A stretch of DNA of 64,000 nt, taken from Cephalotus follicularis. Taxonomy: Eukaryota; Streptophyta; Magnoliopsida; Oxalidales; Cephalotaceae. Where the stretch lies: positions 148,336 through 212,335 of the forward strand of contig BDDD01000349.1 in the NCBI GenBank assembly GCA_001972305.1, given 5' to 3'. The notes below the pieces were generated by a model that was not told the origin of the DNA, ran no database searches, and saw only the letters and a list, made by a program, of their open reading frames with translations. Positions 1 to 64,000 of the stretch are shown here, one piece after another; position 1 is the stretch's first letter; each line of letters begins with the position of its first letter. Position numbers and translations under genes: made by a program.

Positions 1-679
1 CTACATCAACAAACACAGTAATGTCCGTGAAGGACTAAACAGTCAGTACAGTATGTCCGCATAGGACCACAACAATAGTCAGTATGTATAACACCGCCAA
101 CTACTGGCCCCACGCTACACTCCCACTCCGGTCCCCACTTCGTGCAACCGAGCGAGGCAACCGTACAGTGAGTCACCTAGCCATGCTCCTGACCCCTAGG
201 TGCAACCCTACCACTAGTCGTCACTGGCAGCCTCCGCCATGCAACTAGTAGCTCAAACGCAAACACATAGCAATTCACAGAGCAAACAGTGAATTCCAAC
301 AGTAACAGTACAGTAAACAGTAATGATCGTTTAGATCGACGACAGACAGTTGTTTTCCAAAATGTTTCCAAAAGTGACAACATTTGAAAATAGACATTTT
401 CAGTAGAAAATATCAATAGACAGTTTCATTAGTGTAAATTGTTATCAGTTTGGTCGAAAATACGTTATTTAACCTATACATATTTTCATACTCAAAATAT
501 CATATTCCGAGTTCATATATGCATTTCTAAATATCAATACTTTAGAAATCATAAACAATTCACAAACAATATACAACCAGGTAGTAATCAGTGCAAATGC
601 AATGCATACAAATGCTCAAATGCACCCTAACAGGAATCGGGATTGTTTCACATCGTTTTTAGGCAAACAGCAGTCCAAC

Positions 680-938
680 CAGTCGGCTGGAATCCTCACC
701 AGTCGACTGTTTCTGGGTCGAGCAGTATGAGTAGTCGACTGGTTCCTTCTACCAATCGACTATCCATTAGGCAGTCGGCTGTTGTACCTCAACAGTCGAC
801 TGTTCCAGTACTCATACACGAGAAAATGCCCATATTTCCATCTTCTGGGAAGTAGGAAGTATGAGTACCCAACTGCTTTCCATTGGCAGTCGACTGGTAT
901 AAATGAGTAGTCGACTGTCTTGCTTCGACAGTCGGCTG
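680..938. repeat. Cluster 1 of AGTCGACTG/AGTCGGCTG palindromes, A 3' LTR
   Basis: About nine copies of a 9-10 bp word, AGTCGACTG or its one-base variant AGTCGGCTG, spaced irregularly by about 15-90 bp. The first form is a near-perfect palindrome with the SalI core GTCGAC; some copies extend to CCAGTCGACTGG. The flanks are not repeated, so this is not a satellite with a fixed unit. Confidence 0.85.
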
Positions 939-1510
939 CTCTGCAGTCCAGTAGCATGCAAATCGATCTAACCACTCCAACAATTCACGGTAAGCAGCTA
1001 ACTTAAGTTCAGGGACAGGAAATACAACTACAGTTGTCATATCACTCATATAACAGTTTATCCAACATTCATTTCATCATGCAAACCAAGCCATACAAGG
1101 TTTAACATGCATGCACAATGACCACATTGATTCTCAGTAACAAGCATAACAGCTCTTAAAACAGTAACAATTACGTCCTAAAACCAGTAGTTACAACTCA
1201 TAGAACCAGGCATTGCAATTCATGGAACAAGCATTAAGTTTACCTCAAAATGCCATTACATCTTCCCCTACCTTTGATTCCAAGTTAGGAATCTGTAAGT
1301 CCACCTCTTTTCGTTCCAATCAGTGGCCTTTCGAGCTCCCCAGAAGCTCCAGCTCCAATCCCAGCAGCTCCAAGAACAGCTCCCTCTTTGAGCTCCAAGC
1401 CTCAACATTGGACAAACACTCTCTTTTGACTCTTTTCTTTGTGGTTTCTCTCTACTGTCTCTGTGATTCTCAAACTTAACAGTACCAGGACGAGAGAGGA
1501 TGAGTGGAGT

Positions 1511-1520
1511 GTTTTTATGC
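1511..1520 (-). promoter_or_regulatory. TATA-like element of the A LTR
   Basis: On the minus strand the word is GCATAAAAAC, just after a purine-rich stretch (1521-1556 read in reverse). The same word occurs at 8631-8640 in the other LTR. A TATA-like site at this place in the LTR would direct transcription leftwards; that is an inference from sequence only. It lies between the two palindrome clusters. Confidence 0.5.
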
Positions 1521-1759
1521 AGAGGCTTTCCTCTCTTCTTCTTCCTTCCCTCCTCACATGGAACTAAATGCCACACACTCCCATTCAATAAGCATGCACA
1601 CACTCACAGGCCTGATTCTCTCTGCCATATGAAGTCTGCATGATTCCCAGGTGTCCCTTACACTATCTCCTTCGGCTGCATGGAGTACATATGGTGCCCA
1701 CATCCTTCTTTCGGTGGTAACATGTGATTTCAGTCACATGCAACAAACAGGGCATGATC

Positions 1760-1911
1760 CAGTCGGCTGCCTTTCCCTCGACAGTCGGCTATTCGCCTGG
1801 CAGTCTGTTGCCAAGTGTCACGATAGTTGGCCAGTCGACTGGTTCATCCCACCAGTCGGATGCCCCCATATGCAGCCATCAAGTCGGCTGGTCCTACATA
1901 CCAGTCGACTG
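1760..1911. repeat. Cluster 2 of AGTCGACTG/AGTCGGCTG palindromes, A 3' LTR
   Basis: About seven copies or near-copies (AGTCGGCTG, AGTCGACTG, one AGTCGGATG, one AGTCTGTTG) in 150 bp, on the other side of the TATA-like word from cluster 1. The cluster starts some 150 bp from the LTR end that is the transcriptional 5' end. Confidence 0.83.
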
Positions 1912-2061
1912 CCCCTGCAATTTTACCAAGCAATCACACTTGAAAGTATATAATTGATTTAAGGGCAACACTATCTAATTGGAAAACCATCACTTTATTA
2001 ATTCCACAATAAAGTACATTTACATTGTGAAATACAATACATAAAAATCTTGGGCGTTACA

Positions 2062-2080
2062 TCCACCCCTCCTTCAAGGA
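2062..2080 (-). other. Polypurine tract of element A
   Basis: Directly inside the 3' LTR the minus strand reads AAGGAGGGGTGGA. Such a tract primes plus-strand DNA synthesis during reverse transcription. Elements C and G have almost the same tract at the same place. Confidence 0.88.
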
Positions 2081-2106
2081 ATTTCGTCCTCGAAATTAAA
2101 ACAAAT

Positions 2107-3534
2107 CTAGAACAAGTGCGGGTAGCATTCTCGGATGTCCTCCTCACGCTCCCAAGTTGCCTCATCAGGTTTGTGAAACTGCCATTGAACCTTGACCATA
2201 TAGATGGTTCGGTTCCTCAAGATCTGCGTCTTCCGATCAAGAATCCGCACAGGCAATTCCTCACAAGATAGATCATCCTGTACCGGAACAGTATCATAGT
2301 CCAGGACATGTGACGGGTCTGGGATATATCTCCTCAGCATAGATATGTGGAAGACGTCGTGCACGTTTGACAGTGCAGGAGGTAAGGCAAGCTGATAAGC
2401 TACCTCCCTGACTCTCTCCAAAATCTCAAAAGGACCAATGTAGCGCGGAGCTAATTTGCCCTTCTTTCCGAACCTTTCCACACCCTTCCACGGCGAAACC
2501 TTAAAGAACACATGATCGCCCACACTGAAGGTTAAGGGCCTTCTCTTGACAATGTCCGTATAGCTCTTCTGCCGACTCTAAGCAGCAAGCAGCTTCTTCT
2601 TGATCGTCCCGATCTTTTTGGAAGTTTCCTCCACCAACTCAGTCCCGAGTAAAGGTCGCTCCCCGACCTCATCCCAACACACAGGGGATCTGAACTTCCT
2701 CCCATACAGTGCCTTAAACGGTGCCATGCCGATACTAGAGTGATAGTTGTTATTGTAAGAAAACTCTATCAGAGGGATGTGATCCTCCCAAGTACCAGCA
2801 AAATCAATAATGCAAGCCCGTAGCATATCCTCCAAGGTCTGGATGGTACGCTCAGACTGCCCATCGGTCTGAGGGTGACAGGCAGTACTCAGGTTCGCTT
2901 CGTCCCGAACGCTGTTTGAAACCTCTTCCAGAAGTTGGAAGTGAAGATGGCATCTCTGTCGCATACAATACTGACTGGAACACTGTGTAATCTCACTATC
3001 TCCTTCACATATAAACGAGCTAGCTTGCTCGCAGGATCAGTAACATGTGTAGGCAGAATGTGCGTTTATTTGGTTAGTCTATCCACGATGACCCACACAG
3101 CATTATGACGGTTTTGAGGTAGAGGAAAACCCAAAACGAAATCCATCGTAACATGTTCCCACTTCCATTCTGGAATGGGCAAAGGTTGCAGCAAACATTC
3201 CCGGTCTCTGGTGCTCAGCGTTAACTGTCTGGCAAGTCAAACACCTCGCCACATACCCAGTGATCTCCCGCTTCATGTCGGGCCACCAGTAACACTTCTT
3301 CATGTCTTGATACATTTTTGTGCTACCCGAATGAATACTGTACAGGGATTTATGAGCCCCGCGGAGTAGCTCATCCTTCAGTCTCCTTTCATTCGGAAGA
3401 CATACACGTCCCCGATATCTCATAATACCGTCTTCGTGCACTCTAAAATCAGACTCTGAATCCAGATTCTCTCGAATCCGCTGTAATTCAGGATCATATG
3501 GTTGTGCATCTTTGATGTGATACAGTAACACTGG
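2107..3534 (-). pseudogene. A integrase with chromodomain-like C-terminus (broken)
   Basis: The integrase part would insert the cDNA into the chromosome. The N-terminal zinc-binding HHCC module is visible in the frame ending at 3103 (His60, His67, Cys97, Cys100 of that frame, spacing H-X6-H-X29-C-X2-C). The frame is lost at about 3170, where the first catalytic Asp would be. It returns at 2964 with the HPQTDGQSERTIQ segment that holds the catalytic Glu. A TAG stop at 2578-2580 replaces a Gln found in element G (LAAQSRQ). The last frame (2107-2523) holds GDHVFFKVSP, GKLAPRYIGPFEIL and a tail of chromodomain type ending EATWEREEDIRECYPHLF, which in chromoviruses is thought to guide insertion to heterochromatin. 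Non-functional. Confidence 0.93.
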
Positions 3535-4890
3535 TTATACCCGCATGTCAGCCACAAAAATCCCCGGTGACTGATTGAATGGAGACCACTCTTGGAAGTC
3601 TTCCAACATCTTCCATTGCGACACCATCGCACTAGCAAGCATAGCCTTGTGACTCAAGGCATCAACAACCACATTCGCTTTCCCCGGGTGATATTGGACA
3701 CTACAATCATAATCATTGAAGAATTCTACCCACCTGCGCTGTCTCATGTTCAGTGTATCTTGACAAAACAGATACCTCAAGCTTTGATGATCGGTAAAGA
3801 TCTCAAACTTTGCCCCATAAAGGTAGTGCCTCCACTTTTGAAGGGCGAAGCTAATAGCCGCAAGCTCAAGGTCATGAGTCGGGTAGTTTTCTTCATACGA
3901 TTTTAGCTTCCTCAAGGAGTATGCAATCACTCTGCCTCGCTGCATCAATACACAACCCAAATCCTTACCTGATGCATCACTATACACTGCAAAGCCCTCA
4001 TTACCATCAGGTAATGCCAAGACAGGAACGGAAACCAACCGGTCCTTCAGCTCACAAAAACTAGCCTCACAGTCTTCATCCCAGACAAAAAGAGTCTTCT
4101 TCCGGGTCAGTCTGGTCAAGGGTTCAGCTATCCTTGAAAAATTCTGAATAAACCTCCGGTAATACCCCCCCAAACCAAGGAACCTGCGCACTTCCGTCAC
4201 ATTCTTCGGTTGTGGCCAGTCTCTCACTACTTCAGTCTTTGACGGATCCACCGTCAAGCCTTCTCCAGATACTATGTGACCGAGAAAGATCACATGGTCA
4301 AGCCAGAACTCACCTTTGCCAAACTTGGCGTACAACCGGTGCTCTCTAAGAACCTGCAATACCATCCTCAGATGCCGAGTGTGCTCCTCCTCACTCCTCG
4401 AATATACCAGTATATCATCAATGAATACCACGACAAACTGGTCCAAGTACAATCGAAATACGTCATTCATCAATGACATAAAAGCTTTCGGTGCATTGGT
4501 AACACCGAATGGCATCACCAAGAACTCGTAGTGACCATACCGTGTCCGGAAGGCAGTCTTCTAAATGTCTCCTTCCCTCACTCTCAACTGGTGGTAACCC
4601 GATATCAAATCGAGCTTAGAAAACACCCTTGATCCTTGCAACTGATCAAACAAATCCTCAATGTGGGGTAAAGGATACTTGTTCTTGATAGTTTCTTTTT
4701 TCAACATTCGATAGTCGATGCAGAGCCTCATCGACCCATCCTTCTTCTTGACGAACAGTACCGCTGCACCCCATGGAGAAACACTGGGTCTTACAAAACC
4801 TTTATCAATCAGGTCTTGTAACTGTAGCTTCAGCTCTCGCAACTCAGCCGGAGCCATCCGATAGGGTGATTTAGAGATAGGAGCCGTTCC
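3535..4890 (-). pseudogene. A reverse transcriptase and RNase H (broken)
   Basis: The RT fingers and palm begin near 4890 ([27 protein letters not shown]) and continue to a TAG stop at 4561-4563, where related copies have a sense codon. The next frame (from 4521) carries [11 protein letters not shown], the catalytic FIDD box near 4414-4425, then the connection and RNase H ([26 protein letters not shown]). The frame closes with TAA at 3535-3537 in MRV-stop, where element G has MRAQ, so a Gln codon was lost. The length and order match an ordinary gypsy RT-RH. It is not active as it stands. Confidence 0.94.
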
Positions 4891-5517
4891 AGGAACAAGA
4901 TCAATAACGAACTCCATACTCCTCTTGGGTGGTAAGGATCCCAAGTCGTCAGGAAACACATCTGGAAATTCGCACACAACTAGAAATTCCTCCAAGCTCA
5001 CGCCTTTCTCCTTCCTTCGATCAATAACATAGGCCAAATATCCCTCGCATCCCTTCTCCAGGTATCTCGATGCTCGGATAAAAGATATGATCGGTGTTGA
5101 GAATCCCTTGTCTCCCTTGAACTGAAAAGTCGTTCTGTCGGGCAGACAAAAATCCACAGTCTTATGGTAGCAATCCATACGAGCACGGTGTGCCGATAGC
5201 CAATCCATCCCCAATATCACATCGAAGTCATGGATAGGCAGTACAATCAAATCTGCATAAAAAGGAATGCCTGCCATAGACATCTCACAACAACTATATA
5301 CCGAGTCAGTATACATAGAAGTCCCAATCGGTGTACTCACATCAAGTATATAAGACAAACAGTCAGGGGTGACATCTAAGCAAGATGCAAAATGTGCAGA
5401 TATAAAGGAATGTGATGCTCCAGAATCCATCAGTACTCTAGCAGAATAACCATATATATACAGAGTACCTCCAACAACAGAAGTCGACTCTGGAACCTCA
5501 GTCTGAGCAAGTACAAA
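4891..5517 (-). pseudogene. A aspartic protease and linker to RT
   Basis: In the frame 4561-5967 the retropepsin active site DSGA is at residues 181-184 (about 5416-5427), preceded by a small beta-strand region and followed by VILGMDWL (residues 250-256), the second conserved part of plant gypsy proteases. The stretch after it ([20 protein letters not shown]) links to RT and is the same segment at which the G copy starts at 62064. The frame is open here, but the polyprotein is broken on both sides. Confidence 0.88.
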
Positions 5518-6670
5518 AATTCTACCTTTTGGGATGCCCTTGCCTGTATCCCTCCTCTGTGATGGTCCCGCAGCCGCACCACTGCTGCTCCCTGGCCCAG
5601 TAGGCGCTGTAGCAGAACTCTTTGGGCAGTCCTTCACTGAATGACCCGGTGCCCCGTACCTCAAACACCAGCCATTGAACTTCCAGCAATCTTTTTGTTG
5701 GTGGCCGGTACGACCACCGTAGAAGAATCCTCCAGATCTAGCATTACTCCCCTGGCTGGGAGTACCCTGTGAAGCTGTTTGTTTAGACTTGTTCTTCGAC
5801 GACCTCGTCGGAGAACCACCATCTTTCCACTTTGATGTTGCCGGTCGAGACTGTGTAGGACTCTGTTTACTCTCCTTTGCGCGAGCTCTCTCAGCCCCGT
5901 CCTCACTGGATATCGTCTCCAATAGTCTAGCTTTCTGAGCAACCTCCACATAAGTTCTCAGCTCCATGGCTCACATCCTTGACCGAAGATCCGGTCGCAA
6001 CCCTCTCAAGAACCTTCGTATATTTTTTTGCTTCGTCAGCTACCAGATAAGGTGAATGCCTGGCCAACTCCATGAATCTTGCTTGATATTCAGCAATAGT
6101 CATCTCTCCCTGTCGTAACTCCAAGAGCTCAGTCTCTCGTCGCTCTTGCTCAATATACGGAACATTAGTCTCCAAGAACTCAGTCTGGAATCTGTCCCAA
6201 GTACTGTCCAGTCCCTGTGATTCCCACTTTGCCCTAACCATTTCCCACCAATGAGTGGCCTCACCCCATAGGCGGTACACAGCAAATTTCAGCTTCTGAG
6301 CATCAGTACAGTCCATCACTTCAAAGATCTTTTCCAAGTCTTGCAACCACCTTTCAGCGATAGTAGCATCAAGCTCTCCCTTGAAGCTGGGTGTATTCAA
6401 CCTCATGAACTTCTCAATATCTCTCCCAAAACTATCCTCTCCTGGGCAGTGGCCAGGAGCCCTATGTTGCGGTCGAGCTTGCGCGTGGTACTAGCGCATC
6501 TCCTCCGCACTAGCCCTGTTAAAGGCCATCTGTTGCTGAAAATAGTCTGTAATCTGAGCCATCGGATCTTTGTCATCTTGGGGAATGTTCATCCCTTGCG
6601 GAACATTATCTTCTTTTGGGGCATTAGCTCCAACGGCTCTAGCCCTAGCACGTGTTCTCCTTCGGTCCAT
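5518..6670 (-). pseudogene. A gag (broken)
   Basis: The gag start is probably the ATG at 6668-6670 (MDRRRTRARARA), matching the same start in element C. The retrotransposon gag core follows (ERWLQDLEKIFEVMDC, FAVYRLWGEATHWWE, FLETNVPYIEQERRE). There are three breaks: TAG at 6491-6493 in EEMR-stop where C has Gln; a 2-bp TA duplication near 6018-6024 that shifts the frame; and TGA at 5971-5973 in the restored frame, where C has Arg. Of the two CCHC knuckles, the first has lost both leading Cys ([14 protein letters not shown]) and the second has Tyr for the second Cys ([14 protein letters not shown]). Not functional. Confidence 0.92.
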
Positions 6671-6764
6671 TTTCCTATAAGAAGATTGACGGTCAGTCAC
6701 GACTTTAGGAAAACAATTCATTAATTTCCAAGGAAAGTATCCTAGCTAAGCATATATGGAATAT

Positions 6765-6776
6765 GCTCTCATACCA
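6765..6776 (-). other. Primer binding site of A (tRNA-iMet type)
   Basis: The minus strand reads TGGTATGAGAGC four bases inside the 5' LTR. The usual plant initiator-Met site is TGGTATCAGAGC, which element C has exactly; A has one C-to-G change. Confidence 0.9.
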
Positions 6777-7805
6777 CTGTTGTCACACCCCGTTTAAGAC
6801 AAACGCAACATTAAAGCGGTAAAGGCAATTAACATATAAAATACAGCTCATGCAAAAACCATAAAATTTTAAACTTTTCCAAGGTACAACAGTTGCGGAA
6901 GCATAACAGAACATAAGCTGTAACTCGTAACGTGCGTCCCATACCGCACGCTACCCAAATACAAGTCATCATAGTTAATCGCCCATAAAACAGAGCGTGA
7001 ATTACAGTACAAGATTAAACTCCATCAGTAACAATACCATAACAACGGTACATCCAAAAACCATAACCAACATAGGTTTAATACAAAGCAGGAGAATAAG
7101 CAAAATTAAGGACATCACAACTTGATCTTCTTCCATGTCAGTCCAACCGGTCCACTGCATCAATCTGTAAAGTAGGGGGTTAGCCATTGTCCTCACTCGG
7201 CTAAGTCATAAAAGTAACTCAGGATCAACATAATGCATGTCATGATATGAATGCATAAATGATGCAGTGCAGTGGAGACCCAGTTTATACATATATGAAA
7301 AAATATATATATACTTATAACGGTACAGTAAATACCACTACTCGTCGCTGGCAGCCTCCGCCATGCAACTAGTAGCTCAAACGCAAACACATAGCAATTC
7401 ATAGAGCAAACAGTGAATTCAAACAGTAACAGTACAGTAAACAGTAATGATCGTTTAGATCGACGACAGGCAGTTGTTTTCCAAAATGTTTCCAAAAGTG
7501 ACAACATTTGAAAATAGACATTTTCAGTAGAAAATAGATCAATAGACTGTTTCAGTAGTGTAAATTGTTATCAGTTCGGTCGAAAATACGTTATTTAACC
7601 TATACATATTTTCATACTTAAAATATCATATTCCGAGTTCATATATGCATTTCTAAATATCAATACTTTAGAAATCATAAACAATTCACAAACAATATAC
7701 AATCAGGCAGTAATCAGTGCAAATGCAATGCATACAACTGCTCAAATGTACCCTAATAGGAATCGGGATCGTTTCGCATCGTTTTTAGGCAAACAGCAGT
7801 CCAAC

Positions 7806-8064
7806 CAGTCGGCTGGAATCCTCACCAGTCGACTGTTTCTGGGTCGAGCAGTATGAGTAGTCGACTGCTTCCTTCTACCAATCGACTGTCCATTAGGCAG
7901 TCGGCTGTTGTTCCTCAACAGTCGACTGTTCCAATTCTCATACATGACAAAATGCCCAGATTTCCATCTTCTGGGTTGTAGGAATTATGAGTAGCCGACT
8001 GCTTTCCATTGGCAGTCGACTAGTATCAATGAGTAGTCGACTGTCTTGCTTCGACAGTCGGCTG
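7806..8064. repeat. Cluster 1 of AGTCGACTG palindromes, A 5' LTR
   Basis: Same array as 680-938 in the other LTR, with single base changes between the copies. It shows that the array was present in the element before it inserted. Confidence 0.85.
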
Positions 8065-8630
8065 CTCTGTAGTCCAGTAGCATGCAAATCGATCTAACCA
8101 CTCTAACAATTCATGGTAAGCAGCTAACTTAAGTTCAGGGACAGGAAATACAACTACAGTTGTCATATCACTCATATAACAGTTTATCCAACATTCAATT
8201 CATCATGCAAACTAAGCCATACAAGGTTCAACATGCATGCACAATGACCACATTGATTCTCAGTAACAAGCATAACAGCTCCTAAAACAGTAACAATTAC
8301 GTCCTAAAACAAGTAGTTACAACTCACATAACTAGGCATTGCAATTCATGGAACATGCATTAACTCAAAATACCATTACAACTTCCCCTACCTTTGATTC
8401 CAAATTAGTAATCTGTAAGTCCACCTCTTTTCGTCCCAATCAGTGGCCTTTTGAGCACCCCAGAAGCTCCAGCTCCAATCCCAGCAGCTCCAAGAACAGC
8501 TCCCACTTTGAGCTCCAAGCCTCAACAATGGACAAACACTCTCTTTTCTCTCTTTTCTTTGTGGTTTCTCTCTACTCTCTCTATGATTCTCAAGCTTAAC
8601 AGTACCAGGAAGAGAGAGGGTGAGTGGAGT

Positions 8631-8640
8631 GTTTTTATGC
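8631..8640 (-). promoter_or_regulatory. TATA-like element, A 5' LTR
   Basis: GCATAAAAAC on the minus strand. In the 5' LTR this would be the active promoter copy of the element. Inference from sequence alone. Confidence 0.5.
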
Positions 8641-8879
8641 AGAGCCTTTCCTCTCTTCTTCTTCCTTCCCTCCTCACATGGCACTAAATGCCACACACTC
8701 CCATTCAATAAGAATGCACACACTCACAGGCCTAATTCTCTCTACCCTATGAAGTCTGCATGATTCCCAGGTGTCCCTTACACTCTCTCCTTCGGCTGCA
8801 TGGAGTACAGATGGCGCCCACATCCTTCTTTCAGTGGTAACATGTGATTTCAGTCACATGCAACAAACGGGGCATGATC

Positions 8880-9031
8880 CAGTCGGCTGCCTTTCCCTCG
8901 GCAGTCGGCTGTTCGCCTGGCAGTCTGTTGCCAAGTGTCACGACAGTTGGCCAGTCGACTGGTTCATCCCACCAGTCGGCTGCCCCCATATGCAGCCATC
9001 CAGTCGGCTGGTCCTACATACCGGTCGACTG
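8880..9031. repeat. Cluster 2 of AGTCGACTG palindromes, A 5' LTR
   Basis: Same array as 1760-1911. It lies 150-300 bp from the 5' end of the element, upstream of the TATA-like word. Confidence 0.83.
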
Positions 9032-9181
9032 CCCCAGCAATTTTACCAAGCAATCACACTTGAAAGTATATAATTTATTTAAGGGAAACGCTATCTAATT
9101 GGAAAACCATCACTTCATTAATTCCACAATAAAGTACATTTACATTGTGAAATACAATACATAAAAATCTTGGGCGTTACA

Positions 9182-11229
9182 TTGGGGGAATTATACTTGT
9201 AAATTCGAGTTCAAAATTGATGTTTGTTCATTGGTGATATGCATGATTTTCCATCACTGTTTTGGACTGATTTTGTTTACGAGTTTGATGCTTTGATAAG
9301 CTGGATATGTAATCTATTATTGCATGTCGTTTATGGATCTATATCAAATAGATTTGCATAATTATTGAGCTTGAACTTTACTGATTTTATTGGACGAAAC
9401 AGACAGCAATTTTGGGCAAGTATGCTTGATTGCATGTTGATATGGATTGATTGAGATTGCTGGATTGTTGTTATGGCTACTGTGATATGCAAACTGATCA
9501 TACATGTGTTCCCTACGTGGATAATTGGACTGGAATTGCATGTGTATTTGATTGTAGTTGCTGGTTTTGCAATAAATTGAGGAAGACGATGATCTGGGCA
9601 CATAACCATCGACGCTCACGTTATAAGCGTTGACGCTTTGGACTGTAAAACGCAGAATTATCACTGAATGCGTATTAAATGTCGACAACCATGGTTTTTA
9701 GTGTAAATGTAGGCGTGATAAACATCCATGCTTGAGGTCCTTCCTCAAGGCGTCAATGCTAAAGGTAAAGCGACGATGCTCGAGGTTCCTTACCTTGAAG
9801 CGTCGGTGCCAAAGATAATTGATGACGCGAAGAATACCAATGGAAAGCACTGACGCTATGGAGTTGAGCATCGACGCTTAGAGGACAGAATCGTCGACCC
9901 CAAAATGATAAACGTCGACGCTTTAACGCACTGTTTTGTATATTTCACTTAAATGACGTACGTTGACCCCGATTCAAGTTTAGATGCATTTAGAGCATAT
10001 GTTTGCTTTGCATATTGAACTGTTGCTTGACTGTGGATTGACTATGACTGATTTCTGAAATTGTTTCGTCTTTCTAGAAATACCTGCATGATTTTGAAAG
10101 AATCAATATTTTGTATGAAATGATATATTTCACAAAATGTATAATTCAAAATGACTAAGGAAATGACTTCCAATATTGTAAACTGTTTATAGTATTTTCT
10201 GTACAATGAAAATGCATGATTTCAAGTGTTTATAACTTTTAAACGACTTGAAATAAACTGTTGTATTTTAATCAAGTAATAACTTATATGAATTACTTGA
10301 ACTGTACTGTGATTGCATTGTGACTGCACTATGATTGGACTGTGATTGTGATTGCACTGTACTAGTTGCGTGGCGGAGGTTGCCAAGGATGGCTAGTGGC
10401 AGGGTTAACCTAGGAGCCAGGAGTTGGCTGGGTAACTCACTGTACTGTTAGCTTGCTTCATGTTGTCCAGATCTGGGACAAAGGTAAGATTGCGACGTGG
10501 GGCCAGGAGTTGGTGGTGTTTGTTCGTACTGACTGACTGTTGACTGCTCCCATTGTGGACTTACTGTGACTGGTCCCTTGCGTACATGGCTATGACTGTG
10601 TTAATGTAGGCCTGGCCGGGTTGCAACTGTACTATTGATATACATATATATATTTACATATGTATATACTGTTATATATACCGTGCTGCATCACTATGAC
10701 TTCATTTCATGCCATGCATTAATATTGATCCCGAATTGCACTTATACTTAACCGAGTGAGGACAAAGGCTAACCCCCAACAATTTTAGATTGAAGCTGTT
10801 AGACCGGTATGGACAAGCTCGGAGATAAAGGAAGTTATGATAATGTTTCTATTGGAATTGTATTTCCGTGGAGTTTAATGAACTGCTATTGTAATCAATG
10901 AACAATGTGATTGTAAATGGCAGTTAAATATTGTGTACTGAATTACGGAAGGAATAATGTGGGACTATGTTTTGATTGTTTTTGAAGGATAATGTTTTAT
11001 GATCACGCTCTGTTTGAGGGAAATCGATGACGTTGGGTTATTGTTTTACTGTTTTAGGTAACATGTAGTATGGGATGCATGTTATGTTTTTATCTTCGGC
11101 TTATAATATAATGCTTCCGCAAGATATTAACTGTTATGGAAAGTTTTAAATTTTACCATTTTGTATAAGCTGAATATTTATGTTGATTTCCATTACCTAT
11201 GTACTGTTTATGGAAAACGGTGTGTGACA
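9182..11229 (+). repeat. B copy 1: plus-strand Tekay-type LTR, cut at its left by element A
   Basis: It aligns from its first bases (ggggaattatacttg) with 19604 onward in B copy 2 and then past the C insertion to 29657. It ends with GTGTGACA and is followed by CTAAT (11230-11234), the target duplication also seen left of B copy 2. The missing first 830 bp or so should lie beyond element A, left of the window. No coding frame; the short frames at 9331-9688 are chance. The end holds the word GCTTCCGCAA (11112-11121), as in the other Tekay LTRs. Confidence 0.88.
9608..9922. repeat. Cluster of GCGTCGACGC-type palindromes, B copy 1
   Basis: Words such as ATCGACGCT, AGCGTTGACGCT, AACGTCGACGCTTT and CATCGACGCTT occur about ten times. 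Many have drifted from GTCGAC by C-to-T or G-to-A changes (GTTGAC, ATCGAC, GTCAAT), as expected for methylated CpG. Confidence 0.78.
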
Positions 11230-12259
11230 CTAATAGTCCTCTCGACTATTCACAAGATGGCCCCGGTGTGAGCTCTCATCACCGCCGGATCGGCGTATCA
11301 CTATTGTCTCCGATCACAGACAAGGGTGTGGATTAAATGTCCACCCAAGATATTCTGCGACCATATAAATCTGTGAACACATTGCAACTTCGGCGGACCT
11401 CCTCGGAATCACTCGATATCCAGTCCACCTACACCCAGCCAATATTTCAGTCAGTCATAGTAAAGATCATATAGAGTCATTCATCCATCATTACGGGTGT
11501 GATGATCCCATATTGCGAACTGCGCCCATACGTCTCAATGCAGCTTTCACATGACCCAAAGACAACCCTTTTTCCAGCACCTGGCTAGTGCAAGGGAAGG
11601 AAAAAATCAAAGTCATGCAGCCACTACACAATGCATGCCAGCCGCTCAGGTCTAAGGATACAACATAGGCTAAGACCTACTAGTCGTCATAGACTATACA
11701 CTACCAAAAACAATAGGGATCCTATCGACAAGGCTAATGTCCATCCAGATAGGTCACCTACGTTGGGTCGGTTCAATATCATGCCTATTGCACGTACCCC
11801 GCATCAACTTTAGTGCCATCCAAAAGGCAATGAGAGAAGCTGCTTTCCATATGAGGGAGCAAGCATAATACGGCAAGTCTTTGCGATTCATCAATTCCCC
11901 AGAAAGTGAACCTATGACTTAGAACTTCTGTCTGAAGGGACTAAGGATTTCATTCTCATTACCTCTCTAGGCATGAGATCCAACCCCTCGGTGATAGGCT
12001 ACCATATGTGTAATCAGTTGACATGGCGATCAACTGATCCGCTTTTAACGGTTTGGGATATCACATACAGCTGGTTTGCCATTGTGAATATATATATGCA
12101 CAAAAGAACATAAATGGAACTTAGAAGGTAGGATTAGAGAGTAAAGTACATACATTCAACCAACCATAACCATGCATGGATTATTCCAACTAAGGAATGT
12201 ATCACATATGTACACCCAATTAGCCCCTTCATGGCTTGTAGGGACACCCAACTCCAACA
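11230..12259 (-). repeat. 3' LTR of D, part right of B copy 1
   Basis: It matches 29658-30195 in the 5' LTR and 34548-35045 plus 37507-38129 in the third copy. It ends with ACTCCAACA, so the LTR starts TGTTGGAGTTGG on its own strand, and the copia-type polypurine tract follows at once. The left remainder of this LTR lies outside the window, beyond B and A. Confidence 0.87.
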
Positions 12260-12272
12260 ATCTCCCACTTGG
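12260..12272 (-). other. Polypurine tract of D (copia type)
   Basis: The minus strand reads CCAAGTGGGAGAT next to the LTR, identical to the tract of element E at 46412-46424. This form is common in plant Ty1/copia elements. Confidence 0.88.
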
Positions 12273-12299
12273 CCCTAAATCCATGAAGACCTTACAACA

Positions 12300-15200
12300 T
12301 GAGCTTTTCGTACATTTGACTCTCTCAAGTACTGAATTGCTATTGGCATCGGTCAGTGGGTCTGCTAAGTTTGCTACCTTCACAAATCTCTTAATTTGAT
12401 CCCATTTCTCTGTATTACGATCACCATGATCATATGATCTAATCAATCAGGAACACGATTGTTGATTAAAATTATGGTGCGGTAATGATACCGCGGTTTC
12501 TGGGTTAGTGCAAAACCCTCCATCCTCATCACAGTCACCACAACTGGATTAACAACGGATTGGAACCACTAGAAGTTCACCATAGAACTTCCGCCTCCAA
12601 AACAACAACTTCAATGAGGTATTAAAGGTCATGACGTACTCAAATTGTACAATGGAGTATTTCAGCATCCTTTGCCTTAATCTCCTGCATCTCTTACAAC
12701 ACTAACTTTCAAGATATTAAAAAATATCCTTAAACGAATTCGTGATCGTCCAAATCACTTTAAACTGTAGAGTTCTCATAGCTCTTAAGTTTTAAATTTT
12801 CACTATATTCTCTATATGTCAAGTAGGGATACTGAGCTCTTCTCAGTTTAACTATTATCCTTATTAACAATTTCAAGTGCCAATCACTGGTATTAGGACT
12901 AAAAATCGACAAGCCACTATCTCGGGCATGTCTAATATTAGACACAGTACAAGGTATGACATCCATGATGAAGTCCACAGCCCACACTTATGGTTTCCTG
13001 TTCACGCGTGTCCTCTCCTCAATGTCTCTAAAGACATCCTCTCAAAAAGAAGAATTCCATGGCCAATTGGCAGTAGGCCATATTAATGGAATCCTTTTCG
13101 CCATACCACATCTGCTCCTTGCTGATGTACTAGCTTTGGGAAACCCAAGCAATCTACTCGATCTACTCTTTTGATCTTCATTCTCTAAAACGTAGAAAGC
13201 CTCCCCCAAATCCTTGATAGAGAAATTCTTGGTTCATTGTACTTACATGAACTGTACCATGTTAATGTACTTTAACCAAGACAGTGATATCTGAGTTATC
13301 CTATATCTGTTAGACATAAGGAACATCTATATCAAAAGATGTTTCAACTATGGGATGCTACCATAAAGTCAACCATAAACCTTTATAGCTTGCATTATCC
13401 GAGTGGACTTAAGCATATGCGATTTGCTAGTAAGTATAGTCAACCTCTCGTTACATTCTATACCCTTTTAGTGCTAATCACGCTTTAAAGGTTTGAACCT
13501 TTTCCATTTATGTCTATCTTTTCCTTAAAGATATTTATGCAACCAATGGGAATCCCGCCATTGGGAGAATTTACCAAGTACCACCCCTGGATGGCGTATA
13601 TGGTGTCCATTTCGGGTATCACGGCTGCATGCCACGCCCTAGAATTAGTGCTCTTCACCGGTCCATGTAGCTGATAAGCTTGTCATCCCTTGATGACGTA
13701 AGTTTTGTCAGTGTCATCGTTCTTTCAAGCGTTGTCAAAAACTTTGCCTATTATCCTCCATTGAGGATAGCCTTACTGAGAATTCATCTCAGATTTGGGA
13801 TCCCTTCCCAATATGTCTTAAGAGGATTTAACCTCTAATTCCTTATCATCATATGGTTATTCACACGGTAGTAACTTCCGTAGTTATACCTTGCTCTCAC
13901 CGTTATTTGTAACCAGGTATTCCCTCCTTGGGAATATACAGTATGCGACACAAAACTTTTGTTAGCTGGGATACGCGTAACAAAAACTTTTGTTCGCTAG
14001 GATGGTGAAATGATATCATTAGCTCTTCTTAAGATATCCCACAACCAAAAATGATCCATTCATGCCTCCGGCTTAGAAAGTCTCCACCTTCTAATACAAG
14101 CTGGACAGCCTTTAACCCTCTTGGTTTAGGCTGGGTTTCCTCCATGTATGATCTCCTTATCATATGATTTCCTCATGACATCGGAGGGGACGAATTTTGA
14201 GGAATCCAAATTTGGATATGTATTGCCCTGTGCAATGTATAACCCAGAAGGAGATACGAAGTTGTATAAAAGATATCATGTATTGGACCTTTTCCACAAA
14301 GTCCATATGCTTCATACGGATAAACCATTCCCATATGGTTTTTCCCGGAGATGTCCATATGGAGAGAAAGTCCCATTATCTCTCATAATCTTTTATTATT
14401 TTGTTCTTTATTGAATTGTTAATGCAATGGTTATAACTTAGATTCTCTTTAAACCACATGCTCCTTGCACTAACTAGAATATTGTTATGTATGAGAATAA
14501 AGAATTTACCACAATTTGAGCCCCTTGCTCATCTTATACAATTTGAAACAAAGTTTCTTGCAATATTCTATATATAAGAATCCAGTATATATCCATTTGC
14601 AATAATAAACAATTCATTACGCCTATCCAACCAGTCTGAATCCCAATATTCATCACCATGTCGTATATCCACAACTTTAATAGCTCCTTGTTGCCTAGCT
14701 TCTCTTACCCTCTTGCATAGAGATATCAATGTGAGTGTAATAACCTGAGTTCCTTACTCACGTTCAACTTACATTGTAAGCTAGTAAGTAAGAGTGGAAG
14801 TATCTTCAACTGAGGTACTTTCACATGTGCATTTAAGTAACAATTACAGTTTCCCTTTTTAATTCCTTGCTTCCCACGGCAAGCATTCTCCTTGTGATCC
14901 TTTCATTAATGGCATCCCCAAGCACTCCTTGTGTGTTACCCTTTTATCTTGTAAGGCTCCTTGCCTTTAGAACATGATCCCATGATCTATCCCTCTCGGA
15001 TGTTGTCCCATCTGCCGCCTTTAGAGCCAAACAACTCTCTTAGTTGTGTAAGGATGACCTTAAGGTTTCCATGTGAGCTCATTATTCATGCAACCATTTG
15101 ACCTCCTTGGTCTTGTCACTCTCTGACATGTTTGCATGAATGGTTAGGAATATTCAGTCATCACATGAGAGTCTCTCATGCTCATGAGTATCAAGCGTAC

Positions 15201-15300
15201 CTAACGCTGCCATTACTTGAAATTGGACCATTAAACTTATATGTGTGGTGTTGATTGCCAATTGAGTAAGATTGAGTATGCCTAACAACCTATATAGAGA
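12300..15300 (-). pseudogene. D pol/gag relic (RNase H, RT, integrase order), heavily decayed
   Basis: No long frame survives, but nucleotide matches to element E place the domains. Near 12340-12400 is a copia RNase H end (NLADPLTD). Near 12900-13100 is the RT-RNase H junction, with words shared with E at 47040-47200. Near 14040-14400 is the integrase (shared with E at 48340-48600; a decayed WGYALEI-like segment). About 3 kb remains where E has 3.7 kb, so pieces are lost. Not functional. Confidence 0.75.
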
Positions 15301-17195
15301 AAATATGAGAGAAGTATTTGCAGATTATTCCAATTAATGTTATTACCATAATCCTTGGCCTTTAGTAATTATGGCTACTCCCACTATTCTAATCGTATTC
15401 CACACCTCCTATGTGGAACTCTAGAAGCCTCTCGCCTCCTAGTGGGAATCAAAATCTATCCAGCATACTATGGTCCCGATTGTGGCCGTGCAAACCATAA
15501 TACCTAAATAGGCAGACGCCAGCGCAAATTTACATTAGGACCTCTTGCCCTTCATGTAAGATCCGATACAAGATTCGGCTTCCGGGCCCCTATGGTCTAT
15601 GCTGTGGCATGATGGTAACCATAATCCCGGTATAAGTCAAACCCACAATTCTCAAAGAAATAAACCCGTTTTGACACCCACACGATGTGGCCTGTCAGAG
15701 TATCAAAACATGGTCATTTCCTCCCAGTACGACCCCTGTACTGAAATTAAATAGAAATTTTCATACGGAGGACCTCAGTTGTGGCTGGTGCCATCCCCAA
15801 TATATCCACACCATTCAACGAAGATGATGGAAGGCCAACAACAGGGCAACCATATGCCCTACCGCTTATGGACTTATTATTTCTAGGTTGGATGAATTTG
15901 ATGGTCTCATCAAGTTTTATATTAGCCAAGCCATTTTTAAGATTCATTTTAATCATCCAATCCATTTAGAACGGCTTACATGCTTGGACGTGTTTGTAAA
16001 AAGAAAACATCCATCTCGTGCACCCTAAAAGTGGCCTGACTTGGGACTGAAACTATTAGTGACCACGCAAGCCAACATGATCCCTTGGTCTCCTAGGTGT
16101 ACTAATTTAAATTACATTATTACAAATGCTACCATGCATACATGGTCTTTAATTGGTCTTGCAATCTTCTTGATCCTCTCTTTAATCTCCATTGCACCTT
16201 TTCTAGAAACTTATACTGGGTGTACAGAATAAAAAGAAAAAGAGATACAAAAGAGGGAGAAGAGATTTCTATTTTACCATGAATAACATTAATAACAAGA
16301 AAATTAATATGGCGCACGCAGGCAACCTTATTACAGACCATATGAATTCCAAGCATAATAATGAATTTAAATCATCCACGAAAGAAACCAAAAAACTAGG
16401 TCAAGTCCCAAAGCCTACCAGCATGCATAAGAAATTCAAAAAATATAACCAACATATTTAATGAATAAACACGTAAACAAATTTAATATTTAATGACTCG
16501 TCGGTTTTACTAACGACTGACTAGGAATGCAACTCCCACTGAATTAATTAAAATACAGTGTCCCTTAATGTAATCTCTTACAACATTTAATCTCATGGCT
16601 CTTCCATGTGATTTGATTGGCTGAATAAAAGAGAGAATAATGCAATTAAATATTAGTAAACTAATATTTATATTCTTCTCGAATATCATATTTCCTCTTG
16701 AAATATATATTGCATTATATTAATAAATTGAGTGCATAAGTGAATTAAATTTCTACTCGAAACACACTGGTGTGTGCCTGTCCTTTTAATAGCCAGGTTA
16801 TCTGCCAGATAAACTATACTAACCAGTACAGAAAGTCTTACCAGAAAGAATCCACACAACCAGTTTTTCAAGAAAAATTACAATCACTTTATAAATCCAC
16901 TTTTAATGACTTCTTAAGGTCCGTTCGAGATCCTAAATCGTACATCGGATTTTTGAATGCTCCCATGCATCTCAAATACCCTATGTACTAATCTTCGGCT
17001 CATTGAACTAGCCATCAATTAGTCCTTTACACCAGTTCACCCAATTGACAAAAACAAATAGAATGAGCAACATTCCAATTGAACCAAAATTGCCAATTGC
17101 ACTCTAGGGACGAAATTGCAACAAAACCGTCAAGGCACAAAGTTAATCTACAAGCCACTAGATATCAAGAAACAGGTTCGACTATAGCTCATTAG
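15300..17195 (-). other. Untranslated leader of D
   Basis: About 1.9 kb between the gag relic and the primer site without coding potential. Part of it (about 15360-15700) matches the leader of E at about 50225-50600 well, including a CCACACCTCC word and a TTTTGRCACCCACACG word. It is therefore a conserved untranslated part of this copia family. Short frames at 15747-16991 are chance frames. Confidence 0.7.
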
Positions 17196-17209
17196 GCTCT
17201 CCGATACCA
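17196..17209 (-). other. Primer binding site of D (tRNA-iMet like)
   Basis: The minus strand reads TGGTATCGGAGAGC, two bases inside the LTR. It differs slightly from TGGTATCAGAGC, either by decay or by use of a variant. Confidence 0.78.
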
Positions 17210-18011
17210 CTTGTCGGGAACCCCACCTAGGGGTAGAGGGCTCGGAACGCAGAGGAAGGAAAAACAAACTCAATTATGGGCATTAGATGTATAGGGTGAT
17301 CAATTTTAATTTTCAATCAAATGATTGATCCCCAAGATATGGGTTACCCTACGAGATGTCCATAATTGTCCCAATAAGCCTAGGAACCCTAATAGAGCAT
17401 GTAGCCAAACCTCAAAACCAATCTAAGCATAACGGAGAAATAGGTTTGGAGTAAGAGTTGCCATAAACTCTCACATTAGTCACAAACAATTGCATTATGG
17501 GAACACACACAATCCCTAAACAATTGACGCACAAACCTGAACCAAGAGCAATCCCTAACACTAAGGAATCGCAATGGTTCCTCCATGAAACCAGGGGGTT
17601 CGGCCAGGGTAGGCATACAAAAGCAACAATGCGAAACAACATGATAAGCACCCTAGCATGCCAACCACAACAAAACCACATACCCATTCATCATGGGTTT
17701 GGCTGGGGTTGGCAAACCCTAACCCTAATATGAATCCACAAAGGGGGAAACAAGAAATTGGTTACCTCAAGTGATGGGTCCTTCCTTCAAGAGCTCCCTC
17801 ATCACTTTAATTCTAAATCCTCTATTAATGCTCCAAGCTCCTCCTTGATCCACGCACAAGGAAGATGATGATGGAGGTTTGAGTGTTTATCCTACACTAT
17901 CAACTCAATAGATAAAGATGAGATGCAAGGAACAAATCATCTCCACCTATATTGAGCTTTGAGGGGTGAAAGGATGGTTGAAAATGGCATATTTTTTATC
18001 CAGCCGATATT

Positions 18012-18502
18012 GGCGTCGACGCCTAACCAATGGCGTCAACGCATACACTACCAGATCAAAGAGAGAAGAAGAGAAAATAGCCAGGGAAGAGAGAGAGAGA
18101 GAGAGAGAAATATATCATTTCTCTTCATGTGTGTTTGACCAATCATACCTCTTGTCTTATATACTATCTCATTTTCGCGTCAACGCCACGCGTCTCATAT
18201 TATCTAGGAGTCAACGCCATGGATAAGATGAAACAGGCATCTAGTATCATTTGTCTTCACGTAGAGGCCTAAAACCCATTGTGTCAACACGTAAACCTAC
18301 TGGTTTCTAAATCAACAATGCCATGCTCTCCATAGCGTTAATGTCCAATGGCTCAATCCAGTTACGGCGTCGACGTGTACCCCTCATGGCGTCGACATGT
18401 AAAGCTACTGGTTTTGTCAGCGTCAACGTAATCGATTCTCGTTAATGCCCATCAACTCAATTGGACATGGCATCAATGCATGATCTTCATGGCATCGATG
18501 CC
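18012..18502. repeat. Clusters of GCGTCGACGC-type words in the D LTR
   Basis: About a dozen copies, for example GGCGTCGACGCC at 18012-18023 and decayed forms such as GCGTCAACGC and GGCATCGATGCC. Copies occur on both sides of the TATA-like word at 18156-18164. This is a copia LTR, so the words are shared with unrelated gypsy LTRs. Confidence 0.8.
18156..18164 (-). promoter_or_regulatory. TATA-like element of the D LTR
   Basis: The minus strand reads GTATATAAG, about 600 bp from the B insertion site, with GA-rich DNA beside it. Inference only. Confidence 0.5.
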
Positions 18503-18973
18503 TAAGACAAAGATGAGACAATTCTCTTCTATTTTAAACCCTTTTGCTTGGAATATTTCATCGTGGCAGTGCATGGACCTAAATACATCATATGAAATAC
18601 TCAGTAGCTATGCAACATCCTCTCGATGTTGTCCTTTCACTAAATGACATGTGTCCCTCACACGTTAACATGTTCAAAGTTAGGTAGGACCCATAAAGCA
18701 TGGTCAATACCTGCTATGCTGATAACTTTCTCAGAACATCCCGAGTCTGATATGACCATCCTAATTGTAACGCCCGGGATTTTCGTTTTTCTAATATTGT
18801 ATTTTCCCATTTTTAAATTGTCACAAATTAATGAGAATGGAGGAGTTCCCGACTTTGATGATGGTTTCCCTTTTATAATGTTGATTTTTGGAAGAGAAGA
18901 ACGATGGAAATGTTCAAAGTGCATGTTAAGTCAAAACAACGCTATATTGGGTCAAAAGCGACTCCTTAATGTA

Positions 18974-19066
18974 AGCGTCGACGCCTAACCAATTAAAACA
19001 TGTGCCAAGAAAAACGCATATAAGCGTTGATGCCATTGCATGAAAAAGGTTAAAGCGTCGACACTG
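18974..19066. repeat. Cluster 1 of GCGTCGACGC words, B copy 2
   Basis: AAGCGTCGACGCC, AAGCGTTGATGCC and AAGCGTCGACACT within 93 bp, about 200 bp from the LTR 5' end. The second cluster, 20028-20228, lies about 1 kb downstream. Confidence 0.78.
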
Positions 19067-20027
19067 CATGCAAACCTGTGACACTTTATATGCTGGTAAG
19101 TGTGTGATACGTGTTGATTAACTCTGCAAGGTGGCATTTAACCAGCATGGGGATTGAAGCAGGGTAAGGGGGACATGTCAAATGCACTAAGGATGTGTCT
19201 CCAACCCTTTAAATGCAAAAGGGAGGTGTCACTCCACCTGGAAACCTGCAAAATGAATGAAATGGAACAAAACAGTAAAGGAAAGGAAAAACACCTGTGT
19301 GTGCATGCAATGGGCCAGAGAAGGAAGAGAGATTTATGATCATCATAAAACAATTCCCTCTTCACTCCTCCCTACCCTAAACACCGTGAAAGAGAGAAAT
19401 ACAAAGAGAGATAAGACACATGGGAGAGAAACTGAGAGGAGAGAACCATTTTCCTCCATTGTTGAGCCAAGATAGAGCTTGGGACTTGGACAGAAGCTGG
19501 TGGCTCGAACTAGGGGCAACCAAACCGAACCTGGGAGCTCAAAGTTACTGGATTGAGGTAAAAAAGGGGTGTACTTTTGGCTTCTAACTTGGAGCCAGAG
19601 GTAGGGGGAATTATACTTGTAAATTCGAGTTCAAAATTGCTGTTTGTTCATTGGTGATATGCTGGATTTTCCATGATTGTTTTGGACAGATTTTGGTTAC
19701 GGGATTGATGCTTTGATAAGCTAGATATGCAATCTGTTATTGCATGTCAATTTTGGATGTATATCAAACTGATTTGCATGATTATTGATCTTGAACCTAA
19801 CTGATTTTATTGGACGAAAGAGACAGCAATTCTGGGCTAGTATAAATGATTGCATGTTGATATGGATGGATTGAGATTGCTGGATTGTTGTTATGGCTAC
19901 TACGATATGCAAACTGATCATGCACGTGTTCCCTAAGTAGATAATTGGACTGGAATTGCATGTGTATTTGACTGTAGTTTCTGGTTTTGCAATAAGCCGA
20001 GGATGACGATAATCTAGGCACGTAACT

Positions 20028-20228
20028 GTCGACGCTCACGTTATAAGCGTCGACGGTTTGGACTGTAAAACGCAGTATTATTACTAAATGCATATTAAAC
20101 GTCGACGCCATGGTTTTTAGTGTGAATTTAGGCATTATAAACGTCGACGCTTGAGGTCCTACCACAAGGTGTCGATGCTAAAGGTAAATCGCCGACGCTC
20201 AGGTTTCCTTATCTTGAAGCGTCGACGC
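20028..20228. repeat. Cluster 2 of GCGTCGACGC words, B copy 2
   Basis: About eight copies such as CTGTCGACGCTC, AAGCGTCGACGG, AACGTCGACGCC and GCGTCGACGCC. It matches the cluster at 9608-9922 in B copy 1 but has kept more exact GTCGAC cores. Confidence 0.8.
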
Positions 20229-21650
20229 CAAAGATAACTGGTGACGCGAAGATTACCATTGGAAAGCGCTGACGCTATGGAGATGAGAGTTGACACTTAG
20301 AGGACATAAGTGTCAATCCCCAGATGATAAACTGTCACACCCCGGTTTTCCAAACGTCATATAAGTGGTAGCAATTAACATAAAATAATCCGGCTTATCA
20401 AATTTTACAATAAATTTAAACCTTTTAAAACAGATATATCAGTTGCGGAAGCCTTTAATATAAGCTGAACTAACAATGTAACACACATCCCATACTACGT
20501 GCTACAACGAAACAAACATCATTGTTAATTGCTCACGAAACGGAGCGTGAATTAACCTTCATTTTAACCATAGATATCTCCCATAGAGAAGTTCACATAT
20601 ATAAATCAATACCCAAAACATTTTTTGGAAACCCAAATACAAATTATCCAAATTGAACAAGTACAAGTTATCATCCTCTCCAACATGAGTAGGATTATCA
20701 TAATACAATTTAGCTTAAACAACCTTCAAATGTCAGCTCCCAGAAATAGCCTTAACCGCACTTGTCCGATTGCCTCCGTCAATCTGAAATAGTAGGGGCT
20801 TAGCCTTTGTCCTCAGTCGGCTAAGTATAATTACATTTTGGGATCAAGTAATGAATGACATGAAATGAATGCATTCATGATGCAGTACCCAATAGGGTTT
20901 AGTAACCCAAACAAGCCATCACAAGTAATTAACAAATAAAAATACTTGCAACCAAAACATCCCAAATGGGCATCAGTCCTTTTAACATAGATTACAGTTT
21001 TCAGCTACTCACCCAACAGGGTTTAGTAGTTATCAAAATTTCACAGTCCTTTTCAAGTAATTTATAAGTATAAATTCTTGAAACATATATATATTTTTTG
21101 CACAAATATACAATGGTCCCTTTTCAATCCATTTCAAGTAGTTTTAGTGTATTATAAAATACTTGAAACAATACATTAAAAAATGTACTCCAATCGTTCG
21201 AAAATACTCATGTCCGTTTAACTTAATTTTAATTATGTGAAATCGTTTTGCAATCCTTTTTGGAAAATACACATTTCCATCACAATCCGTTTCCAAGTAA
21301 ATTATTATGTCTAAAGTACTTGATAACATTACATTTATTCAAAATGTATAACTAGTCCTTTTGTACAGTACCTAATTCTTCGAAAATACTTATTTTTGTA
21401 TACATAATTTTAATCATCGGAATCATTTTCACAATCCTCTTGGGAAAATATATATTCACATATTTCCACACAACCATCATATACACATTTCTTAAATTAA
21501 ATTCATTTAAGAAATCATGCGATATTGCATCAAATCAATTCACAGTAGTATGTAATGCAACCATATGCTCAAACATGCCTAGAGTCATTTCTAGAATCGT
21601 TCCGGAGCTAAGGGGTCAAAAATGGGTCAAACCGAACAAACCAGGAGGAA

Positions 21651-22201
21651 AGACGTCGATGTCTTTCCTCAACGCGTCGATGTTTATTTCCCCAAAAGCG
21701 TCGAGGTTCATCTTCAAGGTCAGTGCTGTCAACAGTATGAATCGCGTCGATGTTTTTTCTATAGGCGTCGAAGTCTTCAAGCCAAAACCCTTAGGCGTCG
21801 ATGTTTATCTCAACGCATTGACATTTAAGGTAGGAACCTTAACACGTCCTCGCGTTATGTGCAAGTCCCGATGTATAGAAACCACAGACGTCGATGCCTT
21901 CCATAGATGTCGATGTTTAAGTGGTACCAGGAGGTATCAATTCAACCAAACTCCATGTCAAGGAAGAATTCATCCTCCATCCCCGCATGCACTTTCCAGG
22001 TACACCACTTACGGCGTAACGCGCACAACAGGTTATTTATGTGTATAACCAAATCATTAACCCATCAAAGTCCACAAGTCCAAAAGTAGACATTGCAGTT
22101 CTGCAATTGTTTGAAAAAGACATCGATGCTTAACCAAGACATCGACGTCTATTGCCTTATCGCATAAAGACATCGATGGTTATCACAAAAGCATCGACGT
22201 T
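21651..22201. repeat. Cluster 1 of ACGTCGATG/GCGTCGATG words, C 3' LTR
   Basis: At least twelve copies of RCGTCGATG, many followed by TTT or TCTT (for example GACGTCGATGTC, GGCGTCGATG, ACATCGACG). The irregular spacing of 15-60 bp and unique sequence between copies rule out a simple satellite. Confidence 0.83.
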
Positions 22202-22963
22202 TAAGAGTCCAGAACACTGTCTCTTCCATACCACAACCAAACAGGAACATAAAATCCAATTATACATGTAGTCTAACATGGGATTCATAAAGAATTCAAC
22301 ATGCATGCATAATCCACTTAACCAGGTGTTCATATCATCAAACAAACATCCAACCCAACTCCAAAACAGGCATGCAATTCATGCATTTTATTCATGGCAA
22401 GACATTAGTTTGAACTCAAAAGTGCACATATACTTCCCCTACCTCTGGTTTCAAGTTAAAAACCTTGAAAGTCCACCTCTTTGTGTTCCAAGAATTGTCC
22501 ACAGCAGCTCCAAGGTTGTCTTGTTACTGCAAGTTATCAGCTCCAAGTTTCCCTAAGCTCCACAGGTCCAGTAATGGTGGAACTCCCTCTTCACACTCAC
22601 TGTTTCTTTCTTTCCTCTCCTTAGGTGTTTTAAACGAGAGAGAGGGGTGGGAATGGGGTTGTTCTTATGCAGATGGTTCCCTCTCCCTCTTCCTCTCTGC
22701 ACTAAATGAACTCTCGTGTTCTATCCCTCTTCCCCACTCACTTTATGCATTCTAACCTTGTTTCTTTCTCTTCTTTTGCAGGTTGCATGCATGATAACAC
22801 TTGTTACATTCTCCACCCTTCTTCAGTCATGCAGGTCAGGGGGGGTCAGTATGCATGCCCAACACGTCCCACTTAGTGTCCCAAGATGCCTGCAATAAGC
22901 CTAGAATTGCCCCCTCTTTGCACATTATTATGTCAGTTCATAATGTGACTGATATCCTTTTTA

Positions 22964-23114
22964 AAGACATCGATGTCTTCCTCAGACGTCGAAGTCTTTT
23001 CCTCTTTTGTACAAGGGTGTTGATGCCTTCGTCTGCATCGACGTGCATGTGCATGCATTTACGTGCACCCCTTGTTCCCATAGGCGTCGACGTCTTTACA
23101 ATGACATCGACGCG
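22964..23114. repeat. Cluster 2 of ACGTCGATG words, C 3' LTR
   Basis: About seven copies in 150 bp, including GGCGTCGACGTC and GACATCGACGCG, 200-350 bp from the LTR end. Confidence 0.82.
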
Positions 23115-23316
23115 TTTGGTCCAAAACTGCACCGTTTTGCCTCTAATTGCATCTTTTAGAATTTCTTTAATATCCCCATCATTCCTTGTTCCAAAATCTA
23201 ATCTTTTAAATTTGGAAAGCATCATTTAAATAAAAATTTATGCCATTCTCATTAATTCAAACATAATATTTCAATAAAATTGAAATATTACATTGTCCAA
23301 AATCTCGGGCGTTACA

Positions 23317-23334
23317 ATCCACCCTCCTTCAAAG
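23317..23334 (-). other. Polypurine tract of element C
   Basis: The minus strand reads TTTGAAGGAGGGTGGAT directly inside the left LTR, nearly the same as in A and G. Confidence 0.85.
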
Positions 23335-23686
23335 AAATTCGTCCTCAAATTTCCTTAATATACTCTGGATGATTAAGGGTATCATCCTTAGTCATCTCAT
23401 AACTTTTCCGTCAACTTCGTGCCACAAGTAACTTCTTCTTAACGATCTTGACTCCTCTCGAAGTCTCATTCACGAGATTCAACCTAAGCGATGGTCGCTC
23501 ATTCTCTCGATCGTTCGAACCACCGTTCGATCATTCATTAGACTATTACGTCAATGTTCATTTATCCTTGTACTTACTAGTTTAGCCTCTGAAGGTTCTA
23601 GTTTAATACCCATAACGTTCACTGAATCATGACTTTAGGTCGTCCAGTAATTCAAGTACAATTTCAATATATGATAAAACAATGCA
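23335..23686 (-). pseudogene. Integrase-end remnant joined to gag in element C
   Basis: A stretch near 23400-23510 reads like the integrase segment of A at 2570-2670 (LLAA..SRQ...KKKLL region) after many changes. Beyond it, up to the gag end, no known domain is visible. It marks the 3' side of the deletion that removed about 3.5 kb of pol. Confidence 0.6.
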
Positions 23687-24855
23687 TCATAGATAGCAAA
23701 ATGTACCTTTCATGATGCCCTTGCCGGTATCTCTCCGATGTGAAGGTCCAGCTGCAGCACCACCATCACCGGCAGGTCCAGGGGGCACTGTCACTTGCTT
23801 CATCGAACAATCCCTCCTTAAATGGTTAGGTGCTCCACACCTCATACATGACCCATTTTTCCACCAGCAGTCCTCCGGTTGATGGCCCTTGCGGTCACAA
23901 TAGGGACAGACTCCCGTCCTAGCATTACTCCCCTGACTAGGAGTGCCCTGATTAGCAGTTTGCTGAGATTCATTCTTTGTCGACTTCGTTGGAGAACCAT
24001 TGCTTTGCCACTTAGATGAAGGTGGCCTAGACTGCTTGGAAGTTTGGTTGCTCTGCCGTATACGAGCTCTCTCGGCGCGGTCCTCACTTGCTATGCTTTC
24101 CAGAAATCTTGATTTTTGGGCAACCTCTACAAAAGTTCCCAACTCCATAGCTCTTATCCTTGACCAAAGGTCCGGCCGTAGACCCCTCAGGAACCTCTGA
24201 ATTTTCTTTTCCTCATCCGCCACCAGATAGGCGGAGTGTCTGGCAAGCTCCATAAACCTGGCCTGGAATTCACCCACGGTCATCTCTCCTTGTCTCAGCT
24301 CTAGAAGTTTTGTCTCTCTTCGTTCTTGCTCGATACGAGGAACATAGGTCTCAAGAAATTCTCTCTGGAATCTCTCCCACGTACTATCGAGTCTGGTTGA
24401 CTCCCACTTTGCCTTGACCATCTCCCACCGGTGGATGGCCTCACCCCATAACCGGTAGACAGCAAATTTCAGATTCTGGTTTTCGGTACAATCCATAACT
24501 TCGAAGATCTTCTCCAGATCTTGCAACCATCTTTCTGCAATAGTAGCATCTAGCTCTCCTCGAAAGCTAGGAGGAATCTTCCTCATGAATCTCTCTAAGC
24601 CTGTCCCAAAAGAGTTCCCATCTTCATAGTCACACTGAGCAGGAGCTCTATGTCGGGGTTGAGCTTGCGCATAGTATTGGCGCATCTCCTCCGCATTAGC
24701 CATATTGAAGGCCACCTGCTACTGAAAGTAATCCACAATACGCACCAACGGATCTCTGTCATCATGGGGAACATTTACTTCTCGCGGGGCATTCGTTGCC
24801 CCGGGGGCATTGGCCTCAGCGGCTCTAGCTCTCGCACGTGTTCTCCTTCTATCCA
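23687..24855 (-). pseudogene. C gag, nearly intact
   Basis: The start is probably ATG at 24853-24855 (MDRRRTRARARA). One TAG at 24719-24721 breaks it; the equivalent codon in A is Gln. After that the frame is open for 342 codons and holds the gag core (ERWLQDLEKIFEVMDC, FLETYVPRIEQERRE, RGLRPDLWSRI). Two intact CCHC knuckles follow (CPYCDRKGHQPEDC and CMRCGAPNHLRRDC, about 23810-23910). It ends shortly after the knuckles, where the deletion has removed protease. Gag would form the particle and bind RNA. It is the best kept frame in the window, which may mean that only gag or cis signals were needed when it moved. Confidence 0.9.
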
Positions 24856-24954
24856 TTGTTCATATATGGAAAAGATGTCATTAGTAGTCATCTCAAGGGA
24901 ACAATCCGTTAATTGCCAAGGAACTTATCCAAGCTAAGCATATAATGGATATAT

Positions 24955-24966
24955 GCTCTGATACCA
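24955..24966 (-). other. Primer binding site of C (tRNA-iMet)
   Basis: The minus strand reads TGGTATCAGAGC, the exact plant initiator-Met site, two bases inside the 5' LTR. Confidence 0.93.
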
Positions 24967-25719
24967 CTTGTCACACCCCATTTTTTCAAATGACATATAA
25001 GTGGTGGCAATTAACATAAAATAATCCGGCTTATCAAATTTTACGATAAATTTAAACCTTTTAAAACAAATATGTCAGTTGCGGAAGCCTTGAATATAAG
25101 CCCAACTAACAACGTAACACGCATCCCATACAACGTGTTACAATGAAACAAACATCATTGTTAATTGCTCACGAAACGGAGCGTGAATTAACCTTCATTT
25201 TAACCATAGATATCTCCCATAGAGAAGTTCACATATATAAATCAATACCCAAAACATTGTTTCGAAACCCAAATACAAATTATCCAAATTGAACAAGTAC
25301 AAGTTATCATCCTCTCCAACATGAGTAGGATTATCATAATAGAATTTAGCTTAAACAACCTTCAAATGTCAGCTCCCAGAAATAGCCTTAACCACACTTG
25401 TCCGATTGCCTCCGTCAATCTGAAATAGTAGGGGGTTAGCCTTTGTCCTCACTCGGCTAAGTATAAATACATTTTGGGATCAAGTAATGAATGACATGAA
25501 ATGAATGCATTCATGATGCAGTACGTAAATAACACAGGATATACGTGAATATATATATCCACAGGCAGGTATCACCCGAGGGTCACAGTAACACAAGTAC
25601 GAGACTATCCCCAAAGGGGCCAGATACAACGATCAGGTCACTAAGGACCCATCAAGCCAGATCAAAGTTGCTGACACCCAGGCTCAACAACCGGTTACTT
25701 ACACAACAGTGCTTATCAA

Positions 25720-26015
25720 CCAAAAGGAGTCCTTAGCTACTTGCCCAACAGAGCTCAGTAACCATTTCATGGGAAACCCTAGCTACTTACTCAATAGAGC
25801 TTAGTGGCTACCATACACGGAACCTCCAACTACTTTCCCAATAGAGCTAAGTAGTGGAATTCCTGGCCACTAACCCAACAGGGTTTAGTAACCCAAACAA
25901 GCCATCACAAGTAATTAACAAATAAAAATACTTGCAACCAAAACATCCGAAATGGGCATCAGTCCTTTTAACACAGATTACAGTTTTCAGCTACTCATCC
26001 AACAGGGTTTAGTAG
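25720..26015. repeat. Degenerate minisatellite in the C 5' LTR
   Basis: Five to six loose copies of a unit of about 45-60 bp with the core AGCTACTTRCCCAAYAGAGYTYAGTA (variants such as CTACTTTCCCAATAGAGCTAAGT and CACTAACCCAACAGGGTTTAGTAA). The left LTR keeps only the last copies, so unequal recombination between units can explain the length difference. Confidence 0.7.
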
Positions 26016-26640
26016 TTATCAAAATTTCATGGTCCTTTTCAAGTAATTTATAAGTATAAATTCTTGAAACATATATATATATATATTTTGCCCAAATATA
26101 CAAGGGTCCCTTTTCAATCCTTTTCAAGTAGTTTTAGTGTATTATAAAATACTTGAAACAATACATTAAAAAATGTACTCCAATCTTTCGAAAATACTTA
26201 TGTCCGTATAACATAATTTCAATTATGTGAAACCGTTTCGCAATCCTTTTTGGAAAATACACATTTCCATCACAATCTGCTTCCAAGTAAATTATTATGT
26301 ATAAAGTACCGGATAACATTACATTTATTCAAAATGTATAACTAGTCCTTTGTACAGTATCTAATTCTTCGAAAATACTTATTTTCGTATACATATTTTT
26401 AATCATCGAAATCATTTTCACAATCCTCTTGGGAAAATATATATTAACATATGTCCACACAACCATCATGTACACATTTCTTAAATTAAATTCATTTAAG
26501 AAATCATGCGATATTGCATCAAATCAATTCACAGTAGTATGGAATGCAACCATATGCTCAAACATGCCTAGAGTCATTTCAAGAAACGTTTCGGAGCTAA
26601 CGGGTCAACAATGGGTCAAACCGAACAAACCAGGAGGAAA

Positions 26641-27188
26641 GACGTCGATGTCTTTCCTCAACGCGTCGATGTTCATTGCCCACAAAGTGTCGAGGTTCAT
26701 CTTCAGGGTCAGTGCTTGCAACAGTACGAATCGCGTCAACATTTTTTCTATAGGCGTCGATGTCTTCAAGCCAAAACCCTTAGGCGTCGATGTTTATCAC
26801 AACGCATCAACGTTTAAGGTAGGAACCTAAACACGTCCTCGTGTTATGTGCAAGACCCAATGTATAGCAACCAAAGACGTCGATGCCTTCCATAGACGTC
26901 CATGTTTAAGCAGTACCAGGAGGTATCACTTCAACCAAACTCCATGTCAAGGAAGAATTCATCCTCCATCCACCCATGCACTTTCCAAGTACACCACTTA
27001 CGGTATAACACGCACAACAGGTTATTTATGTGTATAACCAAATCATTAACCCATCAAAGTCCACAAGTCCAGAAGTAGACATTGCAGTTCTGTAATTGTT
27101 TGAAAAGACATCGACGCTTAACCAAGACGTCAACGTCTATTGCCTTATCGCATAAAGACATCGATGCTTATCACAAAAGCATCGACGT
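26641..27188. repeat. Cluster 1 of ACGTCGATG words, C 5' LTR
   Basis: Counterpart of 21651-22201, with a few copies changed (for example GCGTCAACA at about 26732). Confidence 0.82.
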
Positions 27189-27946
27189 TTAAGAGTCCAG
27201 AACACTGTCTCTTCCATACCACAACCAAACAGGAACATAAAATCCAATTATACATGCAGTCTAACGTGGGATTCATACAGAGTTCAACATGCATGCATAA
27301 TCCACTTAACCAGGTGTTCATATAATCAAACAAACATCCAACCCAACTCCAAAACAGGTATGCAATTCATGCATTTTCTTCATGGCAAGACATTAGTTTG
27401 AACTCAAAAGCGCACATATATTTCCCCTACCTCTGGTTTCAAGTTAGAAACCTTGAAAGTCCACCTCTTTGTGTTCTATGAATTGTCCATAACAGCTCCA
27501 AGGTTGTCCTGTTGCTGCAAGTTATCAGCTCCAAGTTTCCCCAAGCTTCACAGGTCCAGTAATGGTGGAACTCCCTCTTCACACTCAATGTTTCTTTCTT
27601 TCCTCTCCTTAGGTGTTTTAAATGAGAGAGAGGGGTGGGAATGGGGTTGTTCTTATGCAAATGGTTCCCTCTCCCTCTCTGCACTAAATGAACTCTCACG
27701 TTCTCTCACTCTTCCCCATTCACTCTCTGCATTCTAACCTTGTTTCTTTCTCTTCTTTTGCAGGTTGCATGCATACTAACACTTGTTACATTCTCCACCC
27801 TTCTTCGGTCATGCAGGTCAGGGGGGTCAGTATCCATGCCCAACACTTCCCACTTAGTGTCCCAAGGTGCCTGTAATAAGCCCAGAATTGCCCCCTCTTT
27901 GCACGTTATTCTGTCAGTTCATAACATGACTGATATCCTTTTTAAT

Positions 27947-28096
27947 GACGTCGTTGTCTTCCTCAGACGTCGATGTCTTTTCCTCTTTTGTACAAGGGCG
28001 TCGATGCCTTCGTCTGCATCGACGTGCATGTGCATGCATTTACGTGCGCCCCTTGTTCCCATAGGCGTCGACGTCTTTACAAAGACATCGACGCGT
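27947..28096. repeat. Cluster 2 of ACGTCGATG words, C 5' LTR
   Basis: Counterpart of 22964-23114; about seven copies upstream of the TATA-like word on the element's strand. Confidence 0.82.
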
Positions 28097-29026
28097 TTGG
28101 CCCAAAACTGCACCGTTTTGCCTCTAATTGCATCTTTTAGAATTTCTTTAACATCCCCATCATTCCTTCTTCAAAAATCTAATCTTTTAAATTTTGGAAA
28201 GCATCATTTAAATCAAAATGTATGCCATTCTCATTAATTCAAAAATAATATCTCAATAAAATTGAAATATTACATTGTGCAAAATCTCGGGCGTTACATA
28301 AACATCGATGCTTTAACGCACTGTTTTGTATCTTTCGCTTAAACAATGTACGTTGACCCCGATCCAAGTTTTGATGCATTTAGAGCATATGTTTGCATCG
28401 TATATTGAACTGTTGGTTGACTGTGGTTTGACTGTGACTGATTTCTAAAATTGTTTCGTCTTTCTAGAAATACCTGTATGATTTTGAAAGAATCAGTATT
28501 TTGTACGAAATTATATATTTGACAAAATGTATAATTCGAAATGACCACGGAAATGACTTCCAAGACTGTAAACTGTTTAAAGTATTTTTTGTACAATGAA
28601 AATGCATGATTTCAAGTGTTTGTAACTTTTAAATGACTTGAAATAAACTGTTGTATTTTAATAAAGTAATTACTTATATGAATTGCTTGAACTGTACTGT
28701 GATTGCACTGTGACTGTACTGTTTTTGGACTGTGATTGTGATTGCGCTGTACTACCTGCGTGGCGGAGGTTTCCAAGGATGGCTAGTGGTAGGGTTGACC
28801 TAGGAGCCTAGAGTTAGCTGGATAACTCACTGTACTATTGGCTTGCTTCATGTTGTCCAGAGCCAGGACCGAGTTAACAATGTGATGTGGGGCCAAGAGT
28901 TGGTCGCGTTCGTTCGTACTCACTGACTGTTGATTGGTCCCTTTTTGGACTTACTGTGACTGGTCCCTTGCGTACATGACTGTGACTGTGTTAATGTGGC
29001 CCTAGTTGGGTTGCAACTGTACTGTT

Positions 29027-29029
<3 letters not shown>

Positions 29030-29081
<52 letters not shown>

Positions 29082-29082
29082 T
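29030..29082. repeat. (CA)n(TA)n microsatellite in B copy 2
   Basis: About 15 CA and 10 TA units. B copy 1 has only a short TA run at the same place (about 10636-10655), so the CA tract grew after the two copies separated. Confidence 0.95.
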
Positions 29083-29657
29083 TACATATGTATATACTGT
29101 TATATATACTGTGCTTCATCACTGTGACTTCATTACATGCCATACATTACTATTCATCCCGAATTGCACTTATACTTAGTCGAGTGAGGACAAAGGGTAA
29201 CCCCCTACAATTTTAGATTGATGTTGCTGGACCGGTATGGACCATCTCGGAGATGAAGGAAAAAATAATAATGTTTCGGTTGGAATAGTATTTTCGAGGA
29301 GTTTAATGAACTGCTATTGTAATCAATGAACAATGTTATTGTAACTTATGGTTAAATATTGTGTACTGAATTACTGAAGGAATAATGTGGGACTATGTTT
29401 TGACTATTTTTGAAGGATAATGTTTTATGATCACCCTCCGTTTGAGGGCAATCGATGACGTTGGGTTATTGTTTTATTGTTTGAGGTAACATGTAATATG
29501 GGATGCATGTTACGTTTTTATATTCGGCTTATAGTATAATGCTTCCGCAAGATATTAACTGTTATGGAAAGTTTTAAATTTTACCGTTTTGTATAAGCTG
29601 AATATTTATGTTGATTCCCATTACCTATGTACTGTTTATGGAAAACGGGGTGTGACA

Positions 29658-30200
29658 TTAAATTCCTCTCGACTATTCACAAGATGGCCCCGGTGTGAGC
29701 TCATCACCTCACGATCGGTGTATCACCACGTCTATCAGTCCATAATCAGATAGCTAGAGCTTTAAGCCCGTCTTCGGCATATGTGTCATGTAACCCTCAT
29801 CACTATTGACTTTGACCACGGACAAGGGTATGGATTAAATGTCCACCCAAGATATTCCGTGACCATATAAATATATGAACACATTGCGACTTCGGCGGAC
29901 CTCCCCAGAACCACCCAATATCTAGTCCGCCTACACGTGGCCAGGAATTCAGTCAGTAATAGTCAAGATCATATAGAGTCATTCATCCATCATTACAGGT
30001 GTGCTGATCCCATATTCTGAACTCCTCCCATACGTCTCGATGCAGCTTCCACATGACCCAAAGATAACCCTTTTGCCAGCATCTGGCTGGTGTTGCGGAA
30101 GGCAAAAATCAAAGTCATGCAGTCACTACACAATGCATGCCAGCCGCTCAGGTCTAAGGATACAACGTAGGCTAAGACCTACTAGTCACCATAAACCATA
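29658..30200 (-). repeat. 5' LTR of D, part right of B copy 2 (truncated)
   Basis: Matches 11230-11700 and 34548-35045. Similarity stops at about 30200, right after a short tandem duplication of GACCTACTAGTCACCAT (30177 and again 24 bp later), so the true LTR end ACTCCAACA is missing here. Confidence 0.83.
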
Positions 30201-30229
30201 GACCTACTAGTCACCATGACAGGCTGATG

Positions 30230-31095
30230 TGCAGCTTTTGCCAACTCAAGAGTAGTTGGTGAGAGAGAGAAAAATCAAAAGTGAAAAAGTATAAATACTT
30301 TATGACAATAGGACAAAAGAGTAGAAGCTTCCTTAACACACTTGCTCTTTGTCTCTCTTCCCTGCCATCTCTCTTTTTCCTGTTGCGATCGTATGCGTCG
30401 ATGCCTATCGCCTACACGTTGACGCGTAAAATGTCTGGTTCATTTTTGCAGCAATTTTCATCCGCCCTTTCACCACTCAAAGGTCAATATCGGTGGAGAT
30501 AACTTGCACATTGCGTCTTATCTTTATCTAGAGTGATTTAGTGTAGGATAAACACTTGGCTTGCATCCTTGGGTCCTCCCTTTTGTGGCTTGTGGAGGAG
30601 CTTGGAGCTTTTGGAATAAAGACTATAGGGAGCTCGTTTTGAAGGAATGAGTCTTCACCTTTGGTAAGAATCTTTTCTTCTCCCTTGTGGCCATGACAGC
30701 GGGTTGTAGCTCGAGTTAGAGAACCCTTGCCGAACCTCTTGCCTCTTTGGTGGTTTGTTTGTCATCCCTTAGGGTTAGTGATGCTTAGGTATGGGTTGAT
30801 TGAACTTTTGGCTAGGGTTTGTGTGTTTCCTTATGATCCATTTTTGGGAGTCCATTTCTAGGGTTAACGCAACCCTAGTGTTTCGACTCGTTATGCCCAA
30901 TGCTTTGTTTTGGTTTCGGTTTGATTGGTTGTTCAATTAAGGTTCCTTGCTCTCATTGGGACAATTCAGACTTAGCTTAGGGCATCCCATTGCCTGGGGA
31001 TTAATCAAGTGGATGAAATTTCAAATTAATCGGCCCTAAACCCTAAAGTTTGAATTGCATGTTTTTTCTGCTACGTGTTTGAGCCGTTCCCAACA
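30230..31095 (+). repeat. Copia LTR fragment related to D, opposite orientation
   Basis: It reads as the reverse complement of a D-like LTR. 'gtgtaggataaacact' (30540-30555) matches 17885-17900 in reverse, the part near 30950-31000 matches 17340-17380 in reverse, and it ends TTCCCAACA at 31095 where D in reverse ends TTCCCGACA. Divergence is too high for it to be a recent copy of D. The left end is lost. A few GTCGATG/GTTGACGCG words occur at 30391-30427. Confidence 0.7.
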
Positions 31096-31109
31096 TCCCA
31101 CTCCGTAGT

Positions 31110-31805
31110 TCACTCACCCTGATATAAAAGGAAATTCCAATCCTCGTTTTCATCAACGTATGAGGTGAACCCATCAGGACGCATCGATTCGACCAATTGC
31201 TTGGTCTGGTAGTCGATCCCTTCGTAAATGATTTGGCATAAATGCCACGTGTTTAGACCATGATGAGGACACTCTAAGAGAAGGTCTTTAAAATGCTCAA
31301 TACATCGAGAGAATGATTCATTGGGTTGCTCGCGAAACTGGAGAATGTCATTCTGAAGTTTATTGGTTTTGTGAAGTAGAAAGAGTTTATTTAGGAATGA
31401 AATGGTGAAATGGTCCCATGTAGAGATGGAACCATTAGGAAGACTGTAGAGCCACTTTTTTGCTCCATGCTTGAAAGAAAAATTTATGAAATGCAATTTA
31501 ATCGCATCATCCGAGAGTTGCTAAAGTTTCATGAGGGCTCATACCTCCTCGAACTTGCGAGGGAAGAGATATGCATTCTCATTGGGTAAACCGTGAAAGT
31601 GCGGAAGCATTCTAATAAACTGTGATTTTAACTTGAAACTATGCCCTTGAGGGGCAGGCAACATGATACAGCATGGTTGCCCTAACCTCGGAGGATAAAA
31701 TCTATCCCGCATAGTTTTTATGGGTCGTTCATCCGCTATCGCTACTGGTTGTTTGTTGTTATTTCTTTCTAAATGTTGATTTGGAGCATGAACCTGCTCA
31801 GTCAT
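31110..31805 (-). pseudogene. Athila-like gypsy gag relic (element H)
   Basis: Two frames in order on the minus strand. The first (31539-31805) has the segment KLKSQFIRMLPHFHGLPNE followed by AYLFPRKFEEV, which is the typical start of Athila/LARD-type gag. The second (31110-31496) has KKWLYSLPNGSISTWDHFTISFLNKLF and QNDILQFREQPNESF, the retrotransposon gag core. A TAG-type break near 31520 and the missing left part make it a relic. No pol follows: the sequence is cut at about 31096 by the inverted copia LTR. Confidence 0.83.
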
Positions 31806-32023
31806 ACATTAACGCAAAAACGAACAACAAACAAAACACTAACGGAACGCACAAACGGGGAATTAATAACTAACACAAAGCACTAACTAAAACAGAAAAT
31901 ACTAAATTAAATTAACTAACATAAATTAAAGCATAAAACACAACGTTAAAGCAAACAAGTTTTTTTTAATCAACCAAATACTACAAATCACCTAAATAAA
32001 TTGAAATTTATCTAAAACTTATT

Positions 32024-32041
32024 TCCCCGGCAACGGTGCCA
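32024..32041 (-). other. Primer binding site of H (tRNA-Asp)
   Basis: The plus strand reads TCCCCGGCAACGGTGCCA, the 3' end of plant tRNA-Asp with one change. This primer is typical of Athila-type elements and LARDs. It lies 6 bp from the LTR start. Confidence 0.88.
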
Positions 32042-32240
32042 AAAACTTGTTCACGTTTTTAGAATGTTTTAAATTTATCCCGCAAGTGTACGGTTGTGTA
32101 GTAACTGGTCGAACAGTAGGAAATCAAGTTAAAATAATTATAATCTATTCAACCTAGGCGAAGTATGCAAAACAGAAGATTATTATCAAAATCTTCTCCT
32201 AAACATGAAAAATAAACTAATTTAATTAAAACAGGCAAGA

Positions 32241-32364
32241 AAGCGTCGACACTTTGTCAAGGCGTCGACGATTATAATGATAAGCAAGGAAAGCGTCGAC
32301 TTAAGGTGTCGACGTAAACTAAACAAAACAAGAAAGCGTCGATGCTGACAAGGAAAGCGTCGAC
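32241..32364. repeat. Cluster of AAGCGTCGAC words, H LTR (1)
   Basis: Seven copies in 124 bp: AAGCGTCGAC four times, GGCGTCGACG, GTGTCGACG and AAGCGTCGATGC. They are among the best kept words of the window, in an LTR unrelated to Tekay or copia LTRs. Confidence 0.85.
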
Positions 32365-33032
32365 AGTTAAGCCACTGGATTAATAACTAAAAAATTTGTA
32401 ACGCATGCAACTATGAATTATCAAAGCAATAAATTAAAGGGAATAAAATATGCAAATTAAAGTCAGTTTTAGGGTCTATAAACTCACCTAGATTATATTG
32501 AACAATTCACTTACTTTAACGATCAAACCTTGATAACCAACGACAGCTAGGTCGATACGGAGTGTGACTGTGATGACAAATCATATGAGTAGACACGCTA
32601 GGTCTATACGGAGTGTGTTTGGTGTGACAAACCGTATGAGTAGACTCCATTGATTGCATTGAAATCCATTTATTCAGCAACTTTCATATTCACCGACAAG
32701 ATGTTTGTGGATTCTAATCGGACAGATAAAGTGTGTGTGAAGGCAGAAAATTGAAGAACAAATCGAAACTTCAAGGATTTTATTGATTGAATTGAAGCAA
32801 TACAATCTAATGGCTTGTTCTTACCCTAAAAACCTTAAGGGATTATCTACTAAACATTGTATAAAGCTTTAAAAACTAATGAAGAAGAAAAGAGAGCAAG
32901 AGGGTGGCTACACAAGCTTATGGTCGGCTTCTCTATGCATTTAAATTACAAAACTGACAAAAAACGGAACTAAAATAACCTAATAACAAAACTAGGAAAA
33001 AATCTGAAACTTTCCTATTCAGCTGCTAGTCG

Positions 33033-33295
33033 TAAGCGTCAACGCTTACGACTTAAGCATCAACAGTTTGGGGCTTTGCATCGACATGCTCCGCGCTTTA
33101 ATGTGTTAAGTGTCGATGTGATACATTAACCATCAGCACGCCTTATATATAAGCGTCGACGTTTATAGTCCCAACGTCGACGCTAAAGATGCTTCACTCG
33201 ATTTTTTGCTTATCTACTAAAGCACTAGCGTTGTGCTCTTGACTGCTGGTACTTTTCATGTAAGCGTCGATGCTTAAAGTCTAGGAGTCAACGCT
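33033..33295. repeat. Cluster of GCGTCGACG words, H LTR (2)
   Basis: About ten copies, some exact (AAGCGTCGACGTTT, AACGTCGACGCT), some drifted (AGCGTCAACGCT, AGCATCAACAG). They lie upstream of the TATA-like word on the LTR strand. Confidence 0.8.
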
Positions 33296-33839
33296 TTGCT
33301 CTGTTTTCCATAGATTTTTCACCAATTTGAACCATTCTTCATGCACTTTGGGCTTTTTACTCCTCTTCCTGAAAATCAACATAATACAACCAAAGTAGCC
33401 TATTCCAAGCACAAAAATATCAAAAACAAATCATTAAAAATAACGAATTTTTATGCTAAACACTTAGCCACAACCTGAAACAACACAAGACAAACAAAAC
33501 CACATCTATTCATCTTGGGTTTGGCTAGGGTTTACAAACCCTAGCTCGAATATGAATCCACAAAGAGGGAAACAAGAAAAGATTACTTTCAGGTGATGGC
33601 TCCTTCCTTCAGGAGCTCCCTCATCACTTTAATCTCAAAAACTCCAAGAAACTCCAAGAAAATCCAAGCTCCTCCTTAAGCCACAGATAATGAAGAAGAT
33701 TATAGAGGTCTATGTGTTTAACCTACACTAAAACTCTATAGATAAAGATAAGATTCAAGGAACAAATTATCTCCACCTATATTGAGCTTTGAGGGGTTAA
33801 ATGATGGTTAAAATGGCTTCTTCTTCATCCAGAACTTAT

Positions 33840-34384
33840 TGGCATCGACGCAAGCTCTCCATGGCATCAATGCCTAAAGCAGGATGAGACAGAAATATGA
33901 AAGAGAGAGCACAGCTAGAAGAGTGAGACAGAGAAAGAGACAAAGTGTGTTGATGATGCAAGACCTCTTGTCTTTTATGCATTTTTGTCCTTTCTCATTA
34001 AATGCTCAAAGTTCACTCTTTGGCTTCTTAAGCACACTTCCCAATTTTCCACCAACTTCTGCCAAGTTGTGAAAGTGCCGTGTGTCATCCTAGCATGGCA
34101 TCAATGCCATGTGTCTCTTCTTATCAAGGCATCAACGCCAACGATAATATGAGACTAGCTATCCCATCATGTCTTGGTGTCAACGCATGCACTTGATGGC
34201 GTTAATGTTTAAGTCACTGGTACTCTTGGCATCAACGCAAGCTCTTCATAGCGTTAACTCCCAGCGACTCAACAAGACATGGGGTCAACGTATGCTCTTC
34301 ATGGCTTCGACGCCTCATACAAAGGATGAGCCAATCTCTTCTAATCACGGTGTCCACACATGATCTTCATGCTGTTGACATGTA
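33840..34384. repeat. GCATCGACGC-type words in the third D LTR
   Basis: Counterpart of 18012-18502, but most cores have drifted (GGCATCAACGCC, GGCGTTAATG, GGCATCAATGCC), with changes mostly at CpG. This is the more decayed D LTR. Confidence 0.72.
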
Positions 34385-35335
34385 CGATAAGATGAGACAC
34401 TCTCATTCATATATTTCAACCCTCTGTATGGAATATTTAAACGTGGCATTGCATGGACCTAAATCCAGCAAATGAAATACTCACTAACAAAGTAACAAAT
34501 TTGTATCCAGTATACTGATAAATTTCTCAGAACATCTCGAGTTCTGGTACAACCATCTTAATATTCCTCTCGACTATTCATAATATGGCCCCGGTGTGAG
34601 CTTTCATCAACCCCAGATCCATCTATTACCACATCTATCATTCGTTATCTAGATAGCCAGAGCTTTAAGCCCGTCTTCGGCATATGTGTCATGTATCCCT
34701 CATCACTGTTGACTCTGACCATGGATTAGGGTGTGGATTAAATGTCCACCCTAGAAATACTGTGACCATATAATTCTGTGAACACATTGTGACTTTGGCT
34801 GACCTCCCCGGAATCAGCTGACATCCAATCCGCCTAACCCTGGCAAGGTCTTTCAGTCGACAATGGTCAATATCATATAGAGCCATTCATTCATCATTAC
34901 GGGTGTGATGATTCCCTATTGCAAACTTCGCCCATACGTCTCAATGCAGCTTAGACATGACCCAAAGACAACCCTTTTGCTAGCACGCGGCTAGTGCTAG
35001 GGAAGGCAAAAATCAAAGCAATGATGTCAATACACAATGCATGTCTGTCGCATCCAGAATATTATTGTAATTATTGTGTGGATAATTGTTGTCAATTGTG
35101 GCATGAGGTATCGTCGCAATAAATTCCAATAGAGACCCGAGGTAATAAAGGATAATGCATGTGAAAGCCCGTAATTATAAGACCCAGTAAATGTGTTGTC
35201 GTTGTGTTATTTAAATGGGCGTGTGGGAGTAATCGATGCAAAAATGCGCAATATATGGGAGTCCTGACCTTATAATTAAAAGAAAAGGCACATTATTGAG
35301 AGGAAAGGGACAAAATAGAATTCGGTGCTTTTTAA

Positions 35336-35343
35336 TATATAAG
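35336..35343 (+). promoter_or_regulatory. TATA box of LTR K
   Basis: TATATAAG, about 290 bp into the LTR, followed some 30 bp later by the long purine tract. The clearest core promoter word in the window. Confidence 0.6.
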
Positions 35344-35369
35344 TGTTGTGTGTGCCATGTGTGGGAAAG

Positions 35370-35560
35370 AAGGCAGAAAATGGGAAAGAAGAAAGGAGAA
35401 AAGAAAAATAAATAAAAGAAAGAAAAGAGATAAAAAAAAGAAAGAAAAAGACGGGACAAAAGGGAGAAGGCAGCGGGAAAAGAGAAGAAAGAAGATAAAA
35501 GTAAAGGAGAAGAGAAGGAGGGAGAGTTCGGCGGAGAAAGGAGAAAAGAAGAGAAACAGG
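35370..35560. repeat. Purine (GA) tract of LTR K
   Basis: About 190 bp almost wholly of A and G on the plus strand. Similar but shorter purine tracts lie near the TATA-like words of A, B, C and D. Confidence 0.85.
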
Positions 35561-35810
35561 CATCGGGAGAAGAGATCTCATCACACTCTCTGTCTTCATT
35601 TCATCTCCTGTTCTCTAGGGCTCGATGAAGCCAGTGACGCAAGAAAGAGAGTAGTAGCACACGGCAGCGAGAAGAAGCCAGCTGCAACAAGCCATTCTGA
35701 TCCATTCCAGTCACTGAAATTTGAGGTACAATATATGATTACACATGCTTTGAAATGGATTTTTACCTGGGTTTTTGATGCTACCATCGAACCCCTGCTT
35801 CACACAATCC

Positions 35811-36177
35811 GTCGATGCTTTGGATAAAAGCATTGACGCGTTGTGTTAGTCTGGCTACGCTTGACACACCAGCGTTGACGCTTTCTTCTACCAGTCGATG
35901 CCTTGTGTTGACAGTCGACGTTTTACCCAAACCGTCGATGCTCTCCTTCTAACCGGGGACGCTTACGCACACCTTGGAACAAAAAGTCGATGCCTAGGCC
36001 TAGCTGCCATGCTCTTCCTGAGCGAGGTCAATGATTAAGAGGGACCTGTTGACGCCTAATTAAAACAGTCAGGGTTTTATGGTAATCGTCGATGCATTAT
36101 GGTGGTAGTCAACGCTTATGGGTAGCAGGTGACGTGCTTTGATAACAGTCGACGCCTGTGAGTGAGAAATTGATGCC
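35811..36177. repeat. Cluster of GTCGATG/GTCGACG words, LTR K
   Basis: About fifteen copies or near-copies, for example CCGTCGATGCTTT, CAGTCGACG, AGCGTTGACGC and CAGTCGACGCC, spaced 15-40 bp. K mixes the CAGTCGAC start of A/G with the GACGC end of the others. Confidence 0.82.
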
Positions 36178-36404
36178 CAAAGCCCTGTTTCAGTGGAAAT
36201 GCCCTGTTTTGTTGTGGTTTTAGTTGCGGGTTGAAACCAGGTTAGTTTTCAAGCCTCAAATTTGTGCCTAGACTATAGAATAGGCTATTCTCAAGGCAGC
36301 CAGGCAGCCTAGACTCGCTAGAAGGCTGACCTCAAGAAGGTGGACCTTTCGAAATACTATGAGAGGCTTCAAGTGAAGGGACAATAAGGGCTCGAAGTCT
36401 AAAA

Positions 36405-36575
36405 TAATTAAGTGATTGAGTGAATGGATCGTTATTGATCGAATAGTGATCAAACGGGCTGTTATTGGGCAAATGATTGACCGAATGAACCGAATAAATG
36501 AATGATCGAATGAATCAATGATCGACCGAATGAATTAATGACCGAGTGAATGACCGAATAACGACCTATCTAATA
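36405..36575. repeat. Degenerate minisatellite (AATGAYCGA words) in LTR K
   Basis: Loose repeats of GAATGATCGA, GAATGACCGA and AATGAATCAA about every 10-16 bp. It ends near GACCTATC at 36570. LTR F has a different minisatellite in a similar place. Confidence 0.72.
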
Positions 36576-38129
36576 GAGGGAAACGGTTAACTACTTATAT
36601 ATGCTGCTATGTGACAGTATATATATTTAGTCAACCACTAGATGTTAACTATATATGTTGGTATGGGACAACATATATACCTAGTAGACTTTTAGATTCC
36701 TAATAGAGTACTAAATGGATATGGATTGTGCCGAATTGTTTACGATTGGTATGGTTAAACAAATTGATTGTAACAAACGGTTATTGGTAATGGGCTGTGA
36801 TATAGGCTTGCATTCATGTGAATGACATCACTCATATTTCTTATGCTATGCATGCATCTCTTCTATTGGATATATATGTTCACTCTACACATTTCACTGC
36901 ATATGTATATTGTACACAGCCATAGGCTGCTAACCCATTGAATTGTAATGTAATGGGTTCGGTTTAGGTGGAGATCCAGGTAGCACACAGCAGTGACCAA
37001 CCAAGTTAATTGCAGAGTAAGGATTCATCTCATCCGACCTACCTTTGTATAAACATAATCAATGTAAATAAACAAAGATTGTATAAGATATTTGACCTGC
37101 CAGCTTATGGTAGAGCATAAGTTATACATGTGTGTTGAGGTATTGGATATAGGCGGATTCATTTGAGGTGTTAGAACGAGATACTTCTGATTCCTTCTTC
37201 GGGAGTGTGGTTATATATAAAATTGAGTTTTTCTTTCAGGGGGTATAGTCCGATAAACGTATACTTCATGCCCGATTTTCAGGAAATCTTAAGAGTATGA
37301 TTCTAATGGGTATCCACGGTGAATTGATATATTAATTGATGTTTCTGTTGACATGATATTGAATATTCCGATGTTTCATTTGATTGTTTAAAGTTTAAAA
37401 TTATAGCACTTTTGGGGAAGATGATTTATATGAGTTAATGGATTGAAACGAAGGTATCTCATGCATCGGATCATGGGGGTTCGCCCTCGCGGTTAGGGGC
37501 GTGACATGTTAGTTGCTCAGGTCCAAGGACACAACGTAGGCTAAGACCCACTAGTTACCATAGACTATATACTACTGAAAACAATAGGGATCCTATCGAT
37601 AAGGGTAATGTCCATCCGGACAGGTCACCTATGGTGGATCAGTTCAGTATAATGCACCTGCACGTAACACGCATTAGCTTTAGTGCCATCCAAACGGCAA
37701 TGAGGGAAGCCGTCCTCCAAACGAGGGAGCAAGTATAATACAGCAAGTCTTTGCGGTTCATCAATTGCCCAGAAAGTGAACCTATGACTTGGAACTTCTG
37801 TCTGAAGGGACTAAGGATCTCATTCTCATTACCTCTCTAGGCATGAGATCCAACCCCTCGGTGATAGGGCGCTATATGTGTACTCAGTTGACATGGTGAT
37901 CAACTGATCTAGTTTTTACGGTTTGAGATAATACATATAGCCAGTTTGCCATTGTGAATATATATATGCACAATTAAACATAACTGGAACTTAGAATGTA
38001 GGATAAGAGTGTAAAGTACATACATGTAGACAACCTTAGGCTTTCATGGATTATTCCTATTAAGGAATATATCAAATATGTACAACCATTTATCCCCTTC
38101 ATGGCTTGCAGGGACACCCAACTCCAACA

Positions 38130-39340
38130 CAGCCCTCATTCGATAAAACCCATCCTCGTCCAAGGGGCCTACATACACCGCAAGGACCCAACCCTCATCC
38201 GTTAAAACCATACCTCACACGAGGGGCCCGCAGACACTACAAGGATCGTAGCCCTCACGGAGATGCTAACATGTCATCAGATATCCAAACACAGTCTAAT
38301 GGGTGAGTAACGGAGCTTCTGCTGCAATCACACTCATCATACCATCATAGACCAATGGTATGCTGTAGATCCAGGTTATGGATACCCTGGGGCAGTTCGC
38401 ACATAGCACCCCATCATAGACAATGGGCCTACTAAGGAGAGTTGAGCGTCATAGGTTCACCTCACCCTCGACCGGTATGGTATCTTTTGTGCATGTTTTA
38501 CAGTACCAGCATCAGTGTATATAGTACGATATCATAAGTCTGATGATACATAATATGGCAAGGGAACCTTGTTCTCCTAGCCCGAACACTCTTATGCTCG
38601 TGAATCATATCACAATCATAAGACATATGTATAAGTCTCAATGATCATAAAGTATCAGAAGGGAATGTCCCACTCACAGATTTACTGAAATCCACTACCA
38701 TGAACAGTCCTCTAGAAGCTTCGGATCAGCTACTGGATCCATGTTAGGATATAATGGAATAATGGAAGATAATTCACTTCTATTCTTACTTTCTTGATGA
38801 TGAAACTCCGGCCAAGAGAGAGTAAGGGAAGTTTGGAGAAGGTGAAATTCGGCAACCACAAAGAATGGAGAAAGGCCTATCACCCTCCTTCCTTTAAATT
38901 TTTGTACCATCCGGGTATTAATATGAATGCAAAGAGCCTTCTAGTATTCCGGGGAATTTAGGAGAATTTGAAAGATAATTGGCCGAAGTTTTTGGATTTA
39001 ACAAAACATGTCCCGGCCCAGGTTTGCTTAAACTAGAAACTTCCTAGTCGGCTTCTAAATGCTCCCAGGTCTGCTCGTTCTAGTTTGCTCAAACCAGTCT
39101 ACTCAACTTAGTCTGCTCAACCAGCTCTGCTCGTCCTAGTATGCTCAACCTAAACCAGGTCTGTTCTACTCTGGTATGGTCTGCTATGCCCTGCTTTGGT
39201 CTGCTCTACAAAGACCATGCATCTCCACAACTGTGGTGTCTTCTACCAAAAGAGACAGAGTCCTCACTTAAGCAGGGAGGATCCTCCTCGAAGAGACATG
39301 GGGTAATACAATTAGAGGAAATGTAAAAATTTTACTGATT
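38130..39340 (-). other. LTR-like sequence of unassigned family
   Basis: No coding frame of note. It opens with two copies and part of a third of a 59-60 bp tandem unit (38130, 38189, 38249: YAGCCCTCAYYCG...GAGGGGCC). At 39060-39220 there is a low-complexity run of CTGCTC/TCTGCTYTGG words. The general look (pyrimidine-rich tract, TATA-like stretch near 38920 on the minus strand) suggests an LTR read leftwards, but no second copy is present in the window. Confidence 0.45.
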
Positions 39341-40427
39341 CTTTCGCTCCAAGATCGAACTTATTGTATAAAGAAATCAATAAAGAAGGTTAGAACAATT
39401 CATACATTCATTTCATGATATGAGATAATTCTAGAACTTTAATCGGTTTCACAGCAAATAGCATAATCCGATCTCTAAGCGTATCTACACTGACACTCTG
39501 AATTAGAGTTCTCTACCAGTCTTAACAGAGAGAAAGCATGAAAAACCTAAATCTAAAAGTTGCTGGCCTTTTTTTGCCTAGGCAAAACTCTTTCCTAGCT
39601 TTGTAGATTTTCATAACTATTAATTAAGTCTCTACTTAGTTTAATTACGAAATCACTGCAAACTTTTCCCTAATTCAAATATATCATTTTGTGTGTGACC
39701 CCGTAGGTTCAATATTATGCTATTAGTAGATATGCAACTCTTGATTTTAATTAATTAGACTCTTCTAATTAATTAACCTATAATTAATCTCATTACTTAT
39801 TTTATGATACTACATGTCAATATTGAAATCTAGCAGTGCCTGATGACTACCCATATAAGATGAATAAAATTATGTGAACCTTTTAAATCACAATTAATGT
39901 GCAACTCAGTCCTTCAACCGTACAATACTCAAATTAAATCTAGGGTACGGATTTATCTGTCAAACCCAAATAATTTTCTTATACATACCTCGTCATTAAT
40001 TTCATAATTCATAATGAAATTAGAAATACATCATGCTTTTTCCAAAGACTTTCTGAATTATGAATTAGTCACGCTACATTGAGCATTCTTTCTTTATCAC
40101 AAGGGTGATGGATTCCTTGTTGAACACTCACATATATCCATATATAATAAATTATATCCAATTTTTTATCTTATAATAATTCATAGCATTATTTAGAATC
40201 ATATCAGAATATAATATCATATGCAAAAGACAATTATGTGTTCTAGTATCCACTATACTAATAACCGTGAGATCGATCATACTATCACTTAAGTGAAACA
40301 TCATATGTGTCAATCTATTCAATTCACTAATGCCGATTATAGTGATCTTACGATTAGGAACGTTTATCATGTGGGAAAATTTCTATACAAATAAGGCACT
40401 GGCACGTATCATCTGGAACCAACAGTT
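39341..40427 (-). repeat. AT-rich, probably a copia-type LTR fragment
   Basis: It ends GGAACCAACA at 40427, so on the minus strand it starts TGTTGGTTCC, like many plant copia LTRs and similar to the TGTTGGAG start of D. It then joins the J LTR. AT-rich with TTAATTAATTAG words. Left end not found. Confidence 0.5.
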
Positions 40428-40846
40428 CCCACATTTAAATCGCCCAGGATCGTGGTGATAATAGAAAGATAACTGCTCCATTCAAGAAAATGAAATGCCC
40501 AAGAATTTTGGCAGTTTCCAAAGGACCAATAACCTCCTCCATGATGATTAGCAAGTCAGAGACAGTTATTGTCAGGAAAGGCTATAAATACCTCCAAGAA
40601 AGACAAGAGGAGGGTGAGCCAATTTACCATACGCTTAAATTATCTTCTCCGCAAAATAACTGACTTAGGCATCGGAGTGTCCCTGAGAGGAAAACCTCCT
40701 AGGCTTTCGATAGTTTGCCTTTTTTGTATGCAGAGAAGACCACAGAACCTAAACCCAGTACTTTCTTCGTAGCATCCTACGCTTTTCCCAACAAATCAAA
40801 TCTCCACACGTGGATGACTATTGTGAAGTTGATTTCTGCATCAACA
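40428..40846 (+). repeat. 3' part of the 5' LTR of element J (Tat-like gypsy)
   Basis: It holds CTATAAATA (40582-40590) as TATA box, then TGACTTAGGCATCGGAGTG (40660 region), a phrase typical of the R/U5 part of Tat/Ogre/Retand LTRs. It ends TCAACA before the primer site. Confidence 0.75.
40582..40590 (+). promoter_or_regulatory. TATA box of the J LTR
   Basis: CTATAAATA, 264 bp before the LTR end, a usual distance for this type of LTR. Confidence 0.6.
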
Positions 40847-40847
40847 G

Positions 40848-40866
40848 TTGGCGCCTTCCATGGGAA
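40848..40866 (+). other. Primer binding site of J
   Basis: TTGGCGCC lies 1-2 bases after the LTR end. The first eight bases fit the TGGCGCC family of primer sites; which tRNA is used cannot be told. Confidence 0.65.
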
Positions 40867-40889
40867 ACGCGACGTGATTTGATTCAACA

Positions 40890-40946
40890 ATGCCTCCGAT
40901 GAAAACCAACCCAGTGGCCGCTCCCGGGCAAGCTCCACTCACCAGT
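40890..40946 (+). pseudogene. J gag start, cut by LTR F
   Basis: ATG at 40890 opens a frame of 19 codons (MPPMKTNPVAAPGQAPLTS) that is broken by the TGTAGCACCCC start of F. The place, 34 bp after the primer site, fits a gag start, but it is too short to be sure. Confidence 0.45.
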
Positions 40947-41655
40947 TGTAGCACCCCGGTATATTGTGCAAATTGTATATTGTATTGGTCAATGGTATTG
41001 GGCTTAGTGTTGCCTTCTCTTCCTTATGGGCCGAGCCAAATCATGGATATGTAATTGGGCTTGAGAATTATCTTCCTTATTGGGCTGAAATTGGAGTAAG
41101 GAAGAATGGACATTGGGCTGGCCATTGTGACGGAAATATGTAGCAGATTCTGAACTCTTCTTTCAGTCGATATATAAGGAAGAGTGGGACCTCACATGGC
41201 AGATTTTCAGAACGAGACAAAGGAGATACCTTTGTCTAGAGAGTTCTACGCACTCTCTGATTTCATTTTTAACCTCTCGCTTCTGGGCTTTGCGGGAGTC
41301 ATAGAGAGAGCGAAGTAAAGAGGAGAAAGGTTGGGTTAGCATAGAGAAGGAAGCATTGAACCCGCATCGGACAATAGAACCTGAAGGGAGTAGCAGATCG
41401 AAGGGTAGTAGCAAATTTTCCGCAATCTGTGACCAGTTTCAATAGCCAGTCCTTGCGAATCTGTGAACTCAATTGCTACCATGTAGGTTCTACTCCTATG
41501 CTTGAGCTTATATATATATGACTGTTGTGAATGATGTACGCCATTGTGAATTGATAGATGGTGTGGTCATGGATTGATGTATTGTATTGTCATTGAATCA
41601 TTAGATCAGGATTAGCCGTGTAGATTTAGGCTATGACAGAGCTAACCTGAATGAG
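40947..41655 (+). repeat. LTR F, left part
   Basis: Starts TGTAGCACCCCGG after CCAGT in the J gag. TATATAAGG at 41171-41178 is its TATA box, with GA-rich DNA after it. It is broken at 41655 by element E (target duplication ATGAG/ATAAG) and goes on at 53738. Layout is like LTR K, to which it seems related. Confidence 0.75.
41171..41178 (+). promoter_or_regulatory. TATA box of LTR F
   Basis: TATATAAG, about 225 bp into the LTR, the same word and distance class as in LTR K. Confidence 0.58.
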
Positions 41656-42133
41656 TCTAAGAATAAAACTAAGATTATGGTCATTTTAGGCGTTAAGTAG
41701 ATATATTGTTCAACTTTAATTTTAATTAAAGTGGCTCAAAAAGTGTCGCACCCCGTTTTCAGTAAATAGTAGATATGGTAAAGGCAATTAATATTTAAGA
41801 TTCAGCTTATGCAAATACCATCAAACTTAAACTTTTCAAACATGATATCAGTTGTGGAAGCATTAAAACCCATAAGTTGAAAAGCACGTAACGTGCATCC
41901 CATACTACACGTTACAAAAACACATGTTTGTCATAGTTAAAAGCCCACAAAATGGAGCATGATCCAAAATACATTATCCAGCAACATCATAAAGCAAGTA
42001 AACCAGAACACAACACCCTTCCAATACATAACCAACTTAACAAAGTCCCAAAGGACATAACCCAAGTAAAACTTTATTAAAGCTTGTTCTTCGTCCATGT
42101 CGGTCCAAAACCGGTCCACTGCATCAACCAGTT

Positions 42134-42140
<7 letters not shown>

Positions 42141-42173
<33 letters not shown>
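42141..42173. repeat. (GT)n microsatellite in M
   Basis: Sixteen GT units after TTTATATAT. Confidence 0.95.
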
Positions 42174-42176
<3 letters not shown>

Positions 42177-42994
42177 ATATATATAAGTTAGCAGTACAGT
42201 AAAGTAACAATGGATATATATATGAAAATATATATGCATCATCAGTACAGTAGTAACCTGGCCAGGGTTATATTAAACAGGCACAGTAGCGTCTGCATAG
42301 GACCAGTAAACAGTAAGTCCACATGGGGACCAACAAACAGGCAGTCAATACATACAACGCTGCCAACTCTTGGCCCCACGTTGCACTCTCGGTCCGGTCC
42401 CGTCTCCTGACAACCAAGCAAGTCAACAGTACAGTACAGTCAGTTACCCAACCAACTCCTGGCCCCTAGGTCAACCCTGACACTAGTCAACGCTAGCAGT
42501 CCCCGCCACGCAACTAGTACGGCGCAAACACAACCACAACCACAAACCAAGCACAAAGCAATCACAGTAAATAGTGCAGTAACAGTTCAAGTCATTTTAC
42601 AAAATGATCGCTTGATCAGTAAAAAGGCAGTTCATTTCAAGACATTTTTAAAAGTCATAAACATTTGAAATGTATATTTTTCAGTAAGTAGAAAATACTT
42701 TAAACAGTTCAGTAGTGGAAATCGCTTACCCAGTATGTTCAAAAATATGTCAATATCAATTATATATTTTTGTACTCAAACACAGTGATTTTCAAACTCA
42801 TATATGCATTTCTAAATTAATATAACAATTTATAAATCATAAACAGTTCATAAACGGTTATTGAACATGCAGTAAACAGTACATATGCAATGCATACAAA
42901 TGCCCAAATGCACCCTAATAGGAATCTAGGTCATTTCGTATCATTAAGTGAGAATTTCCCAAATAGTATATGAAGACGCATACGTCTATCCTTA

Positions 42995-43194
42995 GGCGTC
43001 GATGTTTTTGTCCCGTAAGTGTCGACGCTCAATTCCTTAGTGTCAGTGCTTTCCATTGTTCCGAAGACATCGATGTCCAACTTATACGCGTCTACGCTCA
43101 AGGGATGGAACGTTAAACGCCAAAAGTCGTTGTATAATACGTCAGTATCCATGCAAACAACCCAAAGGCGTCGATGTTTCCCAAAGGCGTTGAC
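42995..43194. repeat. Cluster 1 of GCGTCGATG words, M
   Basis: GGCGTCGATG, GTGTCGACGC, GACATCGATGTC, GCGTCTACGC, GGCGTCGATG and GGCGTTGAC in 200 bp. The bases before it (CCCAAATGCACCCTAATAGGAAT) match those before cluster 1 of A, where the words are AGTCGACTG instead. Confidence 0.8.
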
Positions 43195-43959
43195 CTTTTT
43201 CGAGCATCAGTCGTCTTCTTCCTCACAACATGACAAACAGTAACCTCTCCAACTCAACAACATGTAAACCAACATGCATTAAGCCCAGAAAACCGACATG
43301 CAACATCATATTACACATCCAGTACAACTTCGCATAATCCAGTGAACAAAAATAGTTCAATTAACCATGAAAACTATGCACAAAATCACTGTCCAGGCAT
43401 GAATATTAAGCTCAAAAATACAATTATGGCTTCCCCTACCTCTGGCCTCAATTTAAAAGCCAAAAGTCCACCTCTTTTAGTATTCAACAGTCCCTTTTGA
43501 GCTCCCAGGTATGACTTGAACACTCCCTGGTTCATTCCAACAATTGCTATCCAAACTCCAAGCTCTCCCTTGCTCAACAATGGAGGTTGAGCTTTCTCTC
43601 TCTATCCTTCTACTCTCTTTCACCCTCTGTCTTTCCCTTTCAGTAACAGACTAAAGGAAGGTGAGAGAACCAACACTTATGTAATTCCCATTTTTGTTTC
43701 ATATGCATGCGTCCTCCAGCTCAACTCTCTCTCTCTCTTCCAAACGTCTTGCAACAGGTGTTGCATTCTTCCTCCTCACAGTTCATGCACTCAGAGATTC
43801 TTTCTCTCTGTAGTGTCTTTTTGTTGTTTGTCAGCCAGGCATTACATGCATGCATACCACGTCACAACAGGGTCTGCCAAGATGTCGGATGAGTCGCATG
43901 AAAAACCCTCCATGCGACACGTCCATCCACTGTTAGTGCGCATCCGGAATACGACACAA

Positions 43960-44110
43960 GGCGTCGACGTCTTTTTCTTCACGTCGACATCTTTACAGAT
44001 TTACGCAAAAGGCATCGACATGTATACTGTGCATCGTCATTTTGACAAGTTTAAAATATGCGCGCATTAGCCGGAAAGGCGTTGATGCTATAGGTTTAAG
44101 ACGTCGACGC
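43960..44110. repeat. Cluster 2 of GCGTCGACG words, M
   Basis: GGCGTCGACGTC, CACGTCGACATC, GGCATCGACATG, GGCGTTGATGC and GACGTCGACGC, 190-340 bp from the LTR 5' end. Confidence 0.8.
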
Positions 44111-44714
44111 TTTTGCCCTTTTCTTCAATTTTTAAAGTAAGGCAAAAGCTTAACATTTCTTGGTATTTCTTATCCCAAAATCAAAATTGTTCAAAAGAGA
44201 AAATGTCATCAAAATCAGGAAATCCATCATTTTATTAATTCCACAATAAAAGTACATTTACATCTTGAACTTACAACATATTAAAATCTCAGGCGTTACA
44301 AAAAGGAACAACCATTAGCTAATACCATAAACGAATATAATCATGCCAGGATCTCTAATCAACAACTAATAGATGATATATAGAAGGACAAAGGTTATAC
44401 CAAGAAACCAAAACTCCTTCCTTCAAGTTTTCGTTCTGAAACTTCAAGCTTTCACTCAGGAACGGATCGTAGTGGAATAGCCAATATAAAACAATACCTA
44501 TATCACTAATCCTAATCTAGGATTAATAGAGGGAATGTAGAGCTCAATGCAATCAATACACCACCTATAGCAATCAAGTTGTGGCGCGTTTTGGTATTGT
44601 TTTCTTTCTCTTTGTGTTGTTCTACACTAAGAACAAAAACTAATGCACTATTGCTTTCTATCTTTCTTAAAACCATGTACACGGTAGGAGCAAGAAAAAA
44701 CCAAGACTCCAAAA

Positions 44715-44926
44715 ACGTGTCCACCGATTGCCTTCTATGCATTCATGCATGCATGGTAATGATCCACCAATCGTGGATCATGATAATGGCAGCCAAAGCA
44801 AGAAAACAAGACTTGAAAAAACGTGTCAACTGATTGCCTTTTATGCATTCTTGCATGCATGGTAATGATCCACCAATTGTGGATCATGGTAAAGGCGGCC
44901 AAAGCAAGAAAACACGTTTTCAAGAT
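44715..44926. repeat. 106-bp tandem duplication with hairpin in the E LTR
   Basis: Two units (from 44715 and from 44821) each with a hairpin word GATCCACCAATTGTGGATC (7-bp stem, 5-base loop) and the run GCCAAAGCAAGAAAACA. The other E LTR has the same pair at about 52043 and 52150, the second unit shorter. The duplication was thus in the element before it inserted. Confidence 0.8.
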
Positions 44927-46411
44927 TCCCTGCCACGAAAAGAGATGCCATTTCCTTTATTTTTTGTGCCATTCCATTTTTTCTTTGCATGATATAAGGC
45001 TTACCATTTTGCCTTTGTATGATACACACATAATCAAAAAGAAAACCGTGTTTTGTCTTCCCATAATGACAAAGCATGTTTAGTCCATGCATTAGCCATG
45101 CAAAAGCCATGTAATAACCATAGAGAGAGAATGAGATACAAGAGAAATACATAAACTAATTATGCATTAATACCAAAAACATATTAGTATATTATGTCTA
45201 CTAACTAGTCACATAACATTACTAATACACCACGATATAACATGTGTTATCACACGTTATAAGAAACAATGCGATATATGTATCTAATACATATACTCGT
45301 GAGGCGGGACCTAAAAGTCCAGAATTAATTGGTAACGATGGTGTGTTAGTAAGTCGCCTTGCTCTTAAATAAACTTACCATAAATAGTCGTTGACTACTT
45401 TTAAGACCCTGAACCTGCGACTATCACTTTCCAGGTGTGTAAATTAATCCCTTGATTAATTTACACAATCAAGTTTGTTTCTAATACATCTGATACTTTT
45501 TCCTGAAGACAATTACCGTGTACTATAATCCCTCATCATCCTCGGCTCCGATCACGGCCTAGGGTTAGGATACGTGTCAACCCTAGATTTGTCAGTATCT
45601 ATAAATCCGTATTTTCTCATCATGACTATTGACCAGCCTTACCGGAAACCCTAGGTTCCAGCTCGCCATAACCTAGCCAGGTATTTCAAAATCCATAATG
45701 AATACAGATACTATAGAGCCAATCACCCTCAGATCAGGTGTGACGATTCCTTGTTGCATTCACATAAATCCTGTAAGACCCAAAAGCTGCATGTTTGCCA
45801 ATCCCATGAGAGAACTGGGTAGGCCAGAAATCAAAGTCAGACAGTCTCTATGCAATGAACAGCAGCCGCCCAGGTCTAAGGATCAGACAAGTCCATTCAG
45901 AACTTGTTAGACTCATAGAGTCTATACACTACTGTCTTAAGCGGGAAACTCTACTAACACAAGATATCTGACCATCCAAATAGAAATCCCATGGTGGGTC
46001 ATGTTCAGTGTACATGCTCTCAGCACGCACCCTGCATTAGCTTTAGCGTTTAACCCAAGTGGCAATGAGATACGCTACCCACCCATTCGCGAGAGTAAGC
46101 ACAATAGGGTAAGTCTATCCGGTTCATATATGCCCATAGTAAGTGAAGCTATGACTTGGAACAGTTTAGTCACAAGGAATAAGGAAGTCTCTCTCATAGC
46201 CCTTGTTCGACAACCAACCCTTTGATGTGCCAGGGCATCATATTGTAAGCAGTGTCATGCTTTGATTATGTGATAAAACATATATAGTTATGCCAACAAT
46301 AAATACAATTTGCATAGTGTAACATGGATAGAACAAGACTATTTTTATAATAAGCAGAGTACAAGTACATCGAACCATCTAGTGGCTTAACGGGTCACAC
46401 TCTCTCTTACA

Positions 46412-46424
46412 ATCTCCCACTTGG
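46412..46424 (-). other. Polypurine tract of E
   Basis: The minus strand reads CCAAGTGGGAGAT directly inside the 3' LTR, same as in D. Confidence 0.9.
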
Positions 46425-46449
46425 ACCTCAAGCCATGAAGCCTTATAGT

Positions 46450-46989
46450 TCAAGCCCATCGTACTACGATGATGCTCGAATACATTACTACTAAGAGCTT
46501 TAGTAAGTGGGTCTGCTCAACCCTCTCTAATACAATGTCTCCTTTGTCAATGATCTCATGGATCAAGTGATAACGCCGCAGGATCTGCTTGGACCATTGG
46601 TGAGACCTGGGCTCCTTGGCCTGTGCAATAGCCCCATTATTGTCACAGTAAAGATTTATAGGAAGAGTATTGGTTGGAACCACTCCAAGTTCAGCTGTGA
46701 ACTTATGCATCTAAACACCCTCCTTTGCAGCATCTGAGGCTGCGATAAACTCTGCTTCAGTTGTGGAGCCTGCCGTTGTTTCCTGTTTTGAGCTTCTCCA
46801 ACTCACAGCACCGCCATTCAGGATGTGGACATATCCCAATGCTGATTTGTGATCATCCGGATCAGAATTGAAATTGGAGTCAGTGTATCCCTCCAATTTC
46901 AACTCACTATCTCCACCATATATCAAGAAGGCATCATGAGTCCTTCTAAGGTACTTAAGGATCCCCTTTACTACTTCCAAGTGTTTCAA
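46450..46989 (-). pseudogene. E RNase H (broken)
   Basis: Two frames separated by a stop at 46711-46713. The first holds LEGYTDSNFNSDPDDHKSALGY and TTEAEFIAASDAAKEG, the second LYCDNNGAIAQAKEPRSHQWSK. These are the usual copia RNase H boxes with acidic residues in TDSN, TEAEF and CDNN. The normal DPLTK end is scrambled near 46480. Confidence 0.9.
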
Positions 46990-47001
46990 ACCGGGATTGG
47001 A

Positions 47002-47721
47002 CTAAAATCGACTTGCCATACCCAAGGCATGTGCGACATCAGGCCTAGTAAACATCATGGCATACATGATCGATCCTACCGCCGAAACATAGGGCATTCG
47101 ACTCATGACTGCCCTTTCTGCAGATGTCTGCGGGGATATCTTCTTGGAAAATTGAATTCGATGGCCTATTGGCAATAGGCCCCATTTGGAATTCTCCATA
47201 CTGAATCGTTTCAGTACTTTGCTGATGTACTGGCTTTGGGAAAGCCCAAGCAACCTACTAGATCTATCTCTATAGATCTTTATACCAAGTATGTAGGAGG
47301 CTTCTCCCAAATCCTTCATGGAGAAGTTCTTGGCAAGCCATACTTTCATAGACTGCAACATCCCTACATCATTCCAATTGATTAGGATATCATCCACGTG
47401 TAGCACCAAGAAAGTGATACCTGAGTTTTCCTATTTTCGTTAGACACAAGGCTCATCTACGTTTTTAATGAAGCCAAAAGACTTTGTGGCCTCATCAAAA
47501 CGTATGTTCCAGCTCTTCGATGCTTGCTTGAGGCCATAAATCAACCTCTGAAACTTGCACACCATGTGCGAAGATTCAGTGGATGTAAACCCCTCGGGTT
47601 GGGACATATAAATGTCCTCTTCAAGATGTCCATTTAAAAATGTAGTCTTGACATCAATTTGCCATATCTCATAATCATAATGAACGAAAATAGCAAGAAA
47701 AATCCGAATAGATTTGACCAT
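47002..47721 (-). pseudogene. E reverse transcriptase (broken)
   Basis: The first frame (47440-47721) has IWQIDVKTTFLNGHLEEDIYM and LIYGLKQASKSWN, the palm start with its first Asp. The second frame (47002-47409) starts just before the catalytic box, here LHVDDIL instead of the usual LYVDDML, and runs to SAVGSIMYAMMFTRPDVA. A frame break lies between them at 47410-47440. The RT start upstream (47730-47960) is in other frames and decayed. Confidence 0.92.
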
Positions 47722-47972
47722 TGCAGCCGGTGAGAAAGTTTCGGTACAATCAACACCATGTCACTGTGTATACCCTTTCGCCACTAATCGTGCTTCGTAT
47801 GTCTCAATCTTTCCATCTACACAATATTCTTCTTGAAGATCCACTTGCAACCAATAGGCACTATGCCCTCGGGAGCTTCAACCAAGTTCAAAAATTGGTT
47901 GGTGTACCTGGAATCCATCTCAGATTTCATGGAATATAACCATGCAGCAGAATCAATGCCTTGCATTGCTTC

Positions 47973-49423
47973 CTAATAGCTGGTAGGCTCATCATCCTCG
48001 ATGATTTTGGGTTCATCAGTGCCTTCAACGAGAAAACCATATCTCTTGGGCGCTGTTGAAACCCTGCCTAATCTCCTAAAAGTAGGAGTGCCTGTATGAG
48101 ATCTAATCTCATGCCGGGATCTAATCTCAGCTGTGTCTTTAGAGGTACTAGCCTCTAGTTCCTTTCCACTGTGTGGTGTTTCTTCCAGTGGCAACTGCTC
48201 AAGTTCCACTTTTCTCCCACTGCTTCCTGCAAGTTGGTATTGCTTCTCCAGAAAAACTACACTACGCGAAACAAACACTTTTTGTTCTCTAGGATGGTAG
48301 AAATAATATCCCATCGTTTCTTTGGGATACCCCACTAACCGGCACCGATTTGATCATGCCTCCAGCTTACTAGGTTCCAACCTTCTAACGTAAGCTGGAA
48401 AGCCCCAAACCTTTAAATGGTTCAGGCTAGGTTTCCTCCCTTTCCATACCTGGTATGGGGTAGAGGGAATGGATTTCGAAGGAATCCAGTTAAGGACAAA
48501 TGCAACTATTTCCAGTGCATAACCCCAAAAAGAGGTAGAGAGGTCTGCAAAAGACATCATGGACCGGACCATATTCATCACGGTCCGATTCCTCCATTTG
48601 GACACACCATTATGCTGTGGTGTTCCTGGAAGGGCCACTGTGTGAGAATCCCATTATCTCAAAGGTAATCCTGGAACTCAACAGACAGGTACTCGCCCCC
48701 TCAATCTGATTGAAGAATTTCAATGGGCTTACCTGTTTGCTTCTCTACTTCATTTCTAAATTCCTTGAACCCATCAAAGGAATCTGATTTGTGTCTCATC
48801 AGAAACACGTACCCGTACCGTGACAAATCATCGGTAAAAGTAATGAAGTATAGATATCATCCTCGCGCACTAACCGACATACGTCCACAGACGTCAGTGC
48901 GGATTAAACCGAGTAAATCCACCGCCCTCTCTCCTTAACCGGAGAAGGGAGATTAGGTCATTTTTCCAAGCATACAAGATTCACATGTTCGAAAGGACTC
49001 GAAGTCCTGGATGTCCAATAGACCATCCTTAACCAACTTTGATATCCTTGCTTCACTAGGATGACCCAATATGTAGTGCCAAGTATAGGATTGATTCATT
49101 TCATTATTCTCTCTTTGTCTTTTAGTTCCTTTTTCGATTGACAATGTCGTTTTGTAATAAGTATTTAAAACATAAATCCCATTATCAATGTGGCTCTCAC
49201 ATATAATGATTTTTTCACTTGATAAAAGAGAACAACCATTCACATTAAAATTTACCTCTAAGCTCAATTTAAACAGGTATGAAACACTAACAACGTTCCG
49301 AATTAAGTTCTCAACCAAATAACAAGGATACAAACTTATTACAAAACCACCAGGAAAATGTAAAACATAAATTCCTACAACTCTTGTAATGATCCTTGAT
49401 CCATCACCAAGTCGTAGGTCCAC
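47973..49423 (-). pseudogene. E integrase with pre-integrase zinc module (broken)
   Basis: Frame 48953-49423 holds the N-terminal zinc module (WHYILGHPSEARISKL...CESCMLGKMT). Frame 48354-48638 holds GTPQHNGVSKWRNRT, with Lys where the catalytic Glu of the GVSERRNRT-type box is expected, and SFWGYALEIV. Frame 47973-48335 holds the C-terminal YFYHPREQKVFVSRSVVFLE. The middle with the two catalytic Asp (48650-48940) is out of frame. Confidence 0.9.
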
Positions 49424-49453
49424 TGCTTCTTCAGCTCTAAGTTGCCTTGCACT

Positions 49454-50136
49454 TCATAGACCCTGCCAAGAATTGCAAATATTAGTACCACAACCAGTGT
49501 CTAACACCCAAGTAGAACTAATATTAGAAGTTACATGAAGCTCAATCATGTAGGTACCTGAACCTGAGGCACCAGCAGTGGAAGCAAGAAACTCCTTGCA
49601 GTCCTTTTTCCAATGTCCCGGCCTTTCACAGAAGAAGCAAGCCATCTTCCTTTTAAGCACTGCATCCTACTCTTAGTAGCACCCCTCCGACCAAGAGGCC
49701 TCTCCATTAGAGTGTTACCCTTGGAACTACCCCTCGCAGAGGTGGTTCCATAAAATGGAAGAGACATTACAGACGAGTTCAGTCATTCAAGGTCAAAATC
49801 TACCCCACCAGTCCTCGACTGTGTGCCATACAACTCCTTGAGTTGCATCAGTATGGCACGTAAGGGCTGTAAATGCTCACACAGCCTTTGCAATTCAGGC
49901 ATCATGCCTTCAATTTCTAGGTAACGTGCTCGATCATCGACAAACCACCACTTGGCCACCATAGCCTTATGGTCCTCAGAGGGGTTGGTACCTAGTACCA
50001 GGTGTTCCTCAATCACAACATGAGAAACATTCAAGCTTCCTAAATTGAGGAGCAGATTTTGCTGCCAATCAAGGAAATTTGACCCAACCAGTTTTTTAGT
50101 CTCTAAGACTTTTGCAATAGCGGCGTAGCCAGACAT
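49454..50136 (-). pseudogene. E gag and protease start (broken)
   Basis: Frame 49783-50136 is the gag N-terminus (KLVGSNFLDWQQNLLLNL). Frame 49454-49660 holds one CCHC knuckle (CFFCERPGHWKKDC) followed by the protease active site in WVLDTGCGTNIC. The start ATG at 50134-50136 is the natural gag start, after the leader. Confidence 0.9.
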
Positions 50137-51496
50137 TTTAGCAAGTTGTATAACACAACCTATCAGAAACAGTAGATATTATTTGCAAATATTCTTATTT
50201 ATCCATTTTCCATGTTACTAACACTTGGCCTTTAGTGCTTATGGTTCCTCCCACTATTTTAATTGTATCCCACACCTCCATGTGGAATCTGGGAGATCTA
50301 ATCTCCTACGGGGATTGGAATCTACCTCAGCATATTATGGCCACAGCTTTAGCATGACAAACCACAACAGCCAAGATAGGTAGTCTCACTTACCAATATA
50401 CACAGCTCGGGATCTAATCCCACATGCTTGTGTCAGATCCAATCATAGCTTCGGCCTACCAGCTCAATATGATCTCAGCTTTAGCATGACAAACCATTAG
50501 AGCCAGTATAAGTCTACACCCACAATCCTCAAAGTAATACACATGTTTTGGCACCCACACGTTTCTGTGTCCAAGTGCAAAACATTGTGATTTCCTCGCA
50601 GTATCAGATACTGACGTTGACATGACACTAAACAGATCGCAGACCTTAGCTTTAGCTAACAAATCCAAAATCTGCCAATGCCACTCAACGAGAACTATGG
50701 AAGGCCACGTTGGGTCACACTTAGTGCCCCTGGCGTTAAGACTTATTATTTCAACCTCAGAGGGATTTTAGGTATCACATTTTAATTAAGCTGGTCCATT
50801 AATTAATTCATTGGTTATCTTAGCCAAATCCAATTAATTACGGCTTACATGCAATGACGTAATTGGACCAATTGTCCAACGCATGCATCCGATGTACAAC
50901 ATAAAATATGGTTAGGCTAGGGACAATTCTATACTGATTCACATGAACCAATGTTATCACCATGTCTCCTAGGTGATCTATTTAATTCTACTTTATTACA
51001 AAGAATACCATGCATCCATGGCCTTCATCTTGCTCTTGCAACTTTCTTGATTTTTCCTCTCCATCGATTCTCCTTCTTTTGCTTACAAAGCTTTTAATAA
51101 AATTTACATTTAAATTTTAAAGAAAATAATATATTCTAGAGAAGAATAAAAAATAAGAAACTAAGGTGCTCGCAGGCCACCAAAATTACAAACCCAATAA
51201 AACAATAAAGCAAATTAAACATCCACGAAAAAAAAAATCTAGGTCATGTCCCTTAGCCTACCATCATGCATATCACATCCAAAATTATATCTAATATAAA
51301 ATTGAAGGAAAACTTAACAGTTTTAATTTTCGATGGCTAATCGAATGAAGTGTGGAACAATTTGGTAAAACTCCCACCGAATTAATCAAAATCCAGTATC
51401 ACAGGGATTACAAACCATAATTCCAAGTACCATAAATTCAATCCAAAACAACCACCAAAAAACCAAATTAATGCTTTACTGGTGTTAATTAGTTGT
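50137..51496 (-). other. Untranslated leader of E
   Basis: 1.36 kb without coding frames, in part (50225-50600) well conserved with the leader of D. No known RNA element is recognised in it. Confidence 0.75.
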
Positions 51497-51507
51497 CTCT
51501 GATACCA
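51497..51507 (-). other. Primer binding site of E (tRNA-iMet)
   Basis: The minus strand reads TGGTATCAGAG two bases inside the LTR. Confidence 0.92.
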
Positions 51508-51509
51508 AT

Positions 51510-53737
51510 TGTAAGAGTAAAACTAATATTATGGTCATTTTAGGCGTTAGGTAGATAGATTGTTCAACTTTAATTTTCATTAAAGTGGCTCAAAACGGAT
51601 CAACCGTTATGTAATACCATAAATGAATATAATCATGCCAGGATCTCTAATCAACAAATAATAGATAAACAATTCGATTTATACACACACACACACACAC
51701 AGATATATAGAAGGACATAGTTTATACCAAGCAACCAAAAATCCTTCCTTCAAGTTTTCGTTCTGAAACTTCAAGCTTTCACTCAGGAACAGATCGCAGC
51801 GGAATAGCCAACATAAAAAAATACCTATATTACTAATCCTAATCTAGGATTAATACATGGAATGTAGAGCTCAATGCAAGCAATACACCACCTAGTGTAA
51901 TCAAGTTGTGGTGAGTTTCAGTATTGTTTTCTTTCTCTCTGTTTTGTTTTACACTAAGAAAAAAAACTAATGCACTATTGCTTTCTCTCTTTCTTAAAAC
52001 CACGTACACGGCATGAGCAAGAAAAAAACCAAGACTCCAAAAATGTGTCAACTGATTGCCTTTTATGCATTCACGAATGCATGGTAATGATCCACCAATT
52101 GTGGATCATGATAATGGCAGCCAAAGCAAGAAAACAAGACTTGAAAAACCGTGTAAACTAATTGCCTTTTATGCATGTTAATGATCCACCAATTGTGGAT
52201 CATGCTCAAGGCGGCCAAAGCAAGAAAACACGTTTTAAAGATTCCCTACCACGAAAAGAGATGCCATTTCCTTTCTTTTTGCCGCCATTCCATTTTGTAT
52301 TTTCATGATATAAGGCTTACCATTTTACCGTTCCATGATACATGCATAATAAAAAAGCAAACCGTGTTTTGTCTTCCTATAATGACAAAACACAAAACAC
52401 ATTTAGTCCATTCATTAGCCATGCAATAGCCATGTAGAGAGAATGAGAGACAAGAGAAATACATAAATTAATTATCCATTAATATCAAAAACATATTACT
52501 ATATTATGTCAACTAAACAGTCACATAACATCACTAATACACCAAGATATAACATGTGGTATCACACGTTATAAAAAACAATGCGATATATGTAACTAAT
52601 ACATATACTCCTGAGGTAGGACCCAAAAGTCCAGAATGAATTGGTAACAATGGTGTGTTACTAAGATGCCTTGCTCTTAAGTAAACTTACCATAAATAGT
52701 CCTTGACTACTTTTAAGACCCTGGACCTGTGACTATAACATTGTAGGTGTGTAAATTAATCCCTTGATTAATTTCCACAATTATGTATGTTTTCGATACA
52801 TCTGATACTTTATACTGACGACAGTTACCGTGTACTATAATCCCTCATCATCCTCAGCTCCGATCATGGTCTAGGGTAAGGATACATGTCAACCCTAGAT
52901 TTGCCGGTATCTATAAATCCATATTTTATCATCATGACTATCGACAAGCCTTATCGAAAACCCTAGGTTCCAGCTCTCCATAACCTAACCAAGTATTTCA
53001 AAGTCCATAATGAATACAGATGCTATAAAGCCAATCACCCTCATATCAGGTGTGACGATTCCTTGTTACGCACTCACTTACATTCACATAAATCCTGTAA
53101 GACCCAAAGGCTGCCTGTTTGCCAATCCCGCGAGAGAACTGGCTAGGGCAGAAATCAAAGTCAGACAGTCTCTATGCAATGAACAGCAGCCGCTCAGGTC
53201 TAAGGATCAGACAAGTCAATTCAAAACTTGCTTGGCTCGAAGAGTCTATACACTACTGTCTCAGACAGGAAACTCTACTGACACAGGATATGTGACCATC
53301 CAAATAGAATTCCCATGGTGGGTCTTGTTCAGTGTACATGCTCTCAGCACGAACCCCGCATTAGCTTTAGGGTTCAACCCAAGTGGCAATGAGATACTCC
53401 ACCCTCCCATTCGCGAGAGCAAGTAAAATACGACTAGTCTGTCTGGTTCATAAATGCCCGTAGTAAGTGAACCTATGACTTTGAATAGTTTAGCCACAGG
53501 GAATAAGGAAGTAACCCTCATAGCCCTTAGCTCAACAACCAACCCTTTGATGTGACAGGGCACCATATATGTAAGCATTGTCATGCTTCGATTATGTGAT
53601 AAAACATATATAGTTATGCCAACAATAAATACAATTTGCACAGTGTAACATGGATAGAACTAGACTATTTTTATAATGAGCAGAGTACAAGTACATCGAA
53701 CCATCTAGTGGCTTAACGGGTCACAGTCTCTCTAATA
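51510..53737 (-). repeat. 5' LTR of E (2228 bp)
   Basis: TGTAAGAG at the inner side. The outer end has drifted to CTCTAATA where the left LTR has CTCTTACA. A (CA)n run is at 51684-51701. No GTCGAC cluster. Confidence 0.92.
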
Positions 53738-53944
53738 ATAAGAGCCGACCACTAGAGCTTACAACTCCCTTAGGTCGAGTAATGGATTGTTGAATTGACA
53801 TTGAATTGTAGACGAGCTATTTAACATCCATGAATTGTTTCCTGCTAAATCCTTAGAACTAAGACATTTTCTATTTGGAGCGTTGGCGCTTATCCTAAAG
53901 GCAGACCTCAGAGGAAGATGTTAGAACTTTCCAAGCTCCAAGTC

Positions 53945-54270
53945 AGACCTGCGCTAATGCTACAAAAAAAGGTCATGCGCCATAAGACTTCATAGTATAC
54001 TTGTCCATGACGCGGTAGAGAAGACCAGTGCCATAAGACTGCAGAACAGACTTGCAAAAGGGTACAGGATAGTCAAGCGCTAATGGCAAAAAATTGCGAT
54101 GGAAGAGATGCACAATATCGCTAATGGCAGAGAAGCGCAATAGCGCTAACGGAAGAGAAGTGCAATAGCGCTAGTGGAAGAGAATGATAGACAACAACGT
54201 TGTATGGAAGAGAAGAATAAATAATAGCGTTGCATACCAGATTGGGCAAACCAGCGCTAGTAGCGTTAAA
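53945..54270. repeat. Cluster of AGCGCTA palindromes, LTR F
   Basis: About ten copies: AGCGCTAATGG, TCGCTAATGG, AGCGCTAACGG, AGCGCTAGTGG, AGCGTTGCA, CAGCGCTAGTAGCG. The core AGCGCT is a palindrome with an inner CG, as in the GTCGAC clusters of other LTRs, but a different word. Confidence 0.78.
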
Positions 54271-54317
54271 CGCCAAATGTATAGCTATGAGAACCTACCT
54301 TTAGAGATGAACCATAA

Positions 54318-54515
54318 GGACTGTCGACTGAGATGAGCCTTAAGAGGATCAACAGCCGAGATGACCTAATGGATCACCAACTGAAATGAGCCCTAAGGGG
54401 ATCACCAACCGAGATGAGCCACAAAGGTCACCAATTAAGATGAACCAAATGGGTCACCAACTCAGATGAACTGCAAGGGTCACCGACCAAGATAAACCAA
54501 AGTGGGTCACCTATT
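54318..54515. repeat. Minisatellite of about 30 bp in LTR F
   Basis: Some seven loose units with the core GGTCACCAACYGAGATGARCCA. The early units are about 33 bp and the later ones about 29 bp. Confidence 0.82.
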
Positions 54516-55085
54516 GGGATGAGTCATGGATTATGATATTGATTGTTATTGATTATTATTGTATCTAAGGTCGCTGTCCCAAGAGACAGTCGCATGAGGA
54601 AAGGTCTACTACACTAATAGATTTCTTCTCTGCCCTACTTGTAAATGTTACCCTAGACTACCAATATGATTGTGCCAGTTGTCTTGGCTTCTCTAACTAG
54701 GACACTGGCTGCCTAGTTTGCTCTACCCCAATAGAGAAGGCTGAGGAGAGCTTATATGGGTTTTAAGGATGATATTGAATGCGTGGTGGTCTACCTCCTC
54801 GGCAGAGAAGGCCGAGGAGAGCTCATATATACCATGAGAGAGTTTTGGAATGACATGGACGCTGAATGATGATGGAATGGATACTGTATGGTTATGGGAA
54901 TGGTATTGGTACTGTTATGAATGATTGCCTCTATGATATATAAGCTTGTGCATTATGCATCTTGCATGTCATGCATCCTCATGCTCTGCATATTGTAGTT
55001 CCTACACAACCATGGGTTGCTTGTAAGATGTAGTGACCCAACAACCCTTTGGATGGGTTGTCGTATTATATCTATGCTTCTATAT

Positions 55086-55825
55086 AAAACAATCTTACTC
55101 CTTTTATATATGACATGTGCTAATTTGTTATGGCAATATCAGTTGTGTTTTATCACTTAATTGAAGTAGTTTGTTATTTAGCTACTTAAGCTTGTGATGC
55201 CCTGACATAATGTTGGATGCCTACCATGGAGGCTGTGAGATTGATTACCTTATTCCTTATATCGTATTAGTTCCAAGTCATAGGTTTACTTTGTGGTCAT
55301 TAGTGAACCGGATAGACTTGCGCGTATGTTGCTTACTCATGGAATTAGATGATGGATTCTCTCACTACCATCTGTGTTGGACACTAGGGCAAATACGGGG
55401 AGTGCGCTAGGAGCGTGTACACTGAACTGGACCCGCGTAAGAGACACTGTTTGGATAGTCGCTATTCTGGTGTTAATAGTGACTCGTACTTGTTGCGGTT
55501 GTGTATAAGTGTTAGTCACTTTGCGATTTCTCGAAGTTGTCTGATCCTTAGACCTGACCGACTGCTCTATATTGTGTGGTGATGGTTATGCTTTGATCTC
55601 CACCTTAGCCAGTTCTTGCGCAGGGCTAGCAATCCAATGGTTTTTGGGTATGATCGAATCTATACAAATATAAGCGAGTGCGCAATAAGGTATTGTCACA
55701 CCTAAGCGAAGGTGATTGACCCTATGATGGCCTAATTATGCTTTAGACTTATGAAATCCTTGGCCAAGGTTGATGTAGATTGGAAATTAGATTTCTGGAG
55801 AATCTACCAAAGGTCATAGTAATAA
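55086..55825 (+). repeat. Copia LTR fragment related to E, opposite orientation
   Basis: Similar to the E LTR in reverse: TTATGGCAA/TTTTATCAC, GATGCCCTG, TTCCTTAT and TTCCAAGTCATAG follow in the order of 46300 down to 46140. It is diverged and broken at both sides. Short frames at 55210-55519 are chance. Confidence 0.65.
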
Positions 55826-56182
55826 TGTAATACCCCGTTTTTCTAAATATATTTTTTGGGCTTTTCGATCTGTTTTGTGTGGGCTGTCGATTTTTTTTCG
55901 GTTTGTGGACTGCCCATTTTTCGGTTTGTTTTGCTTTTGGCTAGGCTAAGCGGGTTTTGGCCTTAGCCTAGTGGGTTTTGATATTAAGTTTATGATTAAA
56001 TAAAATAATTTTGGCTTTTTATTTATTTGTTAAAAACCATTTTCAGCATTTAAAACATTCAAAAACCCTATTTTATAATAAAAAAAATGATTTCTCTCCC
56101 ACTCTCTCTCTCTCTCCCCGCCACCATCTCTCCCGTTCTCTCTCCCCTCGCAGCTGCTATCACCGGCATTGGTGCCGATATG
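55826..56182 (+). repeat. LTR fragment L (TGTAATACCCCG start)
   Basis: It opens with TGTAATACCCCG, a common start of plant gypsy LTRs, and is cut after 357 bp by the LTR of G. It holds TTTTATAATAA and a CT run (56094-56150). No second copy in the window. Confidence 0.6.
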
Positions 56183-57538
56183 TGTCACACCCCGTTATTT
56201 ACATTCACGTAATAATGGACCAGCATATGTGGTGATATCAGAATTAAGCATAAATAATATTCCAGCACAATTCATAAATAAATTTGCGGAAGCATTCGAT
56301 AAGCCAGAATATAATAATACAACCCGTCTGCACGCATCCCATACTACGTGCGGGTAAATCCAACAATTATCCTTACATAAGGAAAATAACACAACGAGGT
56401 ATGAACCGTTCAATTACAAATTACGGTACGATTAATATAACAAACTTAAGCAACAAAAAGAAGTTCTCCAAGCTTCAGCAGCAGTCTCCAAATGTCCTTG
56501 CTTAATCTGAAATTGTAGGGGTTAGCCGTTGTCCTCACTTGGCTAAGTAGAATGATAATGTATGATAAAGAATATATGAATGCAACATGTATGACCGTTT
56601 ATATCAAAATAATATTTAAATGAGCCAATATATATATAAGCACTCATGCCAAGTGGCCATAAACACTTCATATGCAAGAATACCGCACAAGGGTACAATC
56701 AATTCATCCATCAATTGGGTGTCACATGTCGCTAACTCCTAGCACCGACTGTGCACCACCTATCTATCACCTTACGCTCCGAAGATGATAAATTAGGTAA
56801 CAATTACTACCGGCGTTTAGCGGGTAGTTTAACAATCAATCAAGCTCTGCAATTGCAGGCAGTTTTGGTGTGTACTCTAGCCAACTCCTGGCACCTAGGA
56901 CCACCTCCGTTAGCCAGTGAAATCTGCCATCACTCGACTAATCGGCAATAACATAGACAATCAATTCAATCAGTGCAATTCAATATAATATTACATATAT
57001 GTATAATATGCAATATGAAACTTGTTTTCTTTAGAAACATTAACAATTCATTTATCGTACTTCTCTTAGGAGGAAAACGATCTCAATTCAATAGTGGTTT
57101 CCAATTTGGGGAAACAAAACAGTAGGTACCTCTCAAATAGGAGGGAAATCAGTAGCTCATTTGGCAATAATCATTCTTTTGAAAATGATAGTTAATATCA
57201 TAAATTGGGTACATAGCCCATAGTTGGTTTCAATCATTGAAATACAATTGGTAGTGGTGTTAGAAGTCACCAAAACAGTTTATACTTAATATGACAGTAG
57301 CATATTCAGTAACAATATCATAATTCAATAGTTCTTGCAATAAGAGTTTTCACTTGAAAATGGTGTTTAAAACCATGCATTGTACATATAGTACATATTT
57401 CGTTCGATTGTTGCAATACAAGTAGTAGTGATGTTAAATAACATCAAACAGTATGTACTACATGTTGGTAGCATAAACAATTCAACAACAGTATCAATCA
57501 GTAGCAATTCGATCAATGTCATGCAATTCTACCCAGAA

Positions 57539-57610
57539 CAGTCGGCTGCCATGAAGAACCAGTCGGCTGCTGGGTTGAGTAGTCGACTGCTTTGGGTGGC
57601 AGTCGACTGC
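57539..57610. repeat. Cluster 1 of AGTCGACTG/AGTCGGCTG words, G LTR
   Basis: Four copies in 72 bp (two AGTCGGCTG, two AGTCGACTG). Same word type as A, fewer copies. Confidence 0.82.
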
Positions 57611-58780
57611 CTCTGCCCAGAAAATACAGAAATAGCAAGTCATGTAATGCCAATTCAATTCCCAATCAATTCAATACATGTAATTATGCAGAAAATAAAC
57701 ATACACAATATGCATACTCATATCTTCCATAACATATCATTACCCCTACCTCAAATCGCTATCCCAAGATCAATTGAGTTTGATCTTTCTCTTTGAGTTC
57801 GAAGTCACTTTTGTCAATCACTCTTTCAATTTCCAGTAGTATGATCTATGCATGTTTGTTTATGAACACATGCATCAATATCAGTAGGTTTCAGTGACTC
57901 TAATAGTGGTTTAATCATTAACATCATTCCTACCATTCCACTATATTTCTTAAACTCTATGTCAAGTATCATTTATTTTCGATTCATTGTTCTTCACTTG
58001 TTTTGACAGAAGATATATATATATATATACATGAAATCAGTATGTATATACATGCTAATCAATTACTATAATCATTATCTAGTTGCATCAAGAATTACTA
58101 GAACTTTTAAGTCTCTAGTTCCATTTAAAACACTCTCCATATTCCAAATAATTTACTCAATCCATCTACTGATTTGCATGTTTCAACAGTAGGTATATAC
58201 ATACTTAGGAGTCATTAAGCATATCCTAACATTAACAAAAATTATAATCCATTATAGAGACTATATCACAAATTCCACTTGATTTCATTATTACTTCCCA
58301 TTTCAATTCCAAAGATTGTTATTCCAATCCATTAACAGAAGATATACAACATTCCTAGTCACATTTTATCACCATAACAACAAGAATTTCGGATCAAGGA
58401 CTTACCAAGAGTCTAAAGCTTCAAAGTCCCTTCTTTGAGCTTTCCCCAATCCTACCAATGCAAGCTTTCAATGATTCCTCTTTTCACTTAGTGTTTCTAA
58501 CACTCAACAACATTCCATGAGTAGATATAACTCTCAAGGACCTTTTAATTCGTAAGATTTGTTACCTACTCACATGCACTCACATTTTTCTTTCATTCTT
58601 TCCACCACATGCCTCCCTCACTTCCACTTTCTCTCTTAATCAATCAATTTGGTGGTTGGTGGTCTGCAGAGAACATGCAAACATTCACTTTTGCATATTC
58701 TGGCAGGTGGTGAGACATAAGTGCCATTCCCCACCTGTCATTCTTGTCTTGCACATGCCAAAAACCTGTTCTGGCAATTC

Positions 58781-58860
58781 CAGTCGACTGGACATAGTGG
58801 GCAGTCGACTGCCTTCTTCACGTGGCAAACAGTCGGTTGTTGCCCTGTGACAGTCGGCTG
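58781..58860. repeat. Cluster 2 of AGTCGACTG/AGTCGGCTG words, G LTR
   Basis: Four copies in 80 bp (CAGTCGACTGG, GCAGTCGACTGCC, CAGTCGGTTG, CAGTCGGCTG), 170-250 bp from the LTR 5' end. Confidence 0.82.
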
Positions 58861-59033
58861 TTTGAGCCAAAATAGGGTTTCTAATCTTTGATACTTCACC
58901 AATTGCATATCAATCTACCCCAAGCATTTACGAATCATAGAAATTAGTATAATTGGACAATTAACTCAAATGAAATGTATATTTTATTTCAAATTTGGAT
59001 CAATATACATTGATTGAATTTGCGGTTATTACA

Positions 59034-59050
59034 TCCCCCCCTCCTTCAAG
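59034..59050 (-). other. Polypurine tract of G
   Basis: The minus strand reads CTTGAAGGAGGGGGGA directly inside the LTR. Confidence 0.88.
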
Positions 59051-59078
59051 AAAATTCATCCACGAATTTAGCCCTTCA

Positions 59079-60230
59079 TTACATTTCAAATAAGTGGGGA
59101 AATGTCTCCCTCATTTCGTCCTCATGCTCCCACGTAGCTTCCTCAGTTCCGTGAAAACGCCACAACACTTTGACCATAGGGATGGTCTTGTTCCTCAGAA
59201 CTTTATCCATTCGATCCACAATCCTTGTCGGCCTTTCTTCATATGTCAATCTCAGACAAATGAATCCAGGGTCGTAGCTCAAAATGTGCGATGGGTCGGG
59301 TACGTATTTTCGTAACATGGAAACATGAAATACGTTATGCACGTCCGACAAGCTAGGCGGTAGTGCAATCTGATATGCTACTTCCCCCACTCTCTCCAGT
59401 ATCTCGTAAGGTCCAATATACCTTGGAGCCAACTTCCCTTTAAGGCCAAAACGGTGTATCCCCTTCGAAGGCGAGATCTTCAAGAACACATGATCTCCTT
59501 TCTCAAATTCCAACTTTCTTCTCTTGCCATCGGCATAACTCTTTTGCCGACTCTGTGCAGCTAGCAATCTCTTCTTGATCATCTCCACTTTATCAGTGGT
59601 CTCTTGTACCAAATCCGGTCCCAATACTTGTCTCTCACCTACTTCGTCCCAGCAAATAGGTGATCTGCATTTCCTCCCATACAAAGCTTCATACGGAGCC
59701 ATTCCAATGCTGGTGTGAAAACTGTTATTATAGGAGAATTCAATCAGTGCTAGATGATCCTCCCAACTCCCAGCAAAATCAATCATACAAGCCCGTAACA
59801 TATCCTCCAATGTCTGAATGGTACGCTCGGACTGTCCATCAGTCTGTGGATGAAATGCAGTGCTGAAGTTCAAGGTTGTCCCCATAGCTATTTGGAACTT
59901 CTTCCAGAACCTCAAAGTAAATCTAGTGTCTCGGTCGCAGACAATACTGACCGGCACTCCATGCAATCTCACTATCTCCTGGATATACAATCGAGCAAGC
60001 TTCTGGACAGAATATGTCATGTTCATTGGAAGAAAGTGTGCAGACTTAGTAAGTCTGTCCACAACAACCCACACCGCTTCATGTTGATTTCGTGACCTCG
60101 GTAATCCTGACACAAAGTCCATGGTCACATGCTCCCATTTCCATTCAACCACTGGTAGCGATTGTAGCAGTCCCGCAGGTTTCTGATGTTCAGCCTTTAC
60201 TCTCTGACAGGTCAAACACCTTGCTACATA
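59079..60230 (-). pseudogene. G integrase with chromodomain-like tail
   Basis: The frame of 378 codons begins inside the zinc module (CLTCQ). It holds the catalytic triad as Asp33 (TMDFVSGLP), Asp94 (VCDRDTRF) and Glu130 (DGQSERTIQ), spacing D-X60-D-X35-E. Then come GDHVFLKISP, GKLAPRYIGPYEIL and a chromodomain-type tail ending EATWEHEDEMRETFPHLF. All three catalytic residues are present. It is separated from RNase H by a TAA at 60231-60233, inside the HHCC module (the first half [10 protein letters not shown] is in the next frame). Best kept integrase of the window. Confidence 0.95.
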
Positions 60231-62064
60231 TTAAACAATTTCCCGTTTCATACCGCTCCACCAGTAATTCTTCTTTAGGTCGTGCCACATCTTGGAACTT
60301 CCTGGGTGAACACTGTATCTCGATTTATGAGCTTGTTGCAATAGCTCATTCTTGATACTCTCATCATCCGGTACACATATCCTTCTTCGGAACCTCAGTA
60401 TGCCATCTGTATGTAGTGAGAACTCAGAATCAGCGTCAAGGTTCTCACGAATATTCCATAATTCAGTATCACTATACTGAGCAGTCAGAATACACTCGAG
60501 AAGTTCCGGTTGTGCTCTCATACTTGCCACAATCACTCCTCGGGAAACCATGAACGGATTCCACCTTTGGAATTCTTCCAATAGATTCCACTGTGACACC
60601 ATAGCTCCAGCAATCATCGCCTTGCGATTCAGCGCATCAGCCACTACATTTGCTTTTCCTGGGTGGTATTGAATATTGCAGTTATAGTCATTGAGGAATT
60701 CCACCCATCGCCTTTGTCTCATGTTGAGCTCCTTCTGGGAAAACAGATATTTCAAACTTTTGTGATCAGTGAAGATTTCAAACTGAGCTCCATAGAGGTA
60801 GTGCCTCCATTTCTGTAAAGCAAACACTATGGCTGCCAACTCAAGATCGTGTACGGGATAATTTTCCTCGTACGGCTTTAACTTCCTCGATGAGTATGCA
60901 ATCACCCTACCATGTTGCATCAGAACGCATCCCAAACCTTTCCCAGAAGCATCGGTGTAAACAGTAAAACCCTCATTACCTTCTAGTAATGCCAACACTG
61001 GAGCCGAAATCAACCGACTCTTCAACTCTTCGAAACTCGCTTCACAGGAATCATCCCACACAAAATTGGACTTCTTCTGAGTCAACTGTGTCAGTGGTGT
61101 AGTAAGTTTCGAGAATTCCTTGATGAATCTCCAATAATAGCCAGCCAATCCCAACAAGCTACGAACTTCTGTCACGTTCTTTGGTTGGGGCCAATCAACA
61201 ATGCTTTCAATCTTCAAAGGATCCACTGATAATCCTTCACTTGATACTATGTGACCTAAGAAAGTCACACGATCCAGCCAGAATTCGCACTTGCTGAATT
61301 TGGCGTACAACTGTTCCTTCCGCAGGGTCTGCAGTACAATTCTCAAGTGCTACATGTGTTCTTCTATGCACCTTGAGTAGATCAGGATGTCATCTAGGAA
61401 TATAACGACAAACTGGTCCAGATAAGGTTGAAATACTCTGTTCATTAAGCATATGAAAGCTGCAGGAGCATTTGTCAAACCAAACGGCAGTATCAGAAAT
61501 TCATAATGCCCATATCTGGTTCGAAATGCGGTTTTCTCCACGTCACCTTCTCTAATCCTCAACTGATGGTAACCTGTTCTTAGGTCAAGTTTGGAGTATA
61601 CAGTTGAGCCTTGCAATTGGTCGAACAGCTCCTCAATATGTGGTAGAGGATACTTGTTCTTTACAGTCACTTGATTCAGCAATCTGTAGTCAATGCATAG
61701 CCGCATCGATCCATCCTTCTTGTTCACAAATAGAATCGGTGCTCCCCACGGTGATACACTCGGTCTGATAAAACCCTTGTCAAGGTAATCTTGCATTTGA
61801 ACTTTTAACTCCTTCAGCTCAGCAGGAGCCATTAGGTATGGTGCTCTGGATATAGGAGCAGTTCCAGGCAATAGCTCAATGCTGAACTCGACATCTCTCT
61901 CCGGTGGCAACGAAGTGAGTTCATCTGGAAACACATCAGGAAATTCACATACAACAGGCACTTGTTCAATATTAGGCGTACCTTTCGTATGATCGATCAC
62001 ATACGCCAAGTAACCTTCGCATCCTTGTTTGAGATATTTCTGTGCTCGTGTATATGAAATGATC
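60231..62064 (-). pseudogene. G reverse transcriptase and RNase H (left copy)
   Basis: Frame 61350-62066 has the RT palm ([29 protein letters not shown] at residues 223-226), then a TAG at 61350-61352 where the right copy has Gln. Frame 60231-61346 continues with the RT thumb, RNase H ([40 protein letters not shown]) and the first half of the integrase zinc module. The sequence starts abruptly at 62064 in the protease-RT linker, against satellite DNA. Only the stops prevent a normal product from RT to integrase. Confidence 0.94.
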
Positions 62065-62658
62065 ATGTTTTCAGTCGTTTCAACGTTTCATTTTGCAGAC
62101 AGTACAAATGAATCGTCGTAAGTTGTTTGCCGCCATTTCGGGGTCAAATTCGCGTTCTGAGATCGTTTTGTGCGTAAATTTATCGTTTTTATATTTTTAG
62201 GGGCGTAATCGTAAATTTTAAAAATTCATGTTTTCAGTAGTTTCAACATTTCTTTTTACATACACTACAATTCAATCGTCGTAAGTTGTTTGCCGAAATT
62301 TCGGGGGCAAATTCCCGTTATGAGTTTGTTTAGTGGGTCAATTTATCGTTTTAATATCTCTAGGGGTGTAATCGTCAATTTGAAAAATTCATGTTTTCAG
62401 TCGTTTCAACGTTTCTTTTTTTAGATAGTACAAATGAATCGTCGCAGGTTGTTTGCACTGATTTCGGGGTCAGATTCGCGTTCCGAGATCGTTTAGTGGG
62501 TCAATTTATCGTTTTTATATCTCTAGGGGCGTAATTGTAAATTTTAAAAATTCATGTTTTCAGTCGTTTCAACGTTTCTTTTTGCAGACACTACAAACCA
62601 ATCGTCATAAGTTGTTTGCCGGTATTTCGTGGTCAAATTAGCGTTTCGAGATCGTTTA
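62065..62658. repeat. 163-bp tandem repeat (satellite-like), 3.6 copies
   Basis: Units start at 62065, 62228, 62391 and 62554 with the word ATGTTTTCAG; each is exactly 163 bp and the last is cut after about 105 bp. Units differ by perhaps 10-15%. They contain no coding frame and no similarity to any other part of the window. The unit size is in the nucleosome-length class common for plant satellites. Both borders lie inside pol sequence. Confidence 0.95.
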
Positions 62659-62663
62659 GCGCC

Positions 62664-64000
62664 TCAAACTGAGCTCTATAGAGGTAGTGCCTCCATTTCT
62701 GTAAAGCAAACACTATGGCTGCCAAATTAAGTTCGTGTACGGGATAATTTTCCTCGTACGGCTTTAAGTTCCTCGATGCGTATGCAATCACCCTACCATG
62801 TTGCATCAGAACGCATCCCAAACCTTTCCCAGAAGCATCGGTGTAAACAGTAAAACCCTCGTTACCTTCTGGTAATGCCAACACTGGAGCCGAAATCAAC
62901 CGACTCTTCAACTCTTGGAAACTCGCTTCACAGGAATCATCCCACACAAAATTGGACTTCTTCTGAGTCAACTGTGTCAGTGGTGTAACAAGTTTCGAGA
63001 ATTCCCTGATGAATCTCCGATAATAGCCAGCCAATCCCAAGAAGCTACGAACTTCCGTCGCGTTCTTTGGTTGGGGCCAATCAACAATGCTTTCAATCTT
63101 AGAAGGATCCACTGATAATCCTTCACTCGATACTATGTGACCTAAGAAAGTCACACGATCCAGCCAGAATTCGCACTTGCTGAATTTGGCGTACAACTGT
63201 TCCTTCCACAGGGTCTGAAGTACAATTCTCAAGTGCTGCATGTGTTCTTCTATGCTCCTTGAGTAGATCAGGATGTCATCTAGGAATATAACGACAAACT
63301 GGTCCAGATAAGGTTGAAATACTCTGTTCATTAAGCACATGAAAGCTGCAGGAGCATTTGTCAAACCAAACGACAGTATCAGAAATTCGTAATGCCCATA
63401 TCTGGTTCGAAATGCGGTTTTCTCCACATCACCTTCTCTAATCCTCAACTGATGGTAACCTGTTCTCAGGTCAAGTTTGGAGTATACAGTTGAGCCTTGC
63501 AATTGGTCGAACAACTCCTCAATATGTGGTAGAGGATACTTGTTCTTTACAGTCACTTGATTCAGCAATCTGTAGTCAATGCATAGCCGCATCGATCCAT
63601 CCTTCTTCTTCACAAATAGAACCGGTGCTCCCCACGGTGATACACTCGGTCTGATAAAACCCTTGTCAAGGTAATCTTGCAGTTGAACTTTTAACTCCTT
63701 CAGCTCAGCAGGAGCCATTCGGTATGGTGCTCTGGATATAGGAGCAGTTCCAGGCAATAGCTCAATGCTGAACTCGACATCTCTCTCCGGTGGCAACGAA
63801 GTGAGTTCATCTGGAAACACATCAGGAAATTCACATACAACAGGCACTTGTTCAATATTAGGCGTACCTTTCGTATGATCGATCACATACGCCAAGTAAC
63901 CTTCGCATCCTTGTTTGAGATATTTCTGTGCTCGTGTATATGAAATGATCGGAGCAGTAACATTCTTTCTCCGATAAACTTGCACTCAGTCCCATCTTGC
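62664..64000 (-). pseudogene. G reverse transcriptase and RNase H (right copy, partial)
   Basis: Nearly the same as 60772-62064 (a few per cent different by eye). It goes on past the left copy's start to the window end (PR-RT linker, [11 protein letters not shown]). A TGA stop at 63986-63988 interrupts the frame. At its 3' side it stops in RNase H after [11 protein letters not shown], and the frame runs into satellite DNA. The Gln lost at 61350 in the left copy is kept here, and the FLDD box is intact. Confidence 0.93.

Follow-up and report, generated by a model that had tools for sequence, protein, structure and literature searches.

Annotated elements of the window

The window, a stretch of 64,000 bases from Cephalotus follicularis, carries a series of LTR retrotransposons, and many of their LTRs contain clusters of a short word. 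The word is a longer palindrome with a TCGA centre that occurs in three dialects, 1 to 3 (CCAGTCGACTGG, AGCGTCGACGCT and GACATCGATGTC), all of which share the TCGA core.

Element A lies on the minus strand. Its LTR A3 (1..2061) is cut by the window start and has cluster I at ~1762-1910 and cluster II at ~682-968, in the dialect CAGTCGACTG/CAGTCGGCTG. The second LTR, A5 (6781..9181), has clusters at LTR positions 153-295 and 1089-1369, the ends TGTAACGCCC...GGGGTGTGACA, and a primer-binding site (PBS) at 6765 with one mismatch. The interior (2062..6780) showed Pfam matches to gag, protease, RT, RNase H and chromodomain and had no word cluster. LTR B1 (9184..11229, plus strand), the start of which was removed by element A, carries words of dialect 2 at 9608-9914 and matches B2 at 87.7%. 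B2 is a solo LTR on the plus strand in two parts, with element C between them. The first part (18766..20332) lies inside an LTR of copia D, starts with TGTAACGCCC and has words at 18977, 19057 and 20028-20221; the second (28299..29657) has a word at ~28304 and the end GGGGTGTGACA at 29657. The B2 insertion site was found without B in D3, the third copy of copia D. The LTRs of element C, C3 (20333..23316) and C5 (24969..28298), are on the minus strand and match each other at 94-96%. The clusters of C3 (22969-23106 and 21655-22193) are of dialect 3 (GACATCGATGTC-like). C5 has an extra stretch of ~350 bp and clusters at 27969-28304, the final word of which is part of B2, and at 26644-27181.

Solo LTR G (41744..44300, minus strand) lies inside an LTR of copia E, its flanks having been compared with the other LTR of E, and has clusters at 43963-44103 and 42998-43170. 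LTR K (56183..59031, right end approximate; minus strand) has clusters of dialect 1 at 58783-58858 and 57541-57602. LTR M (35052..37506, plus strand), the start of which is probably truncated, has words at 35811-36148. LTR H (32042..33492, minus strand) has cluster I at 33080-33271 around a TATA box and cluster II at 32245-32364; the TATA-like CTTATATATAAG (33142..33153) stands one base from a GTCGAC at 33155. The LTR part of copia D copy D2 (17669..18765, minus strand) has words at 18015, 18369 and 18391, further CpG-decayed words, and the TATA box GTATATAAG near 18156. In D3 (33493..35051, continuing at 37515-38129; minus strand) the words are mostly decayed, and the LTR part of the first copy, D1 (11230..12259, minus strand; polypurine tract (PPT) at 12260), was annotated without words, as were the LTRs and interior of copia E (44301..53739, minus strand).

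Lineage assignment

Element A matched the RVP_2, Retrotrans_gag and Chromo domains, the last with 30.5 bits against a cut-off of 25.1. The Chromo match of K (18.2 bits) was under this cut-off, and in C gag alone matched among the Ty3 domains. The solo LTRs B and G were joined to this group by LTR homology, and M through the end of its LTR and its position; the Tekay label of A, B, C, G, K and M is putative. H is identified as a putative Athila-type element by a Retrotrans_gag match (50.1 bits) and a tRNA-Asp-like PBS, TGGCACCGTTGCCGGGG, at 32025 (one mismatch in 17); complementarity to tRNA-Asp is a mark of the Athila type. The copia label of D and E is also putative and was given from a GAG-pre-integrase match in E, the 68.5% DNA identity of D to part of the interior of E, and the PPT AAGTGGGAGATTGT common to both. 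The Sirevirus signature (PPT AGGGGGAG; CA/ATTGG-TATCAGAGC junction) was not found in the window families. Among the loci sampled elsewhere, one (L021) has the exact PPT and an inexact junction, one (L035) the exact junction with no PPT seen in the stretch covered, and one (L038) the junction with one mismatch.

Enrichment of the word

The window contains 50 copies of GTCGAC, compared with 5.6 expected from dinucleotides. The annotated LTR stretches other than those of E (29,907 of the 64,000 bases) hold 47; the remaining three are at 5483, 23979 and 54323. Each LTR was compared with 500 of its own dinucleotide shuffles, with RTCGAY, GTCGGC and GCCGAC counted as words. No shuffle reached the counts in A5 and A3 (18 and 16 words, against 1.3 and 1.1 expected), C3 (15), C5 (13), H (13), B2 (11), M (9), G (8) or K (7), and 3/500 did so for B1 (6 words). 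The C LTRs have one GTCGAC each (96/500 and 109/500), their clusters being made of GTCGAT, ATCGAC and ATCGAT. D2 has five words, including three GTCGAC (0.11 expected; 0/500). D3 (three words, 80/500) and D1 (one word, 294/500) were not significant, and the remaining slots of copia D hold mostly CpG-decayed forms (GTTGAC, GTCAAC). In the same test the LTRs of E, with 0-1 words each, were not significant, and the interiors of A, C, E, K and D showed no significant excess (A, four words against 4.8 expected; E, four against 2.6, 134/500).

The first-pass annotation had described word clusters in at least eight LTR types and their lack in copia E. The excess over chance and the lack in E were both confirmed, and the pattern proved stronger than first described; clear clusters of intact words are present in seven LTR families, while in copia D they are present in one of three copies.

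Such clusters also occur beyond the window. Genome-wide (1.58 Gb), the 12-mers CCAGTCGACTGG, AGCGTCGACGCT and GACATCGATGTC occur 14,615, 28,659 and 18,133 times, against 45, 37 and 39 for their backwards-read controls, and a composition-matched control palindrome occurs three times. The top enriched 6-mers (at least 20 copies) in twenty 10-kb genome stretches were CGACGC, GCGTCG, CGTCGA, TCGACG and GTCGAC, and words were present in all nine Athila-type stretches taken from elsewhere. The same dialects occur in both Ty3 and copia lineages. The CpG observed/expected ratio was 1.2-1.9 in ten clusters of dialects 2 and 3, and 0.49-0.72 in four of dialect 1.

The two halves of a word matched at 2.763 of 5 positions, compared with 2.765 when partners were shuffled within a cluster and 2.40 when they were shuffled globally. 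The half-sites thus vary independently within a cluster, and the symmetry of the arms comes from the dialect of the cluster, to which every half-site conforms.

The CBF/DREB box is RYCGAC, which GTCGAC, GTCGGC (that is, GCCGAC) and ATCGAC all match. The binding factor could be an AP2 protein of the CBF/DREB1 type, with the LTRs serving as cold or drought enhancers. The box is present in dialects 1 and 2, but dialect 3 (GACATCGATGTC, 18,133 copies) has ATCGAT and does not fit, and AP2 domains are not known to require a dyad or a two-turn array. The tomato Rider LTR carries DRE elements and a CBF site, yet Rider was described as unresponsive to cold (PMC6762207). We regard this identity of the factor as improbable.

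Spacing of the words

The spacing, earlier described as irregular, was found to follow the helix. Across the genome, 41,498 GTCGAC pairs are 20 bp and 105,145 are 21 bp apart, whereas the distances of 14 and 26 bp yielded 696 and 582 pairs. With a shorter pattern of 4+4 bases, 13,201 pairs lay at 31 bp against 5,218 at 26 bp. Adjacent non-redundant pairs had a vector strength of 0.45 near 10.2 bp (n=164, in a set filtered at 75%, where related copies may still inflate n), and distances above 24 bp alone gave 0.36 (n=120); in neither case was any of 3000 jittered sets as high. When six lineage groups were treated one by one, the best period ranged over 10.05-10.45 and the strength over 0.57-0.85 (no null run). 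The nine Athila-type stretches gave 0.70 (n=68, 0/2000), the copies being related and so not independent, and copia D alone showed no phasing (n=9, 1169/2000). The control word ACGT was also periodic, near 10.6 bp (strength 0.28, 0/2000); CATG and AGCT gave 43/2000 and 42/2000. GTCGAC distances in a genome sample had a second peak at 750-1300 bp.

Descent of the clusters

The first-pass annotation had taken the sequence between copies to be unrelated from family to family, and had discounted common descent of a satellite. Most spacers are indeed unrelated; however, A, B, C and G have homologous LTR blocks around their clusters, and K has short ones only. The A, B, C, G and K LTRs share one two-cluster layout, which refutes the view that the Tekay-type LTRs are unrelated and indicates that, within these putative families, the layout was clearly inherited by common descent. 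A satellite origin is excluded, as had been argued, because adjacent 21-bp spacers resemble each other no more closely than do other spacers of that locus: their cores were 34.5% identical (31 pairs), compared with 40.8% for non-adjacent ones, and the 60 listed 21-bp pairs contain 45 different spacers.

Matches between lineages, other than TG repeats, were 19-79 nt long, and those that were placed coincide with word clusters; the longest, of up to 79 nt, join elements of different lineage that share a dialect. Cluster I varies among the Athila-type copies. Gene conversion, one of the mechanisms offered earlier, has little support from these matches, although an exchange of such short pieces may have taken place.

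The words might instead have no function. Slippage, tandem duplication, gene conversion or template switching could have multiplied them, or they could mark insertion hot spots of nested elements. In favour of this, the families are old and lie nested in one another, element C is inserted right next to a B word, same-dialect elements match on their clusters across lineages, and LTR retrotransposons have been reported to target palindromes (PMC6911290). Against this, adjacent spacers show no excess identity, 28 spacer cores among the 60 listed pairs are mutually dissimilar, and duplication would not yield distances of 20-21 bp in unrelated spacers with almost none at 14 or 26 bp. We consider this explanation very unlikely.

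Predicted RNA structure

Selection could also act on RNA or single-strand structure, the repeated palindromes pairing with one another as hairpins or dimers that would serve RNA dimerisation or packaging or be cut by Dicer. When folded, 13 of 14 clusters had z < -2, reaching -8.1 and -6.5, and strong structure has also been predicted for the palindromes of Sireviruses (PMC10760457). However, four of nine cluster-free control segments also had z < -2 (-4.5 in K), and within the words there was no compensation exceeding cluster composition. Pairing requires neither a TCGA core in every lineage nor distances in helix units, and the two-turn rule favours protein binding over RNA structure. We thus hold structure to be an unlikely basis, if slightly less so than a CBF/DREB1-type factor.

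Discussion

The word, its dialects and dyad form, its spacing, LTR location and genome scale, and its sharing across lineages were computed directly. As their best explanation we infer protein binding, a dimer form, cooperativity and activation: the clusters are, with somewhat better than even probability, cis-regulatory arrays of predicted sites at which a DNA-binding protein of the host would bind as a dimer and act in the control of the LTR promoter. A shared host factor had been among the mechanisms first proposed, and it is the option best supported by the two-turn spacing, the independent half-sites and the presence of the word in LTRs of Ty3 chromovirus-type, Athila-type and copia elements. 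The binder would be a symmetric dimer from one host protein or a small related family, with one dimer per palindrome and each half-site read separately around the TCGA centre. Adjacent dimers would mostly be separated by two helical turns, more rarely by three, four or more, and, being spaced by whole turns, would share one helix face and be able to touch. Related proteins or tolerated flanks may account for the three dialects. The EBNA1 sites of the Epstein-Barr virus latent origin are likewise palindromic dimer sites, paired 21 bp centre to centre; the comparison is one of geometry only, EBNA1 being a viral protein at a replication origin.

The array most likely recruits transcription, and the lineages would have acquired or kept a common site class because it gives use of the same host factor. 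Words flank the TATA box on both sides in LTR H and copia D, and occupy two constant positions in LTRs of the Tekay type. A reading as upstream activators is no more than tentative: cluster II of H is downstream of its TATA box, the pattern used found no TATA box in the nine Athila-type stretches from elsewhere, and no convincing one could be placed in the Tekay-type LTRs.

A silencing role would fit the identical anatomy. A sequence-specific host silencing factor may bind the phased repeats and bring RNA polymerase IV, siRNAs and DNA methylation to the LTR, the words being kept only because they also drive transcription. Tandem TTTTGCTTAT repeats separated by one base are bound in Arabidopsis by REM (B3) factors, which recruit GDE1, CLSY3/4 and Pol IV; where the gap was two bases, no enrichment was seen (PMC12270911). 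As described there, a plant factor with a predicted dimer form reads site repeats at a fixed register, as proposed here, but the repeats are direct rather than inverted, the step is 11 bp, the outcome is silencing and the sequence is dissimilar to the LTR word. Maize Sirevirus palindromes, which are small-RNA hot spots, are also clustered in LTR regulatory regions and vary quickly between copies, although lineage and word differ from those here (PMC5311732, PMC10760457). A silencing-only word should, however, vanish from successful lineages, yet the dialects are found at 14,615-28,659 places each. Silencing is thus a less likely reading, to which we give appreciable weight.

The closest known system is that of the Sirevirus palindromic repeated motifs, or RM boxes (Bousios et al. 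2010, PMC2829016). They were described there as Sirevirus-specific palindromic words with at least eight copies per element, 3-14 of them in the 3' LTR, and with a CGG-CCG core except in Tnd-1; their clusters form CpG islands and lie upstream of the TATA box. The RM of Vitis, CGGTCGACCG, includes GTCGAC, and that of Tnd-1, ACAATCGATTGT, has a TCGA centre. The arrays resemble RM boxes as many-copy palindromes clustered in LTRs, CpG-rich in the ten clusters of dialects 2 and 3 and near a TATA box in H and copia D, with a word per family on a common core, and in copy number per LTR (A, 18; C, 15; H, 13; B2, 11; M, 9; G, 8; K, 7; D2, 5). They differ in that the core is TCGA in all dialects, the hosts are mostly of the Ty3 chromovirus and Athila types, with dialects common to several lineages, and the sites are helically phased, the available text of PMC2829016 giving no spacing rule for RM boxes. 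Host-factor sites in a plant LTR promoter, as predicted here, are also known from Rider, where they are sites of stress factors; the corresponding text of PMC6762207 describes neither a palindrome array nor helical spacing.

A shared, spacing-constrained site class across Ty3 and copia elements makes the joint activation or silencing of different retrotransposon families in one genome testable via its binding protein. Palindromic LTR motifs, which had been called Sirevirus-specific, are thereby extended to further lineages, and a two-helical-turn rule is added. Tentatively, and with rather less confidence than in the binding arrays themselves, we propose that a single cooperative symmetric host protein, or a small paralogous set with one member per dialect, may serve as a shared promoter key for four or more lineages of LTR retrotransposons (Ty3 chromovirus-type, Athila-type, Sirevirus-type and other copia). 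Retrotransposons would then be its main binding load, the genome holding over 140,000 two-turn GTCGAC pairs, and much of the repeat fraction would depend on this single factor for its activity or silencing. As bait, the arrays could help to isolate the protein, and they could also mark regulatory parts in uncharacterised LTRs.

Abundance and Form of the Palindromic Word

The hexamer GTCGAC occurs 50 times in the 64-kb window, a part of contig 349, against 5.6 expected, and 47 of these copies lie within annotated LTRs, those of copia element E being left out. LTR boundaries were set from paired repeats, TGTAACGCCC...GGGGTGTGACA termini, primer sites and target-site repeats, and each LTR was compared with 500 of its own dinucleotide shuffles. 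Word counts were significant in the Ty3 families A, B, C, G, K and M, which we take to be Tekay-type, and in H, which we take to be Athila-type (labels given from structure), as was GTCGAC in copy D2 of copia family D. The clusters described in the first-pass annotation thus exceed shuffled controls in these LTRs. No significant word excess was found by the same test in D1, D3, any of the five interiors tested or copia E, which had been described as free of the clusters. The CpG-decay products GTTGAC and GTCAAC were present in the window at 1.6 and 1.4 times expectation, and many word slots in old copies, for example D, are occupied by such decayed forms.

The hexamer sits in the middle of a palindrome that extends beyond it. 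In a set of 851 TCGA sites from the window and from a sample of twenty 10-kb stretches elsewhere in the genome (L021-L040), the arms were symmetric over at least four bases in 32, compared with 9.7 under random re-pairing. This ratio was 0 to 1.7 for eight of nine control 4-mers; the excess for the remaining one, ATAT (76 symmetric versus 21.8 re-paired), is presumably due to AT repeats. The longer forms were CCAGTCGACTGG (dialect 1), AGCGTCGACGCT (dialect 2) and GACATCGATGTC (dialect 3). A single dialect predominates in most of the 37 clusters with at least four RTCGAY sites. Dialects 2 and 3 mix more often than dialect 1 does with either, dialect 1 being seldom mixed except in M and one cluster of sample stretch L035. 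Shuffling the right arms within clusters left the symmetry unaffected (2.763 versus 2.765 of 5; 2.40 after a global shuffle), so that each half-site independently obeys the family preference. We infer that this is the trace expected from a dimer reading two equal half-sites. Hairpin base-pair compensation within words was rejected, as the within-cluster shuffle preserves symmetry.

The sample was taken from one fixed, non-random place on each of contigs 1-20, and 13,568 of its 200,000 bases are N (L040 is 96% N). Ranked by enrichment, the 6-mers present there in 20 or more copies were led by CGACGC, GCGTCG, CGTCGA, TCGACG and GTCGAC, at 5.8 to 11 times expectation; GACGTC was likewise enriched, 3.8-fold. 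Exact copies of dialects 1, 2 and 3 in the 1.58-Gb genome numbered 14,615, 28,659 and 18,133, compared with 45, 37 and 39 for the respective backwards-read controls. With those 6-mers the most enriched in the sample, the clusters are not confined to the window. A palindrome matching dialect 2 in base and CpG content has three genome copies; this and the per-LTR shuffles rule out chance or base composition as the cause. Sixteen loci in viral contigs match a GTCGAC pair pattern. The reverse transcriptase of A had no match among the viral contigs, and a search of a protein collection with its gag returned none of 57 candidates at E ≤ 0.001.

Sharing Across Lineages

Dialect 1 is hosted by Ty3 families A and K and by sample stretch L037, a copia element with gag and integrase. 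The hosts of dialect 2 are Ty3 family B, Athila-type H and copia D, and those of dialect 3 are Ty3 family C, Ty3 stretch L030 and the Sirevirus-type copia stretches L021, L035 and L038, all three with copia gag, L021 with a Sirevirus polypurine tract and L035 with a Sirevirus junction. Between-lineage matches, scored at E ≤ 1e-3 with TG-repeat matches to E set aside, were short (B2-H, 50 nt; D2-B2, 19 nt). Five sample LTR stretches were checked on both strands; L037 matched A and K over 34-79 nt, and L021, L035 and L038 matched C over 24-53 nt, in each case on word clusters and following the dialect.

Sixty listed 21-bp pairs contained 45 different spacers, and adjacent spacers were no more alike than other spacers of the same locus. 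A different form of the test, with arms included, had given 43% for adjacent versus 34% for random spacers. The arrays are thus not tandem repeats, and an origin by satellite or tandem duplication, already doubted in the first-pass annotation, was rejected on the dissimilarity of the spacers. TRF repeats touch a K cluster (57560-57610, period 20) and a cluster of C5 (27144-27185, period 23), and a third contains one word (32542-32645).

Helical Spacing

The spacing had been described as irregular, which was not borne out: word distances concentrate near multiples of ~10.2 bp. Neighbouring words pile up at start-to-start distances of 19-22, 30-32, 42-43, 48-52 and 70-73 bp. The test covered pairs 12-130 bp apart with N-free spacers, without LTR copies A3, B1, C5, D1 and E5, and 112 of 276 adjacent pairs were dropped as redundant (75% spacer similarity). 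Vector strength was 0.45 at ~10.2 bp in 164 pairs, a number that related copies may inflate despite the spacer filter, and none of 3000 jittered sets was as high. For distances above 24 bp, it was 0.36 (n = 120, 0/3000). The period holds separately in window LTRs and in the sample (each 0/1000), and best periods, computed without a null, were 10.05-10.45 bp in six lineage groups taken singly; copia D alone, too small a set (n = 9), showed no significant phasing. The controls CATG, AGCT and TGCA gave strengths of 0.08-0.12, values reached by 43, 42 and 291 of 2000 jittered sets. ACGT-ACGT pairs had a periodicity weaker than that of the word (0.28 at 10.6 bp, 0/2000).

Genome-wide, GTCGAC pairs numbered 41,498 at 20 bp and 105,145 at 21 bp, versus 696 at 14 bp and 582 at 26 bp, and these counts settle that the spacing is regular. 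A shorter 4+4 base pattern was found 13,201 times at 31 bp and 5,218 times at 26 bp, so three-turn spacing is a weaker preference. Phasing of 21-nt siRNAs was rejected as the cause, since 30-32 and 48-52 bp are likewise favoured. A family with 14-bp GTCGAC pairs (GTCGACTCGGCAGAGTCGAC and relatives), off the two-turn register, recurs genome-wide (stretch L018 and others).

Position in the LTRs and CpG Content

Read in the element sense, the Tekay-type LTRs A, K, B, C and G each contain two clusters, one at positions ~150-340 and the other somewhere in ~1,090-1,660. Homologous blocks shared among A, B, C and G lie close to the LTR start (A-G, B-G, B-C), in the middle and past the second cluster; the homology of K to the group consists of short blocks past the second cluster. 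The description of the families as unrelated stands for the distinct lineages sharing the word and fails for A, B, C and G and, in its short blocks, K. The two-cluster layout recurs in the sample: distances between GTCGAC copies have one maximum under 400 bp, are nearly absent at 450-750 bp and climb to a second at 750-1,300 bp. So this layout is inherited within the Tekay-type group, even as the words and spacers themselves are replaced. In Athila-type H, words lie at LTR positions 222, 312, 333, 376 and 408, around a TATA box at 342; its second cluster, at 1,129-1,243, is probably transcribed. In copia D, intact words lie ~210-230 bp upstream of the TATA box (GTATATAAG), with decayed words closer to it and two words, one of them decayed, downstream.

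Between the clusters, stretches of ~300 bp had 0 CpG in A5 (400-710), 1 in B2 (400-710) and 2 each in C3 and G (both 500-800), despite a G+C content of 43-46%. The CpG observed/expected ratio was 1.2-1.9 in dialect 2 and 3 clusters and 0.49-0.72 in dialect 1 clusters. Between the two LTRs of A (209-2062 and 7333-9182), word CpGs differed at 1/37 versus 16/70 outside (p = 0.005). Decay was 7/54 versus 36/147 in C (p = 0.08), 11/38 versus 38/132 in B (p = 1), and 1/4 versus 27/75 in D, where word CpGs are too few. With less decay in A, an unclear difference in C and no difference in B, post-insertion protection was not established.

A search for relatives of the H LTR gave 8,586 candidates, and 63 matches from the 40 scored. 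In ten scored relatives, the alignment breaks at ~232 and resumes at 371-447, spanning the first cluster; the others align through. This stretch was retrieved for nine of the ten (L041-L049), and all nine contained 4-7 intact words, arranged otherwise than in H. With decayed words included, 59 of 68 distances were 20-21, 30-31, 41-45, 49-52 or 62 bp, and the phasing strength was 0.70 (0/2000) in these nine related, non-independent copies. The Athila-type array seems to be quickly rebuilt, yet with the same word and in the same helical register. LTR region 232-408, TATA-bearing in H, is strongly divergent between copies with ~80% identical flanks, and no TATA box was detected in the nine stretches by the pattern used.

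Interpretation of the Arrays

LTRs of unrelated lineages carry the words as one class of palindromic sites with helical phasing. Their best explanation, putative and held with a little over middling confidence, is a dimer array for a host protein controlling LTR transcription. A host dimer would occupy each palindrome, neighbouring dimers would contact each other on one DNA face, and the array would drive or tune transcription. The absence of a TATA-box match in the nine Athila-type stretches lowers this confidence slightly. A CBF/DREB factor alone was rejected, as dialect 3 does not fit. The main rival is that the arrays recruit silencing, for which there is a precedent in Arabidopsis REM factors, described in PMC12270911 as bringing Pol IV via repeats at fixed register. 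RNA structure in the clusters is real: 13 of 14 folded clusters had z below -2 (the exception being the second cluster of G, at -0.6), but so did 4 of 9 control segments, that of K reaching -4.5, and RNA structure accounts for neither core nor spacing.

The arrays probably work like Sirevirus RM boxes, which PMC2829016 describes as palindromic, multi-copy and located in the LTR near the TATA box, with a CGG-CCG core; the classic copia elements included in its comparison were reported to lack them. The two are the same kind of object in palindrome, copy number and LTR place, the RMs nearest to the present word being those of Vitis (CGGTCGACCG) and Tnd-1 (ACAATCGATTGT). The window families differ in core and host lineage, two defining features, and are thus not classed as RM boxes. 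No phasing rule for RM boxes was found in the passages of that paper covered here. Among the open-licence papers listed by the literature searches, no description of such arrays in Ty3 elements was found, and none outside Sireviruses was recognised, save the DRE boxes of Rider.

Nested and Repeated Structures

Solo LTR B2 (18766-20332 and 28299-29657) is nested in the LTR of copia D with a CTAAT/TTAA-type target repeat, D3 being a matching site without it. Element C (20333-28298) is in turn nested in B2, adjoining a B word, with a target repeat of about TAAAC. It has LTRs of ~3 kb and a 1.65-kb interior in which gag alone was found, and is probably non-autonomous. Solo LTR G (41744-44300) is nested in the left LTR of copia E. 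The pol region of K contains a 163-bp unit repeated 3.7 times (62063-62659), flanked by a 1.29-kb duplication of 97% identity (60778-62064 and 62664-63950).
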